From contig NZ_JAMBLS010000013.1 in assembly GCF_023336905.1 (NCBI RefSeq), positions 1-64,000 on the forward strand: DNA of 64,000 nt. Direction: 5' to 3'. Both the position numbers and the translations under genes were made by a program. Below are positions 1 to 64,000 of the stretch, in pieces (position 1 is the first letter of the stretch; each line of letters starts with the position of its first letter). The DNA is from Bacteroides sp. ET71 (lineage in GTDB: Bacteria > Bacteroidota > Bacteroidia > Bacteroidales > Bacteroidaceae). Below the pieces are notes generated by a model. That model worked only from the letters and a program-made list of their open reading frames with translations. It was not told the origin of the DNA and did not search any database.

Positions 1-2
1 AA

Positions 3-302
3 GAGAAAAGACTGGAAAGGGAACGACAGACCCGATTTTTTGAAAATTATGTACGGTTCCTGCAAGCAAACGGCTTTACAACAAGAACTATACTTTATCC
101 AGAAGATAAAGCCAACGATGACTCCGAAATAAGAGTCAGTGACTTAACGAATGAAGGGTTTGAATTTTTTAAGTATGGAATTATCAGATGGCGAAAGAAA
201 GTAGATAGAGCAAAAGATATAGATAAGGCCATTTCTGATTATAAGTTTATTAACAAGAAATTAGACGAGTTTAATGCGGCTAAAAACAATAAGGCAGTTT
301 AG
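3..302 (+). CDS. C-terminal part of an unidentified protein
   Basis: This open frame enters from the left edge and ends at TAG, giving the last 99 residues of a protein whose start lies outside the window. The visible part is charged and probably helical (RWRKKVDRAKDIDKAI) and ends ...NNKAV. Base composition is AT-rich, unlike the leftward genes that follow, and more like the immunity-type cargo genes elsewhere in the window. I recognise no domain. It converges on the leftward gene at 448-720. Confidence 0.6.
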   Translation, partial: EKRLERERQTRFFENYVRFLQANGFTTRTILYPEDKANDDSEIRVSDLTNEGFEFFKYGIIRWRKKVDRAKDIDKAISDYKFINKKLDEFNAAKNNKAV

Positions 303-395
303 TTCAATCCCATCACCAAACGATAGTGTTCAAATTGCCATACAATTTGATTGCTGAATCAGGCTGTTGCAATCCCATTAGCTGCCTGAAACGCA

Positions 396-425
396 ACACC
401 GCCCGCACAATGGTGCAGGCGGTGT
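396..425 (-). terminator. hairpin terminator of the first leftward operon
   Basis: The arms ACACCGCC and GGCGGTGT are complementary, with a further inner GCAC/GTGC stem. The hairpin lies just beyond the stop codon of the gene at 448-720. The T-run on the minus strand is weak, so termination may be partial or the hairpin may only protect the mRNA end. Confidence 0.5.
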
Positions 426-447
426 CCGATGCGGCCTTTTTGTCCGG

Positions 448-720
448 TTACTCGAACCAGTCCGGGTTGCTTTCCTTCAGGACTTCAACCAGCTCCTTGT
501 CCGGCAGCTTCAAGTTGCCCCGGTCGGTAAAGTAGAACACCTCGTCATAGAGGTATTCCGCCTCTTCACCGGCAAAGCCTTCGTTGGCATCTTCAAAACT
601 GCCCGGCTGCAATGCGTCAAGCAGTTCGGTGGAGCCAATCAGCAATTCTTCCCCGTCGATTGATTCAACGATGCGGCAGATGTATTTCTTGCCGTCAAAC
701 TGGATTTCCTTTGTCTTCAT
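448..720 (-). CDS. small acidic conserved hypothetical protein
   Basis: A 90-residue acidic protein beginning MKTKEIQFDGKKYICRIVES, with no signal peptide or membrane segment. It lies 10 bp downstream of the gene at 731-1006 and both probably share one transcript started in the leader at 1.0-1.4 kb. It belongs to the set of small cytoplasmic proteins encoded leftward in this part of the element. Function is unknown; its position beside ParB and SSB genes suggests an establishment or host-interaction role, which is inference only. Confidence 0.7.
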   Translation of the reverse strand: MKTKEIQFDGKKYICRIVESIDGEELLIGSTELLDALQPGSFEDANEGFAGEEAEYLYDEVFYFTDRGNLKLPDKELVEVLKESNPDWFE

Positions 721-730
721 ATTGCCCTCC

Positions 731-1006
731 TTATTTTAATGGTATGTTACGTCCGTGTTCGTTGAGATATTCCATGATGCACTTCGCCTCCTCGTGCGAC
801 GCCCTGTTGCGGTCATCATAACGGCGGCTGTCGTCCGCCATGACCTTGATGCACTCCCGGATAAGCCGGTAAAGGCTCTGCTGAAGCGTGGGGTGCATGT
901 CAGGGATAGCCGCAGCAAATCGTTTCGGATTGAAATCAAAGTCGTTTACCGCCATTTCCCACTCCTTTGCGAGCCTGTACTCTTTAGATTCCTTAATGTT
1001 GTCCAT
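731..1006 (-). CDS. small hypothetical protein
   Basis: A 91-residue, mostly helical soluble protein (MDNIKESKEYRLAKEWEMAV...). I see no recognisable domain. It is the first gene after the leader at 1.0-1.4 kb and is followed closely by the 90-residue gene, forming a two-gene unit. The codon use is GC-rich like the ParB and SSB genes, so it looks like backbone rather than cargo. Confidence 0.7.
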   Translation of the reverse strand: MDNIKESKEYRLAKEWEMAVNDFDFNPKRFAAAIPDMHPTLQQSLYRLIRECIKVMADDSRRYDDRNRASHEEAKCIMEYLNEHGRNIPLK

Positions 1007-1124
1007 AATCTGAATTTTTAATGATTAATATTTTTTCTTCCCTCTGTTCGGCATCCTGCAACCGGAGCCGCTTCGGGTTTTTCGGTGCAGGGAGAGGCCG
1101 CCGGAGAAGCCATTCCCGATGTTT

Positions 1125-1214
1125 TTTCCTGCCAATTACTCTTGCCCCGGCAAGGAAGAATTTGCAGGAAATCCACTTCAAAATGGAGGGAACAGGCGCG
1201 GCAGCCTACATTCG
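1125..1214. promoter_or_regulatory. leader unit A: covarying hairpin plus rightward promoter-like box
   Basis: The plus strand shows arms TTTCCTGC (1125-1132) and GCAGGAAA (1164-1171), an inner AATT/AATT pair and an apical CTTGC/GCAAG stem. A TAnnTTTG-like box, TACATTCG, follows at 1207-1214, 36 bp after the hairpin. The unit lies between the ParB-like gene and the leftward gene at 731-1006. Related units occur at eight other places, each before a leftward gene, with compensatory stem changes. Whether it acts as RNA, as folded single-stranded DNA or as a promoter unit is not known. The rest of 1007-1441 shows no gene. Confidence 0.6.
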
Positions 1215-1441
1215 CACCGTAGAAAACCCGTGCGGTGACGGCATGGAGGCTGAAACATGGGAATCCAAAACGGTATAAAGGGAACGAGCCTTGGGATACA
1301 AGGCTTTGAAAAAGGGATGGCAGACGGTTATAAACGGATGGCGGCGTTATGCCGCCGTTCCCTGCTATAAAAGGCATGGCCGGCACACGCCAGTATGCAG
1401 GACGGATTGCTCCGCCCTGCTTCTGAACTGAATTATGAAAG

Positions 1442-3166
1442 TCAAGCCGCTACATCTTCAGCTTGTGGCGTTTCATCGGGTTGCGGTTCTTCCTGCTGTT
1501 CCGTTTCCTGCTTCGCCTTATCCTGCACGGCAAGGACAGCTTTCTTTTCCTCGATGCGCTGGTGGCGTTTCTCGTACACTTCATCATAGCCCTTTCGGAT
1601 TTCGGCAAGCGTCTCGGGCATGTGCTTTTCCGCAAATTGGAGCAAGAGGGTGGCTACTGCATTGCCTCCGAATGCTTCTTGGAACTTCGCAATCAGAAAA
1701 TCCCTGCGGATAACGGCTTTCGCCTTGCCGTTAAGATTTTCAATGATATTGAATTTATCCTCGTCAGAAAGGTAAAACACATTTTCGCTGTCGATGCCCA
1801 CCGCTGCGTAATGCTCCTTGCGGAGCGATGAAAGGAGGAAGAAATAAATCATCTTGTCCTCGTCCGCACCAAACTTGGTTTCGGTGGCGTCCACCTCCAA
1901 AATCCGCTTCTTGGTGTCTGCAACGGTCTTTTCAAGGGCGATTTCCTTGTTCCGCTTGTCCTGCTTCTCCAACTTTTCAAGCGGTGAAAGTGGCTTCTCG
2001 TCTGCCGATGCACCATTTCCAGCCGTATTCATTGCAGAAGTTTCCATGTAACCGAGAGAAATGTCATCACGCCCGACAATGACATAGAGCGATATATCCC
2101 CCTCTGTGCTTCCCCGCAGTATGTCCTCGCATTCAGCCTTGTAGTCCTCCTGCTCCTGCTCGTAATCCTTTCGGGCTTCCTCATATTCCGCCGTGGTCTC
2201 GTAATCGACCGCTTCGGGTTCTTCGGGCATTTCGGGATAATCCGTATAATATGGCAGCGTTTCCAACTCATAGCCGAGTTCAACAAGACGCTTTGCAGCC
2301 ATATCGTTGGAATTGTAGGTACTACGGGCTAACATGGCAGTGGAATGTTCGCCCAACATCTGCACGGCGCGTTCCACAAGGTAGGCCGTGTTCATATCCT
2401 CAAGGCACTTCCTGTTGGCGCACTTTCCACAACCGCCCTCACAGAACAGCGTCATGTTGTTGGTGTTGTGCGGACAAGACATGCAGAGGGTCTTGTCAAA
2501 GGAATAGTATTCAAGGTCGGTCGTAAAATTCCTTTCGATGAGTCTCGCCACATCTGCGGCTTTCATGCCACGCCAACTGTTATACACGATACCCTCTTTC
2601 AGATGCCTGTCGTACACCTCGCTCTGTATCTCCTTACCGTAGCGGCAGATTTCGCTTGCCACGCTGATAGTGATTTCGTCCGTTTCCAAAAGGGCTGCGA
2701 TTTCGGGGATAAGGGCAGTGAATTTCAATCGAGTGCGGATATAGTCTTCCGACTTGCCGAACTGGACTGCCAGTGAATGTACATCGTGTCGTCCGCTCTC
2801 CATCAGTTTCTGATAGGCGTTGGCTTCCTCAATGGGTGTCACATCCTTGCGTTGCAGGTTTTCAGTGACAGCCATTTCTTCAGCCACCTCGTCCGACACT
2901 TCGTAAATGACTGCAGGAATAGTTTCCAACCCTGCCATGAGCGATGCACGGTATCTGCGCTCTCCAAAGATAATCTCGAAGCGGTTTTCCGCAATGGGTC
3001 GCACACCTATGGGCTGTAGGACACCCTGCTGCCGTATGCTGTCGGCAAGTTCGGCAAGGCTCGCCTCGTCAAAGGTCTTGCGTGGGTTGTAATTACTCGG
3101 CTGAATGTCCGCCAATGCTACCGATACGATGTTCTTTTCTACTGACTTCATGTCTGTTGCTTTCAT
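1442..3166 (-). CDS. ParB/RepB/Spo0J-like nuclease-domain protein
   Basis: A 574-residue protein with an N-terminal ParB domain. Visible motifs are NPRKTF (box preceding the fold), FGERRYRAS (the conserved GERR motif) and ENLQRKDVTPIEEA, followed by a KorB-type helix-turn-helix region (SLAVQFGKSEDYIRTRL). The middle contains a cysteine cluster (CMSCPHN...CEGGCGKCANRKC) that could bind zinc. The C-terminus is a long charged helical tail. It is much longer than classical partition ParB (about 300 residues). No ParA gene is adjacent, so a leading-region establishment role is as likely as partitioning. A second in-frame ATG lies five codons downstream. Confidence 0.9.
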   Translation of the reverse strand: MKATDMKSVEKNIVSVALADIQPSNYNPRKTFDEASLAELADSIRQQGVLQPIGVRPIAENRFEIIFGERRYRASLMAGLETIPAVIYEVSDEVAEEMAVTENLQRKDVTPIEEANAYQKLMESGRHDVHSLAVQFGKSEDYIRTRLKFTALIPEIAALLETDEITISVASEICRYGKEIQSEVYDRHLKEGIVYNSWRGMKAADVARLIERNFTTDLEYYSFDKTLCMSCPHNTNNMTLFCEGGCGKCANRKCLEDMNTAYLVERAVQMLGEHSTAMLARSTYNSNDMAAKRLVELGYELETLPYYTDYPEMPEEPEAVDYETTAEYEEARKDYEQEQEDYKAECEDILRGSTEGDISLYVIVGRDDISLGYMETSAMNTAGNGASADEKPLSPLEKLEKQDKRNKEIALEKTVADTKKRILEVDATETKFGADEDKMIYFFLLSSLRKEHYAAVGIDSENVFYLSDEDKFNIIENLNGKAKAVIRRDFLIAKFQEAFGGNAVATLLLQFAEKHMPETLAEIRKGYDEVYEKRHQRIEEKKAVLAVQDKAKQETEQQEEPQPDETPQAEDVAA

Positions 3167-3296
3167 AATTCTAAAAATTTAATTTGTTAATAACTCGTTT
3201 TTTTATTTTCCCTCTTGTCGGTCCTTTTCTGCCGAACCGCCTTTGGGGTTTTATGGATGCAGGTTCCGGCTGTCGGTACAGCTTCATACGGCGGTT

Positions 3297-3384
3297 TTTC
3301 CTGCCAATTACTCTTTCTCCGAAAGGAAGAATTTGCAGGAAATCCACTTCAAACCGACGGATCAAGCGCGACTGCCGACCTTTG
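3297..3384. promoter_or_regulatory. leader unit B: covarying hairpin plus rightward promoter-like box
   Basis: Arms TTTCCTGC (3297-3304) and GCAGGAAA (3335-3342) enclose AATT/AATT and an apical CTTTC/GAAAG stem with loop TCC. Unit A has CTTGC/GCAAG at the same place, so the stem is kept while its sequence changes. GACCTTTG at 3377-3384 lies 35 bp beyond the hairpin, matching the spacing in units A and C. It sits upstream of the ParB-like gene. The rest of 3167-3625 has no convincing gene. Confidence 0.6.
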
Positions 3385-3625
3385 CATCTGATAAAACCAA
3401 TGGCCGGTGACAGCAGGAATGACCAGGAGAGGATAAAGGCCCGGCCGTATAGAAAAGGGAAGACGGGCTTGCCGGTCATAGAAACGGTGTGGATGAACGC
3501 TATAAATGGGTATAAAAGAATGTGATATTTGGCAAATACAAAAGGTAAATTTCCCACAAATCGTATAAAAGGATTGGCGGAACAGGCAGCATATCGGGCA
3601 ACTCCGATATGCCACCTGAAGAAAA

Positions 3626-3811
3626 TCACAGCGGCGACAGTTCCGCCGGGAACACTTCCGCCTCCGAATAGTCCGAGGCTATCAAAATGATACTGTCCTC
3701 TTCGATTACCTCCGGGACATCCACCACCTGATACACACCGTCCGACAAACCGCCGTCCGGGTCATGCCAGAAAACCTTGCTTCCAGCCTTTATAAAATCG
3801 TAATTACACAT
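3626..3811 (-). CDS. small hypothetical protein
   Basis: A 61-residue protein (MCNYDFIKAGSKVFWHDPDG...) read from the ATG at 3811. A longer upstream frame exists but would run through the intergenic region and the SSB tail. The composition (GSKVFWHDPDGG...GVYQVVDVPE) suggests a small beta-rich domain such as an SH3-like fold, without a match I can name. It follows the SSB gene on the same strand, about 130 bp away. Confidence 0.6.
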   Translation of the reverse strand: MCNYDFIKAGSKVFWHDPDGGLSDGVYQVVDVPEVIEEDSIILIASDYSEAEVFPAELSPL

Positions 3812-3870
3812 ATCTCTAACATTATTCTTATTTCTGTCCGGAGTGTAAACCGAAACCGGCATACACCATA

Positions 3871-3893
3871 CCGGCAGTGATTCTGACTGCCGG
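3871..3893. repeat. inverted repeat between SSB and a small gene
   Basis: A perfect 8-bp inverted repeat CCGGCAGT / ACTGCCGG with a 7-nt loop. It is flanked by two near-identical GGCATAnACCATA direct repeats. There is no T-run on either side, so it is not a clear terminator; a processing site or a regulatory hairpin between ssb and the following gene is possible. Confidence 0.4.
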
Positions 3894-3942
3894 ATACGGC
3901 ATATACCATAGTCCAGTCCATACCGCCACCGGTATGCCCTTG

Positions 3943-4356
3943 TCAGAACGGCAGATCGTCCTTGTCGTCCTGCGGCATATCGGCAGGGGGTACGGGTGTG
4001 CTGTCCGTTGTGGTCGCCATGTTGTCCGGGCTGCCAGCCGAGCTGTCCTTCTTGCCTGTATTGATGAATGCGATGCTCTCCGCCGTAATGGAAAGCTGAA
4101 TCTGGCTCTCCCCGTTTTTGTCCGTCCACAGGGAAGATGACAGCGTGCCTTCAACAAGTACCAGCCGTCCTTTTGTGAGGTATTCAGCCAACCGGATGTG
4201 GTTCTCCTTGTTGCTTCTTACCTTTACCCATGTGGTGACGTTCTGTCCCTTTGCATAATCGTCAACGGCCATGTTCATAGCCATGAATGAGCCGTGTGCT
4301 CCTGCAATCACCTGGCAGTCTTTGCCGATGCGTCCGATAGTGTGTACATGTAACAT
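3943..4356 (-). CDS. ssb: single-stranded DNA-binding protein
   Basis: A 137-residue SSB. The OB-fold starts MLHVHTIGRIGKDCQVI, with the usual TTWVKV strand and the AEYLTKGRLVLVEGTLSSSLW segment. A low-complexity linker follows and then the acidic tip DDKDDLPF, the conserved C-terminal tail that binds partner proteins. It would coat incoming single-stranded element DNA and recruit repair or replication proteins. Plasmid-borne SSBs are typical of the leading region of conjugative plasmids, which fits the ParB-like neighbour. It is preceded by leader unit C. Confidence 0.93.
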   Translation of the reverse strand: MLHVHTIGRIGKDCQVIAGAHGSFMAMNMAVDDYAKGQNVTTWVKVRSNKENHIRLAEYLTKGRLVLVEGTLSSSLWTDKNGESQIQLSITAESIAFINTGKKDSSAGSPDNMATTTDSTPVPPADMPQDDKDDLPF

Positions 4357-4499
4357 AATAAAAAATGTTTTGTGGCAAGATGGTTGGTCCTGCCGTTACC
4401 TTTTTTTATTTTCCCTCTTCTCGGTTCCTTTCTGTCTGAACCGCTGTCGGGATTTTATGCTGCAACCAAAGGCTGTCGGCAAAGCCGCACACGTCGTTT

Positions 4500-4597
4500 T
4501 TTCTTGCCAATTACTCTTGGCAGCCCCGGCTGTCAAGGAAGAATTTGCAAGAAATGCACTTCAAAACGTAAGGGACAGGCGCGACGGCCTATATTTG
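4500..4597. promoter_or_regulatory. leader unit C: covarying hairpin plus rightward promoter-like box
   Basis: Arms TTTCTTGC (4500-4507) and GCAAGAAA (4547-4554) differ from units A and B at one position on each side, which restores pairing. The apical stem is longer (CTTG-CAGCC against GGCTG-CAAG). TATATTTG at 4590-4597 lies 36 bp beyond. This copy gives the clearest compensatory changes of the family. It lies upstream of ssb. Confidence 0.65.
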
Positions 4598-4611
4598 CAG
4601 CGGTAAAACCA

Positions 4612-5127
4612 GACCGGTGACTGCCAGAAAGCATCCGGAGAAAGCATAAAGTCGCACCGATTATAACTGTACGGACGGCCTGCCGGATATAAAAGCAGAG
4701 GGAAAGGATGATATAAGGGGAGCAACGGCTCGGGCGGGTAGAGAACAGCGGTCTGCCGGGCAAACAGAAAGGGGACTCTTTCCGCCTTGAGATCTGCCGG
4801 AATATATGGAGGCCGGCGCAAAGCGGGATGTGTCACCGTTTGTCCATGACACTGCCGGCCCGGAAAGGAAAGATACGGATTAAAGGCAGAATGTGCCAGA
4901 GCAAGATCCGGCAGGAAGTCTTGCATAGCGGAATACCGTGTTGTTTCGACATCCGTCGAAGCTCCGGCATGGAGCGGCAAGAATCGGACTGGCGGTGCTC
5001 CGGCACAGCCTTCCGTACCTTGGATTGAAGAGTGGACAGGGGCACAGACCTCCTACCTTGCTTCATGGGCGGGAAAAGCCGGATAGAAAAGGGATGAAAT
5101 GCCGGGAGAAAACACGCGCAGGTGAAG
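4612..5127. other. gene-free stretch
   Basis: About 500 bp between leader unit C and the low-GC insert. Open frames here lack plausible codon use or start sites on either strand. It is GC-rich with purine-rich tracts of the type GTAGAAAAGGGA that recur in other leaders. A copy of that tract (from 5067) is repeated at 6292 on the far side of the insert. I see no gene. Confidence 0.5.
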
Positions 5128-5177
5128 TTTTTGCGCAAAAAACAAACACAAATATGGTCGTTTCCCGAATCTTTGCC

Positions 5178-5245
5178 TATCTTTGCAGCACGAGAACCCC
5201 CAAGCCTCTTAACAATGCTCAAATCGGGGGTCGTTTTATTTTTAT
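5178..5245 (+). ncRNA. possible abiF-type small RNA with intrinsic terminator
   Basis: A consensus -7 box TATCTTTG (5178-5185) is followed within 20 bp by a hairpin with arms ACCCCC (5196-5201) and GGGGGT (5226-5231), then a T-rich run. A transcript from this promoter would be about 55 nt and would end before the downstream Abi_2 remnant. Conserved RNAs (the abiF RNA motif) are known upstream of Abi_2 genes. The assignment rests on position and architecture, not on a covariance match. A 14-bp palindrome TTTTTGCGCAAAAA precedes the promoter. Confidence 0.4.
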
Positions 5246-5251
5246 GCTCCT

Positions 5252-5371
5252 ATGACAATCAATTTCCCGAAACGAAACAACAGTTCGGAGGAACTGGCCG
5301 ACCTGCTATCCCGAAGAAGGCTTGTTCCTGATGACAAGGAAGTCAATAATTTATATGAGACAATGAATTAA
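5252..5371 (+). pseudogene. truncated Abi_2 (AbiD/AbiF-like) abortive-infection gene
   Basis: A 39-codon frame (starting MTINFPKRN) ending in TAA just before the next gene. The segment SSEELADLLSRRRLVPDD resembles the start of Abi_2 proteins, in which a K/T-x-E-x-I-x-L-L-x-x-R-G-L-x-I-x-D block is followed by a YYRL motif. Here the protein stops where that motif would begin. I read it as the 5' remnant of an abortive-infection gene left when the next gene was inserted. Confidence 0.4.
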
Positions 5372-5378
5372 TATAAAA

Positions 5379-6284
5379 ATGGAAAAATTTTACAAGAAAC
5401 AAATCCAGCTTTGGAAAAAAGTATATGAGGATTGGAACAATTCAGAGTCTTGGCAAAGATGCTTAAACGCATTGCCTCAGTATGTCTATAATGGTACTGA
5501 AGAATTTACCTTTCGAGAAGAGATTTTTCCTGGCTATTTCAAAGATCTTCATCACGATAGTTTTCAACTTTATGGGCTTTGTAATCACTATTTTCAAGCA
5601 AAGGCGGTTCTTGAATTTGAAGAAAACAATGATTATTCAAAATTAGTGGAAGGTTATTATCATCACATTCTTTATATTATATTGGGAGAAAAACATAGTA
5701 AATTTGAAATGGGATGGCTTGAATATGATTTCAGTTTGCTATTGATTTTTACAATAACTTATTTCCCACAATACACCTCTATTGTAGGAAAACACTTAGT
5801 AAAATTCTTAAAATTTCGTCATGAACGTAATTCATACGGAAAAAGGTATCATAAAATGTTTGGATTCTCGAATGTTATCTGGCTATCAGTATTTATATGT
5901 AAATGGTATGGGTTTAACGATTTGGCAAAAGAAATACAGAATTATTTTGATGTCATAGCAGATCCCCCGTATCAATTAGCCACAGAGAATCTGCTCTGTA
6001 CAGATGCGGAAATTGTAAATACATGGGTAGCAGGATTATCAGATTTTCATATTAAGAATAGTAAGGATAATCTGACACTACCATTTAATAACTATTATTG
6101 GCAATATTATCCGATTGAGATAATTGCCTTGCTTGAAATAAGACAGAAGGAAAATATCTCAAACGAAATCATTAAAAATGACTTTATCAAAAGATTTCTA
6201 CCCCACATAGGTAAATATAGTTCGATTGAATTTGACGAACTAACTCGCGCTCTCACAACACGAATTATTGGAGATAATGATTAA
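5379..6284 (+). CDS. hypothetical immunity-like protein
   Basis: A 301-residue soluble protein rich in aromatic residues (Y, W, F), in an AT-rich gene running opposite to its GC-rich neighbours. These traits match immunity proteins against polymorphic or T6SS toxins, such as those in the 14-19 kb array, but I recognise no Imm family. It starts 7 bp after the Abi_2 remnant. The insert is bordered by near-identical GGGCGGGAAAAGCCGG tracts (from 5067 and 6292), suggesting entry by recombination. Confidence 0.6.
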   Translation: MEKFYKKQIQLWKKVYEDWNNSESWQRCLNALPQYVYNGTEEFTFREEIFPGYFKDLHHDSFQLYGLCNHYFQAKAVLEFEENNDYSKLVEGYYHHILYIILGEKHSKFEMGWLEYDFSLLLIFTITYFPQYTSIVGKHLVKFLKFRHERNSYGKRYHKMFGFSNVIWLSVFICKWYGFNDLAKEIQNYFDVIADPPYQLATENLLCTDAEIVNTWVAGLSDFHIKNSKDNLTLPFNNYYWQYYPIEIIALLEIRQKENISNEIIKNDFIKRFLPHIGKYSSIEFDELTRALTTRIIGDND

Positions 6285-6364
6285 GTATTGGGGGCGGGAA
6301 AAGCCGGGTAGAAAAGGAACGGCATGTCGGGACGGTATGCCATAAAAAGGGAATTGCCGGCAAT

Positions 6365-6390
6365 GAAGGCAGCCCTCTATGACTGCCTTC
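6365..6390 (-). terminator. terminator of the gene at 6400-6813
   Basis: GAAGGCAG (6365-6372) pairs with CTGCCTTC (6383-6390). It lies just beyond the leftward stop codon at 6400, and a CCCTTTTTATGG tract follows further on in the minus direction. Confidence 0.6.
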
Positions 6391-6399
6391 CCCTGTCTG

Positions 6400-6813
6400 T
6401 CAACCGATGAAGTTGAAATGCCTGTCGCAAAATTCTTTCTGCCGCATGAAACGCTCGCTCCGGTAGAAGTCCACTTTGGGATACATGCAATGGCCGGAGG
6501 CGGCATATCTGCCGGTCGGTACACCCAACTCATAAAGCACGAGCCAGTCCAGCACCGCTTCTCCGTTGTTGTTCGTGTCGATGAACTGGCAGCCGGCATT
6601 ACGCTCCACGCCCGGAAGATTGACGGTTATGACTGCCTCCGGCTCGAAACCGTTGCTGTCTTCTTTATATTCAAGCAATTCCAGACAGATTGGGCTGCCC
6701 AGTCCGTGCTGGTAGTAGGTAACAAACGGGAAGACCCATTTTTCATCCTTACGCAGAAGTTTTAACGTCAAACCGTCAACGACCACTTTTTTCTCACTGA
6801 TTTTCTTTTCCAT
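6400..6813 (-). CDS. conserved hypothetical protein
   Basis: A 137-residue soluble protein beginning MEKKISEKKVVVDGLTLKLLRKDEKW, with a mixed alpha/beta pattern and a segment AVITVNLPGVERNAGCQFIDTNN. Small proteins with the phrase ITVNLP occur in Bacteroidales conjugative elements (possibly DUF4313-like), but I cannot confirm the family. It has its own leader (unit D) and its own terminator, so it appears to be a single-gene unit. Confidence 0.65.
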   Translation of the reverse strand: MEKKISEKKVVVDGLTLKLLRKDEKWVFPFVTYYQHGLGSPICLELLEYKEDSNGFEPEAVITVNLPGVERNAGCQFIDTNNNGEAVLDWLVLYELGVPTGRYAASGHCMYPKVDFYRSERFMRQKEFCDRHFNFIG

Positions 6814-6927
6814 ACTTCAAATTTTTTATTTTGTTTTTTTTCTTTTCCCTGCGTTCGGTCCTTTCAGACCTTCGCCGGAATTATTTTTCCGCATCTGAAA
6901 GTGATGACGGCAAGCGTACAAATCTGG

Positions 6928-7022
6928 CGACAGAAATACGCTTCTCCACGAGAAGGAAGATTTCCGTCGGACACCGCAGGCTTGCAGGATTTGTAGGGAG
7001 CAGCCGTAATCCGTTACTTTCG
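6928..7022. promoter_or_regulatory. leader unit D: hairpin plus rightward promoter-like sequence
   Basis: CGAC-GAAAT on the left pairs with ATTTC-GTCG on the right, and an apical CTTCTC/GAGAAG stem has loop CAC (6928-6969). The internal loop (ACG on the 5' side, GGAAG on the 3' side) is the same type as in units E and F. TTTG at 6990-6993 and TACTTTCG at 7015-7022 are 21 bp apart and read rightward. A leftward TATCTTTG box also lies at 7062-7069 and could drive the gene at 6400-6813, placing the hairpin in its 5' leader. Confidence 0.6.
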
Positions 7023-7191
7023 CGGAACAATAAGCCGGGAAGGTAGGACTGGCTGCGAAGACAAAGATAAGGAAAGATATAAAAGGATGGACAGGCAGGT
7101 ATAAGGGGGAACGGTAAAAAAGGGAAAGAGGATAAAAAAGGGAGGATGCCGGCCTATAAAGGCAGGGCGGCCGCACAGGGCGTACCATACA

Positions 7192-7223
7192 GAAAAACCT
7201 GCCCGGCCATACGACCGGACAGG
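7192..7223 (-). terminator. terminator of the methylase-helicase gene
   Basis: CCTG-CCGG at 7198-7205 pairs with CCGG-CAGG ending at 7223, with a GTAT-type loop. On the minus strand a run of five T follows (AAAAA at 7193-7197 on the plus strand). The hairpin lies 28 bp past the stop codon of the gene at 7251-12224. Confidence 0.8.
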
Positions 7224-7250
7224 GAGTAAAGGTTAAAATATGAATTACGG

Positions 7251-10200
7251 TCAGGCGGCTTTGTCGATGTCCTCCTGTGCCGGATGCGGTTTCTGTTCCG
7301 CTTCCTTGAGGGCCTCGTCTATCCGCCGCTGCAAGTCCCTGCATTCCTGCCGGAGCCTTGCCAGTTCGTCCGCCTTGCTCCACCTGCGGCTGACGATTTC
7401 CTGCAAGGTGGGAAGTTCGCTTTGCAGTTTCGCGATTTTCTTGCGCTGATTGTCGATGATGCCCGGCAGTTTTTCCAGTGCATTCTTCGGGTATTGCGCC
7501 GACTCGACAAATCCCAGCGGCAACGCTCCCGACATGCCGCAACGGTATTTCAATCCGCTTCTGCCCTCGACATAGAACGTGTTGCGGTCGAATGTCCCGG
7601 AAAAGTCATATTCGCTGCGCACCAGCAGGTTCAGCCCCATATAGCTGCCTATGGTGGCGTATGCTTCGCTGCGGTATGTTTTCGCTATGCGGTGCAGTTC
7701 ACGCCCGGTCTCTTCCGCCGTGGCTTGCGGCAGGTTCAGCAGCAGGGTTGTCCGCTCTCCTGCGTATGCCTCGATGTATTCCCTGTCGGACTTGACCTGT
7801 CCGATGAACCGTTCCGCCTTTTCGATGTCCTGCCTGTTGGCTGACATCTTGTGCTCGGCACGGATGCGCCCTTTCTTGAAAATGGCCTGTTCCTTTTCCA
7901 ACTGCATAATCCTGTTGTCAAGTTTCGCCTTGTTCAAGAGGTCGGTATTCCCGGAGAGAATGGCTACGAACTCGGCGAAGTTCATGCCGTTGTCCTCGTC
8001 CATGCTGTCCTCGTCGATACGGCGCACGGCTATCGTGCCGTTGTTAATCTGGTTGATGAACATCTGTTTGTTACGCAAAAGGTTGAACTTGTAGGCATCC
8101 AACGTCTTCTCCGTGCCATAGATGACTATATCCACCACATTGCCGCCCCAGAGCTTGACGGTATTGCCCTTGCGCACCGCACGACCGTTGCGCTGCTCCA
8201 TGTCCGCAGGCCTCCAAGGTATCTCGAGATGATGCACCGCCACCGCCCGCTGCTGGGCGTTCACCCCTGTACCGAGCATGGTAGTCGAGCCGAACAGCAC
8301 ACGCACCCTGCCGCTGTTCATGTCGGCAAAGAGCTTCTTTCTCGCCCTCTCCGTGGTGGCACACTGGATAAACTGGATTTCATCAGCCGGGATGCCGAGC
8401 CGCACCAGCTTGTCCTTGATGTCGGTGTAGATATTCCACACGTTAGGCTTGTAGGTGGAAAGGTCGCTGAATATGAACTGCGTACCCCGGTTGGCATTGG
8501 AGCGCACATAATAGTCATAGACCGTCCTTGCGCAGATTGAAGCCTTGTTTCCTGCGTCGTCGCTGAACCTGTCACCCAAAAGGCGCATGTCAAGCGACAT
8601 CTTCCGTGCCACGTTGGTAGCGATGAGCATCTTCGCCTTGTCGAGATTGTCCGGTTCGGGAATATCGAGGCCGAGGTCTTCCCACTCTCCGCTGCGCGCA
8701 AAGGAAACCAACCGTCCAATCATTTCCTCCTGTTCGATGGTCGGGGCATGGGAAAGGAAACGCACGTTTTTCTCCGGCACATCGAGGTTTATCATGTCGG
8801 CGGTACGGTAATCGGTAATCTCACGCAGGAACATCGCCAGTTCCGGCACCTTGATATAAGAACGGAAACGCTCTTTCCGCCGGATTGAGCCTGTCACGTT
8901 CAGTTCGTAGTCGGCAGACTTCTTCGTGAATATCGCCGCCCACGCATCAAAGCAGCTGATGGACTGCCTGCGGAGTTCCCTCGGGCGCAGGTATTTGAAC
9001 ATCACATACAGTTCGGTAAGCGCATTGACAACCACCGTGCCGGAAAGTAGTGTCGCCCCCAAATCCCGGCCTGTGCGGTGCTGTATGTCACGGATGGCAA
9101 ACAGCATGTTCATCGCCCTTTGCGAGCCTTTGGTGTTGCCGATGCCCGCCACCCTTGTATGGCGTGTCTGGAACATCAGGTTTTTTATAACCTGACATTC
9201 GTCCACAAAAATGTGGTCTATGCCCATCGAATGAAAGTCCACTGTATCGTCTTTCCGAGCCTTGATTTTCTCCTGCAATTCGGCGAGTTTCGCTTTCAGG
9301 TTCTCCTGTCGCTTCTCCAGCCCTTTCTGCATCTGTCTGCTGCGGTAGCGCATGGTGGAGTTCTCCAGCACCTCGAGGCAACGCTCCACATCGGCCAGTT
9401 CCTCCGTGAAAATCTCCATCATGGTTATTTCCGACTGCGGTATCTTCGCGAACTGGTCGTGTGTCAGGATGATGCAGTCCCAGTTGTTGTTCTGTATCTT
9501 GGCAAACACCTCTTTCCGGTTGGCAGGCGTGAAGTCCTCCTTGCCCGGATAGAGCAGTTTGGCAGACGGATAAGCCTTGCGGAACGTGTCGGCAATCTCG
9601 TGCACGTTGGCTTTCAGGCCGACAATCAGAGGTTTCTGTACCAATCCCAAGCGTTTCATCTCATAAGCCGCCACGCACATTATCATCGTCTTACCAGTAC
9701 CCACCTCGTGCCAACAGATACCTCCGCCGTTCTGCTTAAGCATCCAGACGGCATCTTTCTGCGAGGGATAAAGCTCCTTGTAGGGGAAGTGCTCGAATGA
9801 CAGCCCCGGAAAGGTCTGCGCCGAACCGTCATAGTGCGGCCTCACAAAACAGTTGAACCGCTCGTTATAGACCCTAACCAGTTCATCCCTGACCTCCAGC
9901 GGCTGGCTGTCGAGCCATGCGTTGAACCGCTCCCTAATCTCCTGTATCTTGGTGGATGCCTCCTGTATGGCTTCCTCGTCCGGCACACGCACCCTGTCGC
10001 CGTTGCGTTCAATCTCCTTTGTTATTTCCGGCACTGTATCATGCAGGGCATGGACGAACAGGTCTTCGCCGTTGCAGTTGCGCACCGTGTAGGTGTTGTA
10101 AGCCGCCGGAGAATAGCCGTTCAGCCGCACAAGATAGGTGTCATTCACATCAAAGTACATCACCTCGGTTTCCACACCGAACAGCTCCGCCGCAAAATCG

Positions 10201-12224
10201 GCGTATATCTTCGTGTCAATCCACCGTTCGCCCATGTTGATGTCGAGTTCCTCGTAAGGTATCGGTTCGGGGGTTACGCTCTCCAGTGCCCTTGCAGAGA
10301 TTTCCGTCCAATCCCTTTCCCTGCCGGACAGGTCGTCAAGGCATGACATGAGTTCCTTATGCTTGGCAATGACATTGCCTGCGAGAAACTTGCCTTTATG
10401 TTCCCATTCTCCGGCTATGGGGTTGTAGAAAACCTCGCCTTTGAGGGCTTCCGTGACCTCTTCCACTTCCGTGCCTGTGGACTGCACGATGTAGTCCATC
10501 TTCACCTTGCCGTAGAAATTGAGGCTGCTTGCCAACGCCTCGAGCGGCGCCAGCGTTACATTGGTGTCTATCTTCTTGAATGCCACCGGCTCACGCATGA
10601 TGTCGGACTTGAAGATGTTGTCGCCGACCTGCATTTCAATGGTATAGACCTCCATTCCCAAACTGTCCTGAATGACAAACTCCCTGTTGTCGTTCTCGTG
10701 GAAGCACCCCCACTTGGCGACAAATGCGTCATACAGGGCGTTCAGCCGTTCACGCAAGGCTGTCTGTTCCTTTTCTTCCTCCCGCTCTTTCGTTGAGAGT
10801 TCAAAATACGCCTCCCGGAGCGGCAGGTAATCGGACGCCCTCTCCAGATTGACCTTTCCCTCGTCCAGCGGCACGAAATCCACCGCCGTTCCCTCGTAGA
10901 AGCTCGACTTGCGGAAGCGGAGCGTGCCAACCTGTCCCTCGAAGAGCACCATCGCACCCTCCTTTATCCATTCGGGCATATCCCCGGTGTATGCCCTCCG
11001 GCCTTTCTCCGGCATGACGGCAGCCGTTCCCCCGAAGAGTGACATCTGCACAGGCGCATCGTCCTGTCCGATGAAAAGGCTCTTGTGGAAATACCGGGCG
11101 AGGTCATACTGCAGCAGGGCGGACAGGTATCGGGACATGGAGCATTCGTCCCCAGACCACCTGTATTTACGGACATACTTACCGTGTTGGTTCCTGACAA
11201 TGCCGCTGTCGGTCGCCAGTACGGTCTTCGGCAGGGAAAACAGTTTGTTGGCGTATTCCGTCATCGTTCCGTCCGCATTTGCCTTTTCCCTTGTGACTTG
11301 CAGGAAAGCTTTCTCCCGGAGCGAGAGGGATGCCTTGTTCGTATGCTTCTGGAATATGAGCAGGTCGCTGCCCACCTCGATGCCGCTCGTCTGCATGAAA
11401 AGCGTATCGGGAAGCCTTACCGCACTGATAAGGTCGGCATGGCTCACGAGGTACTCACGCACGAACTTGTTGCCCGGCGTGTCGGCTACGCCCCTTGAAG
11501 TGACAAAGGCAAGCAAACCGCCCTCTGACAGCAACTCCATAACCTTGAAAAAAAAGTAATTGTGAATGGTCTTGGCTGCCTGTTCGTAGATGCCGCCCAT
11601 TTTCCAAAATTCCGCATCGAACACACGGAAATTGCCGAACGGAATGTTGGATGCAATGACATCGAATTTCCGATGCTCCAGCTCCTGCCTGTCTATCGTT
11701 TCAAACCCACCTGTCACGGTGGTTGCTTCATCATGCAAAAGAGAAAGTATAAGTCCGGTAATGATGTCGTTCTCAATGGCATAGCTGCGTGTTTCGTCCA
11801 TAGCGACAGGCAGGAAACCGCCGATGCCTGCACTCGGTTCGAGGAAGCTGCGCATCTGCAGTCCGTTCTCCCTGAATGTGGCGTGTATCTGACTTGCCAC
11901 GGTATCAATGATGAATTTCGGCGTATAGAACGCTGTCAGCACGGAAGACTTAATGCTGTCCAGAAAGAGATTGTAATCCGCTTTGCTTCCTTGAACAAAG
12001 GCATTCAAAGCCTCCTGCAGACGGTTCATCTGCTCCGCCAGTTCCTCGGGTATGGGAACTTGCGTCCCGATGGCCAGCACTTCCTTGACGCCTCCGAAAC
12101 CCGAATACTGTGCCAACACCTGTTTTTCCTCCTGTGTGGCTTTCCTGTGCTCTCCGTAAACAGTCACCGCTGTTTCTATGGCAGCCACATTCGCCGCCAG
12201 TGATTTCAATTTGTTGTAACTCAT
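7251..12224 (-). CDS. N6-adenine DNA methylase-SNF2 helicase fusion
   Basis: A 1657-residue protein. The N-terminal third holds a methyltransferase fold with a SAM-binding segment FLEPSAGIGGFLPV and the catalytic-type motif ASNIPFGNF (the NPPF family with I for P). The C-terminal half is a superfamily 2 SNF2-type helicase: Walker A HEVGTGKTMI, Walker B-like HIFVDECQ, the SGTVVVNAL motif, LGTGVNAQQRAVAVHHLE and motif VI QRNGRAVRKGN. A coiled-coil tail follows. Proteins of this build are carried by many conjugative elements and phages and are thought to modify incoming element DNA against restriction, though the target is unknown. It is a single-gene unit between leader E and a strong terminator. 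Confidence 0.9.
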   Translation of the reverse strand: MSYNKLKSLAANVAAIETAVTVYGEHRKATQEEKQVLAQYSGFGGVKEVLAIGTQVPIPEELAEQMNRLQEALNAFVQGSKADYNLFLDSIKSSVLTAFYTPKFIIDTVASQIHATFRENGLQMRSFLEPSAGIGGFLPVAMDETRSYAIENDIITGLILSLLHDEATTVTGGFETIDRQELEHRKFDVIASNIPFGNFRVFDAEFWKMGGIYEQAAKTIHNYFFFKVMELLSEGGLLAFVTSRGVADTPGNKFVREYLVSHADLISAVRLPDTLFMQTSGIEVGSDLLIFQKHTNKASLSLREKAFLQVTREKANADGTMTEYANKLFSLPKTVLATDSGIVRNQHGKYVRKYRWSGDECSMSRYLSALLQYDLARYFHKSLFIGQDDAPVQMSLFGGTAAVMPEKGRRAYTGDMPEWIKEGAMVLFEGQVGTLRFRKSSFYEGTAVDFVPLDEGKVNLERASDYLPLREAYFELSTKEREEEKEQTALRERLNALYDAFVAKWGCFHENDNREFVIQDSLGMEVYTIEMQVGDNIFKSDIMREPVAFKKIDTNVTLAPLEALASSLNFYGKVKMDYIVQSTGTEVEEVTEALKGEVFYNPIAGEWEHKGKFLAGNVIAKHKELMSCLDDLSGRERDWTEISARALESVTPEPIPYEELDINMGERWIDTKIYADFAAELFGVETEVMYFDVNDTYLVRLNGYSPAAYNTYTVRNCNGEDLFVHALHDTVPEITKEIERNGDRVRVPDEEAIQEASTKIQEIRERFNAWLDSQPLEVRDELVRVYNERFNCFVRPHYDGSAQTFPGLSFEHFPYKELYPSQKDAVWMLKQNGGGICWHEVGTGKTMIMCVAAYEMKRLGLVQKPLIVGLKANVHEIADTFRKAYPSAKLLYPGKEDFTPANRKEVFAKIQNNNWDCIILTHDQFAKIPQSEITMMEIFTEELADVERCLEVLENSTMRYRSRQMQKGLEKRQENLKAKLAELQEKIKARKDDTVDFHSMGIDHIFVDECQVIKNLMFQTRHTRVAGIGNTKGSQRAMNMLFAIRDIQHRTGRDLGATLLSGTVVVNALTELYVMFKYLRPRELRRQSISCFDAWAAIFTKKSADYELNVTGSIRRKERFRSYIKVPELAMFLREITDYRTADMINLDVPEKNVRFLSHAPTIEQEEMIGRLVSFARSGEWEDLGLDIPEPDNLDKAKMLIATNVARKMSLDMRLLGDRFSDDAGNKASICARTVYDYYVRSNANRGTQFIFSDLSTYKPNVWNIYTDIKDKLVRLGIPADEIQFIQCATTERARKKLFADMNSGRVRVLFGSTTMLGTGVNAQQRAVAVHHLEIPWRPADMEQRNGRAVRKGNTVKLWGGNVVDIVIYGTEKTLDAYKFNLLRNKQMFINQINNGTIAVRRIDEDSMDEDNGMNFAEFVAILSGNTDLLNKAKLDNRIMQLEKEQAIFKKGRIRAEHKMSANRQDIEKAERFIGQVKSDREYIEAYAGERTTLLLNLPQATAEETGRELHRIAKTYRSEAYATIGSYMGLNLLVRSEYDFSGTFDRNTFYVEGRSGLKYRCGMSGALPLGFVESAQYPKNALEKLPGIIDNQRKKIAKLQSELPTLQEIVSRRWSKADELARLRQECRDLQRRIDEALKEAEQKPHPAQEDIDKAA

Positions 12225-12332
12225 AGCTTAACCTTTAAATTAATTTTCTTCCCTTTGTTCGGTCCGTTTGCGACCGCAGGGATTATTTTTCTGCTTTGAA
12301 AGGTGGCGGTAGCCATACGCCAAGGCCGGTAA

Positions 12333-12429
12333 GGAAAAATACGCTCGACAGCCGGAGAGGAAGATTTTTCCGAGACCCTACGGGCAGAATGCCGGCATTG
12401 GCAGGAATGGAAAGCGCCGGTTACCTTTG
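12333..12429. promoter_or_regulatory. leader unit E: hairpin plus rightward promoter
   Basis: GGAAAAAT (12333-12340) pairs with ATTTTTCC (12364-12371) around an inner CTC/GAG stem, with the same ACG / AGGAAG internal loop as units D and F. TTG at 12398-12400 and the consensus box TACCTTTG at 12422-12429 are 21 bp apart, reading rightward; the box starts 51 bp after the hairpin. The unit is upstream of the methylase-helicase gene. Confidence 0.65.
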
Positions 12430-12568
12430 CTGAAAAATCCAATCCCCCGAGGTCGCACGGCTGAACAGGCGGAAACGCCGTGGTATAGAAAGGGAGGATG
12501 CCGGGCAGGTAGAAAAGGGAATGGAAAGGTATAAAGGTAATTGCCGTCGGCAGACCGGAAACATAAAA

Positions 12569-12599
12569 AGCCGTATCGGGTCATTTGCCCGACACGGCT
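12569..12599 (-). terminator. terminator of the gene at 12620-13246
   Basis: AGCCGTATCGGG (12569-12580) and GCCCGACACGGCT (12587-12599) form a long hairpin with a 6-nt loop. On the minus strand it is followed by TTTTTATG. It sits 20 bp beyond the stop codon. Confidence 0.85.
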
Positions 12600-12619
12600 C
12601 TGCCTTGTTCCGAAACGGA

Positions 12620-13246
12620 TTAATCAATATCGTAGCCAATCACATATTCATCGTTGATAAGCAGGTAATAGTAACCGTTTCCACAATCTCTGTATTCCTT
12701 GCTGAACCCGGCAATCATGTCGCCGTTGTCACGCGGCTCGCACCAGAGCGTACCATCATATCCGCAAAAGTCAAAACGACTGGTAGAGTAACTCTTTCCA
12801 TCTTTCAGTGCTTTTCTGAAAAGCTCCATGCGCACGCTGCCGCAATACTTCTCAATCCTTGCCAGGCTGATACACATTCCGTCAATACTTGTTCCTGTTG
12901 TTATGTTGTTTTCGTAGAGGGATTTCTCCGGGTCGGCTGCGGCAATATCCCGAAGCCAAGCGTTGGTATGCGTGGCAAGAGCGGCGAGTCTTTTGTATTT
13001 CAAGACCAATTTTCTCTCCCTGTCCGTTTCAACATTGGCGGAGGGATAATATATTTTCTCAATGGACTTCCAGTCTGAAAAGACATAGCCCATTTTGCGC
13101 TTTCCCGGTGCGACAATTCCGATGATGTTTTCGTCACGGTTGATGAACAGCCGTCTGCGTTTTCCGTTAATTCTCACATACAGTGATGGGGGATTTTCCG
13201 CGTTGCGGAGATATGCTTCCGCCGGATGAATGTTAGTCGGTTCCAT
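12620..13246 (-). CDS. conserved hypothetical protein
   Basis: A 208-residue soluble protein, read from the ATG at 13246 (a TTG three codons upstream is also possible). The N-terminal part, SLYVRINGKRRRLFINRDENIIGIV, suggests a small beta domain; the C-terminal part, YYYLLINDEYVIGYDID, is also strand-rich. I see no catalytic motif. It follows the 73-residue gene at 13278-13499 and ends at a strong terminator, forming a two-gene unit behind leader F. Confidence 0.65.
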   Translation of the reverse strand: MEPTNIHPAEAYLRNAENPPSLYVRINGKRRRLFINRDENIIGIVAPGKRKMGYVFSDWKSIEKIYYPSANVETDRERKLVLKYKRLAALATHTNAWLRDIAAADPEKSLYENNITTGTSIDGMCISLARIEKYCGSVRMELFRKALKDGKSYSTSRFDFCGYDGTLWCEPRDNGDMIAGFSKEYRDCGNGYYYLLINDEYVIGYDID

Positions 13247-13277
13247 ATTTTTCAATTTAGAGTGTTTATACTTCAGT

Positions 13278-13499
13278 TCAAAGTTTGGGTATGTCGCCGC
13301 ATTTCAGCAGCTGGCCGTCCCTATAAAGCTCGATACGTCCGGGTCTGAAGCCCATTTCGGGGGCAACATTTCGGATATAGTCCTGATATTCCTTGCCTGA
13401 AAAGTTCTTTCCGCAAAGGTTGTTGAAAATCATTGGGATTGTGTGTTCGCTGGTGCTTGACAGGATTGTGCTACCGTCTTGTCTGATTTCTTCCGTCAT
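13278..13499 (-). CDS. small hypothetical protein
   Basis: A 73-residue protein (MTEEIRQDGSTILSSTSEHT...). It is the first gene after leader F on the minus strand and lies 31 bp before the next gene. No domain is recognised. The spacing and codon use support a real gene rather than a chance frame. Confidence 0.55.
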   Translation of the reverse strand: MTEEIRQDGSTILSSTSEHTIPMIFNNLCGKNFSGKEYQDYIRNVAPEMGFRPGRIELYRDGQLLKCGDIPKL

Positions 13500-13628
13500 A
13501 ACTTCAAATTTTTAATTGTTCGACATTGTTATTTGTTTTTATTTTCCCTCCGTTCGCCCTATGTACGAACTCCAGGATTATTTTTCTGCATTGAAAAGGC
13601 GGCAAGGAACAACCATACAAGGCTGGAC

Positions 13629-13725
13629 GGGAAAATACGCTCGACGGCGGAGAGGAAGATTTTTCCGGCTCACCCCTGCGGCGGCCTGCCGGCATTGTCG
13701 GGATTGTGACGGCCAAGTATTTTCG
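13629..13725. promoter_or_regulatory. leader unit F: hairpin plus rightward promoter
   Basis: GGGAAAAT (13629-13636) pairs with ATTTTTCC (13659-13666), including one wobble pair, around a CTC/GAG inner stem with the ACG / AGGAAG internal loop. TTG at 13695-13697 and TATTTTCG at 13718-13725 are 20 bp apart and read rightward, toward the immunity array. In this copy the rightward promoter clearly has genes downstream. Confidence 0.6.
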
Positions 13726-13915
13726 CAGCAAAATAAGTGCTGGAGGTCGCAGGGCCGGATGGTAGTGGAACACAGGGTAAAAGAGGCCGAGAAGCAACGT
13801 ACAGGGGATGTGCGATAATAAAAAAGGAAAAGAATATCTGATGGAAATTTTGTCGGACAGGTGGAATCTGTTACCTTTGTTAAACGGTTAAAGGTCAACG
13901 CTGAACGCTGCCGAA
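13696..13915 (+). repeat. array leader, copy 1 (duplicated at 17326-17545)
   Basis: About 220 bp with roughly nine of ten bases identical to 17326-17545. It contains the rightward promoter of unit F and a second promoter: TTTG at 13849-13852, 19 bp, TACCTTTG at 13872-13879. It ends in the sequence GGTCAACGCTGAACGCT, a half-like version of the cassette repeat. It plays the part of an array leader: promoter plus first recombination-like site. Confidence 0.75.
13849..13879 (+). promoter_or_regulatory. promoter of immunity array 1
   Basis: TTTG, a 19-bp spacer, then TACCTTTG matches the Bacteroides consensus. The start codon of the first array gene is 68 bp downstream. The same pair recurs at 17478-17508. 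Confidence 0.75.
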
Positions 13916-13946
13916 CAACATTATCGTAAGGAAAGAATTAGGCGAT

Positions 13947-14588
13947 ATGGAAAAGAAAGAATTAGAGAAAAAAATTGATACGTTGTTCAAAGAACAATGT
14001 GCCAATATTGTTATACCTAATTATAAAGTTAAGGTCTTAAAAAGGTGGATTAAAATTATAGGTAATAATCAAGCAGTAGAAGGTGATGTCTTTTATCAAT
14101 TTCTTTCCCCCAAATTTTGTCAATTGGGAGCTATAACAACATTACATTTATATGGAAGCATTGCAAATGGATTAATTGGACAAATTTTATCTAATATCGA
14201 TCCTCATCCAAGATATCCACTAATAACTGGTAACTATAAATTTTCGAGAACTGCTAAATATATGGGAGGACCTGATTTTAGTTTTTATCAAACTGATAAT
14301 GTTGAAGAAAGGATTCGCTTTTTAATTGAACCTATTAAGAATGATATTATACCGAGATTTGACAATTTCTTAAATTGCAAAGAAGGTTTGATTGAAGATG
14401 TCTTTTCTGAACCTGAATATTATAAATGTCCGTATGCTATCGCATTGATAATACTCTATCTTAATAATAAAAATACAGAGGATAATATCAAGGTATTGCG
14501 TGAAGAAGCTATAAAGGCTAAACTGAAAGATATGAAAATGGCAAGTATGATAGAAGAAAAAGTATTTCAATACTTCAGTAATATATAA
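13947..14588 (+). CDS. immunity-like protein, array 1 gene 1
   Basis: A 213-residue soluble protein, lysine- and isoleucine-rich, from an AT-rich gene. No family recognised. The case for an immunity role is contextual: it is the first of nine short unrelated genes, each followed by a cassette-like repeat, behind one promoter. The C-terminal part (KLKDMKMASMIEEKVFQYF) is helical. No signal peptide, so it would act in the cytoplasm, where T6SS and contact-dependent nuclease or NADase toxins are neutralised. Confidence 0.65.
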   Translation: MEKKELEKKIDTLFKEQCANIVIPNYKVKVLKRWIKIIGNNQAVEGDVFYQFLSPKFCQLGAITTLHLYGSIANGLIGQILSNIDPHPRYPLITGNYKFSRTAKYMGGPDFSFYQTDNVEERIRFLIEPIKNDIIPRFDNFLNCKEGLIEDVFSEPEYYKCPYAIALIILYLNNKNTEDNIKVLREEAIKAKLKDMKMASMIEEKVFQYFSNI

Positions 14589-14607
14589 CATATTGCCTAT
14601 GAACTTA

Positions 14608-14656
14608 CGATAACAAACAGCAAACCGACTGAAGCGGAACGCTGCCAAACATTATT
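14608..14656 (+). repeat. cassette repeat (attC-like), site 2
   Basis: An imperfect palindrome: ATAACAAACAGC at the left and GCTGCCAAACATTATT at the right. The inner CAGC/GCTG and CCG/CGG stems enclose the loop ACTGAAG. It separates gene 1 from gene 2. Confidence 0.75.
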
Positions 14657-14660
14657 GACG

Positions 14661-15200
14661 ATGATGAAAGAACAAAAAAATATTTTCGGGAATAAATCCA
14701 AGTTTGCAATAGAAGCTATCCTATCGCAAATAGATGAGGAGCCAATATTCATCAATTATTGTCTATGGATAAGGAATAATATGGTTGGCGACATCGGGCA
14801 ATGTGCCTTATTGTCAGCAGAAATGGAGCCTATATTAAAAGTAGTCCAACTGAAAGGACAACGACAAATGCCATTCGAGAATTTAACAGCACCCGTATTA
14901 ACGGATAAACTGATTGAAAATACTTGGGGCTATGCTTCTGATTACAGCCATAATGTACCTTTAAGCAATATCGACATACTTTCCTATCATGGAGAGTGCT
15001 TTCAGGGATATTATGTATTCCTTATTGAGCAACAGGGTTACGAATGGCTGCTGACAAAAGACAATGTTGACAATAAATATTATGATATGAAGATACCTTC
15101 AGGTATAATATATTCAACATTTAAAAAATTTTCAAAGTGGATTGAGGATTCGACGATGTTAGTTTTGCGAACAAATAAAGCGTCAATAACAAACGGATAA
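14661..15200 (+). CDS. Imm42-like immunity protein, array 1 gene 2
   Basis: A 179-residue protein if read from ATG 14661 (a second ATG follows immediately). The start FGNKSKFAIEAIL and the phrase LWIRNNMVGDIGQ resemble the Imm42 family, where FxIGxKSxFAI precedes a strand with a NxxxG turn. The match is by eye, so the family is tentative. The last codons (NKASITNG) run into the following repeat. Confidence 0.6.
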   Translation: MMKEQKNIFGNKSKFAIEAILSQIDEEPIFINYCLWIRNNMVGDIGQCALLSAEMEPILKVVQLKGQRQMPFENLTAPVLTDKLIENTWGYASDYSHNVPLSNIDILSYHGECFQGYYVFLIEQQGYEWLLTKDNVDNKYYDMKIPSGIIYSTFKKFSKWIEDSTMLVLRTNKASITNG

Positions 15201-15237
15201 ATCACCCTTAAAGGTTGATAGTTCGCTGAACATTATC
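15184..15237 (+). repeat. cassette repeat, site 3 (diverged)
   Basis: It begins AATAACAAACGG and ends TTCGCTGAACATTATC. The centre (CACCCTTAAAGGTTG) differs from site 2 but keeps a short CCTT/AAGG stem. The end of gene 2 lies inside it. Confidence 0.65.
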
Positions 15238-15253
15238 GGTAAAGTACAGAAGA

Positions 15254-15655
15254 ATGGAAATAAAAGATATAACAACAAGCATAGGCTTTATTGGTGGACG
15301 AGATGCCATAATAATTGAGTATATCAATATTATAAATCCTCAAACTATTGAAGTGTATGTAAATGTCTCCCATAATAGCCTATGCAATTTTGTAGATAAC
15401 ACTGTGAGTGATTTTAATCTGAGATTTGTATTCAATGGAGTAATGAAATTCCAGTTGTACGATTACGAAATGTTTGAAAGCAATATAAAGGGTAAAGGGC
15501 AGACCGTGTCATCTATACGAGAGATTGTCAATCCTACCTTTTCTAAGAAGGGACTACATCATATATTGATAATTGCATACGATAATGTGATGGAATTTTT
15601 ATGTACTGAATTTCATGATGAATTGATTACCGCTAATAAACAGCAAACCGACTGA
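15254..15655 (+). CDS. hypothetical immunity-like protein, array 1 gene 3
   Basis: A 133-residue soluble beta-rich protein (MEIKDITTSIGFIGGRDAII...). No known family recognised. Its last seven residues, ANKQQTD, are encoded inside the next cassette repeat, just as the gene at 61794-62129 ends ANKRRTD inside its repeat. This shows the repeats are joined to gene ends in a fixed way. Confidence 0.6.
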   Translation: MEIKDITTSIGFIGGRDAIIIEYINIINPQTIEVYVNVSHNSLCNFVDNTVSDFNLRFVFNGVMKFQLYDYEMFESNIKGKGQTVSSIREIVNPTFSKKGLHHILIIAYDNVMEFLCTEFHDELITANKQQTD

Positions 15656-15675
15656 AGCTGAACGCTGCCAGACAT
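15629..15675 (+). repeat. cassette repeat, site 4
   Basis: Nearly identical to site 2: CTAATAAACAGC, then the loop ACTGAAG, then GAACGCTGCCAGACATTA. It overlaps the stop codon of gene 3. Confidence 0.75.
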
Positions 15676-15686
15676 TACAGATAAGA

Positions 15687-15917
15687 ATGAACACGAAAGA
15701 ATTTATTATTAGACGATTGGAGCAAATGACAGAGCTGTCGGAAAGCAGGAATGAGTATTATAAGAGACTAATACATTCCTTCCAGAGTGATGCTGATCAG
15801 CATGTTTCTGATAAGATATATTCTAATCTTTGCGGATTGTTAGCGCATGGAGATTTAAATAATAAAGAATATGACTTACTGAAAGAGGTTATACTTGAAT
15901 TAGAAAAAAGGATATAA
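15687..15917 (+). CDS. small hypothetical protein, array 1 gene 4
   Basis: A 76-residue helical protein (MNTKEFIIRRLEQMTELSES...). Unusually, no repeat separates it from the next gene, which starts 12 bp later; the two may form one cassette. It could be half of a two-protein immunity unit. No family recognised. Confidence 0.55.
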   Translation: MNTKEFIIRRLEQMTELSESRNEYYKRLIHSFQSDADQHVSDKIYSNLCGLLAHGDLNNKEYDLLKEVILELEKRI

Positions 15918-15928
15918 GAATTAAAAGT

Positions 15929-16408
15929 ATGGAGATATATGATATAAATACAATTTACAGTCAGTATAAGGAATTTATCAATTCTAACTGTACAGATTTG
16001 AAAGATGAAGTAGAGGTGATAGTTAGACGGAGAGGGCTATCTTCTATAATGAATGATTCCAAGTGGCTAAAATTACAAACCGCTATTCTGTCTATTCCGA
16101 AATTTGAACCCATATATGGTGTTCAACTTTTGACTGATGAGATTGAACATTCTCCTGTATTTGAAGTACCGACGCTTCCGATTTATGGAGGTTGGGAACT
16201 TATATATGAAGATTGTGAATACGCCCCGCCACCATTCTTTAATATTGAATGGATGGCAATACAGCCTTTGGATAAAATTGACAAAGGAAGATTATTAAAT
16301 CCTGAAATCATAGATAAATCAAATATATTGGTAGAAATCCTTCATAAGTATCATATACCATTTGAGAAGGAAGATGAACATACGTTTGTAATCTACGGGT
16401 ATAAATGA
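15929..16408 (+). CDS. hypothetical immunity-like protein, array 1 gene 5
   Basis: A 159-residue acidic protein with a proline- and tyrosine-rich middle (YGGWELIYEDCEYAPPPFFN). No family recognised. It shares a cassette with the preceding 76-residue gene and is followed by repeat site 5. Acidic soluble proteins of this size are typical of immunity factors that mask basic nuclease toxins; that role is inference. Confidence 0.55.
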   Translation: MEIYDINTIYSQYKEFINSNCTDLKDEVEVIVRRRGLSSIMNDSKWLKLQTAILSIPKFEPIYGVQLLTDEIEHSPVFEVPTLPIYGGWELIYEDCEYAPPPFFNIEWMAIQPLDKIDKGRLLNPEIIDKSNILVEILHKYHIPFEKEDEHTFVIYGYK

Positions 16409-16418
16409 TGAATAAACC

Positions 16419-16472
16419 GATAGCAAGCAGCAAACCGGCTGCATAAGTGGAACGCTGCCAGACATCAGCATC
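16419..16472 (+). repeat. cassette repeat, site 5
   Basis: GATAGCAAGCAGCAAACCGG at the left and GGAACGCTGCCAGACATCAG at the right, with a slightly longer centre (CTGCATAAGT) than sites 2 and 4. Confidence 0.7.
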
Positions 16473-16492
16473 GAAGAATAAAAAGAAATAGA

Positions 16493-16840
16493 ATGAAGAT
16501 ATTTAGTACAGCACCAGAAGGTAATGAAATGGCAGAATTAGAAAATGCTCGATACATTAATTTGGCATTAAAGCAGATTGATGAAAATATTGAATGGCTA
16601 AAAACGACAAATAAACCAACTCAAGCGGTTTTGACTCACATAGATGTATTAGTTATGTTGGCCAAAAGATTTACAGTTAATGCTAACTTGCTAATAAAAA
16701 AAGAGAAAGTTCAGGAATGGAAGAATGTTTTCAACGACTGGTTTGAACGTTGCGGCAATAAAATTCCTGCCAAATTCAGGGATGGTATTAAAGCAAATGG
16801 AGATGAACTATTTAAAGAATTAGAACAATATGGACACTAA
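16493..16840 (+). CDS. hypothetical immunity-like protein, array 1 gene 6
   Basis: A 115-residue helical protein; an internal ATG at 16529 (MAELENARYINLAL) is an alternative start that would remove an unremarkable N-terminal extension. No family recognised. Its stop overlaps the start of the next gene by 11 bp, so genes 6 and 7 are probably translated together and form one cassette. Confidence 0.55.
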   Translation: MKIFSTAPEGNEMAELENARYINLALKQIDENIEWLKTTNKPTQAVLTHIDVLVMLAKRFTVNANLLIKKEKVQEWKNVFNDWFERCGNKIPAKFRDGIKANGDELFKELEQYGH

Positions 16841-17180
16841 TGATTTTGAAGTGATAATTCAACCATTCTTTTGGGTTGATCATGAATCGACAGCTTCAGT
16901 ATGCCTGAATGTTGGAGAATACAAAGCAGAAATTTTCCAAGCAAGAGAAGACGAGGGCTTTGAGGGGAACGGCTATGACTGGGAGTCCTTAGCTCATGTC
17001 TTTGTGGAAGAACAAGTACCGGAGTTGTCCGAAAAGATAAGTTTTGACCCGGAAGGAAGCATGTTCTGTGCCTATTCAAAAGATAAAGATGCCTTAAAAG
17101 AATTTATATTAAAGTTCAAGGACGCCTGTGAGAATGAAACATTGATTATGGATTTATTCTCTCGTGCAGAATTGGATTAA
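16830..17180 (+). CDS. Imm51-like immunity protein, array 1 gene 7
   Basis: A 116-residue acidic protein. The central GNGYDWESLAHVFVEEQ, then FDPEGSMFCAYSKDKDALKEF and the end DLFSRAELD, correspond to the order of conserved blocks in the Imm51 family. Imm51 proteins are found beside polymorphic toxins. It is the best family call in this array and supports reading the whole cluster as immunity genes. Confidence 0.65.
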   Translation: MDTNDFEVIIQPFFWVDHESTASVCLNVGEYKAEIFQAREDEGFEGNGYDWESLAHVFVEEQVPELSEKISFDPEGSMFCAYSKDKDALKEFILKFKDACENETLIMDLFSRAELD

Positions 17181-17185
17181 GAAAC

Positions 17186-17236
17186 GACGCTAACAGACAC
17201 CTGTGCCTCCTAACGGCTATAAGCTGCCCAACATTG
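17186..17236 (+). repeat. cassette repeat, site 6 (diverged)
   Basis: CGCTAACAGACACC at the left and AAGCTGCCCAACATTGG at the right. It keeps the outer boxes but has a different centre. It is followed directly by a remnant of the phosphoribosyltransferase-gene start. Confidence 0.6.
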
Positions 17237-17275
17237 GTGTTTCGGACTATGGGGATGCCCGGCGATTGGAAGAAC

Positions 17276-17325
17276 GAAAGATACCGATAGGCATAGCGAC
17301 ATGCTTGTCCTGGCTGGTCGGGTAC
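17276..17325 (+). pseudogene. remnant of the 5' end of the phosphoribosyltransferase gene
   Basis: In one frame this stretch encodes IPIGIATCLSWLVGY, compared with LIGIAIGLSWLAGY at the start of the intact gene at 19822. At the DNA level GGCATAGC and GCTTGTCCTGGCTGG are shared. The similarity stops where the duplicated leader begins, so this is the scar of a tandem duplication or recombination event. Confidence 0.65.
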
Positions 17326-17545
17326 TGTCGGGATTGTGACGGCCAAGTATTTTCGCTGCAAAATAAGTGCTGGAGGTCGCAGGGACGGATGGCGGTGGAA
17401 CACAGAGTAAAAGAGGCCGAGAAGCAACATACAGGGGATTTATGAAAAAAAAGGGGGAAAGAATATCTGATGGAAATTTTGTCGGACAGGTGGAATCTGT
17501 TACCTTTGTTAAATCGGTAAAGGTCAACGCTGAACGCTACCGAAC
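17326..17545 (+). repeat. array leader, copy 2
   Basis: A near copy of 13696-13915, carrying the same two rightward promoters (TATTTTCG at 17348-17355; TTTG 17478-17481 with TACCTTTG 17501-17508) and the same leader-end site. It restarts transcription in mid-array. Confidence 0.8.
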
Positions 17546-17703
17546 ATTATATATCCACAAACTAATTAGGTTGTTGAATATCATTAAGTAGGAAAACAAC
17601 AAAAAATGGGTAACCTGTAAGTGGAAAAATGAAGGCTATTTAAGATTTAGAAGTCCTACACATTAGGCCTTTGAACTGTACAATTCATTTTTATAAGTAA
17701 AAT
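17546..17703 (+). other. short gap before array gene 8
   Basis: An AT-rich gap of about 160 bp between leader copy 2 and the gene at 17704. I see no open frame of note and no cassette repeat in it. It may be debris of a lost cassette. Confidence 0.4.
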
Positions 17704-18216
17704 ATGAATGCGAAGAAGATAAAACTATATTGTATAAAAGAAGATTATGTTCTCTTAGACAAATATTTTAAGGAAAAACAGATATCTGTATCAGCAATGC
17801 CATTGGCAGGATTTGATTTGAGACCCATACAAATTAGTGATTTCGGTGAAAATGATTGGAATAGAGTGATTGTGTACAAAGACAAGCATACGGTAGAAAT
17901 TGAAGAAATAGAGTCTGCTGTGTCTTTCGAAAAGATATTTACACCTAATTTTATGATTAGTGATATATTGACTTTTGATAGAGCATATATTGACGTGGCA
18001 AATAAAAAAATCATAGGAGGAAGTATATCTGGAATTACTAAATATTTGGTAGATGGAGTATTAGTTTCTAAAAGCAATGAATTTTTAAAATGGCAAAATA
18101 CTTTTTATCTTTGGATAAAGAGAAATTTTGTAGCTGTAAAAATAGACAAGACTCATAATGTTTATGTATCTGAAAGAGTACGGCAGATGATAGATGATGG
18201 ATTTATTTTGGAGTAA
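17704..18216 (+). CDS. hypothetical immunity-like protein, array 1 gene 8
   Basis: A 170-residue soluble protein of mixed strand and helix (MNAKKIKLYCIKEDYVLLDK...), with an internal SGITKYLVDGVLV stretch. No family recognised. It is the first gene after leader copy 2 and is followed by repeat site 8. The strong AT bias matches its array neighbours. Confidence 0.6.
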   Translation: MNAKKIKLYCIKEDYVLLDKYFKEKQISVSAMPLAGFDLRPIQISDFGENDWNRVIVYKDKHTVEIEEIESAVSFEKIFTPNFMISDILTFDRAYIDVANKKIIGGSISGITKYLVDGVLVSKSNEFLKWQNTFYLWIKRNFVAVKIDKTHNVYVSERVRQMIDDGFILE

Positions 18217-18240
18217 TTGGTATTATAGAGAATAATCAGT

Positions 18241-18295
18241 GTGATAACATACGCCTAAACCTCGCTGAAAGGTCGGTTAGTAACCAAACATTATA
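18241..18295 (+). repeat. cassette repeat, site 8
   Basis: GATAACATACGCCTAAACC, loop TCGCTGAAA, then GGTCGGTTAG and CCAAACATTATAAG. The CTAA/TTAG and ACC/GGT pairs replace the CAGC/GCTG and CCG/CGG pairs of site 2, so pairing is kept with different bases. Confidence 0.7.
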
Positions 18296-18306
18296 AGCAG
18301 AAAATA

Positions 18307-19272
18307 ATGAAACCAAATATAATAACAGGTATTTCTGAAAATGCATCATATAATTGCCATAACAATATAGACTTGGCAGTTCTGACGGCAATCTTTCAAA
18401 GAACGGATAGTCGAAATGACCGGTTCAGATTGTCTGATAAGCAATTCAGAAATCTATTTCAAATATGCCCCAGCTTCTATTTGTTTGAATATGGGGAGAA
18501 GGTGAATACACTAATTAGTAGGTGTTACGAAGATTCAGAGTCTATGTATTGGGATTATCTGGCGATTTGGGGATTTGCACAATGCTTACAGACTTTGATA
18601 TTTGACCGTGTTCATTCAAATTCATCTGATAATGAATTTACAAAGCTTTATTCGTATCTGAATATTATTAACGTGAATCGGTCAAACTTGAAAGACAAGG
18701 CGCATTATAGAAATAAACTTTTCCAATCGTTTCTTTTCTCTTCACCATATTCTTGGGAGTTTAGTCGGCACATAAAACTATCAAAAAATTGTATCACATA
18801 CAATGGGGATAATATTGAGGAGCTTCTATCCAAATTCTTTAATGTAGAGAAAGAAGAAAACGAAACGGACAAGAGTGCTATGATTGACAACATAAATAGC
18901 ATACTGAAAACGGCATATTCATATATGGTAGGCAAGAAATTATTTATTCCTTATCATCCTCAAAAGGATATCTATTCGTATTATTATTTTCATCCTGCCG
19001 ACTTCATCGAATTGTATCAGAATAACAGGACTCTATTTTATGCGTATTTGGATAACAGTGTGGATGGTAAAGTTACTTTTATGAAAAAGGCATTTGTTTA
19101 TAATTATAGCTTGTTTATAATATCAAGTCCTGATATAGTCATGTCAGAACTTGATAGTTATTGTAAGCATAAAGATAAGATTCTTGATGTCTTATTTTTA
19201 TCAAATTCAACATTGCCTAATTCGGTTATTAAGAAAATCAAATTTGGCCCATATAGAAAAACAAATGAATAA
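18307..19272 (+). CDS. hypothetical immunity-like protein, array 1 gene 9
   Basis: A 321-residue soluble protein, the largest in this array, rich in tyrosine, asparagine and serine and predicted mainly helical. No family recognised. Flanked by repeat sites 8 and 9, so it is a single-gene cassette. The length suggests a multi-helix scaffold, but that is a guess. Confidence 0.6.
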   Translation: MKPNIITGISENASYNCHNNIDLAVLTAIFQRTDSRNDRFRLSDKQFRNLFQICPSFYLFEYGEKVNTLISRCYEDSESMYWDYLAIWGFAQCLQTLIFDRVHSNSSDNEFTKLYSYLNIINVNRSNLKDKAHYRNKLFQSFLFSSPYSWEFSRHIKLSKNCITYNGDNIEELLSKFFNVEKEENETDKSAMIDNINSILKTAYSYMVGKKLFIPYHPQKDIYSYYYFHPADFIELYQNNRTLFYAYLDNSVDGKVTFMKKAFVYNYSLFIISSPDIVMSELDSYCKHKDKILDVLFLSNSTLPNSVIKKIKFGPYRKTNE

Positions 19273-19283
19273 GAAACAGCTTA

Positions 19284-19334
19284 TAACAAGCGGTTTAACT
19301 TCCCCTGAAAAGGTTGGTTAGCCACCAAACATTA
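19284..19334 (+). repeat. cassette repeat, site 9
   Basis: TTATAACAAGCGG at the left and GGTTAGCCACCAAACATTAT at the right, with central CCCCTGAAAAGG. It resembles site 8 more than site 2. Confidence 0.7.
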
Positions 19335-19342
19335 TCCATATT

Positions 19343-19822
19343 ATGAAATTGAAAGAGCTGGACAAATATTATACTTTCCATTTGACATCACATATTGATG
19401 TTTGCAAATTAGATAAAGACCCTTCTCTGTCTGTGTGCAGATGCACTGTATTTCCTAAATTCTTTATGACGTATGAAGAATTAGTAGAGAACGTATTCGG
19501 TGTAGATAATGCGACAAGAAAACGCTTTAGAGGTCAATTTAAGTCTTTCCTGAAGGATTTGCAATGTTCCCACTCGATATATGCAAACGACAAAAGGACG
19601 GACACAATTACCGAGGTTTCAGAAATCACAACTAATTTGGTTATAGACCTGACAGAGAAATGCGCAGTCAATTTGTTTATACCTGATTTAAGGGTTATAA
19701 TGATCGGGCACGATGATTTTGGATTTATCTTCGTGACAGATATTAAAAACCCAGATGTGAGTTATATTTCAGACAAGTTAGAACAATACGTTCTTTATTT
19801 TGTGAAACCAGAAAAATTATAA
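19343..19822 (+). CDS. hypothetical immunity-like protein, last gene of array 1
   Basis: A 159-residue soluble protein (MKLKELDKYYTFHLTSHIDV...). No family recognised. Its TAA stop overlaps the ATG of the GC-rich phosphoribosyltransferase gene, with no repeat between, so the array here is joined directly to the backbone. The change in base composition at this point is abrupt. Confidence 0.6.
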   Translation: MKLKELDKYYTFHLTSHIDVCKLDKDPSLSVCRCTVFPKFFMTYEELVENVFGVDNATRKRFRGQFKSFLKDLQCSHSIYANDKRTDTITEVSEITTNLVIDLTEKCAVNLFIPDLRVIMIGHDDFGFIFVTDIKNPDVSYISDKLEQYVLYFVKPEKL

Positions 19823-20652
19823 TGGAACCGAGACTGGTGTTTCTGATACTGATCGGCATAGCAATAGGCTTGTCCTGGCTGGCCGGTTACTGGCGGAAGA
19901 AAGCCGGGGAAGCCGCTTTTGCCGCCGCTCTGCTCGCCGACAAAGCCGAGGAGCGTGACCGCCACTGCCGTCTGGCTGTGCTGGCCGGGCACAGGGACGC
20001 CTGCCGTATGTTCTGCTTCGCCCATCCCGACTTTTACGAGGACAGGCATCCGCTCAAGCCTTTCCGTTTCCGGGGCATCAGCGTGACGTTCTACGGCCAT
20101 TATTATCCGTCGCGGTACAAAAGACTGCTCAGCGAGGAACAGCGCGTGTTCTGCCGCTCCCTCTATGCCTTCAAGGAGGGAGAGAATAACGGCATCGACT
20201 TCTTCAAGGCTTGCCTGGCCGCCCTGCCGGTGGACACCGCTTCCTGTCATGTTATGTTCATGCCGTGCAGCAACTGGATAAAATACGGCCGGCGATTCAA
20301 GCGGCTTGACTGGTACATCACGACCCACCGGAAGGAACTCACCTCGGGGCTGCAGGATGTCGATGTGCACAGTGAACGCGAGAGCCTGCACGAGTGCAAG
20401 GGCAGCGAGCGCATCCTTGAAAGGAACTACAGCATCACGGGCGACATCAGGGGAAAAAGAATCATCATCGTGGACGACGTGTTCACGAGCGGCCAGAGCC
20501 TTACCGACTACAAGGAAGAGATAGAACGGTGCGGTGGCGAGGTGGTGGCCGCCATCTTTTACGGAAAGACCGTCACGGTTCCGCCGCTGTTCCTGATAAA
20601 AGCCCATGTGTGGGGCGGGCATATCGTCCGCGCCATCACGCACGAGGCATAA
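19822..20652 (+). CDS. membrane-anchored ComF-like phosphoribosyltransferase domain protein
   Basis: A 276-residue protein. Residues 4-22 (RLVFLILIGIAIGLSWLAG) form a membrane anchor. The C-terminal part contains RGKRIIIVDDVFTSGQSL, the PRPP-binding signature of type I phosphoribosyltransferases, close to the ComF group. Cysteines are scattered rather than arranged as a ComF zinc finger. ComF proteins help take up or process single-stranded DNA in competence, which makes a role in DNA handling plausible, but the substrate is unknown. It is convergent with the M23 peptidase gene. Confidence 0.7.
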   Translation: MEPRLVFLILIGIAIGLSWLAGYWRKKAGEAAFAAALLADKAEERDRHCRLAVLAGHRDACRMFCFAHPDFYEDRHPLKPFRFRGISVTFYGHYYPSRYKRLLSEEQRVFCRSLYAFKEGENNGIDFFKACLAALPVDTASCHVMFMPCSNWIKYGRRFKRLDWYITTHRKELTSGLQDVDVHSERESLHECKGSERILERNYSITGDIRGKRIIIVDDVFTSGQSLTDYKEEIERCGGEVVAAIFYGKTVTVPPLFLIKAHVWGGHIVRAITHEA

Positions 20653-20655
20653 GTC

Positions 20656-21321
20656 CTACTGCATTTCCGCCAACGCCGCCACGCATTTCTCCTTCGTGGC
20701 CTTGATGTAATCGAAAATCTCCGCCGGATCCACGGTTTTTCCGTTGCGCCTGCAGGTGATGTGCAGGTGCTCTCCGGTGCTGCGTCCCGTGGAGCCGGTG
20801 ATGCCGACCGCATCCCTCGGACGGACGGCTGTTCCCTTGCCGACCAGAATCCGTGAAAGGTGGCAGTAGCTGACGGTGAACTCGCCGTGCCGCAGCACCA
20901 CATATTTTCCCGAAGCCCTGTCCTGTCCGACCTTGAGCACCGTGCCTTCCATCATGGCCAAGGCTTCGTCGCCCCGCGCGTGCAGGTCTATGCCGTTGTG
21001 GAACCTCCTCTTTCCGGTAATCGGGTCCGTCCTGTACCCGTATGGCGAGTTGACTTTCATCCTGCGGAGCGGGTAGGACACGCTCAGGTAGCGCCGCACC
21101 CATTTCTCCCTTGCCGCATCCGTTGAAGCCGGTGCGCTTTCTTCCGTGGTTTCTCCATCTTTCCAGACAGGCATTCCGGGGCGTTCTCCCATGCCAAGGC
21201 TGGTTATCTGCACGGCTTCCGGCACGGCGGCCGGGATGCCGGATGCGACAGTCATAAACTGTGCGAAAAGCGGTGCCGAGACAAGGACGGCACCTGTGGC
21301 AATCATTATCATTTTTTTCAT
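20656..21321 (-). CDS. secreted M23 (LytM-type) peptidase
   Basis: A 221-residue protein read from ATG 21321. Residues 1-21 are a signal peptide (MKKMIMIATGAVLVSAPLFAQ). The peptidase domain has the zinc ligands in order: FHNGIDLH (HxGxD type), SYCHLSR, and EHLHITCR (HxH). It should cut peptidoglycan cross-bridges in the periplasm, helping a transfer apparatus cross the wall. A leftward TATCTTTG box (21326-21333) lies only about 5 bp upstream of this ATG, so the message is nearly leaderless or starts at a later ATG (21312 or 21306). It is divergent from the operon at 21543. Confidence 0.88.
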   Translation of the reverse strand: MKKMIMIATGAVLVSAPLFAQFMTVASGIPAAVPEAVQITSLGMGERPGMPVWKDGETTEESAPASTDAAREKWVRRYLSVSYPLRRMKVNSPYGYRTDPITGKRRFHNGIDLHARGDEALAMMEGTVLKVGQDRASGKYVVLRHGEFTVSYCHLSRILVGKGTAVRPRDAVGITGSTGRSTGEHLHITCRRNGKTVDPAEIFDYIKATKEKCVAALAEMQ

Positions 21322-21402
21322 GCGGCAAAGATAGCAAGCCCCGCCAACCCCGGAGAAAAATCGAACATCGTTTCTTGTCATAATATGATTATTTAACTGT
21401 TC

Positions 21403-21434
21403 AGAATATGATTTTTGCGGTAAAATCATATTCT
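21403..21434. promoter_or_regulatory. operator: perfect 13-bp inverted repeat
   Basis: AGAATATGATTTT (21403-21415), 6-bp spacer, AAAATCATATTCT (21422-21434). It lies between the divergent M23 gene and the transfer-type operon. The half-site recurs as AGTATGATTT at 21515-21524, around the expected transcription start of the operon, and again at 60.35-60.44 kb. Confidence 0.75.
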
Positions 21435-21479
21435 AATCATAAAAAATACTATATTCTAAATCTTTATATTACCACATAC

Positions 21480-21524
21480 TTGCCTGACACGATAAAATCA
21501 ACCTATCTTTGCAGAGTATGATTT
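21480..21524 (+). promoter_or_regulatory. promoter of the 21.5-37 kb operon with overlapping operator half-site
   Basis: TTG (21480-21482), 21 bp, TATCTTTG (21504-21511). The half-site AGTATGATTT (21515-21524) covers the likely start point, an arrangement that suggests repression. Confidence 0.75.
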
Positions 21525-21542
21525 ATAGTTTGATTTTAGAAT

Positions 21543-22301
21543 ATGAAACAAGTACGATTTGATTTGACCGAACTTCCGTTCGGAACGCTTGCCCGGTTCG
21601 GGCTCACGCAGGAAATGATAGAGGATCTTCCCATGTTCGTCCTGGAAGACATCTGTCAGGGCAGGCATTCGCCCGTGCTTCCTGTCCGTGTGACCGGCGA
21701 GAACGGCGAGACCTTTGAAAGCCGCACACGCATCGCCTTCATCCGCAGGGACGACGGCCAGGCGGACGTGGTGTTCTATCCGGTACTGAAAACCTCCCCG
21801 CTGGAGAAATACGGCGAGGCGCAGCAGAAACAGCTGCTTGAGGGCAAGGCCGTCATCGTGGACGTGGAGACCCCTGACGGACGCCACAGCAAGGCATTCG
21901 TGCAGATAGACCCGGAGACGAACCAGGTGCTTTCCGTGCCCACACCCATCATCGGGCGCAACCTTCAGGTGGCCGCAGAGGAGCTTCGCCTCGGCACGGC
22001 GGAAGTCAACAGCCTGCAGCACGGGGAGCCGCTGACCATCGTCGTGGATGACGAGCCTGTCACCGTGGGCATCGACCTCAATGCCCGGACAGGCATCCGC
22101 TTCTGCCACGGCGACGGGGAGAGATGGCGCGAGCAGTCCAGGCGCGAATGGGACAAATACACTTTCGGCTGCTACGGCTGCTGGGTCATGGACGATGACG
22201 GCAACCTCAATTATGTCTCCGAGGACGACTATACCGAGGAGCTGTGGAACGAGCAGAAGAAAAGCGCCGAGCGCAACCGTGCCGCTGCGCTTCATAAATA
22301 A
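21543..22301 (+). CDS. DUF4099-DUF3945 protein
   Basis: A 252-residue protein with a DUF4099-like N-terminus (LPFGTLARFGLTQEMIEDLPMFVL) and a DUF3945-like C-terminal half (FVQIDPETNQVLSVP ... LQHGEPLTIVVDDEPVTVGIDLNARTGIRF). These domains are common in Bacteroidales conjugative elements; their biochemical role is not established. It is the first gene of a long rightward operon and sits behind the operator-controlled promoter. Confidence 0.75.
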   Translation: MKQVRFDLTELPFGTLARFGLTQEMIEDLPMFVLEDICQGRHSPVLPVRVTGENGETFESRTRIAFIRRDDGQADVVFYPVLKTSPLEKYGEAQQKQLLEGKAVIVDVETPDGRHSKAFVQIDPETNQVLSVPTPIIGRNLQVAAEELRLGTAEVNSLQHGEPLTIVVDDEPVTVGIDLNARTGIRFCHGDGERWREQSRREWDKYTFGCYGCWVMDDDGNLNYVSEDDYTEELWNEQKKSAERNRAAALHK

Positions 22302-22321
22302 CCCTCAGAACCGGAACGGCA

Positions 22322-22546
22322 ATGGAACGGAATACCTATTATCCGGAGGAAATCCTCATAGAGAAAATGGAGAGCGGCGAGTACGGCTGGCTCGATTATG
22401 TCAACCATCACTCTGCGGAATGGCAGGAGGAATACCTCTGCTATTGCAGGGAGAACGGCCTTCTGGTCGGAGACGCGTCCGCAGAGTCGTTCGTCCATTT
22501 CAAGGACCGGGAGCTGGAGGCGGCCCTCGAATCCGGAGACGCATAA
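22322..22546 (+). CDS. small acidic hypothetical protein
   Basis: A 74-residue acidic protein (MERNTYYPEEILIEKMESGEY...). It is placed 20 bp after the DUF4099 gene and 31 bp before the next, clearly within the operon. No family recognised. The length and composition suggest a small helical accessory protein. Confidence 0.65.
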   Translation: MERNTYYPEEILIEKMESGEYGWLDYVNHHSAEWQEEYLCYCRENGLLVGDASAESFVHFKDRELEAALESGDA

Positions 22547-22577
22547 ACCAATCACAGACAATCCAAACTTTCAGACA

Positions 22578-24140
22578 ATGGCGATACGAAAGAACACCAA
22601 CCCACGGGCGATGGACCTGCAGCCGGAGATGCGCGACATCCTGATGCGCAACGGTATGCAGGCCCATATCGTGCCTGACGGCGCAGGCTACAGCCTGGTC
22701 GTGCAGGGGCATGACTCGCCCCTGCTTGCCTATCCCATCACGGAGCGGCAGATGCTGGCGCTGACCGACTGGGGAACGAACACGGCCAACAAGAAGGCCT
22801 ACAACGTGTTTACCAGCATTGTCGGCAAGGACTTCTTCCTGCCCAAAGATTTCGTCCACGCGCGGAACGCCAACGGGCGTGTCGCTATGGGGCTTCACGG
22901 ATACCGCATCGGCATCGGCGAATACGGGCGTACCGGCCGGATGGGTCTGCCGCCCCCGTTTCTCGGGTGGACACCCCGCCAGCAGTGGGGCTTCCACCTG
23001 CGCAGGGTCGGCGGCCAGCTGTTCTATCCCGGTCCCGTCGTCGCCGAACGCTGGGACGGACGGATGAAGCCGGGCGAACTCCAGTCCGGCGGCTACGGAT
23101 TCTATTATAAAGGCGGTCAAAGGGAGATTGCGGCGCAACCTGCGGATGTCTTGCAGAACCTGCAGAGCGTCATCACCCCGCTTGTCACCCGTGAGCGGAG
23201 CAGCGAGCCGGCCAAGCCCTACAAGGAACTGGTCAGCTCCCCCGTGTACTTCTCCAACGAGAAGTGGCAGGAATGCCTGTCCTCGCACGGCCTTATCGTG
23301 GACGCGGAGCAGCGGACGCTGACCGTGCAGTCGGAGTCCGTGGCGGCCGATTTCGTCTATGACCTGACGGCGGAAGAGACGGCGGCGCTGACCTCCAACT
23401 CCATCAAAGAACACCCGGTAGAGGAACGCATCGGTCTTATCAACAACATCATCGCAGCGGACTACCGGGACAAGGTGACGATGGAAGCCCTGGACAGCGA
23501 CCGGCGCATCGGCATCGGCCTGCACCCGGAGGTGGAGGAAGACCTTGCCCGGCAGCAGCAACAGGAGCAGCAGCTCTTTGAGGGTCAGCAGCAAGGCAAC
23601 CCTATAGGACAGATGGCCGAAGGCGCCGTCATCGACGGCAGGGACCTCTATTATCTCAGCGAGAACCGGGGCTGGTACCGGGAAGAACGGCACGGACGCG
23701 AGGTGGAAGTAAGCGAAATCGCCGTCCATCCGGCAGAGACCGAGGGCAAGTACAGGATGACCGCCGTCATCGACGGGCAGACCGTCAGCCACGAGATCAG
23801 CCAGAAGGACTATGACAAGTTCCTCGCCGTCGATGACTTCCACCGCATGAAGCTCTTCTCGAAGATATTCAGCGAGGTGGACATGAAGATGCGTCCCGAA
23901 GCCCAGAAGAGTCTCGGCGTGAAGATATTCGCCGCCCTGACAGCCGGAGCCGTCGTCACGGCCGGCGTCGTGCACGGGATGAACCACTGCCACCATGCGC
24001 CGGAGTTCTACGGCGAACGGTTCGGCGGTCCTCCCAGACCTTATTTCAAGCCCGGAGTGGACACGCCGCGTGATGTGGCGATACGCAACTTCGAGGCCGA
24101 GATGAACCGGGAGATAAGCGACATGCGTATGGGGAGGTAG
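22578..24140 (+). CDS. large element protein of unknown function
   Basis: A 520-residue protein; the ATG at 22578 (MAIRKNTNPRAMDLQ) is chosen because the longer frame runs through the preceding gene. A glutamine-rich segment (ARQQQQEQQLFEGQQQG) divides the protein, and a hydrophobic stretch near the C-terminus (IFAALTAGAVVTAGVVHG) may span the membrane. Repeated D-x-R-x-L-Y-Y-L type strands (VIDGRDLYYLSENRGWY) are reminiscent of DUF3945-type repeats. No function is assigned. It is followed within 5 bp by the Toprim gene. Confidence 0.7.
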   Translation: MAIRKNTNPRAMDLQPEMRDILMRNGMQAHIVPDGAGYSLVVQGHDSPLLAYPITERQMLALTDWGTNTANKKAYNVFTSIVGKDFFLPKDFVHARNANGRVAMGLHGYRIGIGEYGRTGRMGLPPPFLGWTPRQQWGFHLRRVGGQLFYPGPVVAERWDGRMKPGELQSGGYGFYYKGGQREIAAQPADVLQNLQSVITPLVTRERSSEPAKPYKELVSSPVYFSNEKWQECLSSHGLIVDAEQRTLTVQSESVAADFVYDLTAEETAALTSNSIKEHPVEERIGLINNIIAADYRDKVTMEALDSDRRIGIGLHPEVEEDLARQQQQEQQLFEGQQQGNPIGQMAEGAVIDGRDLYYLSENRGWYREERHGREVEVSEIAVHPAETEGKYRMTAVIDGQTVSHEISQKDYDKFLAVDDFHRMKLFSKIFSEVDMKMRPEAQKSLGVKIFAALTAGAVVTAGVVHGMNHCHHAPEFYGERFGGPPRPYFKPGVDTPRDVAIRNFEAEMNREISDMRMGR

Positions 24141-24144
24141 GCCT

Positions 24145-25533
24145 ATGAACGAAAACGAACTGACATACGACGACTTTCTGCAACGCCTGACCATACAGGA
24201 CGTGCTCATCGACGCGGGCTACCGGCTGAACAGGCGGGACGGCCTGCGTTATCTGTCATACGTCCGGACAGACAGCGACGGCCGGCGTGTGCGCGGCGAC
24301 AAGTTCCTCGTCACACCCAAAGGCCAGTGCTGCTTCCAGCCGCCCCTCCTGAGACTGTACAACATCATCTCCTTCATCAAGGAACATCCGCAGTTCTTTG
24401 CGGAATACCGGGCGGGCATGTCCGGCGACCGGCTGGTGAACCTCGTGTGCAACCGGCTGCTGAACCATCCCATCCCAGACAGGGAGACACGCATCATACA
24501 GCCCCGACGGGACACCAGGCCCTTCAACATAGAGGACTATGACATCCACCGGTTCGACCCGCAGGACAGGGATACGCAGAAGAAATTCTACTTTTTCTTC
24601 AAGCACCGGGGCATCGACCTGTACACCCAATATGCCTTTCACCGGGATTTCTGTCTGGCGACCCGGCACCGGCCGGACGGCCTAAGCTACACCAACCTCG
24701 CGTTTCCGCTCCGCCTGCCCAAAGAACCGGAAAAGATCGTCGGATTCGAGGAACGCGGCCGTGCCCGGATGGACGGGAGCGGCAGCTACAAGGGCAAGGC
24801 CGAGGGAAGCAATTCGAGTGCGGGTCTGTGGATCGGCAGTCCTGCCGGGACAGCCCTGAGAGATGCCACCCATGTATTCTGGTTCGAAAGCGGCTATGAC
24901 GCCATGTCCTACTACCAGCTGCACCAGAAGGACAACAGGGACTTGTGGAAGGCCGTATTCGTCTCCACCGGCGGGACACCGACCGTGGAGCAGATGCGAG
25001 GCGTAATCGCCTGTTCCCGTTCCGCCCGGCAGCATATCTGTTTCGACACCGATACGGCGGGCCGGGAGTTCACCGACAATCTCAAAAAAGAGATCCACCG
25101 GACGGTCAAGTCCGGCATAGAGCCCACGCCGGAGCGGAAAGCCTACCTCGGTTCCATACCCGCCGGAGGCGGCATTGACAGCGGCGATACCGACCTGCTG
25201 CCTGACGCCTTGCGGTCCAGTTATGGCAAATACGAGGCCGCATGGGAGGAAGTCATGTCCATGCGGTCGAGCGGGCTGTGCCATCCCGATGACATACGGG
25301 AACAGGAAAAACTGATGAACGGCCATTACAGGGATTTCCGGAATGGGCTGCGGGATTTTCTCGGTCTGGACGAAAAGGATGACACCCGGTTCGTGCGGGA
25401 AGAGCCGAAAGCCCCCTGCAAGGACTGGAACGACGAGCTGCTGGCAGTCATAAGAAAGGAAGCGGCCGCCCGCGAGAACCGACCCAGAGAAGAAGAAACC
25501 GAACAGGAACGAAGAACAGGCTACCACCGATGA
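24145..25533 (+). CDS. DUF3991/Toprim primase-like protein
   Basis: A 462-residue protein. The N-terminal half (TYDDFLQRLTIQDVLIDAGYRLN...) matches the CHC2-like part of mobile-element primases, with FLVTPKGQCCFQPP. The Toprim fold follows: FWFESGYDAMSYYQ supplies the acidic residue, FVSTGGTP the strand, and ICFDTDTAGREFTDN the DxD motif. Such proteins may prime complementary-strand synthesis after transfer. The extreme C-terminus is charged. Its stop overlaps the next start by 4 bp. Confidence 0.85.
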   Translation: MNENELTYDDFLQRLTIQDVLIDAGYRLNRRDGLRYLSYVRTDSDGRRVRGDKFLVTPKGQCCFQPPLLRLYNIISFIKEHPQFFAEYRAGMSGDRLVNLVCNRLLNHPIPDRETRIIQPRRDTRPFNIEDYDIHRFDPQDRDTQKKFYFFFKHRGIDLYTQYAFHRDFCLATRHRPDGLSYTNLAFPLRLPKEPEKIVGFEERGRARMDGSGSYKGKAEGSNSSAGLWIGSPAGTALRDATHVFWFESGYDAMSYYQLHQKDNRDLWKAVFVSTGGTPTVEQMRGVIACSRSARQHICFDTDTAGREFTDNLKKEIHRTVKSGIEPTPERKAYLGSIPAGGGIDSGDTDLLPDALRSSYGKYEAAWEEVMSMRSSGLCHPDDIREQEKLMNGHYRDFRNGLRDFLGLDEKDDTRFVREEPKAPCKDWNDELLAVIRKEAAARENRPREEETEQERRTGYHR

Positions 25534-26027
25534 GAACGGCATCAGACATATCGCAACCGGAAAGTCTCGTGCTGAGACCGCACAGGATGCAGTTCGTCCT
25601 TGACGAGCTGCCGGCCCTTGCCGTGTGCTGTGCCGGAGGCATCTACGGAGGCTTGGAGGACATGCCCTTTCCCATTGCGGGCGTAGCCGTCTTCCTCTGC
25701 CTGTCGCTTGTCCTGCTGTACCGCTTCCTCTACTTGTGCAGGATACGCTACCGCATCGGCAGCGAGCAGCTTGTCTGCGAACGAGGGCTGCTTGTCCGCA
25801 AGGTGGACTACATGGAGCTCTACCGTGTCGTGGACTTCCAGGAGCACCAGAGCCTGATGCAGCAGCTTTGCGGACTGAAGACGGTGCGCATCTTCTCGAC
25901 GGACCGCAACACGCCCCGGCTCGACCTTACAGGCATGAGGCGGAAAGACGACATCGTGCCGCTCATCCGGAGCCGGGTGGAATACAACAAACGAAAAAAG
26001 GGAATATATGAAATCACGAACCATTAG
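25530..26027 (+). CDS. membrane protein with bacterial PH domain
   Basis: A 165-residue protein with two membrane segments near residues 28-60 (LPALAVCCAGGIYGGLE and IAGVAVFLCLSLVLLYRFLYL). A PH-like domain of the YdbS/bPH2 type follows, RYRIGSEQLVCERGLLVRK...VVDFQEHQSLMQQLCGLKTVRIFSTD. This domain is usually cytoplasmic and membrane-tethered. It is coupled by 4-bp overlap to the Toprim gene and by 20-bp overlap to the next, so it is translated with them. Confidence 0.8.
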   Translation: MRTASDISQPESLVLRPHRMQFVLDELPALAVCCAGGIYGGLEDMPFPIAGVAVFLCLSLVLLYRFLYLCRIRYRIGSEQLVCERGLLVRKVDYMELYRVVDFQEHQSLMQQLCGLKTVRIFSTDRNTPRLDLTGMRRKDDIVPLIRSRVEYNKRKKGIYEITNH

Positions 26028-26703
26028 CATCAGCCTTGCCGCCGTACTCGCATTCCTGCTGCCGCAGCTTGTGCAGGCGCAGATAGCGGCCTCCAACCCG
26101 CTGGAATGGGTGGCCCTTGCCGAAGGGAACGAGCTTATAAACGGCCAGATTGACAAACAGATAAAGGGACAGACCCAGACGGCTGCGCTGCAGAACAGCA
26201 TCGCTGCGGAGTTCAACCGGATACACCAGTGGGAGAAGGAATACAACAGCTACCTCAAGACGGCCAGCGGCTACGCCTCTTCGCTGAAAGCCTGCACGCA
26301 CCTGTACAACGACGGCGTGAGGATATTCCTCACCCTCGGCAAATTAGGCAAGGCCGTCAAGGACAATCCGCAGGGCATCATCGCCGGCATGAGCATGAAC
26401 AACCTCTATATCGAGACGGCGACGGAGCTGGTCTCCGTGTTCTCGCTGCTGAACGACGCCGTGGCGAAAGGCGGCACGGAAAACATGCTGACAGGAGCCG
26501 AGCGCAGCAAGACCCTGTGGGCGCTGAACGACAAGCTGTCGGCCTTCAGTCGGAAGCTGCACCTGCTCTACCTGAGCATACGGTACTATACGCTGAACGA
26601 TATGTGGAACAACGTGACGGCCGGGATGCTGGACCGCGACAACGGGGAGATGGCACGGATGGCCATGAACCGCTGGCGGCGTGCGGCCGCACTCGTGCAT
26701 TAA
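26008..26703 (+). CDS. exported helical protein, possible transfer component
   Basis: A 231-residue protein with a signal peptide (MKSRTISISLAAVLAFLLPQLVQAQ) and an otherwise helical mature part. The pattern (helical periplasmic protein with repeated aromatic residues, AAEFNRIHQWEKEYNSYLKTASG) resembles VirB5/TraJ-like or DUF4141-type transfer proteins, without a confident family. The next gene encodes a related-looking partner. It probably acts in the periplasm near the transfer channel. Confidence 0.65.
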   Translation: MKSRTISISLAAVLAFLLPQLVQAQIAASNPLEWVALAEGNELINGQIDKQIKGQTQTAALQNSIAAEFNRIHQWEKEYNSYLKTASGYASSLKACTHLYNDGVRIFLTLGKLGKAVKDNPQGIIAGMSMNNLYIETATELVSVFSLLNDAVAKGGTENMLTGAERSKTLWALNDKLSAFSRKLHLLYLSIRYYTLNDMWNNVTAGMLDRDNGEMARMAMNRWRRAAALVH

Positions 26704-26717
26704 GGAAAGGAGGAACG

Positions 26718-27407
26718 ATGGACAGGCTGACGATTCTAATGACATGTATCCTGCTGCTGTGCGCCGGCACCCTGAAAGTCCGGGCGCAGAACGACCCCGT
26801 GCTGGCAGGGATGATCCTGCTCTATACCGACAAGGCGCAGAAAGAGCTGAAAAGCCAGGAGAAGGTGATGCTGCTGCAGACCACCGGCCACATCTGGACA
26901 AAGGAAGAGATAGAAGGCACCACCGACCTTCAGCGGGAGTTCAACGACTATCTGGACTCGTTCCGCTCGATTGTCTGCTATGCCGCCCAGACCTACGGCT
27001 TCTACCATGAGATAAGCCGGCTGACGGACAACCTGGGCGACTTCTCGCAGCAGCTTGCAAGGCATCCGGCCAACGCCCTTGCCGTCGCCCTCTCGACGCG
27101 CAGGAACAAGATATACCGGGAGCTGATACTCGGCAGCGTGGAAATCGTGAATGACATCCGTACCGCCTGCTTGTCGGACAACAAGATGACGGAGAAAGAG
27201 CGGATGGAAGTCGTGTTCGGCATCCGTCCGAAACTCCAGCTGATGAACAGGAAACTGCAACGCCTGACCATAGCGGTGAAATACACCACGATGGGCGACA
27301 TCTGGATAGAGATTGACGGCGGCTCGGTCCCCGTGGCGGACAAGCGCGACATCGTGGAAGCCGCCCAACGCAGATGGAGGCAGAACGGAAGGAAAGTAAG
27401 ACCTTAA
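26718..27407 (+). CDS. exported helical protein, partner of the preceding gene
   Basis: A 229-residue protein from ATG 26718, behind a good ribosome-binding site AAAGGAGG. The signal peptide MDRLTILMTCILLLCAGTLKVRAQ is followed by a helical mature part. The end (LTIAVKYTTMGDIWIEIDGG) parallels LLYLSIRYYTLNDMWNNVTAG in the preceding protein, so the two appear to be distant paralogues. Both probably work in the periplasm. Confidence 0.65.
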   Translation: MDRLTILMTCILLLCAGTLKVRAQNDPVLAGMILLYTDKAQKELKSQEKVMLLQTTGHIWTKEEIEGTTDLQREFNDYLDSFRSIVCYAAQTYGFYHEISRLTDNLGDFSQQLARHPANALAVALSTRRNKIYRELILGSVEIVNDIRTACLSDNKMTEKERMEVVFGIRPKLQLMNRKLQRLTIAVKYTTMGDIWIEIDGGSVPVADKRDIVEAAQRRWRQNGRKVRP

Positions 27408-27422
27408 ATATATAGAACAGAT

Positions 27423-28088
27423 ATGGGATTCTGGGACGCATTATTGAAAGCAGGCGGCAAGGCCGCCAAGAACATGGGCAAGGCCGCCGCAGCCACCGGA
27501 AGGAGCGCGGGCCAGGCCGTGCTGCATCCCTCGCAGACCCTGCGCGGAGCGGGTCAGGCGATGAAGACCGCCGCCATAGGCAGTGCGGCCGGTTATGTGG
27601 CATGGGAGAAGCTGACCACGGACAAGAGCGTGGCGAGGATCGTGGGTGATACCGTCATCGGCGAGTCGGCCACGGATGCCCTTGCCGGCACGACGGAGGA
27701 CATCCGTGAACTGAAAGGCAAGGCCGGGGAAGCGGCCGACGCCGTGAGCGGCGCTGCGGCAAGCATTGGCTCCAGCCTGAACGGAGTGTCGAATTTCATA
27801 GGCCAGGCCACTGGAGGCGGACTCGGGGACCTGATCGGCGGATTCTTCAGCAACCTCGGACGCGGCAACGTGTCCGGACTGAGCATAGCGGGGCTTGTCG
27901 CCGCCGCTTTCCTGGTCTTCGGGCGTACCGGCTGGCTCGGCAAGATAGCCGGGCTGTTCCTGGGCATGATGCTCATCGGCAACAACGCCGGGCTTGTCCG
28001 CACGGAAGTGCCGGAGACCGGACAGAGAAATTCCGCACAGGACCTTTCCCCGGAGGGACAGGCCCGGGGCGGAGGCATGAGAAGATAG
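27423..28088 (+). CDS. glycine/alanine-rich membrane protein
   Basis: A 221-residue protein with an amphipathic, Gly/Ala/Lys-rich N-terminus (WDALLKAGGKAAKNMGKAAAATG). Hydrophobic segments follow near residue 60 (AAIGSAAGYVAW) and at 155-185 (GLSIAGLVAAAFLVFG and IAGLFLGMMLIGNNAG). This build recalls small inner-membrane or colicin-like channel proteins, but I cannot assign a family. It lies between the exported pair and the degenerate M23 protein, which suggests a structural role in transfer. Confidence 0.6.
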   Translation: MGFWDALLKAGGKAAKNMGKAAAATGRSAGQAVLHPSQTLRGAGQAMKTAAIGSAAGYVAWEKLTTDKSVARIVGDTVIGESATDALAGTTEDIRELKGKAGEAADAVSGAAASIGSSLNGVSNFIGQATGGGLGDLIGGFFSNLGRGNVSGLSIAGLVAAAFLVFGRTGWLGKIAGLFLGMMLIGNNAGLVRTEVPETGQRNSAQDLSPEGQARGGGMRR

Positions 28089-28108
28089 GACATCAAACAC
28101 AGAAGAAA

Positions 28109-28933
28109 ATGAAATATACAGAAGAAATGATACTGCACTCCGAGAGCGGCTACTGTATGCCTTTCGCGGAACCTGACGGCAGGGACGTGAGCCTGTCGCT
28201 CGGGTACGGCGAGCAGACCCACCCGGAGAGCGGCGAGAAGTTTTTCCACCACGGCATCGACTTCGGCGTGCGGCGTTACCTGCTGTCCGCCGTGGCCAGC
28301 GGTGTCGTGTCGGGCGTATGCAACGACCCCACGCACGGCATCTGCCAGACCATCCGCTACGGACAATATGAAGTGACCTACGGACACCTGTCCAATGTCT
28401 TCGCCCAGTTCGGCAGGCCGGTGAAGGCCGGTCAGACCGTGGCGATGAGCGGCGACCTGCTGCATGTAGGGGTCCGGTTCAAGGGCGAGGAAATGGACCC
28501 GCTTGAGTTCCTCGCCATGCTGTACGGCAACATCAAGGCGATGCAGGAGGCGGGCGGCGACAGTGCCGGCGGCTTCTACGATGCCGCTCCGCAGACCGAC
28601 TACGAGCAGGACAGGGAAGAGATAGAACGGCTGATGTTCCGTTTCCTGCCGCTCTACATGGATGACCTGCGGCTGGGAAGATACACGGTTCCCGAACATA
28701 CGGAGCAGTCGCTGCGCAACATCTTCACCACAGGCGCGATGAAGGAGTATTTCTACGAGCGTATGCCGAGCATGGCGAACCCTCTCGGACTGGGACAGAA
28801 GGCGCTGCCTCTGGTGTGCAAGGTTCAGAACCTGCTGATAGCGGACTTCCTGAACTACCTTGCCCTGCGCCACGAGGTGTACCTCTCGACAACGGGCGGA
28901 GACTTAAAAAAAAACTTCGTGCCGAAGCAGTAG
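28109..28933 (+). CDS. degenerate M23-type protein, short (zero-frame) form
   Basis: A 274-residue protein with an M23-like domain at residues 20-135: HHGIDFG keeps the first ligand motif and VTYGHLSN the middle one. The final HxH motif is LLHVGV, so one zinc ligand is missing and catalysis is doubtful. There is no signal peptide. The frame ends TAG at 28931-28933, just after a run of nine A. A -1 shift in that run would extend the protein to 29241. A structural, wall-binding role is likelier than hydrolysis. Confidence 0.75.
   Translation: MKYTEEMILHSESGYCMPFAEPDGRDVSLSLGYGEQTHPESGEKFFHHGIDFGVRRYLLSAVASGVVSGVCNDPTHGICQTIRYGQYEVTYGHLSNVFAQFGRPVKAGQTVAMSGDLLHVGVRFKGEEMDPLEFLAMLYGNIKAMQEAGGDSAGGFYDAAPQTDYEQDREEIERLMFRFLPLYMDDLRLGRYTVPEHTEQSLRNIFTTGAMKEYFYERMPSMANPLGLGQKALPLVCKVQNLLIADFLNYLALRHEVYLSTTGGDLKKNFVPKQ
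28909..28915 (+). other. A AAA AAC slippery heptamer, probable -1 frameshift site
   Basis: The zero frame reads TTA AAA AAA AAC TTC. The heptamer at 28909-28915 fits the X XXY YYZ rule for -1 slippage and sits within nine consecutive A (28906-28914). The zero frame stops 16 bp later, while the -1 frame stays open for another 108 codons. Confidence 0.65.
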
Positions 28934-29241
28934 CCTCCAGCGGCATCATCGACCCGCTGGCGGAACTGGACATCGACATCCAGAGCTTCGACATACCGAG
29001 GGCGGTCACCGTCTATCCCGACCGTGCCGGCATCCGCTGGTGGACCAAAGCCTGGTTCAACAACCGGGAGGAAGGCGAAGCCTCCGTGGAGATCGAACGT
29101 ACACAGGCCGTGGACTTCATCCAGGACCGCATCGAAAAGGACGCATGGCTCGAAGCGTTCTTCCCCAAGCAGATGGAGGTGTACCGCAACGCCATCGAAC
29201 AGACAAAGGAACAGTTACTGAAACAGGTGAACTTGATATGA
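28916..29241 (+). CDS. -1 frame extension of the M23-type protein
   Basis: This segment encodes about 108 residues (LRAEAVASSGIIDPLAELDI ... EQLLKQVNLI) with good codon use. It contains no in-frame ATG until near its end (KQMEVYR) and no obvious ribosome-binding site, so it is expected to be made as a fusion with the upstream gene by frameshifting or slippage. The sequence has a basic, aromatic patch (IRWWTKAWFNNREEGEA) and a helical end. It stops 7 bp before the next gene. Confidence 0.65.
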
Positions 29242-29248
29242 CAACATA

Positions 29249-31045
29249 ATGGAAGGAATAAAGCATAGCAGACAGTTTGCGGAGACGGAATCCCTCATGG
29301 ACAACTATTTCGTCTGCCACATTGCCCCTGTCATGAAACAGACGCAGGCGTACCTGAACGAGAAACAGGGCGAGGAGATGATGGAATACTCCACCTCCCT
29401 CGGCGGCATACTCAGCATGATGGCGACGGCGGGCCAGCCGCTGGGCGACCCCTACCAGACCCTCAAGGTCACGGGGGAATGGAACTCGAAAACCACCGAG
29501 GACTACATCGCGATGTGCCGGGAGAGAATCGTCTCGTCCGAGGAGATGCAGCAGGACCTTGCCTGCATCGCCGGACAGTGGCGTCGTGCCGCCGTGCAGG
29601 AAATCGGCAGGGAGCGTTATGACGAGCTCTCGGAGAAACTGGGGTGCGACCTTGCCTATGCCTATGTGGACTACCGCATGGAGCAGCTGATGATAGACAG
29701 GCTGGTCAGGGAACGGATGCCCAAATCGTCCGCAGAATACATCATCCGCAAGGCGGCGGAGTCGAGCCTGCTGGGTCTGCCGCAGGTGCTGGGCCGTTCG
29801 CCGCTTGCCGAGGAGATAGAAGCCCGCGGCGAGGCCGCCTACCGTCCGGGCAAGGCGGAGAAAGGCGCTGCCTGGGCATTGGGAGCTACTGCGGATACCG
29901 TCATGCTGGGCGGCGCGGGGTCGTGGGCGACATTCGCCAAGTTCATCGGGGCGGACGCCGCCGTCTCCACCGTCGTCGGGTATCTCGAAAAGGACAAGCC
30001 GGAAGGCCCCACAGTGGAGGCGTGCATCAGCAAGGGCGTGTTCGGCATCGACGGCAATGTCTTCGACACTTTCCGGAAGGAAGCCGCCGCCATCCCTCCC
30101 AAAGAAAACGGCGCCCTTGCCGAAGCGAATAATGTACTGCACAAGAAAATACCCGTGTGCGAGTTCGACTTCACAAAGTGGATGCAGGTGGGAAACGCGC
30201 AATGGTGGCCCGATTTCGGGACGTCCGTCCATGACCGGGAAGAAAAATACAAGGACGTGCCGCTGATTGTGGCCCCCGGCCAGGAAGAAGCCTACCTGCG
30301 GGAGCTGGAAAGGCAGAAAGCGGAGGAAAAAGACGGGCAGGCTGCAGTGCAGGAGGAACAGAGGGAAGAAAACAGGACGGAGCCACAGGTCCAAAGTCGC
30401 GGCGGAGAAGAAACTGCGACTGTCGGACAGGAGAATCCATCTGCATCAGCCGGCCCAAGCAACGAAAACGGCTGGGACGGACTGCTGCGTTCGGTGGGAC
30501 TGGACGGGCTGGGCGACATCACCGGCAACCTCGGCTACATCATGGCGATGCTTCCGGACATCCTGCTGGGCGCCTTCACGGGAAAGACCCAATCCCTGCG
30601 CCTGAAGGACAACCTGCTGCCGATGGCGAGCATCGTGGCGGGCCTGTTTGTCCGGAATCCGCTGCTTAAGATGCTCCTTATCGGCCTGGGCGGGGCGAAC
30701 CTGCTGAACAAGGCCGGGCATGAGGCACTGGAACGCAAGCGGTCGGAAGGACTAACCGCCGGAAACCGGGAACCGGAGTACAAGCGTTATCCCGACGAAC
30801 CGCTCAATCCCCGCATCGTGAACCCGACGCTGCAAGGCTGCACGCTGGTGGCCACGATAGACCGTGTGCCGTGCACCGTCCAGCTCAGTCCGGTGGTGGC
30901 CGACGCCTACAGGAAAGGCGCCCTGCCGCTGAACACGCTGGCCAACGCCGTGCTTGCCCAGAGCGACCGGCTGAACCAGATGGCTTCACAGAACTACGAC
31001 AACAGCCGTCCGGAAACCGTCGTGCGCACACGGGGCATCCAATAA
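29249..31045 (+). CDS. large protein with central hydrophobic segments, unknown function
   Basis: A 598-residue protein. The first 200 residues are helical and charged. Residues 205-250 are glycine/alanine-rich (GAAWALGATADTVMLGGAGSWATFAKFIGADAAVSTVVGYL). A disordered Glu/Gln-rich stretch follows, then hydrophobic segments around residues 425-500 (YIMAMLPDILLGAF and LLKMLLIGLGGANLL). The end (LVATIDRVPCTVQLSPVVADAYRKGALPL) resembles the last part of DUF3945-like proteins. It may be a membrane-associated structural transfer protein. Confidence 0.65.
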   Translation: MEGIKHSRQFAETESLMDNYFVCHIAPVMKQTQAYLNEKQGEEMMEYSTSLGGILSMMATAGQPLGDPYQTLKVTGEWNSKTTEDYIAMCRERIVSSEEMQQDLACIAGQWRRAAVQEIGRERYDELSEKLGCDLAYAYVDYRMEQLMIDRLVRERMPKSSAEYIIRKAAESSLLGLPQVLGRSPLAEEIEARGEAAYRPGKAEKGAAWALGATADTVMLGGAGSWATFAKFIGADAAVSTVVGYLEKDKPEGPTVEACISKGVFGIDGNVFDTFRKEAAAIPPKENGALAEANNVLHKKIPVCEFDFTKWMQVGNAQWWPDFGTSVHDREEKYKDVPLIVAPGQEEAYLRELERQKAEEKDGQAAVQEEQREENRTEPQVQSRGGEETATVGQENPSASAGPSNENGWDGLLRSVGLDGLGDITGNLGYIMAMLPDILLGAFTGKTQSLRLKDNLLPMASIVAGLFVRNPLLKMLLIGLGGANLLNKAGHEALERKRSEGLTAGNREPEYKRYPDEPLNPRIVNPTLQGCTLVATIDRVPCTVQLSPVVADAYRKGALPLNTLANAVLAQSDRLNQMASQNYDNSRPETVVRTRGIQ

Positions 31046-31070
31046 CCGACAATAAAAAAAGCATACGGAT

Positions 31071-33374
31071 ATGAAAGAGAAATCACCCATAGAGAAAAAT
31101 GCCGAGAAGAAGCAGACAGACCTGCTCTCCGAAGCCCTGAACGGAGCCTCGAACGCGAACGGGTACTGGCTGAACGCCTCCGGCAAAGGCTATCCCAAGT
31201 TCTATCCGCGCGGCGTGGCCGTCAGTCCGTTCAACGCCCTTTTCATGGGCCTGCATTCCGACAGGAACGGATGCAACTCGAACCTTTTCGTCCTCTACAA
31301 CGACGCCAAGGCGATGGGCATGTCCGTCCGGGAACATGAGCGCGGCGTGCCTTTCCTTTTCTACAACTGGAACAGGTACATCAACAGGAACAATCCGGAG
31401 GAGATCATCAGCCGCACGGCCTATCTCGAACTGGACGAAAAAGAGCGGAAACAGTACAAGGGCGTGCATAACCGGGAGGTACGCACCCTTTTCAACATAG
31501 ACCAGACCACCCTGCCGGATGCGGACAGGGAATCCTATGCCGCCGCACTGAGGCAGTACGGCGGCACGGCGGGAAGGGGCTATACGGAAGCGGACAACCG
31601 CAAGCTGCATATCCGGTTCAATGATTTCCTGCTGAAGATGAAGGAGAACCTCGTACCTGTGCGCTACGACGGCAGCGGAATGCCCCATTACGAGACGGAC
31701 AGGGATGCCGTCTATATGCCCCGCCAGCGGGATTTCGAGCATTACCACGACTACCTGCAGGAGACCCTGCGGCAGATAGTCAGCGCCACCGGGCACCAGC
31801 AGCGCCTGGCGCGAGAAGGCATGGTGATGAAAAACGGCATTCCACCCTCGGATGACGCGCTGAAACAAGAACGGCTGGTCGTGGAAGTGGCTTCGGGCAT
31901 CAAGATGCTGGAACTCGGGCTGCCTGCCAGACTGTCGGAAGAAAGCCTGAAGACGGTGGAATACTGGGACCGCGAGTTTCGTGAGAACCCGTTCATGATG
32001 GCGGCGCTCGAAAGCGACGTGAACAACGCCCTTGAGGTGATCCGCAAGGCGGAACGCGGCGAGAAGATTGAATACGCCACCATCCGCAACCGGAAACAGA
32101 CCTCCGACATGAGGGCGGAGCTTCCGAAACACCATGCCATTGCGGACGAGATAGCCCGTCATCCGGACAAGGACAAAAAGACCATTGTCGTGGTCAGGGA
32201 CAGGGCCGCGAAAACGGCGGACGTGATCCTGCCGGCCGGCGCATCGCTGGAAGTGGACAACGAGGTGCCCGGAATGAACAAGAACCGCATCGAGAGAGCC
32301 CTGCGCAAAGAGGGATTCGGGCAGATAAAGTTCTTCAACCCGGACGGGGCGTTGGGCTTCAGACCCGACGACAGCTATTTTTCCGGCAAGGAGGTTTCCC
32401 TGGCCCGGCTGAAGAACTGGGAGATGCAGGAACTCTCCACGCTGGATGTGGCTCCTGCGGTGAAGCGGGCCGGTGAGGTCAGCTTCGACCAGGTACAGAT
32501 GATACAGGACGACAAGAACCGCTGGGCGCTCTACATCAAGCCGGAGAACGGGAGCGGCTACAGCGTCTATCCGGACAAAGAGGACGTGAACCGGTTCTTC
32601 TCCACGCTCAAGCAGGCGATGGACAACATTGGCAAAGTGCGCATGGAACTGGCGCACAAGTATCACGCCCTTGCGGAGACGAAACCCGACCTGAAGGTTG
32701 ACCTGTTCAGTTGCGGGGTGAAGGACATCGACCTGAACCGCATCCAGCGGGTCAGCGTGTTCAAGACGAAGAAAGACGGCATCCTGTGCGCGGCGACCAT
32801 CGACGGGCGCAAGCCGGAGCCGAGAGCCGTCACGCAGCAGCAGTGGCAGCGGATGTGGCTTGCCGAGGACAAGGACGGGTACAAACGGAACCTGGCCGCC
32901 TCGCTCTTTTCCGATGTGATGCGGCAAGGACAGAGGCAGGGCAATGCCGTGGAAACGGCGGCATCGGCCGACAGGGAGCCGGAACAGAGGGAACAGGAAC
33001 AAAGGAATATTGTTGACACATTATCGGAAGAATTTCTTTCGTATTGTAAGGACATCAAATCAAAACAGTCTGAAACCATTGTCCTGCTCAAGCACGAAGG
33101 ACAATATTATTCTTATATGGACGATGCTGAAACCATTGCGCTTGAACTTAATATGAAGGTGCAGAAAGAAGACCGTCCGCCTTTTAATCCGCATAAGGTA
33201 ATATCCGCTTTCGGACCGTACAGCGGAGAATCCGAACGCTGCATTTCGGAACTGGGAAAATCAAGGTTTCATATTACTGTCTTAGATACGGCCCAGAAAC
33301 TCCAATCCAATATATCCGCAGACTCACGAACCGAAGATTGTGACAACGGACATCAAATAACATTCAGAAGATAG
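31071..33374 (+). CDS. large protein with ArdC-like N-terminal region
   Basis: A 767-residue protein. The N-terminus (YPRGVAVSPFNALFMGLHSD...LFVLYNDAKAMGMSVREHERGVPFLFYNWNRYI) follows the layout of the ArdC single-stranded-DNA-binding domain, in which NAL, an aromatic, and a G-x-x-V/P-F block occur in this order. The rest is uncharacterised and mainly helical, with an acidic, glutamine-rich linker near residue 640. The C-terminal 120 residues are more AT-rich and may be a late addition. No zincin motif is present, unlike the ArdC at 35770. Confidence 0.6.
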   Translation: MKEKSPIEKNAEKKQTDLLSEALNGASNANGYWLNASGKGYPKFYPRGVAVSPFNALFMGLHSDRNGCNSNLFVLYNDAKAMGMSVREHERGVPFLFYNWNRYINRNNPEEIISRTAYLELDEKERKQYKGVHNREVRTLFNIDQTTLPDADRESYAAALRQYGGTAGRGYTEADNRKLHIRFNDFLLKMKENLVPVRYDGSGMPHYETDRDAVYMPRQRDFEHYHDYLQETLRQIVSATGHQQRLAREGMVMKNGIPPSDDALKQERLVVEVASGIKMLELGLPARLSEESLKTVEYWDREFRENPFMMAALESDVNNALEVIRKAERGEKIEYATIRNRKQTSDMRAELPKHHAIADEIARHPDKDKKTIVVVRDRAAKTADVILPAGASLEVDNEVPGMNKNRIERALRKEGFGQIKFFNPDGALGFRPDDSYFSGKEVSLARLKNWEMQELSTLDVAPAVKRAGEVSFDQVQMIQDDKNRWALYIKPENGSGYSVYPDKEDVNRFFSTLKQAMDNIGKVRMELAHKYHALAETKPDLKVDLFSCGVKDIDLNRIQRVSVFKTKKDGILCAATIDGRKPEPRAVTQQQWQRMWLAEDKDGYKRNLAASLFSDVMRQGQRQGNAVETAASADREPEQREQEQRNIVDTLSEEFLSYCKDIKSKQSETIVLLKHEGQYYSYMDDAETIALELNMKVQKEDRPPFNPHKVISAFGPYSGESERCISELGKSRFHITVLDTAQKLQSNISADSRTEDCDNGHQITFRR

Positions 33375-33378
33375 AGAC

Positions 33379-34890
33379 ATGAGCAAGAACCAAGAATACG
33401 CAGAGAAGTATGCCGAATATGCGATGTTACAGATGCGGCGGTACGGCATTCCCGCCTCCGTGACACTGGCGCAGGGCATACTTGAGAGCAGTAACGGCCA
33501 GAGCCAGCTGGCACGGAACGAGAACAACCACTTCGGCATCAAGGCCACGCCGTCATGGATTGACGAAGGCGGACGGTACGCCCTGTATTCGGACGACAGG
33601 CCAAACGAGAAGTTCTGCAGCTATGATTCCGTGGGCGACTCCTACGAGCACCACTCCCGTTTCCTGAAAGAAAACAGCCGCTATGCCGCCTGCTTCAATC
33701 TCTCGCCGGACGACTACAAGGGATGGACGGAAGGCATCGCCCGTGCCGGGTATGCCACGGGAAGCGGCTATGCCGCCAACCTACAGAAAATCATCGAGCA
33801 GAACGGCCTTGACAGATACGACCGTCAGGTCATGCAGGAAATGGCGGCACAGGGACGGCATTTCGGCGTGGAGGAAAACCCTTTGGGAGAATCTGAAAGC
33901 GCGGCCTATTCCTTTCCGGTCGAAAGGAAGGATTTCCTTTTTGTCACCACCCCGTTCGGCGTGGACGGCCGCACGGCCAACGGCGGCGGGAAAGTCCACA
34001 AGGGGCTGGACATCCGGTGTGACGAGGATGCCGTCCTCGCCACGGAAAACGGGGGCAAGGTCGTCTCCGTGAAAGGAAGCGGTGGCGGACAGTCCGTGAC
34101 CGTGGAATACAGCCGGAAGGACGGCAGCAAGGTGCAGTGTACCTATATGCACCTCGGCGAAGTCTCCGTCAAGGCCGGGGATACTGTCAAGTCCGGGCAG
34201 CAGCTCGGAAAGACGGGCGGCGAACATCTGCATTTCGGGGTAAAAAACATCTATGCGGACGGCACGCAGCGGGACATCGACCCGGCGGCGTATCTGGCGG
34301 AAATCGCACAGAAAGGCGGCATCCGGCAGCAGGTGCTGCACAACGGCAACGACCTGCTTGCCAGATACAGGAGTACGGAAAGCGCCAGGGACGGGAAACC
34401 GCTCACCACCGAAGGATGGATGAAAAAGCTGCTCTCCTCGGAGGACAGCGGCGTGGGCCTGTCCGGATGCAGCGATCCTGTCGTGGAGATGGCCATGACC
34501 GCCTTCACCTCCCTGATGCTGCTGGCCGTGCAGATTGACAATAAGGAGGAGGAAAGGCAGAAGGCGGAAGTGTCCGCCGCGATGGACAGCGGGAGAATCG
34601 ACCTCAAGTCTCTGTTGCCGGGTATGAAAAGCTGCACCCTGACCGTCAACGAAAACGGCAAGGCCGTGCTTCATGCCGACAACGGAAACATGCAGATGTC
34701 GAGGGAGCTTTCCTCCGCCGAACTCAGCCGCCTGTCGGCCACGCTGAACAACAGTTCTCTCTCCGAAGAGACCAGGCGGATGCGCGTGAGCGGACTGCTC
34801 AACACGGTCATCCTCTCCGAGACGGCTTCCCGCAACTTCGAGATGGGAATGGAACAGCTGCAGGGACAGACAGAAGGACTGAAAAGATAG
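33379..34890 (+). CDS. glucosaminidase-M23 peptidoglycan hydrolase
   Basis: A 503-residue two-domain enzyme. Residues 1-150 form a GH73-like glucosaminidase (PASVTLAQGILESSNGQSQLA, NNHFGIKA, GWTEGIARAGYATGSGYAANL). Residues 190-310 form an M23 peptidase with VHKGLDIR, CTYMHLGEV and EHLHFGVK, so all zinc ligands are present. The C-terminal part is helical with one hydrophobic stretch. There is no N-terminal signal peptide, so export may depend on the transfer machinery. It would open the wall locally during conjugation. Confidence 0.88.
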   Translation: MSKNQEYAEKYAEYAMLQMRRYGIPASVTLAQGILESSNGQSQLARNENNHFGIKATPSWIDEGGRYALYSDDRPNEKFCSYDSVGDSYEHHSRFLKENSRYAACFNLSPDDYKGWTEGIARAGYATGSGYAANLQKIIEQNGLDRYDRQVMQEMAAQGRHFGVEENPLGESESAAYSFPVERKDFLFVTTPFGVDGRTANGGGKVHKGLDIRCDEDAVLATENGGKVVSVKGSGGGQSVTVEYSRKDGSKVQCTYMHLGEVSVKAGDTVKSGQQLGKTGGEHLHFGVKNIYADGTQRDIDPAAYLAEIAQKGGIRQQVLHNGNDLLARYRSTESARDGKPLTTEGWMKKLLSSEDSGVGLSGCSDPVVEMAMTAFTSLMLLAVQIDNKEEERQKAEVSAAMDSGRIDLKSLLPGMKSCTLTVNENGKAVLHADNGNMQMSRELSSAELSRLSATLNNSSLSEETRRMRVSGLLNTVILSETASRNFEMGMEQLQGQTEGLKR

Positions 34891-34900
34891 CAATGAAAAT

Positions 34901-35074
34901 ATGAAAAGCGTGATGATGCAATTATGTTTTTATGTACTCGGATTGTCCTCGTGCGTGCTGCATACCGTCATGTACCTTATGCTGTTCGGCCGGGTGGCGG
35001 CGCTTGTCATCATCGGGATACAGGTGCTGCTTGCCGCATGGATAATCTACATCCGTATCAGGGCACCCGATTAG
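34901..35074 (+). CDS. 57-residue membrane protein
   Basis: A short frame (MKSVMMQLCFYVLGLSSCVL...) with two hydrophobic segments (LCFYVLGLSSCVLHTVMYLMLF and VAALVIIGIQVLLAAWIIYI) and a basic end (RIRAPD). It lies 10 bp after the hydrolase gene, fills a gap in the operon, and keeps GC-rich codon use. It is below the usual size cut-off and is easily missed. It may anchor or regulate the neighbouring hydrolase. Confidence 0.6.
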   Translation: MKSVMMQLCFYVLGLSSCVLHTVMYLMLFGRVAALVIIGIQVLLAAWIIYIRIRAPD

Positions 35075-35155
35075 CAAAGGGAATTTCCGGTTCAACTTCA
35101 ACAAGGCCGTTTCTGCTTTCCGGTGGAAATGTCACACATCAAAAATAGACAAGCG

Positions 35156-35773
35156 ATGATAAAATGCAATGTTACCCTATGCGGCACGATCAGCCGCGAC
35201 GCCTCCGTCCGCACAGGCAAGGACGGCAAGGAGTTCGTAAGTTTTCCTCTCCAGGTCTCCATCCCCGGAAAGAACGGGAATGACGGGAACATGGAAGTCA
35301 GCGTCAGCAAAGACGGCGGACAGGACACCGTACATGAATACCGGTACGGCTCCCGTGCCAAGGTCACGGGCACCCTTTTGCTGAAACGCAGGGGCGAGAA
35401 GCTCTATTTCAACCTGTCGGCGGATTCCGTGGATCTTTCCGATGCCGGGAACACGGATTTCGTCAAAGGGCAGATGGTCTTCCGTGGGAAGACCGGCAAG
35501 CACATAGAGGAACGCAAGGACAAGACTGGCAAGCCGTACCTGATGTTCTCCGCATTCAGTACGGAAAAGGTCAATGACGGGTTCGAGTACCAATGGGTGC
35601 GCTTCTTCTGTTTCGGCAAGGAAAGGGAGGAATGGCTTCAGCCGGGTGTCAAGGTGGACGCGAAGGGAGAAATGTCCCTCTCCCTATACGACGGCAAGCC
35701 GGACATCTCCTGCCGTGTGGAAGAACTCAACCAGTATGTGCCGGAGGCCGGCAACGATAACGATAACAGATGA
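35156..35773 (+). CDS. tandem OB-fold SSB-like protein
   Basis: A 205-residue protein from ATG 35156 (MIKCNVTLCGTISRDASVRT); in-frame ATGs at 35123 and 35129 are alternatives. Two SSB/OB-like halves are visible: the first has VTLCGTISRDASVRTGKDGKEFVSF, and the second has GKPYLMFSAFSTEK followed by EYQWVRFFCFGK. There is no acidic DDxPF tip, unlike the SSB at 3943. It probably binds single-stranded DNA during transfer. Its stop overlaps the ArdC-like start by 4 bp, so the two are co-translated. Confidence 0.7.
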   Translation: MIKCNVTLCGTISRDASVRTGKDGKEFVSFPLQVSIPGKNGNDGNMEVSVSKDGGQDTVHEYRYGSRAKVTGTLLLKRRGEKLYFNLSADSVDLSDAGNTDFVKGQMVFRGKTGKHIEERKDKTGKPYLMFSAFSTEKVNDGFEYQWVRFFCFGKEREEWLQPGVKVDAKGEMSLSLYDGKPDISCRVEELNQYVPEAGNDNDNR

Positions 35774-37467
35774 CGGATATGGCCGGTTACAGACGACAGA
35801 ACGCGGACGGGCCGAACAGCGAGGAAAAGGCTCTCGACCTGTTCGCCGAGATGATGATTGAAAAGATAGAAAGCATCAATAAGGACTGGCGCAAGCCCTG
35901 GTTCACGGAAGGCGCATTGCAGTGGCCGCGCAACCTGTCCGGACGCGAATATAACGGCATGAACGCCTTCATGTTGATGCTGCACTGCGAGAAAGAGGGG
36001 TACAAGATACCCCGCTTCTGTACCTTCGACTGCGTGCAGCGGATGAACAAGCCGGGCAAGGACGGACAGGAACTGCCGAGGGTCTCCGTGCTGCGCGGCG
36101 AGAAATCTTTCCCGGTGATGCTCACTACTTTCACCTGCATACATAAGGAGACGAAGGAGAAAATCAAGTATGATGACTACAAGAATCTCTCCGAAGATGA
36201 GAAGAAGGAGTACAATGTCTATCCGAGGATGCAGGTTTTCAGGGTGTTCAACGTGCAGCAGACCAACCTGCGGGAAGCGCGTCCGGAATTGTGGGAAAAG
36301 CTGGAAAAGGAAAACGGCCGTCCTGAAGTCAAGGCAGGCGAACAGTTCGACTTCGAGCCGGTGGACCGGATGATAAGCGAGAACCTGTGGATCTGTCCCA
36401 TACGGCCCATGCATCAGGATAGTGCGTACTATTCCATTACGAAGAATGAAATCGTAGTGCCGGAAAAAGTCCAGTTCAAGGACGGGGAAGCGTTCTACGG
36501 CACCCTGTTCCACGAGATGACCCATTCCACCGGTGCGAAAGGCGTGCTTGACCGCCTCGAACCGACAGCCTTCGGTTCAAAGGAATATGCCAGGGAGGAA
36601 CTGGTGGCCGAACTCGGCAGCGCACTGGTCTCACAACGTTACGGCATGACCAAACACATCAAGGAAGACAGCTGCGCCTACCTCAAGTCCTGGCTCGACT
36701 CATTGAAAGAGTCCCCGCAGTTCATCAAGACGACCCTGATGGATGTAAAAAAGGCGTCCTCTATAATCACGCAGAAGGTGGACAGGATTGCAAGGGGACT
36801 GGACGAAGACAATACGGAACGGAAAGGAAACGAGGTCTCTCCGCAGGAAAAGACATTCTATGCGTCCGTTGCCTACCTCCAGTCCACAGACGACACAAGC
36901 CGGCTGGACGAACTGAGGGACAAAGGGGACTATGAGGGGCTGCTGGCCTGCGCCAAGGAATATTATGACGGGAACGGCATGGATGAACAATACACCTACC
37001 AGACCCCCTTGCAGCACAGGGGCGATAACCTGCTTGTCGAGGACAAGGACTTTGCCGTCGTGTATAACGGGAGCGTGGGCGGCACCTATGAGGTGATGCT
37101 GAAATACTCGGAACAGGAGGTACGCGACCACATCAACCGCTACGGCATTGACCGTGCGAGCGTGGATGTGAAAGAGCTTGCCAAGGATATGGTCGTTGAA
37201 CAGTTTGCCAAACTGACGCATCAGAGAATGTCGGTATTCGAAATGCCGAGCGGGGATATTCTGTATGCAACGTACAACAGGGAGAAGGATGCGCTCGATG
37301 TGGGAGGTGTATGCAATGCGGGTCTTGCCGTGCGGCATAGCTTTCCATACGACCACAACTCGACGTTTGATGGCAACCTGATGGCCGTAAACGAGAAACT
37401 GAACGAACTCGACGAATACAGGGAGGAGCTACAAGAGGCGGAATATGGCGGCGGAATGCGGCGATAG
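35770..37467 (+). CDS. ardC: ArdC-like anti-restriction protein with zincin domain
   Basis: A 565-residue protein. The N-terminal ArdC domain contains KPWF, REYNGMNAFMLMLHCE and VLRGEKSFPVML. The metallopeptidase domain has the zinc motif LFHEMTHSTG (HExxH) and a downstream acidic EELVAELGSAL. In plasmid ArdC the N-terminal part binds single-stranded DNA and protects entering DNA from restriction. A C-terminal extension of about 200 residues is unassigned. It ends the long rightward operon. Confidence 0.88.
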   Translation: MTDMAGYRRQNADGPNSEEKALDLFAEMMIEKIESINKDWRKPWFTEGALQWPRNLSGREYNGMNAFMLMLHCEKEGYKIPRFCTFDCVQRMNKPGKDGQELPRVSVLRGEKSFPVMLTTFTCIHKETKEKIKYDDYKNLSEDEKKEYNVYPRMQVFRVFNVQQTNLREARPELWEKLEKENGRPEVKAGEQFDFEPVDRMISENLWICPIRPMHQDSAYYSITKNEIVVPEKVQFKDGEAFYGTLFHEMTHSTGAKGVLDRLEPTAFGSKEYAREELVAELGSALVSQRYGMTKHIKEDSCAYLKSWLDSLKESPQFIKTTLMDVKKASSIITQKVDRIARGLDEDNTERKGNEVSPQEKTFYASVAYLQSTDDTSRLDELRDKGDYEGLLACAKEYYDGNGMDEQYTYQTPLQHRGDNLLVEDKDFAVVYNGSVGGTYEVMLKYSEQEVRDHINRYGIDRASVDVKELAKDMVVEQFAKLTHQRMSVFEMPSGDILYATYNREKDALDVGGVCNAGLAVRHSFPYDHNSTFDGNLMAVNEKLNELDEYREELQEAEYGGGMRR

Positions 37468-37469
37468 GC

Positions 37470-37510
37470 AAAAAAAGGAACACGGGGCCGGCGTGGATGC
37501 CAGCCCCGTG
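37470..37510. terminator. terminator between convergent operons
   Basis: CACGGGGC (37481-37488) pairs with GCCCCGTG (37503-37510), and an inner GGC/GCC pair extends the stem. The A-run at 37470-37476 gives a T-run for leftward transcripts; the rightward operon ends just before it. Confidence 0.85.
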
Positions 37511-37516
37511 CCTTTG

Positions 37517-37804
37517 TCAGCTTTGCTGAAAATACTCCTGCCAATTCTCTTCATCAACGGTCAGTCTGTCCATTTCCCAATCATATTCCACTTCAGGCAT
37601 ATTGGAATAAGGGAAATACACGGTATAGCCTATCTGACCGTAAGAGCTGTGCAAGGGTATAACACAAATCTCGTGGCCATAATATGGCTGTGGCGTACAG
37701 TATTTACGCCAGTTGAAACGGCCTGCCGCAATATTGCAGCAAAGTAACTTCAGAGCCATTATACCTTTCCATGCTTGAAAGTCTTTCTTGCAATTTCTTT
37801 CCAT
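37517..37804 (-). CDS. small hypothetical protein
   Basis: A 95-residue protein (MERNCKKDFQAWKGIMALKL...) rich in tyrosine and cysteine. An internal ATG 15 codons in is an alternative start. No family recognised. It is the last gene of a leftward run (38352 to 37517) and lies directly before the convergent terminator. Confidence 0.55.
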   Translation of the reverse strand: MERNCKKDFQAWKGIMALKLLCCNIAAGRFNWRKYCTPQPYYGHEICVIPLHSSYGQIGYTVYFPYSNMPEVEYDWEMDRLTVDEENWQEYFQQS

Positions 37805-37810
37805 AATAAT

Positions 37811-38005
37811 CTAATGAGCCAAGTTATAATAAATTTCGGGTTCGCCTGATACATTGTAAATCCAACTGCCGCACCGAATCAGCAGTGCATTCTTTCCGTA
37901 GTACAGCCTTTTCATGCCGGCAATGCTCCCGGACTTGTGGAAATTAGGGAAACGGCTGATGCCGATTCTCGCGCCGTCCCGCCTGTAAAGTGTCTTTGTT
38001 CTCAT
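37811..38005 (-). CDS. small basic hypothetical protein
   Basis: A 64-residue basic protein (MRTKTLYRRDGARIGISRFP...). It overlaps the end of the preceding gene by 4 bp (ATGA-type coupling), which supports its reality. No family recognised. Confidence 0.6.
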   Translation of the reverse strand: MRTKTLYRRDGARIGISRFPNFHKSGSIAGMKRLYYGKNALLIRCGSWIYNVSGEPEIYYNLAH

Positions 38006-38352
38006 GTCAATGCTGTTTTTAATGAGTTATAAAAATCCGTGAAATTTTTTTTCGCCTCTTCCATCTCATCCACAATGTCCTTGATATGGTAAGGTGCGCC
38101 ACATTTTCCGTGCCCGTCATAGCCAATCCACCGGTAGGCTTCATAGTCGGGGTCAAAGTCCTCGCAATTCCGCTCCACCTCCCTAAGAAACCCGTCAAAT
38201 TTGTTTCCTGTCAGTTCGACACAAAATCCGTAATCCAGTCCGTGCTTTGTGTAATAGCAGAAATCGAATACTACAGTGTCTTCTTCCTCGTCTGTACTTA
38301 CTATCCAGCCGAAATCGAAGGCGATGCTTTTGATTAGTTCTACTGTTGTCAT
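38002..38352 (-). CDS. acidic hypothetical protein
   Basis: A 116-residue acidic protein from ATG 38352 (MTTVELIKSIAFDFGWIVST); the longer frame upstream runs into the non-coding leader G. Patterns such as DTVVFDFCYYTKHGLDYGF and YEAYRWIGYDGHG suggest a compact alpha/beta domain. It is the first gene of a three-gene unit behind leader G. No function recognised. Confidence 0.65.
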   Translation of the reverse strand: MTTVELIKSIAFDFGWIVSTDEEEDTVVFDFCYYTKHGLDYGFCVELTGNKFDGFLREVERNCEDFDPDYEAYRWIGYDGHGKCGAPYHIKDIVDEMEEAKKNFTDFYNSLKTALT

Positions 38353-38480
38353 TGTCCTGTTTTTTATTTTCCCTTTGTTCCGGGCCTTCCGACCCGCCGC
38401 AGGGATTGTTTTTATGTGCGGTTTCCACGGCGAAGGCAAGGATGGCAGGCAAGGAATCTGCGGTGAAATTTTATGAAATG

Positions 38481-38571
38481 CCGCCATCTGTGATTGCGGA
38501 AAGTTTCCGTCAAATTTTATCCTGATAGCCAGGGCGGTCCTTGACCGGGCCGTCCGTTCGCCGTACCTTTG
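38481..38571. promoter_or_regulatory. leader unit G: hairpin plus rightward promoter
   Basis: CCGC-ATC (38481-38488) pairs with GAT-GCGG (38492-38499) around the loop TGT. TTG (38541-38543), 20 bp, TACCTTTG (38564-38571) reads rightward; the box starts 65 bp after the hairpin, as in unit I. The region 38572-38752 holds no gene that I can support. Confidence 0.55.
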
Positions 38572-38752
38572 CCGCATAAAAACATCCTGTGGGGTGTTGG
38601 CGGCACATGGAAATGAGCGTTTATCCATATATAAAAGGAGGGAGCCCATGACCTATGGGCATGTTATAACAGGCTCGGCCAGTCCCGTTGTGAGGCAGCC
38701 ACCACCGGCCGGGACACCGCCTCTGCCGATGATGGCTGTCTTGTCATTCAAA

Positions 38753-38935
38753 TCATATCTTATTTACAGTATCCTCCAGATATTCAATCCGCCTATATAC
38801 GGCGGATGCTTCAGGATAGCATTCCGTCAATTCCGCCCATTCGAGGGTCTTGTGCAGTTCGTCAAAAGTCAGTCTCAATTCTGCAAGTCCGTCCCGAAGT
38901 TTCCGTTTCAAGTCAATTCTTTCCTGTTCGTTCAT
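38753..38935 (-). CDS. small helical hypothetical protein
   Basis: A 60-residue charged, entirely helical protein (MNEQERIDLKRKLRDGLAEL...). It lies 17 bp downstream of the gene at 38953-39438 and probably shares its transcript. It might be a small dimerising or coiled-coil accessory protein; no family recognised. Confidence 0.55.
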   Translation of the reverse strand: MNEQERIDLKRKLRDGLAELRLTFDELHKTLEWAELTECYPEASAVYRRIEYLEDTVNKI

Positions 38936-38952
38936 AATCCTTTAATTTAGAG

Positions 38953-39438
38953 TCAGAAATGATAATCAATGACGCCTCCAATGTAGAGCAGCGTGCCGGG
39001 TTCATACCCACAAATCTCACGCATGAACTCGTAAGACTGTTCGGCATAGGATTGCATACCATCCGCATCTGTGTAAAACCAGTAAGCTGTTTCAAGCGGG
39101 TTTTTCAAGTATTTTTCAAGCTGATAGACCGAGCCGATATAATCCAGCATCGTGTCAGGGGTAACGGCTTCCATCTTGCTGCGCAAACCTGCCACAAAAT
39201 CCTCCTTCCACTTTTCCGCCCCGCCGGTGTAGCGGATTGTATCTTCATCGACAAGCTCGAACATCCCTGTGGGCAGGATATGGTTTACCAATATGTCAAT
39301 GTGGTACTTGCGCTCCTTCTCGCCAATTTCGCAGCAATAGTCAAAATAACTGTTGTCGCCCTGCATAAGCGTGTCCTCGTTCAGATAGCATTCCTTGTCC
39401 ACCTTTGTCGTTGTAATTTGAAAAATTTTGCTGTGCAT
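38953..39438 (-). CDS. conserved hypothetical protein
   Basis: A 161-residue protein from ATG 39438 (MHSKIFQITTTKVDKECYLN); the longer frame begins inside the leader. Acidic, with features such as DYCCEIGEKERKYHIDILVNHIL and a C-terminal YEPGTLLYIGGVIDYHF. I recognise no domain. Its layout (single leader, short partner gene) matches the other leftward units here. Confidence 0.65.
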   Translation of the reverse strand: MHSKIFQITTTKVDKECYLNEDTLMQGDNSYFDYCCEIGEKERKYHIDILVNHILPTGMFELVDEDTIRYTGGAEKWKEDFVAGLRSKMEAVTPDTMLDYIGSVYQLEKYLKNPLETAYWFYTDADGMQSYAEQSYEFMREICGYEPGTLLYIGGVIDYHF

Positions 39439-39582
39439 AATCTTGAAATTTAATTTGTTGAACATTCTTTTTCTTCCCTTTTCTCGAAAGCCTTCTTCGG
39501 CTTCCTTGTCGGGAAAGATTTTACATGCAGGAAAGACAGCGTGTAAAGAACAGGAAAGGCAAGGAAACCGTCAGGGATTTAA

Positions 39583-39701
39583 CGGAATACCCAACCCTGC
39601 GGGGAACTGAAAGTTCATCTTCGATTTGGGAAGGCTGCCGCTCAATCCGTGAACCGGTTAGCGCAGCGGTACTTGACGGCTGGACGGACGCTGTACCTTT
39701 G
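39583..39701. promoter_or_regulatory. leader unit H (degenerate): short hairpin plus rightward promoter
   Basis: A short CCC/GGGG hairpin with a TGC loop lies at about 39596-39604, preceded by AATACC as in unit I. TTG (39673-39675), 18 bp, TACCTTTG (39694-39701) reads rightward. The hairpin is weaker than in the other units. The gap 39439-39938 otherwise holds only the terminator below. Confidence 0.45.
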
Positions 39702-39891
39702 CATGGGAAAATCACTCCGGCGGGGAATGCCGAAACGGAGGAACGGTCGATGGCCCATGATAAAAGCGGACAGAAGTCATGGAATAAAAAGGCAGGACGG
39801 CAGGAACATACAAAAGGTTGCAGTGCCTTCCAGGGCATCCGGCTAAAACAGGGAGCAGGGACCGGAAAAAGGATTGTGATGACATGAAAAA

Positions 39892-39919
39892 TCCCCCGAA
39901 CTGACTTGCAGCCCGGGAG
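39892..39919 (-). terminator. terminator of the gene at 39939-40520
   Basis: TCCC (39892-39895) and GGGA (39915-39918) with additional C/G pairs form a hairpin. On the minus strand it is followed by a run of five T. It sits 20 bp beyond the stop codon. Confidence 0.65.
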
Positions 39920-39938
39920 ATATGCCCCTTTACCCGAG

Positions 39939-40520
39939 TTAACCTATCACTTCAAACTCATGCAGGTAGCAGAAAGCATCTTCGCTCTTCTCACTCCATT
40001 CTGCGTCAAGAGCTTCGACATCCTTTGCCGACCTTATCGGTTTCCCGGTCTCTTTCTCAATCCACTTGAACGCATCTTCCTGATTCTCGAAGTATTCGCT
40101 GATGTACTCTTCTTCGGGCGTACAGGCATCAAAAAAATACCTGTCGGGGAAATAGACGCCCGAACTGTCGTTCGTTTCATAAATTCCTATGCCCGGCTCT
40201 TCCGCCTGAAAGTAATAGTAAAGTGACGGATATTTTTCCCTCACAAGGTCAAACACCTCATTGCAGGGAGACCACGCCGTCTCGGTGTATAACCTTATCA
40301 CTTCGCCGTCCATTTCGAGGCAGCTCCACTCACCACGACAACTTACATCGTTCCAATCCTTGCCCAAGGCATCCACAAGGCATCCCAGCCATGTAGTCCC
40401 GAAGCCGTTTTCCACTGAAGGGTTTTCCATGTCTTCCAGTCTTTTCATTAACTCATAGAGGCTCTTGATTTCTTTTGCGTCGCCCTCTATCACATACGCA
40501 CTTGAACACCAATTAGGCAT
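39939..40520 (-). CDS. Api92/DUF1281-like ferredoxin-fold protein
   Basis: A 193-residue protein from ATG 40520. It begins MPNWCSSAYVIEGDAKEIKS, the signature start (MPNWCxNxxxIxGD) of the DUF1281/Api92-like family found on plasmids and pathogenicity islands. The remainder (CNEVFDLVREKYPSLYYYFQAEEPGIGIYETND) also fits that family. Function unknown. It is a single-gene unit with leader I in front and a terminator behind. Confidence 0.75.
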   Translation of the reverse strand: MPNWCSSAYVIEGDAKEIKSLYELMKRLEDMENPSVENGFGTTWLGCLVDALGKDWNDVSCRGEWSCLEMDGEVIRLYTETAWSPCNEVFDLVREKYPSLYYYFQAEEPGIGIYETNDSSGVYFPDRYFFDACTPEEEYISEYFENQEDAFKWIEKETGKPIRSAKDVEALDAEWSEKSEDAFCYLHEFEVIG

Positions 40521-40660
40521 AACTCTTAAATTTAATCCGTTAAACTTTTTCTTTATCTTTCCCTTTTCTCGGAGCCTTACGGCTTCCGGTCGGGAATGAT
40601 TTTCGTGCGTGAAAAGACTGCGGGTCAGGGGCAATAAGGCAAGTGGACGGCAAAGTAGCT

Positions 40661-40759
40661 GATGAAATACCCAAATCTGTGATTTGCGGAAAGCTGTCAT
40701 CCGGTACGCAGGCCTGTCAGCATGGCGGTACTTGACATTCGCCCTCCGCAGTACCTTTG
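40661..40759. promoter_or_regulatory. leader unit I: hairpin plus rightward promoter
   Basis: CAAATC (40672-40677) pairs perfectly with GATTTG (40681-40686) around TGT, and outer GATGA/TCATC arms flank it. TTG (40732-40734), 17 bp, TACCTTTG (40752-40759) reads rightward and starts 66 bp after the hairpin, as in unit G. Compared with G, the stem sequence differs but pairing and loop are kept. Confidence 0.6.
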
Positions 40760-40827
40760 CACGGAAAAACAGGGCTGACAGGCAGCCGGAGTATGAGCAA
40801 AGAGATTATTATTGCGACAGAAAACAT

Positions 40828-40870
40828 TAACAATAATGGCAAATCTATAAAGTATTTGCCATTATTGTTA
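40828..40870. promoter_or_regulatory. AbiE operator 1: 17-bp perfect inverted repeat
   Basis: TAACAATAATGGCAAAT (40828-40844), a 9-bp spacer, and the exact reverse complement (40854-40870). The inner core GGCAAAT-N9-ATTTGCC is the same as in operator 2. Confidence 0.85.
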
Positions 40871-40914
40871 TTCTTATAAAAGACAGGTTTTTCTGAAATA
40901 AATATAACTATTTT

Positions 40915-40955
40915 GGCAAATTGCATTTGTATTTGCCGATTTTGTTATATATTTG
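40915..40955 (+). promoter_or_regulatory. AbiE promoter with operator 2
   Basis: GGCAAAT (40915-40921), 9 bp, ATTTGCC (40931-40937) forms the second operator. It covers the -33 element TTTG (40926-40929), which is 18 bp from the -7 box TATATTTG (40948-40955). Binding here would block RNA polymerase, consistent with the known negative autoregulation of abiE systems by AbiEi. Confidence 0.8.
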
Positions 40956-40977
40956 TAGCGGAATACAGATAACTGAG

Positions 40978-41727
40978 ATGACCATAGCAGATCAAATATT
41001 AGACTATGCAATGAAGACGGGCGGTCTTTTCACAAGACGTGATCTCCTGAAAGCATTGTGCTCAGGTACGAATGGCGTGTCTGACAAGTCTCTTGTTGTC
41101 ATTTTAAACCGCATGGTCGCCAATCAACAGATTGCAAGAGTTTCTCATGGGACATATCATGTTCTGAATGAACAAAGAAAAGAGTTTGTTTATAGTCCCG
41201 ATGAAGCAGAACGTAATCTCAACCATCATATAAGGGAACGCTATCCGTTTATAGATTACTGTATATGGAGATCATCTGCGCTTACTCCGCTGATGCAGCA
41301 TGTACCTGCATCCAGGATTATGTTTGTTGATGTGGAAAGACTGGCAATGGAGGCTGTCTTTCAGTCGTTACAAGGGCTTGGCATAAACCTGCCGATTCTT
41401 CTCAATCCTACAAAACAGGAATGTGTCAGGTATATTACAAACGATGAGACAATCATTGTGAGGCCATTGATAAGGGAAGCCCCTGTAACAGAAGTTGACG
41501 GATGTCCCGTACCTATGATGGAGAAGATGCTGGTGGATGCCGTAAGCGACAAGGAACTGGTATTCATGCAAGGTAATGAGCTGCACACAATATACGCCAA
41601 TGCTTTCTCCAGTTATTCCATTAATGAAAACCGTCTCTTGCGCTACGCATCCAGACGGAATAGAAAAGATAAGGTAGAAAGAATCTTGAAAAATATAAAA
41701 ATAGAATATGATACATCCGGAAAGTAG
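40978..41727 (+). CDS. abiEi: AbiEi-type antitoxin (type IV toxin-antitoxin)
   Basis: A 249-residue protein from ATG 40978. The N-terminal winged helix-turn-helix (MTIADQILDYAMKTGGLFTRRDLLKAL...LNRMVANQQIARVSHGTYHV) is of the AbiEi/DUF6088 kind; a C-terminal domain follows that in this family is needed for antitoxin activity. AbiEi both counters the toxin and represses its own promoter through inverted repeats, and two such repeats are present. It overlaps the toxin gene by 20 bp, so translation is coupled. Confidence 0.85.
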   Translation: MTIADQILDYAMKTGGLFTRRDLLKALCSGTNGVSDKSLVVILNRMVANQQIARVSHGTYHVLNEQRKEFVYSPDEAERNLNHHIRERYPFIDYCIWRSSALTPLMQHVPASRIMFVDVERLAMEAVFQSLQGLGINLPILLNPTKQECVRYITNDETIIVRPLIREAPVTEVDGCPVPMMEKMLVDAVSDKELVFMQGNELHTIYANAFSSYSINENRLLRYASRRNRKDKVERILKNIKIEYDTSGK

Positions 41728-42778
41728 AACACTGGCATGGATAGAAACCGTTGCCAATGAGAATAATATACGAGATATTGCACTTGTGGAGAAAACAATC
41801 AGGGCCTTCTCCCTGTTGGAAGCCCTTGTCCGCTCAGGATGTCCGTTCCTGTTCAAAGGCGGCTCTTCTCTCTTGCTCCATTTCGACAGCAGCCGGCGAC
41901 TCTCGATAGACATTGATATAATCTGCCCTCCCGGAACCCGGATAGAGGATTATCTTGAAAAATATTCCGCTGAATACGGGTTCGGCAATGTGGAACTGGT
42001 ACAACGCATATCCCGCACGGATGTCCCGAAACAACATGCCAAGTTTTTCTATGAAGTGTCTTATCCGGCAGGGGGCAAACAGGACAAAATCCTGTTGGAT
42101 GTATTGTTTGAGGAAACCCATTATGTCAATGTGATAGAAGCACCTATCCAGAGCCGTTTTCTGAAACAACAGGGAGAACCGGTCATGGTAAAACTGCCCA
42201 GCAAGGAAGACTTGTTAGGTGATAAACTCACGGCCTTTGCTCCGCATACGACGGGGATTCCATTTTTCAAGGGAGACAAAAACTGTTCAATGGAAATATG
42301 CAAACAGTTGTTTGACATCGCCACATTGTTTGACAGCATATCCGATCTGACGGTTACAATAGAAACATTCCAGAGATTCGCTTCTACGGAATTACAATAC
42401 AGGAAAGGCGACGCAAGTGACCTGCAAGCTGTTTTAAGCGACATCTATGATACTGCATTCTGTATTATGCAGAGAGGGCAATACAGACCGGAAGAGTTTG
42501 AATTACTACAGGATGGCATCAAAAGGGTGAGAGGATTTATACACAGCGAGGTGTATAGTATCGAAAGGGCGATAACCAATGCCGCCAAAGCAGCCTATCT
42601 GTCAAAACTTATCGAAAAAGGTATAACGGAAATCAAACACTATAATCCTGGAGAATCCAGTATGTTGGCTGATGCTGTCATTCAATCTCCTATGCCAACA
42701 AAACTCAATAAGCTGAAGAAAACGAACACTGAGGCATTTTTCTACTTGAATGAAATACAGAAATTACAGCTTCAATAG
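41708..42778 (+). CDS. abiEii: AbiEii nucleotidyltransferase toxin
   Basis: A 356-residue protein with the nucleotidyltransferase motifs of AbiEii/AbiGii toxins: LFKGGSSLLLHF (GSS motif), RLSIDIDIICPP (DxD metal site) and KEDLLGDKLTAF (conserved lysine motif). Such toxins transfer nucleotides to cellular RNAs such as tRNA acceptor ends, stop growth, and give phage defence and element maintenance. It is co-transcribed with the antitoxin. Confidence 0.88.
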   Translation: MIHPESRTLAWIETVANENNIRDIALVEKTIRAFSLLEALVRSGCPFLFKGGSSLLLHFDSSRRLSIDIDIICPPGTRIEDYLEKYSAEYGFGNVELVQRISRTDVPKQHAKFFYEVSYPAGGKQDKILLDVLFEETHYVNVIEAPIQSRFLKQQGEPVMVKLPSKEDLLGDKLTAFAPHTTGIPFFKGDKNCSMEICKQLFDIATLFDSISDLTVTIETFQRFASTELQYRKGDASDLQAVLSDIYDTAFCIMQRGQYRPEEFELLQDGIKRVRGFIHSEVYSIERAITNAAKAAYLSKLIEKGITEIKHYNPGESSMLADAVIQSPMPTKLNKLKKTNTEAFFYLNEIQKLQLQ

Positions 42779-42813
42779 GAGGCTTCGGAGTGCTTTAAAA
42801 TATCAAATTATAT

Positions 42814-43698
42814 ATGGCTTCTTTTGAATTTAATCCGATAGCAGATTTCGTAGTATTACGATTTAAATGTCCGGAATGTGGACATGATAATGAGACTGAC
42901 GCATTGTATGTTCCCATGCCAGATTTTACAGCAGAGAACCATAGCGATAGTTGTAATAGCGAAGATTACGAGCATGAATGTCCTAATTGTGGACACCTGT
43001 TTGAAATAACTCTAAACAACGGAATTTATGGTGGTGATGGAGAAATTACGGATGTGGAGGATGGTCTGTCTGTAGAAGAAGAATTTCCCGACAATGAAGA
43101 TGACTACGAGGAGTATAAATCGACATTCTTCGATGAACATGTCAAAGATACCATTGAAGTATTAGACAAAATTGATGTGTTGGATGAAAGGTCGCGCAAA
43201 CTGTTATACCGCACTTTGTATGCGAATGTAATTAGCAGTATGGAAGCATATTTAAGTGACCGTCTAATTCAAAAAGTGATGTCATCTGAAGATACAAAAC
43301 GAAAATTTGTCGAGGGGTTCAAGGATTATAAAGATGAAAAGATAGCAGTTTCGGATATTTTTAAGCATTTGGAGAATATAGATTCCAGGATAATAAAGAC
43401 TTTGCGCGAGATTATATATCATAATCTTCCACGCGTTAAAAATATCTATAATTCCGTTCTTGGAATAAATCTGGGAGAAAAAATCGTAATATCAGATTTG
43501 ATGAAATGTATAGGCATACGCCATGATATAGTACATCGGAATGGGAAAGATAAAGAAGGGAACCTCCAAGATATAAGCAAAGAAGATGTTCTTGAATTAG
43601 CTGAAAAAGTATCTAAATTCATAGGAAACATTGAGTATGAGTTTATGTTCCAAGATATTAACCCCGACGAATCAGAAATTGAATTACCATTTGAATAG
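42814..43698 (+). CDS. zinc-ribbon HEPN-domain protein
   Basis: A 294-residue protein. The N-terminus has a two-knuckle zinc ribbon (CPECGHDN near residue 20 and CPNCGHLF near residue 55). An acidic linker follows. The C-terminal helical domain holds RHDIVHRNG, the R-x4-H signature of HEPN RNases of the RiboL-PSP type. HEPN domains are common in anti-phage and toxin systems. The gene lies 35 bp after AbiEii on the same strand but has AT-rich codons; it may be an independent defence gene or an add-on to the AbiE pair. Confidence 0.75.
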   Translation: MASFEFNPIADFVVLRFKCPECGHDNETDALYVPMPDFTAENHSDSCNSEDYEHECPNCGHLFEITLNNGIYGGDGEITDVEDGLSVEEEFPDNEDDYEEYKSTFFDEHVKDTIEVLDKIDVLDERSRKLLYRTLYANVISSMEAYLSDRLIQKVMSSEDTKRKFVEGFKDYKDEKIAVSDIFKHLENIDSRIIKTLREIIYHNLPRVKNIYNSVLGINLGEKIVISDLMKCIGIRHDIVHRNGKDKEGNLQDISKEDVLELAEKVSKFIGNIEYEFMFQDINPDESEIELPFE

Positions 43699-43780
43699 GC
43701 GTCTCAAAATATAAATCAACTTTCATGTATTATACAGTTTGTCAAATAACACAATCACTGAAAAAGAAGCTGCGACTTTA

Positions 43781-43858
43781 TACTTTATCTGATGTATTAT
43801 TGCGGATAAAGTAGTTTCTCGTAAATTGAGGAAACGGTCCGAGTTTTGTACTTTATCT
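43781..43858. repeat. three TACTTTATC sites, two as an inverted repeat
   Basis: TACTTTATC (43781-43789) and GATAAAGTA (43805-43813) are inverted with a 15-bp spacer. A third copy is at 43849-43857. The gap 43699-44018 holds no gene, so these are candidate protein-binding sites. Confidence 0.55.
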
Positions 43859-43947
43859 TATCAAATAATCGACATAAAGCAAAATCTTACGCCTAAAAAG
43901 TTGCCCTGTTGGAAAGGACACGTCAGATGTAGATTCCAGTAGAAAGA

Positions 43948-43980
43948 GTGAGAGCCGATCCGTCACGGACAGGCTCTCAC
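43948..43980 (-). terminator. terminator of the OmpA-like gene
   Basis: GTGAGAGCC (43948-43956) pairs with GGCTCTCAC (43972-43980). It lies 38 bp past the leftward stop codon, and a pyrimidine-rich TCTTTC follows on the minus strand. Confidence 0.7.
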
Positions 43981-44018
43981 CAATAGATTGACTATATTTC
44001 AATTATGAACAAAAAGAC

Positions 44019-45482
44019 TTATCTGAAATGAAGTTCCACTTTCGTGTGCCGGTTGGCCTCGTCAGGAACATAGTCGGCGATGCCGCCTTCGTATATCCTG
44101 GTAATGCTTTCTGCCGGTAAGCCCCGCTTGATGAGTTCGCCGGCAATATAATCGGCTCTGGCTGTGCTCAGCGTGTTGTTGATGGAAGCTGTGCCTGTCG
44201 CACTGTCCGCCGCTCCAGTGACTTTCACGGACAGTCCGTATTTCATGGCCACATGAGCGATCGCATCAAGATTGACCTTTTGCAGAGAGTCCGTAAGGCG
44301 GGCTGCATTAAGGTCGAAGAAGAAATAGACCGGAGAACCTATACATTCGTCTCCATGCTGCATGAGGGCGAAATAACCGGCCGCAGAAACAGTGTCCGGG
44401 CGGTTGATTGCCGCGTTCCATTTTCCGGGCAGGCTGTCCGTTCCCGCTTTGCTGATGCTGTCCGTATTCATGCCTTGAATACTATCTGTACCCGTTTCTG
44501 TTGCAAGAGACGAATTGCCGTCCCAATGACGGTTCTTCAACCGGGCTCGGAGGGAGTTCAGTCCGCTGTAATTGTTTATGGGAAACCTCCTGTCATCGGC
44601 TTCCATGTCTTCAAACAGGTGTCCGTAAGTATCAAGCAGTCCTTCGATTTCGAGAACCTTCTTCAGCTCGTCCAAAGTCCTTCTTTCCTTGTCCAGCTTT
44701 CCGGCATATTGCCTGTTCCGTTCAGCCAAGGCGTTCGCATAGCCGGTCAGCCACTCGTTGCGCCGTTCATACGGGCGATGGTCAACAGCACGTTTCCAGC
44801 CGACCTTGCCGATGCTGAAAGAGAATCCCGCCGTCAGCGAGAGCATGTGGTCTCCGAGACGGTTCGCTTTTCCGTATCCGTCGAAGTCCTGGAATGTGGT
44901 CGTCCCGGAAAGTTCCATCAGGACGCTTACTCTCCTGGATATGCGGTACTGGCCCTGTATGCCGTATGATATGGCAAGAGGGTTGTGTCCGTTGTCCGCA
45001 TTGTGCAGCAGTCCGAGACCCGCATACGGGGAAAGCCTCCAGCGAACCTCGTCCTGTTTTGCATACCTGTTTCCGAGCAGATTCCACATCAGATCCGCAT
45101 GGACATAATGATATTCCTGTGTGGACAGTTGACTGTTCTTGAAATGCAGCCCGCTGTAATTGACACGGACGCCGACCGACGGTGTGAACCATTTGCCCAC
45201 ACCTATAGTGTACGAAGGCTTGAGTCTTCCGAAAAGGTCTTCACAGCCGAGCGGCGTGCCGAGAAACGCCGATGCCCCTCCGGACAGGCTGACAAACCAG
45301 TTGCCGCTTTTGCGTGTCGGGACTACCACTCCGTCAAGATAAGAGGGCTGCATCGGGCGTAGCATTTCAATGCCATTACTGAAACTTTCATATCGGACAG
45401 TATCGCTGTCCGACGGTGCAGCATTCGCATGGTTGTGCAGCGAACAAAGTGCCGCAAAGAACAAAATGATATGTTTCGTCAT
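44019..45482 (-). CDS. OmpA-family outer membrane protein
   Basis: A 487-residue protein. A signal peptide (MTKHIILFFAALCSLHNHANA) is followed by a beta-barrel-like region with alternating aromatic strands (YTIGVGKWFTPSVGVRVNYSG, RISRRVSVLMELSGTTTF). A coiled-coil segment is next (ERNRQYAGKLDKERRTLDELKKVL). The C-terminal OmpA-like domain (YFFFDLNAARLTDSLQKVNLDAIAHVAMKYGLSVKVTGAAD ... LSTARADYIAGELIKRGLP) should bind peptidoglycan. It follows the MobV gene in the same direction and may tie the transfer apparatus to the cell surface. Confidence 0.85.
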   Translation of the reverse strand: MTKHIILFFAALCSLHNHANAAPSDSDTVRYESFSNGIEMLRPMQPSYLDGVVVPTRKSGNWFVSLSGGASAFLGTPLGCEDLFGRLKPSYTIGVGKWFTPSVGVRVNYSGLHFKNSQLSTQEYHYVHADLMWNLLGNRYAKQDEVRWRLSPYAGLGLLHNADNGHNPLAISYGIQGQYRISRRVSVLMELSGTTTFQDFDGYGKANRLGDHMLSLTAGFSFSIGKVGWKRAVDHRPYERRNEWLTGYANALAERNRQYAGKLDKERRTLDELKKVLEIEGLLDTYGHLFEDMEADDRRFPINNYSGLNSLRARLKNRHWDGNSSLATETGTDSIQGMNTDSISKAGTDSLPGKWNAAINRPDTVSAAGYFALMQHGDECIGSPVYFFFDLNAARLTDSLQKVNLDAIAHVAMKYGLSVKVTGAADSATGTASINNTLSTARADYIAGELIKRGLPAESITRIYEGGIADYVPDEANRHTKVELHFR

Positions 45483-45534
45483 AATCTGATACTTTATTGG
45501 TTGATTCTTTTGATTTATGGGTCAGGGATGCCGG

Positions 45535-46992
45535 TCAACGCTTGGGCTTCCTGCCGATTGCAGGCTTCATCATGCGACTTGCCATCCTCATGCAGCGGAG
45601 AGCCCATGCACGGTTGTCCTCGTCTTCGTCCCGTCCCCATTTGAGGTCGCTCTTGCTTCCGCCTCCGCCATGTGTTTCGGCAAAGGTGGTGGCATCATCG
45701 ACCATGCCCAGGAACAGCAGGGTGGCGCAGTGCATGACCTCTTTCCCTTGTTCCGCTATGGACTGTACAAGAGTGCCGTCAAACATCTGCCGTTCCGGGC
45801 CGGTCATCCGTGCCGAAAGGTCACGGAACTCATTCACCATATTCTCCAGCATCGCGTCCTTGAGCAGACTGTCCACTTTGGAATGGACATCACGGGAGTA
45901 TTTGTAGGCTTCTTCCTTGAGATGTTCCGTCCTCTCCTGAATGGCATCCATGTTCTCTTTGAGGTCGGACAGCTGCCGGTCAGCCAGCTTCAGCTTATCC
46001 TGTTTGTCTGCCAGTTTAAGCTGGATATAGGCAAGCTCCTTTTTCAGCTTGTCCGTCTCGGCGGATATGACATCGGCATCGCCCTTGTGCTCTTTCAGTT
46101 CGTCTTCAAGAACAGCGAGCCTTGCTTCCTTCTCCGCCTGCTTCTTCTGGAGATTTTCCACCATAGAGGTCAATCCCTTGACCCTGCGTTCTGCCAGCCT
46201 GATGTCCGACCGGAGGTCCGAAAGGACTTCCTTATGACGGGCAATCTGCTCCTCGATGGTCGTACATTCCTCCGACAGCATACGGCGGTATTCCTCGGTC
46301 GTTCTGTGACGAGCGCCGGACTCGGCGATGCTGGTACCACGCCGAAGTTCCCACTTACGGTTTATTGCAGCCAATTCGCTGTGAAGCTCACGAAAGCGTT
46401 TGCTCCCTTCAAACTTATCCTTTCCGGAAAAGATTTCTTTGTATGCAAACTTACCGTCCTTGATTGGCAGAAGGGTGCAGTGTATATGAGGGTTCAACTC
46501 ATCCAGATGTACATAGAAGCCTATAATATTCTCCTCACCGAATTTGCTGGATACAAACGCATAAATGTCCTGTGCCCATCTTTCAATTTCCGGTTTTCTT
46601 TTGACTGATGAATTGTCTGCACCTTTGTTAAAATCCACATTTTGATTCCCGAAAGCCAATTCACGCATACGAAGCTGCGAACCGCCAAAGAGAAAGTTTG
46701 CGATTGTACGATACTTTGGTTCCGCCAGTCCTTCATTCTTGTCTCGAATGCCACGACTATGCAGGTTTTCCGCCATCCGTTCAGGGATGCTCTTTGTCTT
46801 GTCCACAGGGCGCACCTTACCGCCCTTGACAATTTCAAAATTCAAGTGTTCTCTGGTCGGATCATAATTCCCTTTGCCTATGGCATGTTCCCATCCTTTC
46901 TCCGTCCACCTCCGTTGGTGCTCATCGCTTTGGGATGTGGAGATACCTGCGGATGGTTTTATATCCATTACCTGTTTCGCTTTTTCTGCCAT
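45535..46992 (-). CDS. MobV-family relaxase
   Basis: A 485-residue protein. The catalytic histidine cluster HLDELNPHIHC (HxDE-x2-PHxH) is typical of MobV/Pre relaxases, and a long coiled coil follows (residues 240-360). It would nick the element's oriT and lead the strand into the recipient. The probable oriT lies just upstream, in the stretch that includes the palindrome AATGAC-TTCC-GTCATT; the nested transposon has inserted right there. It is probably co-transcribed with the OmpA-like gene. Confidence 0.9.
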   Translation of the reverse strand: MAEKAKQVMDIKPSAGISTSQSDEHQRRWTEKGWEHAIGKGNYDPTREHLNFEIVKGGKVRPVDKTKSIPERMAENLHSRGIRDKNEGLAEPKYRTIANFLFGGSQLRMRELAFGNQNVDFNKGADNSSVKRKPEIERWAQDIYAFVSSKFGEENIIGFYVHLDELNPHIHCTLLPIKDGKFAYKEIFSGKDKFEGSKRFRELHSELAAINRKWELRRGTSIAESGARHRTTEEYRRMLSEECTTIEEQIARHKEVLSDLRSDIRLAERRVKGLTSMVENLQKKQAEKEARLAVLEDELKEHKGDADVISAETDKLKKELAYIQLKLADKQDKLKLADRQLSDLKENMDAIQERTEHLKEEAYKYSRDVHSKVDSLLKDAMLENMVNEFRDLSARMTGPERQMFDGTLVQSIAEQGKEVMHCATLLFLGMVDDATTFAETHGGGGSKSDLKWGRDEDEDNRAWALRCMRMASRMMKPAIGRKPKR

Positions 46993-47073
46993 GTTATCTG
47001 TTTATTATATCGGACAATCCGTTGTGCCCAGCTTGCTGTCCGCCTGGCACCTCTCCCAATGACGGAAGTCATT

Positions 47074-47089
47074 TGGGGTATTAGGCTAC
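47074..47089 (+). repeat. attL of the nested mobilizable transposon
   Basis: TGGGGTATTAGGCTAC, identical to 56770-56785. It lies between the MobV gene and the cargo genes, and joins the backbone palindrome GACGGAAGTC to the transposon. Confidence 0.85.
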
Positions 47090-47577
47090 TGACAAACAAT
47101 AACATTATGTTCTGTTGTATATTATTGTATTTCAACAATATAAATATGAATTTTAGACATTGAGAAAATAAGGTTAATTCTAAAAATGTCACTATAATGT
47201 CACACTTTTAGATGAAGCAACGACCAATAGTAATTCCAAATATTACAGAAATAGTCTGGTTTATACTCTGTCAATGGGCGAATTTCAATTAAGCTATATC
47301 AGTTGTCGGGGGAATTATTGAATATTCTTGAAAGTAAATGCCTTGAGTAGATTAGATATGAGCCAATAAGGGTACAAACTTTAATCTATAAATGAACATA
47401 AAATGTTTTGCTACAACTATAATATGTCTATACGAAAAAATGTTATGTCGCCTCAAAACAGAAAAGGACATCAACAATAAGAGTTAATTTGCTTAAACCT
47501 AACGGGGAAAGAATAGTCTAATAATTGATTAGGTTATTTCTTTTCGCTATCTTTGAAATGCCATTAAATGATAAGTT
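47090..47577. other. left end of the transposon, gene-free, with arm-site-like repeats and a cargo promoter
   Basis: AT-rich. Two AATGTCAC repeats lie at 47185-47192 and 47196-47203; the same repeat occurs twice near the right end. A promoter (TTG 47525-47527, 20 bp, TATCTTTG 47548-47555) precedes the first cargo gene. No other gene is visible. Confidence 0.65.
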
Positions 47578-48210
47578 ATGGAATCAAATAGCCGGATAAA
47601 AGAAGGCGAATGGTTTTGTGCCATTGAGGGCTTGGCCATTCTTGACAAAGTATATGATTTTTATTTTGAGGAATATGACCGTATCCCTCAAAATAAGAAG
47701 ATAGGCGACTATAACCGTTCTATAGTTCAATACAGACTGTTCTGCGATTATGACGGGCATCCAATAAAACGGAACAGATGTAAGATTTCCGAGGCGGACT
47801 ATTGCAGTCCGATGTGTGCGAAATACGAGAAGGTGTTAAAAAGGAGCATCAAGGATATTCCCAAAGAATATGCCTCGTTTGTCAGATTCTTGAAAACTCC
47901 CCAAGAAAAAAGGAGTTGGGAACTGGTTTCTTATGCCATACCGGAAGGTCTTCATAAAGAAGCAATTCAAGACTTTGAGAAAATTCAGAAGAATTTGCCT
48001 CCTAAATTTACTTTTTCGGATTTGCTAAAAATTGCCACGGACAATCAATGTATTATCAATATGACTGATTCTGTAGAATACACTTGCGGTATTCCTTTAT
48101 GGATTAGCGTCACTCTCAGCTACATTTTGGGTAATTACGCCGGAAAGAGGGTCTTGTTTGACAGATTTGATTATAAGATTGGAGGAACGGAGGCAAACGA
48201 TGAGATTTAA
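47578..48210 (+). CDS. hypothetical cargo protein
   Basis: A 210-residue soluble protein (MESNSRIKEGEWFCAIEGLA...) with six scattered cysteines (FCDYDGHPIKRNRCKISEADYCSPMC). No family recognised. It is the first of six short genes carried between attL and the transposon's relaxase; its end overlaps the next gene by 11 bp, suggesting paired function with that membrane protein. Confidence 0.6.
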   Translation: MESNSRIKEGEWFCAIEGLAILDKVYDFYFEEYDRIPQNKKIGDYNRSIVQYRLFCDYDGHPIKRNRCKISEADYCSPMCAKYEKVLKRSIKDIPKEYASFVRFLKTPQEKRSWELVSYAIPEGLHKEAIQDFEKIQKNLPPKFTFSDLLKIATDNQCIINMTDSVEYTCGIPLWISVTLSYILGNYAGKRVLFDRFDYKIGGTEANDEI

Positions 48211-48601
48211 CAAATGGCTTCCTATTGTTTCGGCAATAAACATTGCTCTGTTAGGGTTGGCAATATATGTTTTTGGGCTGTATCAACATAGGGCAAGCAT
48301 TGTGGCATCCCAAACTCCGATTACAAATTTTTCTATATTGGAAGTAAATTATAGAAAGCTTGGTTCATCCGTTAAAATAGCATATAACGGCAAAGAATAT
48401 TATACAGGCATACCTATACCCTATTCCAAACGTAAGACCGAGAACGTTGAAAAATTAGCGTATTACTACGACGCAAAGAACGATACCATATTCTGGGAAA
48501 GGGAACTTAACAAAAGGTATGTCGTGTTCTATTTCATCGTGTTTTTATTTTCATTGCTACTTTGGGCATATCCTGAAGTGCGGAAAGGAGGTAAGCGATG
48601 A
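48200..48601 (+). CDS. two-segment membrane protein, cargo
   Basis: A 133-residue protein from ATG 48200, behind a purine-rich GGAGGAACGGAGG. Segments near residues 8-28 (LPIVSAINIALLGLAIYVFGLY) and 108-128 (YVVFYFIVFLFSLLLWAYP) span the membrane; the part between is probably extracytoplasmic, resembling DUF3592-type proteins. Membrane immunity proteins of this topology protect against toxins acting at the inner membrane; that is inference. Confidence 0.6.
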   Translation: MRFNKWLPIVSAINIALLGLAIYVFGLYQHRASIVASQTPITNFSILEVNYRKLGSSVKIAYNGKEYYTGIPIPYSKRKTENVEKLAYYYDAKNDTIFWERELNKRYVVFYFIVFLFSLLLWAYPEVRKGGKR

Positions 48602-48816
48602 AATTCATATACCTTATATTTTTCGGCATATTGTACGTGTTCAATTTTGTCATGGACTTCTTTCGTTATATAGGAGCCGCCGTGCGTTATATTTTCTTCA
48701 AGGTGATAGGGCGCAAACGCTCGTACCATGATTTGTGGATGGAAAGTGAAGTGATAAATAATATATGCGGTTTGGGTTTTCTGCTGACTTTGATTGTTGC
48801 TGTGATGTTTTTGTAA
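48598..48816 (+). CDS. small membrane protein, cargo
   Basis: A 72-residue protein with hydrophobic segments at both ends (FIYLIFFGILYVFNFVMDFF and ICGLGFLLTLIVAVMFL). It overlaps the preceding stop by 4 bp (ATGA), so the two membrane proteins are translated together and may form one complex. Confidence 0.6.
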   Translation: MKFIYLIFFGILYVFNFVMDFFRYIGAAVRYIFFKVIGRKRSYHDLWMESEVINNICGLGFLLTLIVAVMFL

Positions 48817-48824
48817 ATAATATT

Positions 48825-49172
48825 ATGGGTATTATGGAACAAGCTGATAAAAGAACAGATATAAATAATTTCTGCCCTATTTGTGGATATCCACTTGGCA
48901 ATTACAATCCGTGGGGTGTTGATGGAAAGACTCCGACATACGATATCTGTCCATGTTGCGGTGTGGAATGGGATAATGAAGATTATACGCAGAAATCCCT
49001 AACAGAATACCGCAATGCATGGCTGGCAACCGATTGGCGAATGGTTCAAGGAACAGTTCAACAAATTAAGGCAGAACATTCGCTGTCCCATACAGCCGCA
49101 AAGGAAAAGCAGGGGGATGAAACTGTAATCGGATATTGCATTGAGAAACAAAAAAGTACCGTCCATAAATGA
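48825..49172 (+). CDS. CPCC-type cysteine-rich protein, cargo
   Basis: A 115-residue protein from ATG 48825 (or 48834). Two cysteine pairs, FCPICGYPLG and DICPCCGVEWDNEDYT, match the short CPCC-family zinc-binding proteins often found next to polymorphic toxins. It ends before a strong terminator, so it closes the first cargo transcript. Confidence 0.7.
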   Translation: MGIMEQADKRTDINNFCPICGYPLGNYNPWGVDGKTPTYDICPCCGVEWDNEDYTQKSLTEYRNAWLATDWRMVQGTVQQIKAEHSLSHTAAKEKQGDETVIGYCIEKQKSTVHK

Positions 49173-49192
49173 CTGATAAACGGTACTTTTTT
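49153..49192 (+). terminator. terminator of the first cargo operon
   Basis: AAAAGTACCG and CGGTACTTTT pair, followed by TTT. The hairpin overlaps the end of the CPCC gene. Confidence 0.85.
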
Positions 49193-49231
49193 TGTAATTT
49201 TGTTATCGGATTTCAAAATAGGAAATATATA

Positions 49232-50260
49232 ATGAAAAGGTATTCCAAAATAGCAATTATCACAGCTTCTATAATTGGCCTATATGTTTTTGCATTGTTG
49301 TCTTTTGGCTTCCCTATACCCAGAGGTCATAAAGTTAACAGTGATTATTATACCTACTATCAAAATATCAGAGGCATATACTATATCTCTGTTGAACATT
49401 CGCTAAACCTGATCAATTACGGTAATTGGGGATACCTCAAAGACGTGGACAAGGCAACATTTATGGTATTAGATGACAACTTGGCAAAGGATGCAACACA
49501 TGTCTGGTTTGGAAGCAAGTTGATAGAAAACGTAGATGCCAAAACATTCCATATCAATGCCAACGGAGTTGCGTGTGATAAAAACAATGTCTATATCCGC
49601 GATTTCTCCAGCAGCAGTTCATTCATAAGACCTTCCCATAGCAGCATAGATGCTGAAACTGCCGAATATTTCGTGTATCGTCTTGGCCGCAGGTCGGATG
49701 AGTGGATACGAGACAAAAATTACGTTTACTACAATGATAAGAGAACTGATGTCGATAGAAACAGTTTTAGGATTATAGGCGAGGATTGGTTTATAGACAA
49801 GAACTATGTCTATCAGACTGTACCTAATTCTAAAACAGGACAGTGGGAACTACAGCGTATAGATTCCTTGCAACATCCTGTTGAGCCGGGGTATCAATAT
49901 TTCCGCAATGGCAGAAATGTTATTTATGGTGATTCTGTAATCGTTCGGAATATAGATATTAAACGTTTTGAGGAAATCGGTGTCGGCAAATATTTAGTTA
50001 ATGATATGCTCTTCTTGAATGGAGAACCTTTCCTCAAAGACTCATTAGATGTAGAAAATGCCACGTTCTATTTTTACGGGCGTATTGCAACCGACAAACA
50101 GTATGTATTCTTTGACAGGAAGCAACTAAATGACATTAACGCCGCTACTTTTCATCAAATTAGCGATGAAGTCTTTGAAGATAGAAACTACATCTATACT
50201 ATAAAAGAAAATTCATGGAACGATGAATATCCGTTCGATAAAAAGAAGAAAGAGTATTAA
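49232..50260 (+). CDS. DKNYY-family protein, cargo
   Basis: A 342-residue protein from ATG 49232; the upstream extension lies in the terminator and is rejected. An N-terminal membrane segment (IAIITASIIGLYVFALLSFGF) is followed by repeated D-K-N-Y/V-V-Y units (CDKNNVYIR, RDKNYVYYND, IDKNYVYQT, TDKQYVFFDR, EDRNYIYT). The unit is that of the DKNYY family, often seen in immunity loci. It probably faces the periplasm. Confidence 0.8.
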   Translation: MKRYSKIAIITASIIGLYVFALLSFGFPIPRGHKVNSDYYTYYQNIRGIYYISVEHSLNLINYGNWGYLKDVDKATFMVLDDNLAKDATHVWFGSKLIENVDAKTFHINANGVACDKNNVYIRDFSSSSSFIRPSHSSIDAETAEYFVYRLGRRSDEWIRDKNYVYYNDKRTDVDRNSFRIIGEDWFIDKNYVYQTVPNSKTGQWELQRIDSLQHPVEPGYQYFRNGRNVIYGDSVIVRNIDIKRFEEIGVGKYLVNDMLFLNGEPFLKDSLDVENATFYFYGRIATDKQYVFFDRKQLNDINAATFHQISDEVFEDRNYIYTIKENSWNDEYPFDKKKKEY

Positions 50261-50297
50261 GAAATCAATCATAAACAGATATTTCTCCAAAAAACAT

Positions 50298-50669
50298 ATG
50301 AATAGCAGCGGAATAATGAAACAAACTGATGATATTAGCAAAGTATTATCCACTTTTAAGACTTTAGCGGCTGCTCAGGTTGCCGCAACAGAGAATGGCG
50401 ATTATAGAAAGGGCAATAAAGCCTTTAAACAAGTTATTAAAATTATTAAATACCTCAAGGGATTAGGACGAGTGAGTGAATTGGAGGCATTGTTGTCTGA
50501 TTCCAATGTAGGGGTTAGAATGTTTGCAGCCTTTGGCTTACTGCAAACATCTCCAGATATTGCGGTTCCCATACTCAAGGAAATCGCACAAAGGGAAGAC
50601 ATACATTCTCTCACCGCGAGAACGACGCTTGAAGAATGGGAATCCAATACGCTAATATACCCATTCTGA
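50298..50669 (+). CDS. DUF2019/HEAT-like immunity protein, cargo
   Basis: A 123-residue helical protein from ATG 50298 (MNSSGIMKQTDD; 50316 is an alternative). The part LEALLSDSNVGVRMFAAFGLLQTSPDIAVPILKEIAQRE is a HEAT-like pair typical of DUF2019 immunity proteins. It overlaps the end of the DKNYY reading frame only if the longer start is used. It is the last cargo gene and converges on the relaxase. Confidence 0.65.
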   Translation: MNSSGIMKQTDDISKVLSTFKTLAAAQVAATENGDYRKGNKAFKQVIKIIKYLKGLGRVSELEALLSDSNVGVRMFAAFGLLQTSPDIAVPILKEIAQREDIHSLTARTTLEEWESNTLIYPF

Positions 50670-50746
50670 GATTTCTTACTATATTATGGCAAAAGCTATG
50701 ATATTGACCTATAAGCAATGTTGGATTTATGAATTAAATTAAATGG

Positions 50747-52276
50747 TTACAAATTGACTCCATCTCGACCTCTCTCAATTTTCCAATCATACAGACCCTC
50801 CGCCACATCGCCAACCTCCTTGAGTGTATGGCGATGTTTTATTTCGTCAAAAGGCTGTCGGCTCTCCGCATAGTCACAGAGCCATGCGCCGACCATATTC
50901 TGCTGTTCGGTCGTTTCCCCGTACTCCTGCATCACACTTTTGATGTCGGCGGCTTCGGACGGGGCGAAGAATGACTTGTGCTGTTCCGTCCCGAAATGGA
51001 TAATCGCATCTATGGCTCGCCTGAAAACCTCGCTTGCCTTGTAGAGCATATCCGCAAACAGGCTTAGGATATGCCTGCTCGCTTTCAGCGCACTCTGCAA
51101 CAGGCGGATGGCCTTGTCTTTCTCCGCCGTGGCTTGAATTACCGCTTGGCTGATGCGCTGCTGCTCGCTGTCCTTTTGTTCCTGAAGCCGCCGTACCACC
51201 TTGTCTCTTTCCATGCTAAGAGAGCGGCTTTGCACCAAAGCCCTGTCACGCTCCGCTTCGGTTTTCTGCTTTTCTGCTGTCAATGCCTTTGTCCGTTCCT
51301 CCGCCTTGTCCTTTACGGCTTCGGCAAAGGCTTTTCTGATGCGCTCGTTCTCGGCTTTCAGCTTGGCGTTTTCCTTTCCGACCGCAGCAGACTTGCCGAC
51401 TCCCACAAGACTGCCGACGCTGTCAAGTATGCTGTCCACTTTCGCCTTGCGCTCGTCTTTGAGCTGCTGCTCCCTTTCGGCAATCTCTCTGTCGAGGGAA
51501 AGACGGTACTGCTCTTTCGCCTTGTTCTCGTTCTCTACAAAAATGAGTTCCGCTTCGGCTTCCTCCTTGGCGGCGATGGCGGCTTTCCTTGCGGCTTTCG
51601 CCTGTTCCGCTTCCTGCTTCTGTTTGGCGATGATGAAGTCCGTGCGTTCCAGATGTTCCTTGCCCGTCACCTCCTTTGAGGTGCCCCTTTCCATTTCCAG
51701 ACACTCAGCCAAAACGGTCTGCATCTCGCTCATGTCCTGCTCTTTCAGCTTGCAGGACTTGCCCGTGTCGTGGTTCATCCAGTCCCACACGATGTGGGCG
51801 TGAAGGTTGGGCTTCCATGTGGCATTGTCGCCGGGTATTCCGTAATGTCCTTCGTCACGGTGGATGAACACTTGCAGTGCTGTGACACCCCAGCGCTCCC
51901 TGCACACCTCACAGAAACGCTGCAACTGCTCCATCGTGGTGTCGTCCTTGATGACAACCACGCCCTCCTTGAGCGGAGTGCTGCCACGGACGATGGTCAC
52001 CTTGCCCGTCTTCTTGTTCACCCGTTCACGGTCTTTGGTCTGCATCGCCCGGCCTGTCTTTTCCTTGACCATTGCGGCTATCTGATTGTAGCGGTCGGTG
52101 AGCGTGGCTTCGCCGAAATCAGGTGATACCCATGTCTCGTTTCCTGCCATGAGGTCGGTACGGATGTAGAACTTCTCCTTGCGGATATTGGCGAGGTATT
52201 CCGCTGTCCGCCTGTTGTGCGCTTCGCTGCTGCCGATGTTGCACGGCTTGATGTTGATGGATGTCTTCTGTGCCAT
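50747..52276 (-). CDS. transposon relaxase/mobilization protein
   Basis: A 509-residue protein. The N-terminal part has the histidine-rich relaxase signature VFIHRDEGH and PNLHAHIVWDW; a long coiled coil (residues 215-370) follows. It differs clearly from the MobV protein at 45535, so two relaxases of different ancestry are present. It should nick the transposon's own oriT, probably the structured region at 52.3-52.5 kb directly upstream, and use a helper element for transfer. Confidence 0.85.
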   Translation of the reverse strand: MAQKTSINIKPCNIGSSEAHNRRTAEYLANIRKEKFYIRTDLMAGNETWVSPDFGEATLTDRYNQIAAMVKEKTGRAMQTKDRERVNKKTGKVTIVRGSTPLKEGVVVIKDDTTMEQLQRFCEVCRERWGVTALQVFIHRDEGHYGIPGDNATWKPNLHAHIVWDWMNHDTGKSCKLKEQDMSEMQTVLAECLEMERGTSKEVTGKEHLERTDFIIAKQKQEAEQAKAARKAAIAAKEEAEAELIFVENENKAKEQYRLSLDREIAEREQQLKDERKAKVDSILDSVGSLVGVGKSAAVGKENAKLKAENERIRKAFAEAVKDKAEERTKALTAEKQKTEAERDRALVQSRSLSMERDKVVRRLQEQKDSEQQRISQAVIQATAEKDKAIRLLQSALKASRHILSLFADMLYKASEVFRRAIDAIIHFGTEQHKSFFAPSEAADIKSVMQEYGETTEQQNMVGAWLCDYAESRQPFDEIKHRHTLKEVGDVAEGLYDWKIERGRDGVNL

Positions 52277-52305
52277 AGGCTTGTCTGTATTTTGGGTTTC
52301 ACTTC

Positions 52306-52528
52306 GGGTTATTAGGGCAGAGCTTTAATCGGAGGGTGCAGGGAGAGGGTCACTTCCTGCTCTGGGTTCTTAGGGGTGGAAGCCACTAAGCGGAGTTTCC
52401 AAAGAGGGGGTCACTCTTTGGTCGGGTTGCATAGGGCTGAAAGTCCTTGCCGGGTTCTTAGGGCAGAGCCATAAGCCCCTCGGGAGAGCCCACAACTTCG
52501 GAGCACAGCGGAGAAGTTATAGTGGGCT
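52306..52528. other. probable oriT of the nested transposon
   Basis: Four GGGTT-N1-2-TAGGG type repeats (52306, 52364, 52424, 52452) and three hairpins: GCAGG-AG/CT-CCTGC (52338-52360) and CCAAAGAG/CTCTTTGG (52399-52421), which share the loop GGGTCA, and a nested AGCCCAC-AACTTC / GAAGTT-GTGGGCT hairpin (52487-52528). The position immediately upstream of the relaxase gene is where oriT usually lies. The gap 52277-52598 contains no gene. Confidence 0.6.
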
Positions 52529-52598
52529 ATATCTGGGCAAGCCCAGTCAGTCACGCCACGCCAACGGAGTACCGCTGAAATCCTGCGCTGTGCGCCCG

Positions 52599-53318
52599 TC
52601 AGTTCCTCCCGGCTATGTCGGGGTCATCCACGCCGCCATTCGTGCCGTCCTGCGCTTCTTTCAGGCTTTCTACGGGGTTATTGCCATGCTGCCCGTTGTC
52701 TTTGACATGGGAATTGTCGGCTTCGTCCTCCGCATCCGCTCTGTCATCCGACCTGTCGGAAACTACAGGCGAACATAGGGAAGAAGAAAGGGCGGCTGCT
52801 CCGCCTGCCGTGCTGTCCGCATCCTGCCTTGGGCATTGACAACCGTCCGGCACGGTACACGGTTTATTCTCCAACGGCATATCATTAGAGTATGGTGTCC
52901 GCACTCCGTCTGTCTGTCCTTTGGAAACAGCCGCAGGCTTGACATAGTGGGGATTGGTCAGCAGGACACCATCCACATACCACCCCGTCAGGAAATGCAG
53001 GGTGTGTACGGAAGTGCGGTTGTTAGTTCGGGTGGTCAGCATACCGAGCCTGTTGAAGCTGTTGATGAGCTTCCCGATGGTCTTGCGGTTGCAGTCCATG
53101 TATTCCGCCAGTTCCACATCGGAAGCTGCGACTTCTCCCACCTCCAACTCAATCTCAACGCCCTTGATACGGAGGGCGGTCTTTGTCCGCACGGCTGCGG
53201 TCATAAGTCTGTGCAGGCACTTCTGCCTGTCGATGGCGGCTTTGCCGTCCAAAAGGAAATCCCACTGCCCGGCGGAAAGGATGGTGCAGTAATGTATGCT
53301 CTGTTCGTTCTTGCACAT
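52599..53318 (-). CDS. helix-turn-helix mobilization or replication accessory protein
   Basis: A 239-residue protein. The central segment DVELAEYMDCNRKTIGKLINSFNRLGMLTT is a winged helix-turn-helix; the C-terminal third is acidic and disordered. A similar layout (short N-terminus, Lxx-TCR-type HTH after a VAASDVEL strand) is found in proteins next to relaxases of Bacteroides mobilizable transposons. It may control the relaxase gene or prepare oriT. Confidence 0.7.
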   Translation of the reverse strand: MCKNEQSIHYCTILSAGQWDFLLDGKAAIDRQKCLHRLMTAAVRTKTALRIKGVEIELEVGEVAASDVELAEYMDCNRKTIGKLINSFNRLGMLTTRTNNRTSVHTLHFLTGWYVDGVLLTNPHYVKPAAVSKGQTDGVRTPYSNDMPLENKPCTVPDGCQCPRQDADSTAGGAAALSSSLCSPVVSDRSDDRADAEDEADNSHVKDNGQHGNNPVESLKEAQDGTNGGVDDPDIAGRN

Positions 53319-53352
53319 AGTATATGATATTTATAGGTGTTACACTGGTCAG

Positions 53353-53700
53353 CTACATGCCCATGCTATACCCTTGTTCCGGCATGTGATATTCCCTGTC
53401 CGCTGCGATGTGGTTCAGCACATCCTGCAAGCGGTTGAGTTGGTCATGGTCAAGCACCCGGATGGCGCTGATGGTTATCTTCTGCGTGGCAATCCTGCGG
53501 TGGGCGATGTTGTTCTCGCTCATCTTGCCGTCACCGTCCGCATGGACAGAACGGAGGTAGGCATTGACCGCTTCCGTCTGTTCCTTTGATGGGTACGGTG
53601 CTGCCCACCTGTCCTGAATGTAGCCGACCATTTTGCCGACCGCATCAGCTAAAAGAGGGTCATGCCGTGCGATGATGTCCGTCAGTTGTTCGATGTTCAT
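53353..53700 (-). CDS. small hypothetical protein of the transposon
   Basis: A 115-residue helical protein (MNIEQLTDIIARHDPLLADA...). Its start overlaps the excisionase-like stop by 4 bp (ATGA), so it is co-translated. No family recognised. Probably an accessory to excision or mobilization. Confidence 0.65.
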   Translation of the reverse strand: MNIEQLTDIIARHDPLLADAVGKMVGYIQDRWAAPYPSKEQTEAVNAYLRSVHADGDGKMSENNIAHRRIATQKITISAIRVLDHDQLNRLQDVLNHIAADREYHMPEQGYSMGM

Positions 53701-53987
53701 TTTTTATTCCCTCCCTCTATTCGTTCGATGTCCGTCAGACGGTAGCAGTTCTTTCCGCCGACCTTGTGGCAGGTCAGGTAGCCGGACTTGTTCCACCTCC
53801 ATAGTGTCGCATGGCTTTTGCCGAGCCTGTGACGGACAGCCGCCTCGTCAAGCATAGCATCCTTAGCGGCGGCACAGCGTGCCTGTTCCTCCGCCCATTG
53901 TTGAAAGGCGGACTTCAGTGTATCGACAGAAGTGATGACTATGGTCTCGGGCTGTCGTGATTCCAGTTCATTTGAAGATTTCATCAT
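53697..53987 (-). CDS. excisionase-like helix-turn-helix protein
   Basis: A 96-residue protein from ATG 53987 (or 53984); the longer frame begins in the intergenic region. The C-terminal part DEAAVRHRLGKSHATLWRWNKSGYLTCHKVGGKNCYRLTDIERI is a MerR/excisionase-like winged HTH. Proteins of this type bend DNA at attachment sites or switch on excision genes. It lies between the integrase group and the mobilization genes, as in other Bacteroidales transposons. Confidence 0.8.
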   Translation of the reverse strand: MMKSSNELESRQPETIVITSVDTLKSAFQQWAEEQARCAAAKDAMLDEAAVRHRLGKSHATLWRWNKSGYLTCHKVGGKNCYRLTDIERIEGGNKK

Positions 53988-54207
53988 GGTAAGGGCAGGT
54001 TTTCTTGCGACCCTCACGGCAAGACATTCGCCTCGCACCTGCCCGGGCTGCACCGCCGGAGTGAGGTCTTCGGCGGATTCGCACTGCGAAATTAGAACGC
54101 TTTGAAACGATTACGGAATATTTCGGGTTGTCATTAACTGCCGGACACCGGAAAACATTTTTGTGAACGGATTTAACAGATTAGACAGGGATAAACCTAT
54201 AAAAAGA

Positions 54208-54233
54208 CCTGCCTCCGATAGTCCGGGAGCAGG
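54208..54233 (-). terminator. terminator of the integrase operon
   Basis: CCTGC...TCCG (54208-54217) pairs with CGGGAGCAGG (54224-54233), with mismatches. On the minus strand a run of five T follows. It lies about 30 bp beyond the stop codon at 54265. Confidence 0.75.
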
Positions 54234-54264
54234 CCAGTAATCTGCGAAAAGAGGGGAAATGAAA

Positions 54265-55065
54265 TTATTCGGCCAATGATTTTATCATCCGCCATAACTG
54301 CACGAACACGCTCTTCCGGCTTGGCTTACCGGACAGGAAGACGATGCGCCCGTCATTCTCTTTGGTATAACCGATTTTAGTCCGCAGTGTTCCGATGATG
54401 TTTTTCTTTTCCTTGTCGGTAAAACGCTCGTGCAGGTAATTGTTGTAGGCGGTCTTCGTCACATGACGGAACTCGGTAACGATTTTGGCATGGGCGATGT
54501 TCCTCACAAGCCCCTCATCCCTTGCGCACACCATGACAAGTGCCGCACCTCTGCCGACCTCGCCTTGCAGCAGGAAATGCAGGGTGTCGAGAATTTTCTC
54601 CGAATGTTCCGGGTAAAGGATTTCATCCGTAAATCCGGAAGGCTTCTGCTGTCCGGCTATCTGTTTCCATGCATTCAGATATGTCCGTATCATCTGTGGC
54701 GGTACCTCCGGCAGGTATTTCCTCAGGAGGGAATCCACAAAGTTATGCACTTCATCAGGATGGTTGCGTGCCCGGATAAAAAGGTATTCCACGACATGCT
54801 TGACACGCTTCTCCCTGCAGATGGTCTCCCACGGCAATTCGGGGCGGTCTATGAGCAGTATGATGGTCTTGGCGGCCGCTTCGACCGACGGCACGGGAAT
54901 CTCGTCATCCAGTTCTCCGTCCTCCTTGAGGCGGGCTTCTACAAGTGAGAGGATATAGGCGATGTTGCGCTCCATGTTCCGCTGGCCATACTGCAATTCT
55001 ATATCGGCATTTATGTCTTCGATGTTCTCTTTCATATGTTCAATAGGGATATAAGGGTCAGTCAT
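54265..55065 (-). CDS. hypothetical protein coupled to the integrase
   Basis: A 266-residue soluble protein, charged and helical, with a basic end (KPSRKSVFVQLWRMIKSLAE). Its start overlaps the integrase stop by 8 bp. It may be a Bacteroides-specific integrase partner (possibly the DUF6043 group), but I cannot confirm a family. Its place in the integrase operon suggests a role in recombination or its control. Confidence 0.65.
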   Translation of the reverse strand: MTDPYIPIEHMKENIEDINADIELQYGQRNMERNIAYILSLVEARLKEDGELDDEIPVPSVEAAAKTIILLIDRPELPWETICREKRVKHVVEYLFIRARNHPDEVHNFVDSLLRKYLPEVPPQMIRTYLNAWKQIAGQQKPSGFTDEILYPEHSEKILDTLHFLLQGEVGRGAALVMVCARDEGLVRNIAHAKIVTEFRHVTKTAYNNYLHERFTDKEKKNIIGTLRTKIGYTKENDGRIVFLSGKPSRKSVFVQLWRMIKSLAE

Positions 55066-56575
55066 TTGTTCCGGTCTTCGATTGTTCCAGCAAGGCGGCG
55101 AGCTGTTCTGCCGACATTTGCCCCAACTGCTCCATGAGCATGGATTTCACTTCAGCCTCCTGCTTTGCCTTTGCCACTTTCTTGGCGATGCTTGTTGCCA
55201 GTTCGATACCGCTGATTTTGATGTAATCGTTGAATACGCTTTCCGTCTTATGTCCGCTTATGGACATCATTTCGTGGCTGTCGAGCAGCTTGCTCAGGTA
55301 CATGAGGGTGATGCCCGTCCGCCGTGCCGTGTGCGTGGTGGCGAGCCTGTATCTTGGCACAAGGGCTTCGCCGTGTTCGTTGCGCTTGAACTGTACCTTG
55401 TTCTGTTCCTCCATTCTTTGGCTTACAAGCGTGATTTTGGTCGCCATCTCCTGCTTCAGGCTCGGTACTGATTCGGAGAGCTTTTCAAGAATGATTTTGA
55501 TTATTTCATTCAAGTCATTGTTGTGGATGTATGGCAGGTTGTAATCATATTTCTCGAAGATTCGGATAAGGTTGTCGTTGAGTATGGGAATGGTGACTTC
55601 CGTCCCGGTCTTCTGCTGTGTCAGCGTGATAATACCCACCCCGTCATGGAAACTCACATTACGCTCCGTGATATGGGAATAGTCTGAAAAGCGTTGGCTT
55701 GTGTAGCAGCCGACGAGGAACACATCACGGGCCTTGTCTTCCTTTCCGCTTAGCGGCATCTCATAGAGTGCCTGCAGTTCCTCCTCTGTCAGATAGATTT
55801 CCACCACCTTGTCTTCACGGGTCACATGGAGTTTCGGAAAGTGGTCAAGTACCGATGCCTTGAAACGGTAGCCCTCCTTGAAAGCGGTGTTGAGCATGGC
55901 GGAGAATACGGCGAGGTTCTTGTTTATGGTTTTCTTCATATAGCCGTATTCCTCCATATAAAGGACAAACTCGTCTATCAGCCGCTCGTTTATGTCTTCC
56001 CACTCGAAAGGATGCAGTTTGACGAAGTTTTCAAGTATATTGGCGAAACCCGTATAAGTGTGCAGGGTCTCTTTCGTGTAGTTGTTACCCTTGCGTTTGA
56101 TTGTTCCGTTCCTCATGCCCTCCAGCCTTTTGCGGACAAACTCAAGCAGTCCCGGTCTGCGCACCTCCTGTAACTGGCGGACGAGTTCGGCATTGGCTGC
56201 GGCCTGTTCCTTTTTCTTGGCGACAATAGTCGTTCGGCTGATTTCGGCAGGATTGACCGATCTCACCACCTCGTACACATCAAGGATGTCCTTGCGTGTG
56301 CGTGTTCCCTCCGGCAAGGACATGGCAATGGCCTGTAGCGAAGCGATGAACGCCTCGATGTCCGTCTTCTTTTTCAGCAGTTCGTCACGGAACGCCGCAT
56401 TGAGCTTGCCGCGCATCGGTATCTTGATTTCGCCATCGGCAAAATACTCCGGCAGGACGGTAATGTTGGACTTGAACTGCGGACGGTTGGTGCGTGTGAT
56501 GTCAAGTCGTACCAGTATGGGATGCTCGCCGTGTGCATTCGCTTTCTTCGAGAGTGAGAGTGTCGCCTTTGCCAT
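55058..56575 (-). CDS. int: tyrosine recombinase (integrase) of the nested transposon
   Basis: A 505-residue protein from ATG 56575 (MAKATLSLSKKANAHGEHP); the longer frame enters the promoter. An N-terminal arm-binding domain is followed by a SAM-like core-binding domain (VKLHPFEWEDINERLIDEFVLYMEEYGYMKKTINKNL). The catalytic domain has R in CYTSQRFSDYS, HxxR in HTARRTG, H in ISGHKT and the nucleophile Y in FNDYIK. It should recombine the 16-bp sites at 47074 and 56770. A leftward TATCTTTG box lies at 56601-56608. Confidence 0.93.
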   Translation of the reverse strand: MAKATLSLSKKANAHGEHPILVRLDITRTNRPQFKSNITVLPEYFADGEIKIPMRGKLNAAFRDELLKKKTDIEAFIASLQAIAMSLPEGTRTRKDILDVYEVVRSVNPAEISRTTIVAKKKEQAAANAELVRQLQEVRRPGLLEFVRKRLEGMRNGTIKRKGNNYTKETLHTYTGFANILENFVKLHPFEWEDINERLIDEFVLYMEEYGYMKKTINKNLAVFSAMLNTAFKEGYRFKASVLDHFPKLHVTREDKVVEIYLTEEELQALYEMPLSGKEDKARDVFLVGCYTSQRFSDYSHITERNVSFHDGVGIITLTQQKTGTEVTIPILNDNLIRIFEKYDYNLPYIHNNDLNEIIKIILEKLSESVPSLKQEMATKITLVSQRMEEQNKVQFKRNEHGEALVPRYRLATTHTARRTGITLMYLSKLLDSHEMMSISGHKTESVFNDYIKISGIELATSIAKKVAKAKQEAEVKSMLMEQLGQMSAEQLAALLEQSKTGTND

Positions 56576-56600
56576 AACAGATGATTGGATGATTACGCTG

Positions 56601-56645
56601 CAAAGATAGAAAATCCATCCAAAAAATGTCACAAAAAAATGTCAC
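56601..56645 (-). promoter_or_regulatory. integrase promoter with AATGTCAC arm-like repeats
   Basis: CAAAGATA (56601-56608) is TATCTTTG on the minus strand. Two AATGTCAC repeats (56625-56632, 56638-56645) cover the region of the -33 element. The same repeat is present twice near the left end, in the same orientation. Confidence 0.65.
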
Positions 56646-56769
56646 ACTAATGAGATATTATGAAATTTTGACGAAATAGCTATATTTCATTAAAAGACTT
56701 ATAATCAATGTATTTATCTTTCTTTTGTTTGACTTTTCTTCCTTTGTTTGGATGTTGTTTTCACTAAAA

Positions 56770-56785
56770 TGGGGTATTAGGCTAC
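56770..56785 (+). repeat. attR of the nested mobilizable transposon
   Basis: TGGGGTATTAGGCTAC, identical to attL. It is followed by the backbone sequence that leads into the gene ending at 56868. Confidence 0.85.
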
Positions 56786-56867
56786 CCATCCCTTTGTTTG
56801 GTGGCAGACGGGCAAGCCCGGATGCCTGCTATAAATGGCAGGACGGCTACGCCGGTTGCTGGACGGA

Positions 56868-57755
56868 TTATCCGTGGTTATACAATGGGGTTCGGCAGTC
56901 CGCACCTGCGGATTTCTCCAGGGCTTTCGCCGCAGCCGACAGGAACGGGTCGTGAAGGTCGTCAAGGAGCAGCTGATGGTCGTGGTCGATGTCCTTTTCC
57001 TTCCCTAAGTTCAGAATTTGCTCTGCAAGGGTCTTTGACAGGTCAATGAATGACGGCCAGCTTGCTCCCAGATCAAAACAGAAGTATTGCATGAGCTTCA
57101 TGCTTTCTTCCGGCTTCGACCGGCGCAACACTTTCCGAAGGGCGGCAAGGACGATGCACTCCACGGCGACGGTTCGGATTTCCAGCACCCGCGCGTCCAT
57201 CCTCTCCGGCAACTTCTGCAAGGTGACACGGCAGTCGTCTTCCGGCAGTTCATCCTTGAGTCCGGCATCGGTGATGGCCTTGTGTACAACCTGCCCGCAG
57301 GCAATACCGGCATCATCGGAAATGATGCTGCCGTTTATCCATCCGGACAGGATTCCGTTCAACTGTCGGACAATGCCTGCGGTTCTCTGTACAATATCAG
57401 GTACGGCATGGCTGCCATCATGCAGGTGCATGGTGATGACCATGCTTTTCGGCAGTTTCGTCCTTTCCAGCTGTCCGAATGATTCCAGCGTATCCAGAAA
57501 GGAACGGACAGTGGCCCTGTGCCACCGCCATTCGGTTGCGAGGTCTGAAACGGTCACATGGCACTGACTCGGCCGGAGCTCGAAATCCTGATTTCTTAAA
57601 AAAGGGGAAACAAAGCCTGCCAGCGACTTGTCCAACAGGTCGCAATAGGCTTCCGTCCTTGTCTTGCGTTCACCGACCTTTTCCTTGAGGAAGTCGAACA
57701 GGCCGATACTTGCCGATATGGTTGCGGTCATTTCTTCTTTATTCTTCATCTTCAT
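56868..57755 (-). CDS. winged-helix-like mobilization accessory protein of the backbone
   Basis: A 295-residue protein. The segment HVTVSDLATEWRWHRATVRSFLDTLESFGQLERTKLP is a winged HTH like the one in the transposon protein at 52599, so both relaxase modules have a comparable partner. The rest is helical. Before the transposon entered, this gene stood about 165 bp upstream of the MobV gene. It is likely to act with that relaxase or to regulate it. Confidence 0.65.
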   Translation of the reverse strand: MKMKNKEEMTATISASIGLFDFLKEKVGERKTRTEAYCDLLDKSLAGFVSPFLRNQDFELRPSQCHVTVSDLATEWRWHRATVRSFLDTLESFGQLERTKLPKSMVITMHLHDGSHAVPDIVQRTAGIVRQLNGILSGWINGSIISDDAGIACGQVVHKAITDAGLKDELPEDDCRVTLQKLPERMDARVLEIRTVAVECIVLAALRKVLRRSKPEESMKLMQYFCFDLGASWPSFIDLSKTLAEQILNLGKEKDIDHDHQLLLDDLHDPFLSAAAKALEKSAGADCRTPLYNHG

Positions 57756-57813
57756 TCTGTTTTTTGTGATTGACTATTGTGCGGATAAGATAAGGCCGCT
57801 TCTGTCCGCATTA

Positions 57814-58332
57814 TCATGGCAGCCTCGCGTGATGATTGCAGTGGTAGATGTCGGACATCTCATCCGGATGTTCCGACAGGTAAAGTCTCCTGTCCCGGTC
57901 CTCCCATTCGGTCAGGACTCTGCCGGAGGGATAGAACAGGGCAGCCAGAAGGATATATGAGACGGTGACGGACAGGGTGAACAACTGCGGCACGGCACAT
58001 ACTGCCAGTGCGAAGCCGCCGCAGGCGACAAATGCCTTCGGACGGTCGAGCAGCTTGCGGAGCCATCTGTCCGTCCTCCCGGCGGAGAACATGGCGGCAC
58101 ATACGATGGCAGACAATACCGTGCCGAACTGTCCGGGGTGTCCGGTCGTATAGACATAGTGGAAAAGGAGCAGCAGGACCACGAGCACCTGCGTGTAGAG
58201 CTTGCGGGCCCGGGCATTGCCTGTCATGGCGCGGTAGAATGCTGCCATGAAGGGACGGCGGCTCCTGTACAACGCCATCGGCAGAAAGACAGGCAGCGCA
58301 AGGAATACGAACTGTAATAAAAGACAAATCAT
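57814..58332 (-). CDS. multi-pass membrane protein
   Basis: A 172-residue protein with four likely membrane segments (LLLQFVFLALPVFLPMALY, VLVVLLLLFHYVYTT, AFVACGGFALAVCAVPQLF, VSYILLAALFYPS) and a charged cytoplasmic end (EWEDRDRRLYLSEHPDEM). Its start overlaps the previous stop by 4 bp. The PH-domain protein at 25530 is another small membrane protein of this element. Function unknown. Confidence 0.7.
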   Translation of the reverse strand: MICLLLQFVFLALPVFLPMALYRSRRPFMAAFYRAMTGNARARKLYTQVLVVLLLLFHYVYTTGHPGQFGTVLSAIVCAAMFSAGRTDRWLRKLLDRPKAFVACGGFALAVCAVPQLFTLSVTVSYILLAALFYPSGRVLTEWEDRDRRLYLSEHPDEMSDIYHCNHHARLP

Positions 58333-58724
58333 AAGCGGTATGGTTTTGAAGTCATGTGTATGGGCTGTTCGAGCAGTTCCAACCGGACAATGCCGTGCGT
58401 GGCCAGTTGTATAATGGATTCCGCATCCTTGGCGGTAAGGTACATGGCGGCTTTCTTGATCCGCTGGCGGAACTGCCTGTCCTGCTTGCGCAGTGTGGCC
58501 AACGCCCTGTCCAAATCATGTTCGGGAATGTGCCATACGGTGCCCTCGGCGCACTCTCCGTGCGGCCTGAATGCCCGCAGCACCAGCGTGCGGGAAACGA
58601 GGTAGTCCGTCCTGTCGCTTCTTGCGATGACGTGTTCCCTGAAGAGGCTGTCATCGGCCACTTCAATCCATGTCCTGTGCGCATTGATCCAGTAAACCAT
58701 CTGTCGGTACAGTGTGTTTCGCAT
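58329..58724 (-). CDS. hypothetical protein
   Basis: A 131-residue basic soluble protein (MRNTLYRQMVYWINAHRTWI...). It overlaps the membrane protein gene by 4 bp and follows the gene at 58734 by 9 bp. No family recognised; the DRALATLRKQDRQFRQRIKKAAMYL segment is strongly basic and helical and may contact nucleic acid or membrane. Confidence 0.65.
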   Translation of the reverse strand: MRNTLYRQMVYWINAHRTWIEVADDSLFREHVIARSDRTDYLVSRTLVLRAFRPHGECAEGTVWHIPEHDLDRALATLRKQDRQFRQRIKKAAMYLTAKDAESIIQLATHGIVRLELLEQPIHMTSKPYRL

Positions 58725-58733
58725 AAGCCTGAA

Positions 58734-59186
58734 TTACATAAAATCCATCAGAACTTCTTCCTTGCTCCTGCTGTACTTCAACGCCCCGCTTCTGGAATGC
58801 AGTTCGAGATCGAGGCAAAGGTCTCCGTACATCAGGTCCATCGAATCGTAGATGGTGGCGAATACGCAGCTGACCATGCCGTCGGCATCGGTCTTGGCGT
58901 TCATCTTGAACATCTGCCCGAATGCGGGATTGGAGTATGCACAGGTGCTGTGCCCGTACTGCTCCGTCGGCATCGGGATATGGTGGTACAGTGTAATCAG
59001 TTCCATGTCGTCCTCGAACATGTCCATTACCTCTTCCAGCTCGTAGGTGTCGTGCAGAGGAAATGTGAGCAGTACATAGTCGCCATAGAACTGCGGCTCC
59101 TCCATTGTCGTCACATCAAGGAGTTGCGGCAGCTGCAACGGGACGAAAGAAAGGAAATCGTTCAGGAAATGTCGTAGCATAGTCAT
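58734..59186 (-). CDS. acidic hypothetical protein
   Basis: A 150-residue acidic protein (MTMLRHFLNDFLSFVPLQLP...). Strand-rich, with DTYELEEVMDMFEDDMELITLY and DADGMVSCVFATIYDSMDLMY. No family recognised. It lies 18 bp behind the lipoprotein gene in the same operon. Confidence 0.65.
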   Translation of the reverse strand: MTMLRHFLNDFLSFVPLQLPQLLDVTTMEEPQFYGDYVLLTFPLHDTYELEEVMDMFEDDMELITLYHHIPMPTEQYGHSTCAYSNPAFGQMFKMNAKTDADGMVSCVFATIYDSMDLMYGDLCLDLELHSRSGALKYSRSKEEVLMDFM

Positions 59187-59204
59187 GTCTGTTTTGTATT
59201 TCGT

Positions 59205-60254
59205 TTATAATGTCCGGATATATATCCCCATCAGCGTGCCGGGCAGTTCCGCCAGCCCGTCATTGTCGGACTGCAGGATTTCTCCCAGTCCGGCAAAGGC
59301 CCCAGGCATCTGTTGTGAGATGCCGCGCAGTTCCTCCTTTTCCCGGGCGGAGAGCAGAACCGTGCAGATGCCGTCCATCGAGATGTAGGGCTGCAGTATC
59401 ATGCACGCATATCCGAACGCCTGCGCCCTGGATTTCACCTTGCCCTCGCGGATGTCATCGAGGCAGGCGACCGCATTCTGTATAATCCGGCGGTTGGTGC
59501 GCATGGCCATGTATATCATCGCATCCCGGTAGGAAATCTCCTTGTTCTCCGCAGCGAGGAAAACCAGCGAGCAGCACCGTTCCGTGTCTTTTGTCAGGTC
59601 CGACATATCCTCTCCGGCCAGACCGTCAAGGTGCGCAAGAAAGGTGCGGAACATGACATCCTCGTCCCTGATGAATGTTTTCAGGCCGGTAAGACTATGT
59701 ATTCCGCCCTGCAATGTCCCGGCAAGCAACCGGCGGTACGCCGAACGAATGCCGTCGCCGTCAACGGCAAGGGGCGGGATACTGTCAAGAGAACCGAAGA
59801 ACGGTCTTATACTGTCTGCCGCATCCGTCAGTTCCTTGTCGCCGCAATAGGGAGAAGTCCTTTCCATGAGCGTGAACACGTCCTGATAGGAACGGGTTCC
59901 TGACCGGGCCAGACGGACGAACTCCGTGCGGAGCGAATCGTGAATCTCGCCGCATTTGCCGTACAGGTCGGAATGTGGATTGCCGGAAGTGTCCTGCGCC
60001 GCATAGAAAAAGACGGAATCCTTGAGGGACTGCCAGCGGTTGACATATCCGGCCAGCTCTTCCGACGAAAGGGTGTCCATGCCTCTGATTTCACTCAGGA
60101 ACCTGCCGTATGTTCCGACCGGGTCATCTTTCATTGGCGGCTCCGCACTGCCACTCCCGCCGCTGCAAGAAACGGACAGGGATATGGCTACTGAAGCGGC
60201 AACCAATCCGGCCAGAAGCGACCTTGATTTTGAATATGATTTTGTTAATTCCAT
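59205..60254 (-). CDS. lipoprotein
   Basis: A 349-residue protein with a lipoprotein signal: a basic start (MELTKSYSKSRS), a hydrophobic core (LLAGLVAASVAISL) and the lipobox LSVSC followed by SGGSGSAEP. The mature part is helical. It is first in the leftward operon that ends with the MobV and OmpA-like genes, so it may be an envelope component of the transfer system. Its promoter region is shared with the divergent resolvase-like gene. Confidence 0.75.
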   Translation of the reverse strand: MELTKSYSKSRSLLAGLVAASVAISLSVSCSGGSGSAEPPMKDDPVGTYGRFLSEIRGMDTLSSEELAGYVNRWQSLKDSVFFYAAQDTSGNPHSDLYGKCGEIHDSLRTEFVRLARSGTRSYQDVFTLMERTSPYCGDKELTDAADSIRPFFGSLDSIPPLAVDGDGIRSAYRRLLAGTLQGGIHSLTGLKTFIRDEDVMFRTFLAHLDGLAGEDMSDLTKDTERCCSLVFLAAENKEISYRDAMIYMAMRTNRRIIQNAVACLDDIREGKVKSRAQAFGYACMILQPYISMDGICTVLLSAREKEELRGISQQMPGAFAGLGEILQSDNDGLAELPGTLMGIYIRTL

Positions 60255-60461
60255 ATTGTATTTTCATATTAAAACGACACAAAACTATATAATATTTGCC
60301 ATAAAACGCCATGTAAAACGAGAATTTGACAATTATTTTTCTTCATATTCAACAGTATGATTTACAATGAAAACAAGTGAAAGAAAAAGTAGGGTCCGGA
60401 TATGATTTTTTGAATAAATACGGCAGAGTATGATTTCAAACAAATAAAAATATTACCTTTG
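60232..60461. promoter_or_regulatory. divergent control region with TATGATTT repeats
   Basis: AATATGATTTT (60232) and AGTATGATTT (60354-60363 and 60427-60436), and ATATGATTTTT (60400), share the operator core found at 21403-21434 and 21515-21524. A rightward -7 box TACCTTTG lies at 60454-60461, and the copy at 60427-60436 covers its upstream element. Confidence 0.65.
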
Positions 60462-60489
60462 TATCAGTTATCATTTTAAGTGCAAGAAA

Positions 60490-61122
60490 ATGGCAAAAGT
60501 AGGATACATATTCAAGGCTAATCACTATGACTCATACGAGGCCGATAAGGAGTGGATGCTGAATTTCGGCTGTGTACAGGTGATAGAGGAAGAGACTGAC
60601 CATGAACTGATGCGTCCGCAATGGAAACAGCTCATGAATGCCCTTGACCGGGGCGACGAGCTTGTGGTATCGAAGTTCAGCAACGCGGTTCGCGGGGTGC
60701 GTGAGCTTGCCGTCTGCATAGAGATGTGCAGGATCAAGGTCGTGCGCCTGATTTCCATCCATGACAGGATTGACAGCCGTAACGAGCTGTTCAAGGAGAC
60801 TACGGCGGCAGAGGTTCTCGAAATGGTCGGAGCCCTCCCGGAAGAAATAGCCGCACTGCGGAAGTCTTCCAGCCATATCATGATGTTCCAGAAGAATATC
60901 AAGTCGCCGGCCAAGACGGAGAAAACTTTATCCAGGACTGAGAGGGAAAGGACCATCGTGGACATGTATAACAACGGCTATTCCATCGACGACATTGCCA
61001 GCGTAAGCGGATTCAGCAGCAGGAGCTCGATATTCCGCATACTGAACAAATACAATGTCGATTTGAACAGGGGCCGGACCAAAGGACCGAGACGAAAAAA
61101 GGGAACAGAGGAAACGGAATGA
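60490..61122 (+). CDS. resolvase-fold protein lacking the usual serine motif
   Basis: A 210-residue protein. GDELVVSKFSNAVRGVRELAVCIEMCRIKVVRLISIHDRID follows the serine-recombinase plan (GDxLVVxKLDRLxRS...), and SIDDIASVSGFSSRSSIFRIL is a resolvase-type HTH. The expected N-terminal Y-x-R-x-S catalytic motif reads YIFKANHYDS, so the nucleophile is not where it should be. It may bind DNA without recombining it. It is autogenously placed behind TATGATTT operators and directly before the second immunity array. Confidence 0.75.
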   Translation: MAKVGYIFKANHYDSYEADKEWMLNFGCVQVIEEETDHELMRPQWKQLMNALDRGDELVVSKFSNAVRGVRELAVCIEMCRIKVVRLISIHDRIDSRNELFKETTAAEVLEMVGALPEEIAALRKSSSHIMMFQKNIKSPAKTEKTLSRTERERTIVDMYNNGYSIDDIASVSGFSSRSSIFRILNKYNVDLNRGRTKGPRRKKGTEETE

Positions 61123-61138
61123 CATTCATTTCATTATT

Positions 61139-61152
61139 TACAGACATTACCG
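61139..61152 (+). repeat. half cassette repeat after the resolvase-like gene
   Basis: TACAGACATTACCG matches the right end (CCAGACATTACAG) of repeat site 4. It marks the junction between the backbone and the first cassette of array 2. Confidence 0.55.
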
Positions 61153-61174
61153 ATAATAATTAAAACAAAGAAAT

Positions 61175-61717
61175 ATGAACGAACAATATGCCAAATGTAT
61201 TCCTTTTGACGCTAACGTAAAGGGAAGAATCGGAGGAAATCCTCCACAGATAGTAGAGAACAGTATTCCTGACGGATATTTGTTTTATGCAACATTGGTG
61301 CATCCGGAGAAAGAAAACAGGATGCTGTCTATTTTTATACATGGTGACTTTAACTCATTATTACAGGATAATATTTATCCATCTATAGCTGTAAAAGTCA
61401 TTGAACATGAGTATTCAGAAATGGGTTCTCGTTCAGAAAAAAGCATCAAAAAATTATCTATCAATTCTATCAGCGTTTATTATTATCCACAAGACAGTGA
61501 TTTTCAATTTATCAAAGTAGGTGGTGAACCACGTTTTATTCAGTGGAAAGATTACTATTATGAGGAATTGGAAAAAGACGGATATTCATTCTATTTGCAG
61601 ATAGACGAAGAAGGCTATAGGGATGGTATGCACTGTGTATTTGCGTATGGTGCTTTGTATTTGTATAAGCACAATGTAACCGGTGAAATTATCGCAGGCT
61701 TCTGGCAATGTTCTTAA
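61175..61717 (+). CDS. DUF1963-like immunity protein, array 2 gene 1
   Basis: A 180-residue protein. The phrase KVGGEPRFIQWKDYYYEELEKDGYSFYLQIDEEGY and the end LYLYKHNVTGEIIAGFWQCS resemble YwqG/DUF1963 proteins, which have a GGxPxWxQ motif and occur as immunity factors. The gene is AT-rich and follows the half repeat. Confidence 0.6.
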   Translation: MNEQYAKCIPFDANVKGRIGGNPPQIVENSIPDGYLFYATLVHPEKENRMLSIFIHGDFNSLLQDNIYPSIAVKVIEHEYSEMGSRSEKSIKKLSINSISVYYYPQDSDFQFIKVGGEPRFIQWKDYYYEELEKDGYSFYLQIDEEGYRDGMHCVFAYGALYLYKHNVTGEIIAGFWQCS

Positions 61718-61793
61718 ACTGGTCTGTAACATGTAGCTGCTCCGTTTGACAGGGCAAGATATGATCCATTATCAACATTCAAACAATAATAAT

Positions 61794-62129
61794 ATGAATC
61801 AAGAAGAGTTCCAATTATACAGAGACGAAATTGTCGAATTAACTCATCTGCTGAAAGAAGAATGGATTGATTTGAAAGTGTTGCTACAAAGTTGCAATTT
61901 GGATGTAGAGCACGGCCTTCTAATAAATTATTATGAAGATGAGTTTGATAATCAATATGGCTATTTCATTAATCCTGATGCCCAGCTTTTCTATTTTGAA
62001 ATAGATAAAGACGAACATATAAAAGCTACACATAAGGAAATAGATGGCAGTATTGAAACAAGCTGTCCTCAATATGTTGTTGCTTTAGAGGAATTGAATA
62101 ATCTTGCGAACAAACGGCGAACTGACTGA
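61794..62129 (+). CDS. hypothetical immunity-like protein, array 2 gene 2
   Basis: A 111-residue acidic protein from ATG 61794 (MNQEEFQLYRDEIVELTHLL). The longer upstream frame is not supported by codon use. The last residues, ANKRRTD, are encoded by the next cassette repeat, paralleling ANKQQTD in array 1. No family recognised. Confidence 0.6.
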   Translation: MNQEEFQLYRDEIVELTHLLKEEWIDLKVLLQSCNLDVEHGLLINYYEDEFDNQYGYFINPDAQLFYFEIDKDEHIKATHKEIDGSIETSCPQYVVALEELNNLANKRRTD

Positions 62130-62155
62130 ATAGGCGGAACGCTGCCGGACATTAG
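62106..62155 (+). repeat. cassette repeat, array 2
   Basis: GCGAACAAACGGC, centre GACTGAATAGG, then GCGGAACGCTGCCGGACATTAG. It is clearly of the same family as sites 2 and 4 although 46 kb away. Confidence 0.75.
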
Positions 62156-62176
62156 CAACCCACAAATAAAAATGGT

Positions 62177-62794
62177 ATGACGACAAAAAAATATGCGGAT
62201 TTTATAGAGAAACAGACACGAAGTATAATTAATGTCTCCGCTGAACCAATCTTTGGAGAATATATACTCCGAATCAATGGAAAGAAGATAGGTGTCTTGT
62301 ATCAGAATCAGTGCTATCTCTTTCTTACCGACAAAGGGAAAGAGTTGTTGCCTGATGCAAAAGTCTGTCGTCCATATAAAAATCCGCCGGGAGAAAAGGA
62401 TTTCATTTTAGTAGAAGATACGGCCAATAAGGAATTGCTTTGTTCTTTATTTAAAGCCATTTATGAGGATTTATATGCCGAGAAGGATTTAATCTATGAT
62501 TTTTCTTCTATATTTTCTTTCAATAGTGGTTTCACAGACGATATTGAAAGGGCATACGACGACTTTGTTGTCTTATTATCTTATTCTTGGGAGAATGGTT
62601 TCCTAAAAGAACGTCCGACAGACACAAAAGGAAGAATTATAAAGTTTGAATTTCTTAGGAGGGATTTAACTGATGAAGGGAAAAAATACTTCTTTCCGTT
62701 CGGTCAAAAATTCATTTCATATACAGACCGGACGCAAAAGACACCTTCTGAGAAACTGATGAGTAAATGGCTGAACGAGGTAAAAAACAAATAA
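62177..62794 (+). CDS. hypothetical immunity-like protein, array 2 gene 3
   Basis: A 205-residue protein (MTTKKYADFIEKQTRSIINV...), soluble and AT-rich. Flanked on both sides by cassette repeats. No family recognised. Confidence 0.6.
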   Translation: MTTKKYADFIEKQTRSIINVSAEPIFGEYILRINGKKIGVLYQNQCYLFLTDKGKELLPDAKVCRPYKNPPGEKDFILVEDTANKELLCSLFKAIYEDLYAEKDLIYDFSSIFSFNSGFTDDIERAYDDFVVLLSYSWENGFLKERPTDTKGRIIKFEFLRRDLTDEGKKYFFPFGQKFISYTDRTQKTPSEKLMSKWLNEVKNK

Positions 62795-62799
62795 AATTG

Positions 62800-62852
62800 G
62801 TCGCTAACAAACGGCAGTACCAACTGAACAGGTAGAACGCTGGAGAACATTC
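62800..62852 (+). repeat. cassette repeat, array 2
   Basis: CGCTAACAAACGGC, centre CAACTGAACAGGTAG, then AACGCTGGAGAACATTCAG. Confidence 0.7.
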
Positions 62853-62855
62853 AGT

Positions 62856-63824
62856 ATGATATATATTCGTAAACAAACATCACAGGAAATTGAAGATATA
62901 ACCTTGATGCAAGGTGAATCTATACAATTATTTGGCAAGCAGGGTTATACTGTGAGTCAATTGCAGTCCATTAATAAATTGCTTGAAATGAATGATTGCA
63001 CGATCTGTATTGATTGTGATTTAGGGACAAGTAATGAAAATGAAGACTTGATACATAATCTCAGTGTTATTGAATTTTTGAGTAATGTACGGCATTTGCT
63101 TGTCTCCAACTTCCCGTATAAAGCAGAATTGGATTCCATCGACTTTGTTCAATATACTCCATTACTGCAAAGTCTTTCAATTTTAGGTCTGGTCAAGAGA
63201 AGCATATCATTGCAACCCCTGCAGAAATTGAAGGTCTTAGATACTCTTAATTTCGGGAACTATTTGGACATAACGAAAAAACAGCTTTCCGTCATCAATG
63301 GTTTACCAAATCTTAAAGAATTGAAAGTCAATAAAATTGATGCGTCGGGCCTGAATCCTAACCTCAATATGAGGAAGTTATCCATATTCTCCAGACTGAT
63401 AAACGGCGAGTGTTTGCCTGACAAATTCCCGAATTTGGAATATCTGTATCTAAAAAGACAGACGAAATGCTCGGACTTTTCGTGGATTTCCAAGCTGGTT
63501 AATCTGAAAAAACTTTATCTGCACTGGACTTTCAGTCTTGAAACCTTGCCGGACTTGTCAAAACTGAGTAACTTGGAACTGCTGGAGTTGACAGGCTGTC
63601 CTAATCTGCGCTATGGTATTGACAGTATCAGCTCTCTTCCGAATTTGCAGCGCTTTGTTGCAACGGAGCTGACATGTCTGACAACCGAAGAACTGGAAAG
63701 ATCATTATCTCATTTGAAAACCTTGAAATCCGTTTATATTTATTATAGGAATAATAATGCGGAGAACAGGGCAATGGAAAAGTTAATGGAAAAGTATAAT
63801 TGGGTGAGTCATCCCAACACATAA
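62856..63824 (+). CDS. leucine-rich-repeat protein, array 2 gene 4
   Basis: A 322-residue protein. From about residue 60 it is made of leucine-rich repeats (LKVLDTLNFGNYLDI, LPNLKELKVNKIDAS, FPNLEYLYLKRQTKCSD, LVNLKKLYLHWTFSLETLP, LSNLELLELTGCPNLRYG, LPNLQRFVATEL). LRR proteins of this size appear among immunity genes and bind protein partners on a curved sheet. The gene is flanked by cassette repeats. Confidence 0.75.
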   Translation: MIYIRKQTSQEIEDITLMQGESIQLFGKQGYTVSQLQSINKLLEMNDCTICIDCDLGTSNENEDLIHNLSVIEFLSNVRHLLVSNFPYKAELDSIDFVQYTPLLQSLSILGLVKRSISLQPLQKLKVLDTLNFGNYLDITKKQLSVINGLPNLKELKVNKIDASGLNPNLNMRKLSIFSRLINGECLPDKFPNLEYLYLKRQTKCSDFSWISKLVNLKKLYLHWTFSLETLPDLSKLSNLELLELTGCPNLRYGIDSISSLPNLQRFVATELTCLTTEELERSLSHLKTLKSVYIYYRNNNAENRAMEKLMEKYNWVSHPNT

Positions 63825-63828
63825 AGGT

Positions 63829-63879
63829 ACATAACATGCGGCTCAACCTCTTCTGAAAAAGACCGATATGAACAAAGAT
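63829..63879 (+). repeat. cassette repeat, array 2 (diverged)
   Basis: CATAACATGCGGC, centre CTTCTGAAAAAGACCG, then ATGAACAAAG. It keeps the CTGAA loop but the right box is weak. Confidence 0.5.
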
Positions 63880-63913
63880 GCATAAAAAAAAGAATTAGAC
63901 AAATAGATAGGAA

Positions 63914-64000
63914 ATGAAAACGATAAAAGAATTGCTTGATGTGGCCATATCCATTGAAGATGAATTGAAGGATGCACAGTTTAAACCCCAATTAGGTGTG
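63914..64000 (+). CDS. N-terminal part of the next array gene
   Basis: An ATG at 63914 opens a frame (MKTIKELLDVAISIEDELKD) that leaves the window after 29 codons. Its position after a cassette repeat suggests another immunity-like gene; nothing more can be said. Confidence 0.55.
   Translation, partial: MKTIKELLDVAISIEDELKDAQFKPQLGV

Follow-up and report, generated by a model that had tools for sequence, protein, structure and literature searches.

Single-stranded promoters have been characterised in enterobacterial plasmids. In the available parts of the relevant papers, Frpo1 and Frpo2 (plasmid F) and ssi (ColIb-P9) are described as single-stranded DNA promoters whose boxes are rebuilt within the stem of a hairpin (PMC9849209, PMC11541004). 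Frpo-like candidates in leading-region anti-defence islands were presented by Samuel et al. (2024; PMC11541004), who searched for candidates with TTGACA/TATAAT as the consensus of the -35 and -10 boxes and with BLAST against known Frpo, and whose main text contains no word beginning "Bacteroid". No report of single-stranded promoters in Bacteroidales was found.

The window analysed here is a stretch of 64,000 nucleotides of a Bacteroides contig (hereafter C13), in which the original prediction had placed nine hairpin-plus-promoter units on the + strand upstream of leftward genes. All nine were confirmed in place, and three further units lie on the same contig past the window, at ~70.1, 72.0 and 74.1 kb. 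C13 carries at least 12 units, in interchangeable classes; there are at least four classes in all, class 4 being a Prevotella type, and related units are present in other Bacteroidales mobile elements. Each unit probably serves an integrative conjugative element (ICE) of Bacteroidales as a promoter active in single-stranded DNA, Frpo-like in kind, a function that we infer from the anatomy below. The units of the window are as follows, with bit scores from the Bacteroidales model R1.

1038..1263, + strand: unit A, class 1; predicted T-strand hairpin whose outer bounds vary with the stretch folded; box 1207-1215 TACATTCGC; upstream of leftward ORFs 731-1006 and 448-720; 139.9 bits at 1079-1220, +
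3202..3437, + strand: unit B, class 1; predicted hairpin; box 3377-3385 GACCTTTGC; upstream of parB; 153.3 bits at 3251-3390
4418..4642, + strand: unit C, class 1; predicted hairpin; box 4590-4598 TATATTTGC; upstream of ssb; 137 bits at 4454-4603
6849..7060, + strand: unit D, class 2; predicted hairpin; box 7015-7023 TACTTTCGC; upstream of DUF4313 gene
12249..12474, + strand: unit E, class 2; predicted hairpin; box 12422-12430 TACCTTTGC; upstream of giant N6-methylase/helicase gene
13546..13762, + strand: unit F, class 2; predicted hairpin; box 13718-13726 TATTTTCGC; upstream of leftward ORFs including 12620-13255
38382..38606, + strand: unit G, class 3, degenerate tip; predicted hairpin; box 38564-38572 TACCTTTGC; upstream of leftward ORF ~38002-38352
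39496..39734, + strand: unit H, class 3, degenerate; predicted hairpin; box 39694-39702 TACCTTTGC; upstream of leftward ORF ~38953-39438
40597..40771, + strand: unit I, class 3; predicted hairpin; box 40752-40760 TACCTTTGC; upstream of leftward ORF ~39939-40520

In every unit the + strand is predicted to form a single long imperfect hairpin of ~170-240 nt, and a blind scan of the contig for long inverted repeats recovered all nine among 38 merged peaks. The short stem-loop noticed originally is real and, in the predicted fold, forms the tip of this larger hairpin. Its plan of AAT(T)AC, stem-loop, GGAA(G/A) and TAnnTTTG-like box holds for units A-F and I but fails at the tip in the degenerate units G and H. 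The box lies on the 3' arm, opposite the 5' arm left of the tip, and usually has some of its bases in a mismatched bubble; the bases flanking it pair with 5' arm sequence located 12-64 bases left of the tip in the nine units, and the same pairing of the box region is predicted in the three extra units as well as in all nine of the window. The anatomy of a hairpin with a rightward box therefore stands, but not its reading as a rightward promoter, since the box is part of the 3' arm of the larger hairpin. In a folded single strand the box would be the non-template strand and the promoter would read leftward, which explains the odd orientation of the box. Folding z-scores for the DNA are -4.65, -7.08, -4.01, -4.37 and -5.14 for units A to E, -3.48, -3.25 and -2.53 for G, H and I, and -2.40 and -2.90 for the extra units K and L, against a background that averages -0.59 and reaches -4 or lower in 5 of 458 windows; the value for unit F (-1.05) is not significant.

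The class 1 stems covary. In their alignment (21 sequences) 95.6% of cells are paired and double changes occur in 18 of 37 pairs, including pairs in the helices on either side of the unpaired -7 box; the covariation score of 0.328 compares with 0.153 in shuffled alignments (reached in 0 of 500) and 0.05-0.10 in slid ones. Pairing in class 1 is thus preserved by compensatory changes. Covariation in class 2 is weak (double changes in 4 of 49 pairs), the alignment being too uniform. The stem changes first quoted for the window recur in homologues, at columns 116/164 and 132/147 of alignment A2. Near-duplicates (at least 93% identity) were removed before alignments A2 and A3 and the flank-shuffle test described below, reducing 70 unique units to 42; A2 omits L042 and A3 omits L037, both of which probably belong to other classes.

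The three spacing classes proposed from hairpin end to box were reproduced within ~1 base when recomputed for units A-G and I: 35, 34 and 35 in A, B and C; 46, 49 and 50 in D, E and F; and 64 and 65 in G and I. In homologues the spacing was taken from GGAA to box. Class 1, in which two GGAA anchors are possible, has 34-35 or 47-49 in 39 of 41 sequences and 51-52 in the other two; class 2 has 52-60 in 20 of 20 and class 4 has 40-41 in 6 of 6, while class 3 gives 39, 41 and 59. Together with the class 1 covariation, this supports the original proposal of a covarying, selected structure with fixed geometry.

The boxes agree with the Bacteroides -7 consensus, as given in the available part of its description (PMC7366714), and all 12 contig units are predicted to hold this box for the host primary sigma factor within the stem, each with at least one unpaired box base. 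Averaged over 55 sequences, the A of the box is unpaired with a predicted probability of 0.67, the next five bases with 0.49-0.59 and the GC right after them with 0.05. In every one of the 70 unique units the best -7 box of the 3' arm outscores that of the reverse-complemented 5' arm; a score of at least 6 is reached by 40 of 70 3' arms against 0 of 70 reverse-complemented 5' arms, with a background of 4.5%. A TTG upstream of the box appears in the class 3 and class 4 consensus and weakly in class 2; no -33 TTTG was found in class 1.

Could the hairpins instead act in RNA? Were the leftward mRNA to begin right of each unit, the hairpin would lie in its 5' UTR as an attenuator or riboswitch-like leader. 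The hairpins do stand upstream of genes on the mRNA strand, and a quasi-palindrome folds as RNA too. Moreover, a leftward double-strand box (score at least 6) occurs 0-90 nt right of the hairpin in 9 of 62 units (14.5% vs 3.1% background; the count covers 62 of the 70 unique units, after removal of ParB loci and of units close to the end of a locus), so ordinary promoters may serve some of the genes, whose leader RNA would then contain the hairpin. However, the other 53 have no such box at that score, and the opposite-strand -7 box and its bubble are left unexplained. Stem mismatches outside the box also run the wrong way for a - strand RNA (G.T 51 vs A.C 25 on the + strand; p 0.004, with sequences that are not independent). 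Rfam, moreover, returned no match to any unit of the window, either over the whole window at the gathering threshold or over 1-14000 and 38300-41000 up to E 1; its sole match in the window is an abiF RNA at 5196-5232, outside the units. Structured leaders are an unlikely account. In the 5' arm and in the leader, leftward double-strand boxes number 0 of 62 each, mildly under the ~2 expected by chance.

A second alternative takes the boxes at face value, as ordinary double-stranded rightward promoters with an upstream hairpin, from which antisense or small RNAs would be transcribed in the direction leading off from the genes. Their fit to the published consensus and the upstream TTG of classes 3 and 4 are what such promoters would show, but neither the covarying 5' arm pairing that flanks the box nor the mismatch at the box is accounted for, and we consider this explanation very improbable. 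The least credible alternative is that the units are sites where DNA replication starts on a single strand (ssi/primosome type), with no role in gene transcription: strand polarity, hairpins and gene content fit, and the title of the Frpo paper also names primer RNA synthesis, but the -7 promoter box and the position directly ahead of genes point to mRNA, and replication would not by itself need twelve units on one contig.

In 47 loci, which are partly redundant and include nine ParB loci (L049-L057), tip motif plus inner stem, sought with no box required, occurs 96 times on the ssb/parB template strand and 0 times on the other. When the box formed part of the search, 97 of the 108 template-strand matches had long-stem pairing of at least 0.5, whereas the single match on the opposite strand did not. 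The pairing value of 0.5 was reached with a shuffled 5' flank in 10.8% of 840 trials and with another unit's flank in 21.9% of 817, the 42 units in these controls having already passed the pairing cut. A stricter scan of C13 gave 5 matches on +, 0 on - and 0 in 20 shuffles, and across six contigs, mostly of SSB loci and each followed over 80-160 kb, 25 of 25 units are confined to one strand per contig.

Two looser scans did not discriminate. Box plus Smith-Waterman matching left the strands unseparated (26 on + and 20 on - at scores of at least 15; 3 and 3 at 22 or above); AT-rich repeats dominate that scan. Box-anchored folding gave 19 on + and 6 on -, with 86 matches in 6 shuffles, and since this amounts to ~14 per shuffled strand the total is no evidence. 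A loose gapped pattern matched at least 120 stretches in IMG/VR, mostly non-specific; in a later test full units were present in 25 of the 120 loci listed, several of them near-identical, and one further IMG/VR search took in 80 of these 120 loci. A strand-biased TA(T/A)AAAAGG motif was set aside, being at least partly like the U-tracts of leftward terminators.

The genes near the units, listed here with the relaxase and putative oriT, include a umuC-like gene in addition to those below.

1442..3166, - strand: ParB-family protein, 574 aa (PF02195, E 1.2e-31)
3943..4356, - strand: single-stranded DNA-binding protein, SSB1 (PF00436, E 9.5e-14)
6400..6813, - strand: DUF4313 protein (PF14190, E 4.1e-30)
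7251..12224, - strand: giant N6-adenine methylase/helicase, 1657 aa (PF02384, PF00271)
45535..46992, - strand: native MobV relaxase (NCBIfam MobV 167.1 bits, cut-off 100)
47011..47087, + strand: putative oriT, a block conserved among the 4 elements of alignment A5, in which GGGGTATTAGGCT follows the inverted repeat AATGAC..GTCATT at 47058-47073

The SSB, ParB and giant methylase-helicase genes resemble a conjugative leading region, and synteny and the MobV relaxase, which is homologous to the annotated mobV of L012 (66% identical), suggest that the + strand is the transferred strand. The relaxase shares a strand with ssb or parB in C13, G487/G442, G033 and L012. PF03432 relaxases on unit-bearing contigs do not agree, as those of G442 and G149 are on the strand opposite the units and that of G080, 36 kb off the units, is on theirs, and polarity from all of them was dropped because many seem to belong to other elements. 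A second relaxase at 50747-52276, a copy of which is inverted relative to parB in G036, was replaced by the native MobV as the relaxase of the element. If the oriT at 47 kb is right, units G-I would enter late; no unit was found for the leftward OmpA and MobV genes. The idea that the window starts with the end of a coupling protein gene was not supported.

Under the single-stranded promoter reading, the + strand would enter the recipient as the T-strand and each unit, to judge from the predicted folds and the class 1 covariation, would fold back on itself. The 3' arm would supply the Bacteroides -7 element TAnnTTTG, with the TTG where present, and predicted mismatches in the 5' arm would keep either the box or its upstream edge out of the pairing. 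The primary sigma holoenzyme of RNA polymerase could then bind the folded stem and open it at this bubble. Its template would be the 5' arm together with all sequence that lies 5' of that arm, so that leftward mRNA of the adjoining genes would precede the second strand; the RNA may additionally prime second-strand synthesis. Once the DNA became double-stranded the hairpin would be gone and the genes largely off. Protection and establishment of the element would fall to products such as SSB, the ParB-like protein and the methylase/helicase. Speculatively, RNA polymerase or a helper protein might bind at the tip, where the internal loop AATAC(G/T)C/GGAAG is conserved.

On balance, we lean towards a broader view in which Bacteroidales have a widespread, modular class of single-strand promoters of their own: interchangeable cassettes whose -7 bubble is already melted and whose tip loop, new in kind, would be bound by some factor, so that DNA strandedness would control a whole set of establishment and anti-restriction genes in ICEs and mobilizable elements. 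A Bacteroidota version with a different sigma consensus would show the single-strand promoter principle to be general, and would account for how the protective genes of gut conjugative elements could be switched on upon entry. Tip motif, box and strand would form a simple signature for leading regions and strand polarity, and the recurring -7 box mismatch allows a direct mechanistic test.

How do the units compare with the known promoters? The original remark that they match no named family holds for Rfam but not for function, as a fitting kind exists in Frpo/ssi of conjugative plasmids. Like these, as far as the available text describes them, the units are predicted long imperfect hairpins of the putative T-strand, directly upstream of genes typical of a leading region, for example ssb (PMC9849209, PMC11541004). 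Like the candidates of Samuel et al. (2024; PMC11541004), in the part available, they would lie upstream of leading ORFs on the T-strand and were predicted by folding and box matching. As in plasmid F, where traI, ssb, the ParB-family gene and psiB share one strand, relaxase and putative leading genes lie on a single strand, and the ParB-family protein is 29% identical (219 aligned positions) to that encoded near ssb of F. Two control regions of the F T-strand, one upstream of ssb (z -6.34) and one upstream of the gene at L268:16033, are predicted to fold as long hairpins. Sequence homology to the F hairpins is weak or absent: R1 matches the whole of the L268:16033 hairpin, on the correct strand, with 21.5 bits (E 4.8e-4 in 20 kb, E-values being rough) but misses that upstream of F ssb (6.3 bits), so the former match may be luck. 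Unlike Frpo and ssi, the units carry the Bacteroides -7 box TAnnTTTG rather than -35/-10 boxes, have the conserved AATAC(G/T)C/GGAAG tip loop, and come in at least four classes with at least 12 units on one contig.

DNA folding predicts a single long imperfect stem on the + strand in all nine units of the window (A-C, class 1; D-F, class 2; G-I, class 3). The original prediction of nine related units ahead of leftward genes is confirmed, and it is extended by a motif-blind scan of the contig, which recovers all nine and three further units among 38 peaks. The short hairpin described at that stage is present, yet folding reveals it to be only the tip of a far longer one. A TAnnTTTG-like box, the Bacteroides -7 element, lies on the 3' arm, and its flanks pair imperfectly with a 5' arm that starts from the tip at a distance of 12-64 bases to the left. 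At least one box base is predicted to be unpaired in 12/12 contig units, and across 55 sequences the mean unpaired probability is 0.67 at the A of the box, 0.49-0.59 over the next five bases and 0.05 at the following GC. Class 2 is an exception, with the open stretch slightly upstream, about the T and the three preceding bases. The class 1 stem covaries: among 21 sequences, 18 of 37 pairs have changed on both sides, and the covariation score of 0.328 compares with 0.153 in shuffles (none of 500 reached the observed value) and at most 0.103 when slid. Both helices flanking the -7 box contain such double changes, and the intervening box is unpaired in the consensus. In class 2 they occur in 4/49 pairs, in an alignment too uniform for much inference.

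In a DNA duplex, transcription from the box would run rightward, away from the genes. In a folded single strand, the 3' arm would be the non-template and the 5' arm the template of a short duplex, so that polymerase would exit at the hairpin base and read leftward into the genes. With the box left out of the search, a box score of at least 6 was found on 40/70 3' arms and on 0/70 reverse-complemented 5' arms. This contrast is stronger than the lack of a good -7 box on the reverse-complemented 5' arm, the expected place of an ordinary leftward promoter, and in the leader (0/62 each; background 3.1%), which is mild evidence since about two in 62 are expected by chance. Counting against a single-strand promoter, 9/62 units do carry a leftward box no more than 90 bases to the right of the hairpin. 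Predicted structure, conservation, polarity relative to the genes and gene context are all shown computationally for the units, and the best reading, which we consider likely, is that they are Frpo-like promoters, akin to the single-stranded DNA promoter of plasmid F, with Bacteroides promoter elements. Transcription from single-stranded DNA, the identity of the T-strand and a role for the tip loop are what we infer. The motif TA(T/A)AAAAGG strongly favours the hairpin strand in intergenic regions of the contig (14 vs 0; e.g., 1366, 3564, 7078, 38630 and 70234, +), as does TATAAAAGG in 37 partly redundant loci (69 vs 4); some copies look like U-tracts of leftward terminators.

The window covers the first 64 kb of contig C13 (82,138 bases) and holds a large portion of a mobile element whose left end is off the contig; close to the right end of the contig, an integrase adjoins the host's mnmE gene. 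Leftward clusters in the window encode SSB, ParB, DUF4313 and a 1657-aa methylase/helicase. Further features are as follows.

5196-5232 of the window: abiF RNA (Rfam, 53.9 bits), between units C and D
5379-6284 of the window: 301-aa ORF without Pfam match, also between units C and D; with the abiF RNA, probably an abortive-infection module
40801-40970 of the window: palindrome of high stability (window z -7.7), upstream of the AbiEii gene region
41708-42778 of the window: AbiEii
45535-46992 of C13: native MobV relaxase of the element
About 47.1-56.8 kb of the window: what looks like an inserted element, carrying a weak relaxase-like ORF (50747-52276) and an integrase (55058-56632) of its own

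Much of the C13 backbone is common to related elements (L011/L012, G033 and G487/G442); in L012, mobV is followed directly by homologues (46-75% identical) of five window genes at 56868-60254. In a related record, NZ_OY725768 (L269), which has class 1 units on the + strand, genes for TraK, TraM, TraN and a coupling protein adjoin leftward ParB, ParA and SSB genes. Given the content of the C13 element, the shared backbones and L269, the units appear to be carried by conjugative or mobilizable elements.

The comparison drew on 35 loci that encode a relative of the window SSB, all but one of which carry Bacteroidales genome or MAG labels (the exception is labelled Acetatifactor), and additional loci were obtained via ParB. 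The tip motif, an AATAC(G/T)C/GGAAG internal loop, with the inner stem alone gave 96 matches (70 unique) on the ssb/parB template strand and none on the other, in a set of C13, L011, L012, all 35 of the SSB loci and nine loci obtained via ParB, some of these being the same elements. When tip and box were sought together, 97/108 template-strand matches reached the long-stem cut, as did 10.8% of 840 trials with a shuffled 5' flank and 21.9% of 817 with the flank of another unit. Across six contigs, mostly those of SSB loci and covered over 80-160 kb, 25/25 units lie on one strand per contig. Immediately upstream of ssb stands a class 1 unit in 20 of the 35 loci; the position is taken by class 2 in the four loci L031-L034, by class 3 in L029 and by a unit like the Prevotella type (class 4) in L041; the other nine have none at that position, with an intervening gene or a unit elsewhere. 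Because different classes occupy the same site, the unit cassettes are interchangeable. In the window (about 4372-4400) and the SSB loci, a second conserved short hairpin, of GTGGCAAGNTGGTTGGTCCTGCC type, sits close to ssb, in the stretch separating unit C from the start codon, and is possibly a leader-RNA element of the gene.

At E 0.001, R1, a model of class 1 units only, matched 21/301 genomes of the family; five of the matches score below 40 bits, and two of these five cover the tip only. Across the phylum it matched 2/198 genomes, including that of the window, where it finds only units A-C and a weak reverse-strand echo. Full units occur in at least 25 IMG/VR loci (25/120 among the matches listed, the loci coming from a loose pattern). 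Near-perfect units stand on 4-6 kb contigs filed as viral (L127, L080, L138, L157, L098 and L089); L127, one of the 25 loci, encodes two integrases and a MobC-type protein (MobC_2) and is therefore probably a mobilizable element, not a virus.

A conserved block upstream of MobV in four elements includes an inverted repeat followed by GGGGTATTAGGCT. If this block is oriT and the relaxase gene enters last, as passages of PMC11541004 describe as typical, the + strand would move rightward, in agreement with the hairpin strand, which would then be the transferred T-strand; an oriT at this site would also have units G-I enter late. Locus L010 carries a umuC/DinB-like gene (3362-4873, +) between a recombinase and a second SSB, and umu-like operons at the borders of anti-defence islands are described for plasmid leading regions (passages of PMC11541004).

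We found no report of such promoters in Bacteroidota in the open-licence PMC literature, preprints excluded and relevance judged partly by title; a BLAST survey of Frpo in plasmids (PMC12826799) contains no word beginning Bacteroid. In plasmid F, ssb, a ParB-family gene and psiB lie on the same strand as traI. The F T-strand folds into long hairpins both upstream of ssb (z -6.34) and upstream of the gene at position 16033 of the F record (L268); these are unannotated in the record and are taken for Frpo2 and Frpo1, respectively, by the description in passages of PMC9849209. R1, built solely from Bacteroidales units, matches the full length of the second hairpin, and on the correct strand (21.5 bits, E 4.8e-4 in 20 kb), and gives 6.3 bits for the hairpin upstream of ssb. 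Applied to 745 kb of further sequence, most of it IMG/VR loci picked with a loose version of the motif, R1 gives 19 matches of at least 21.5 bits. These lie in 18 loci, of which 13 pass the full-unit test as well, and the 12 matches that were folded all form a long hairpin. From the scores of 21.5 and 6.3 bits, the likeness between the units and the F hairpins is architectural, with sequence homology at most weak.
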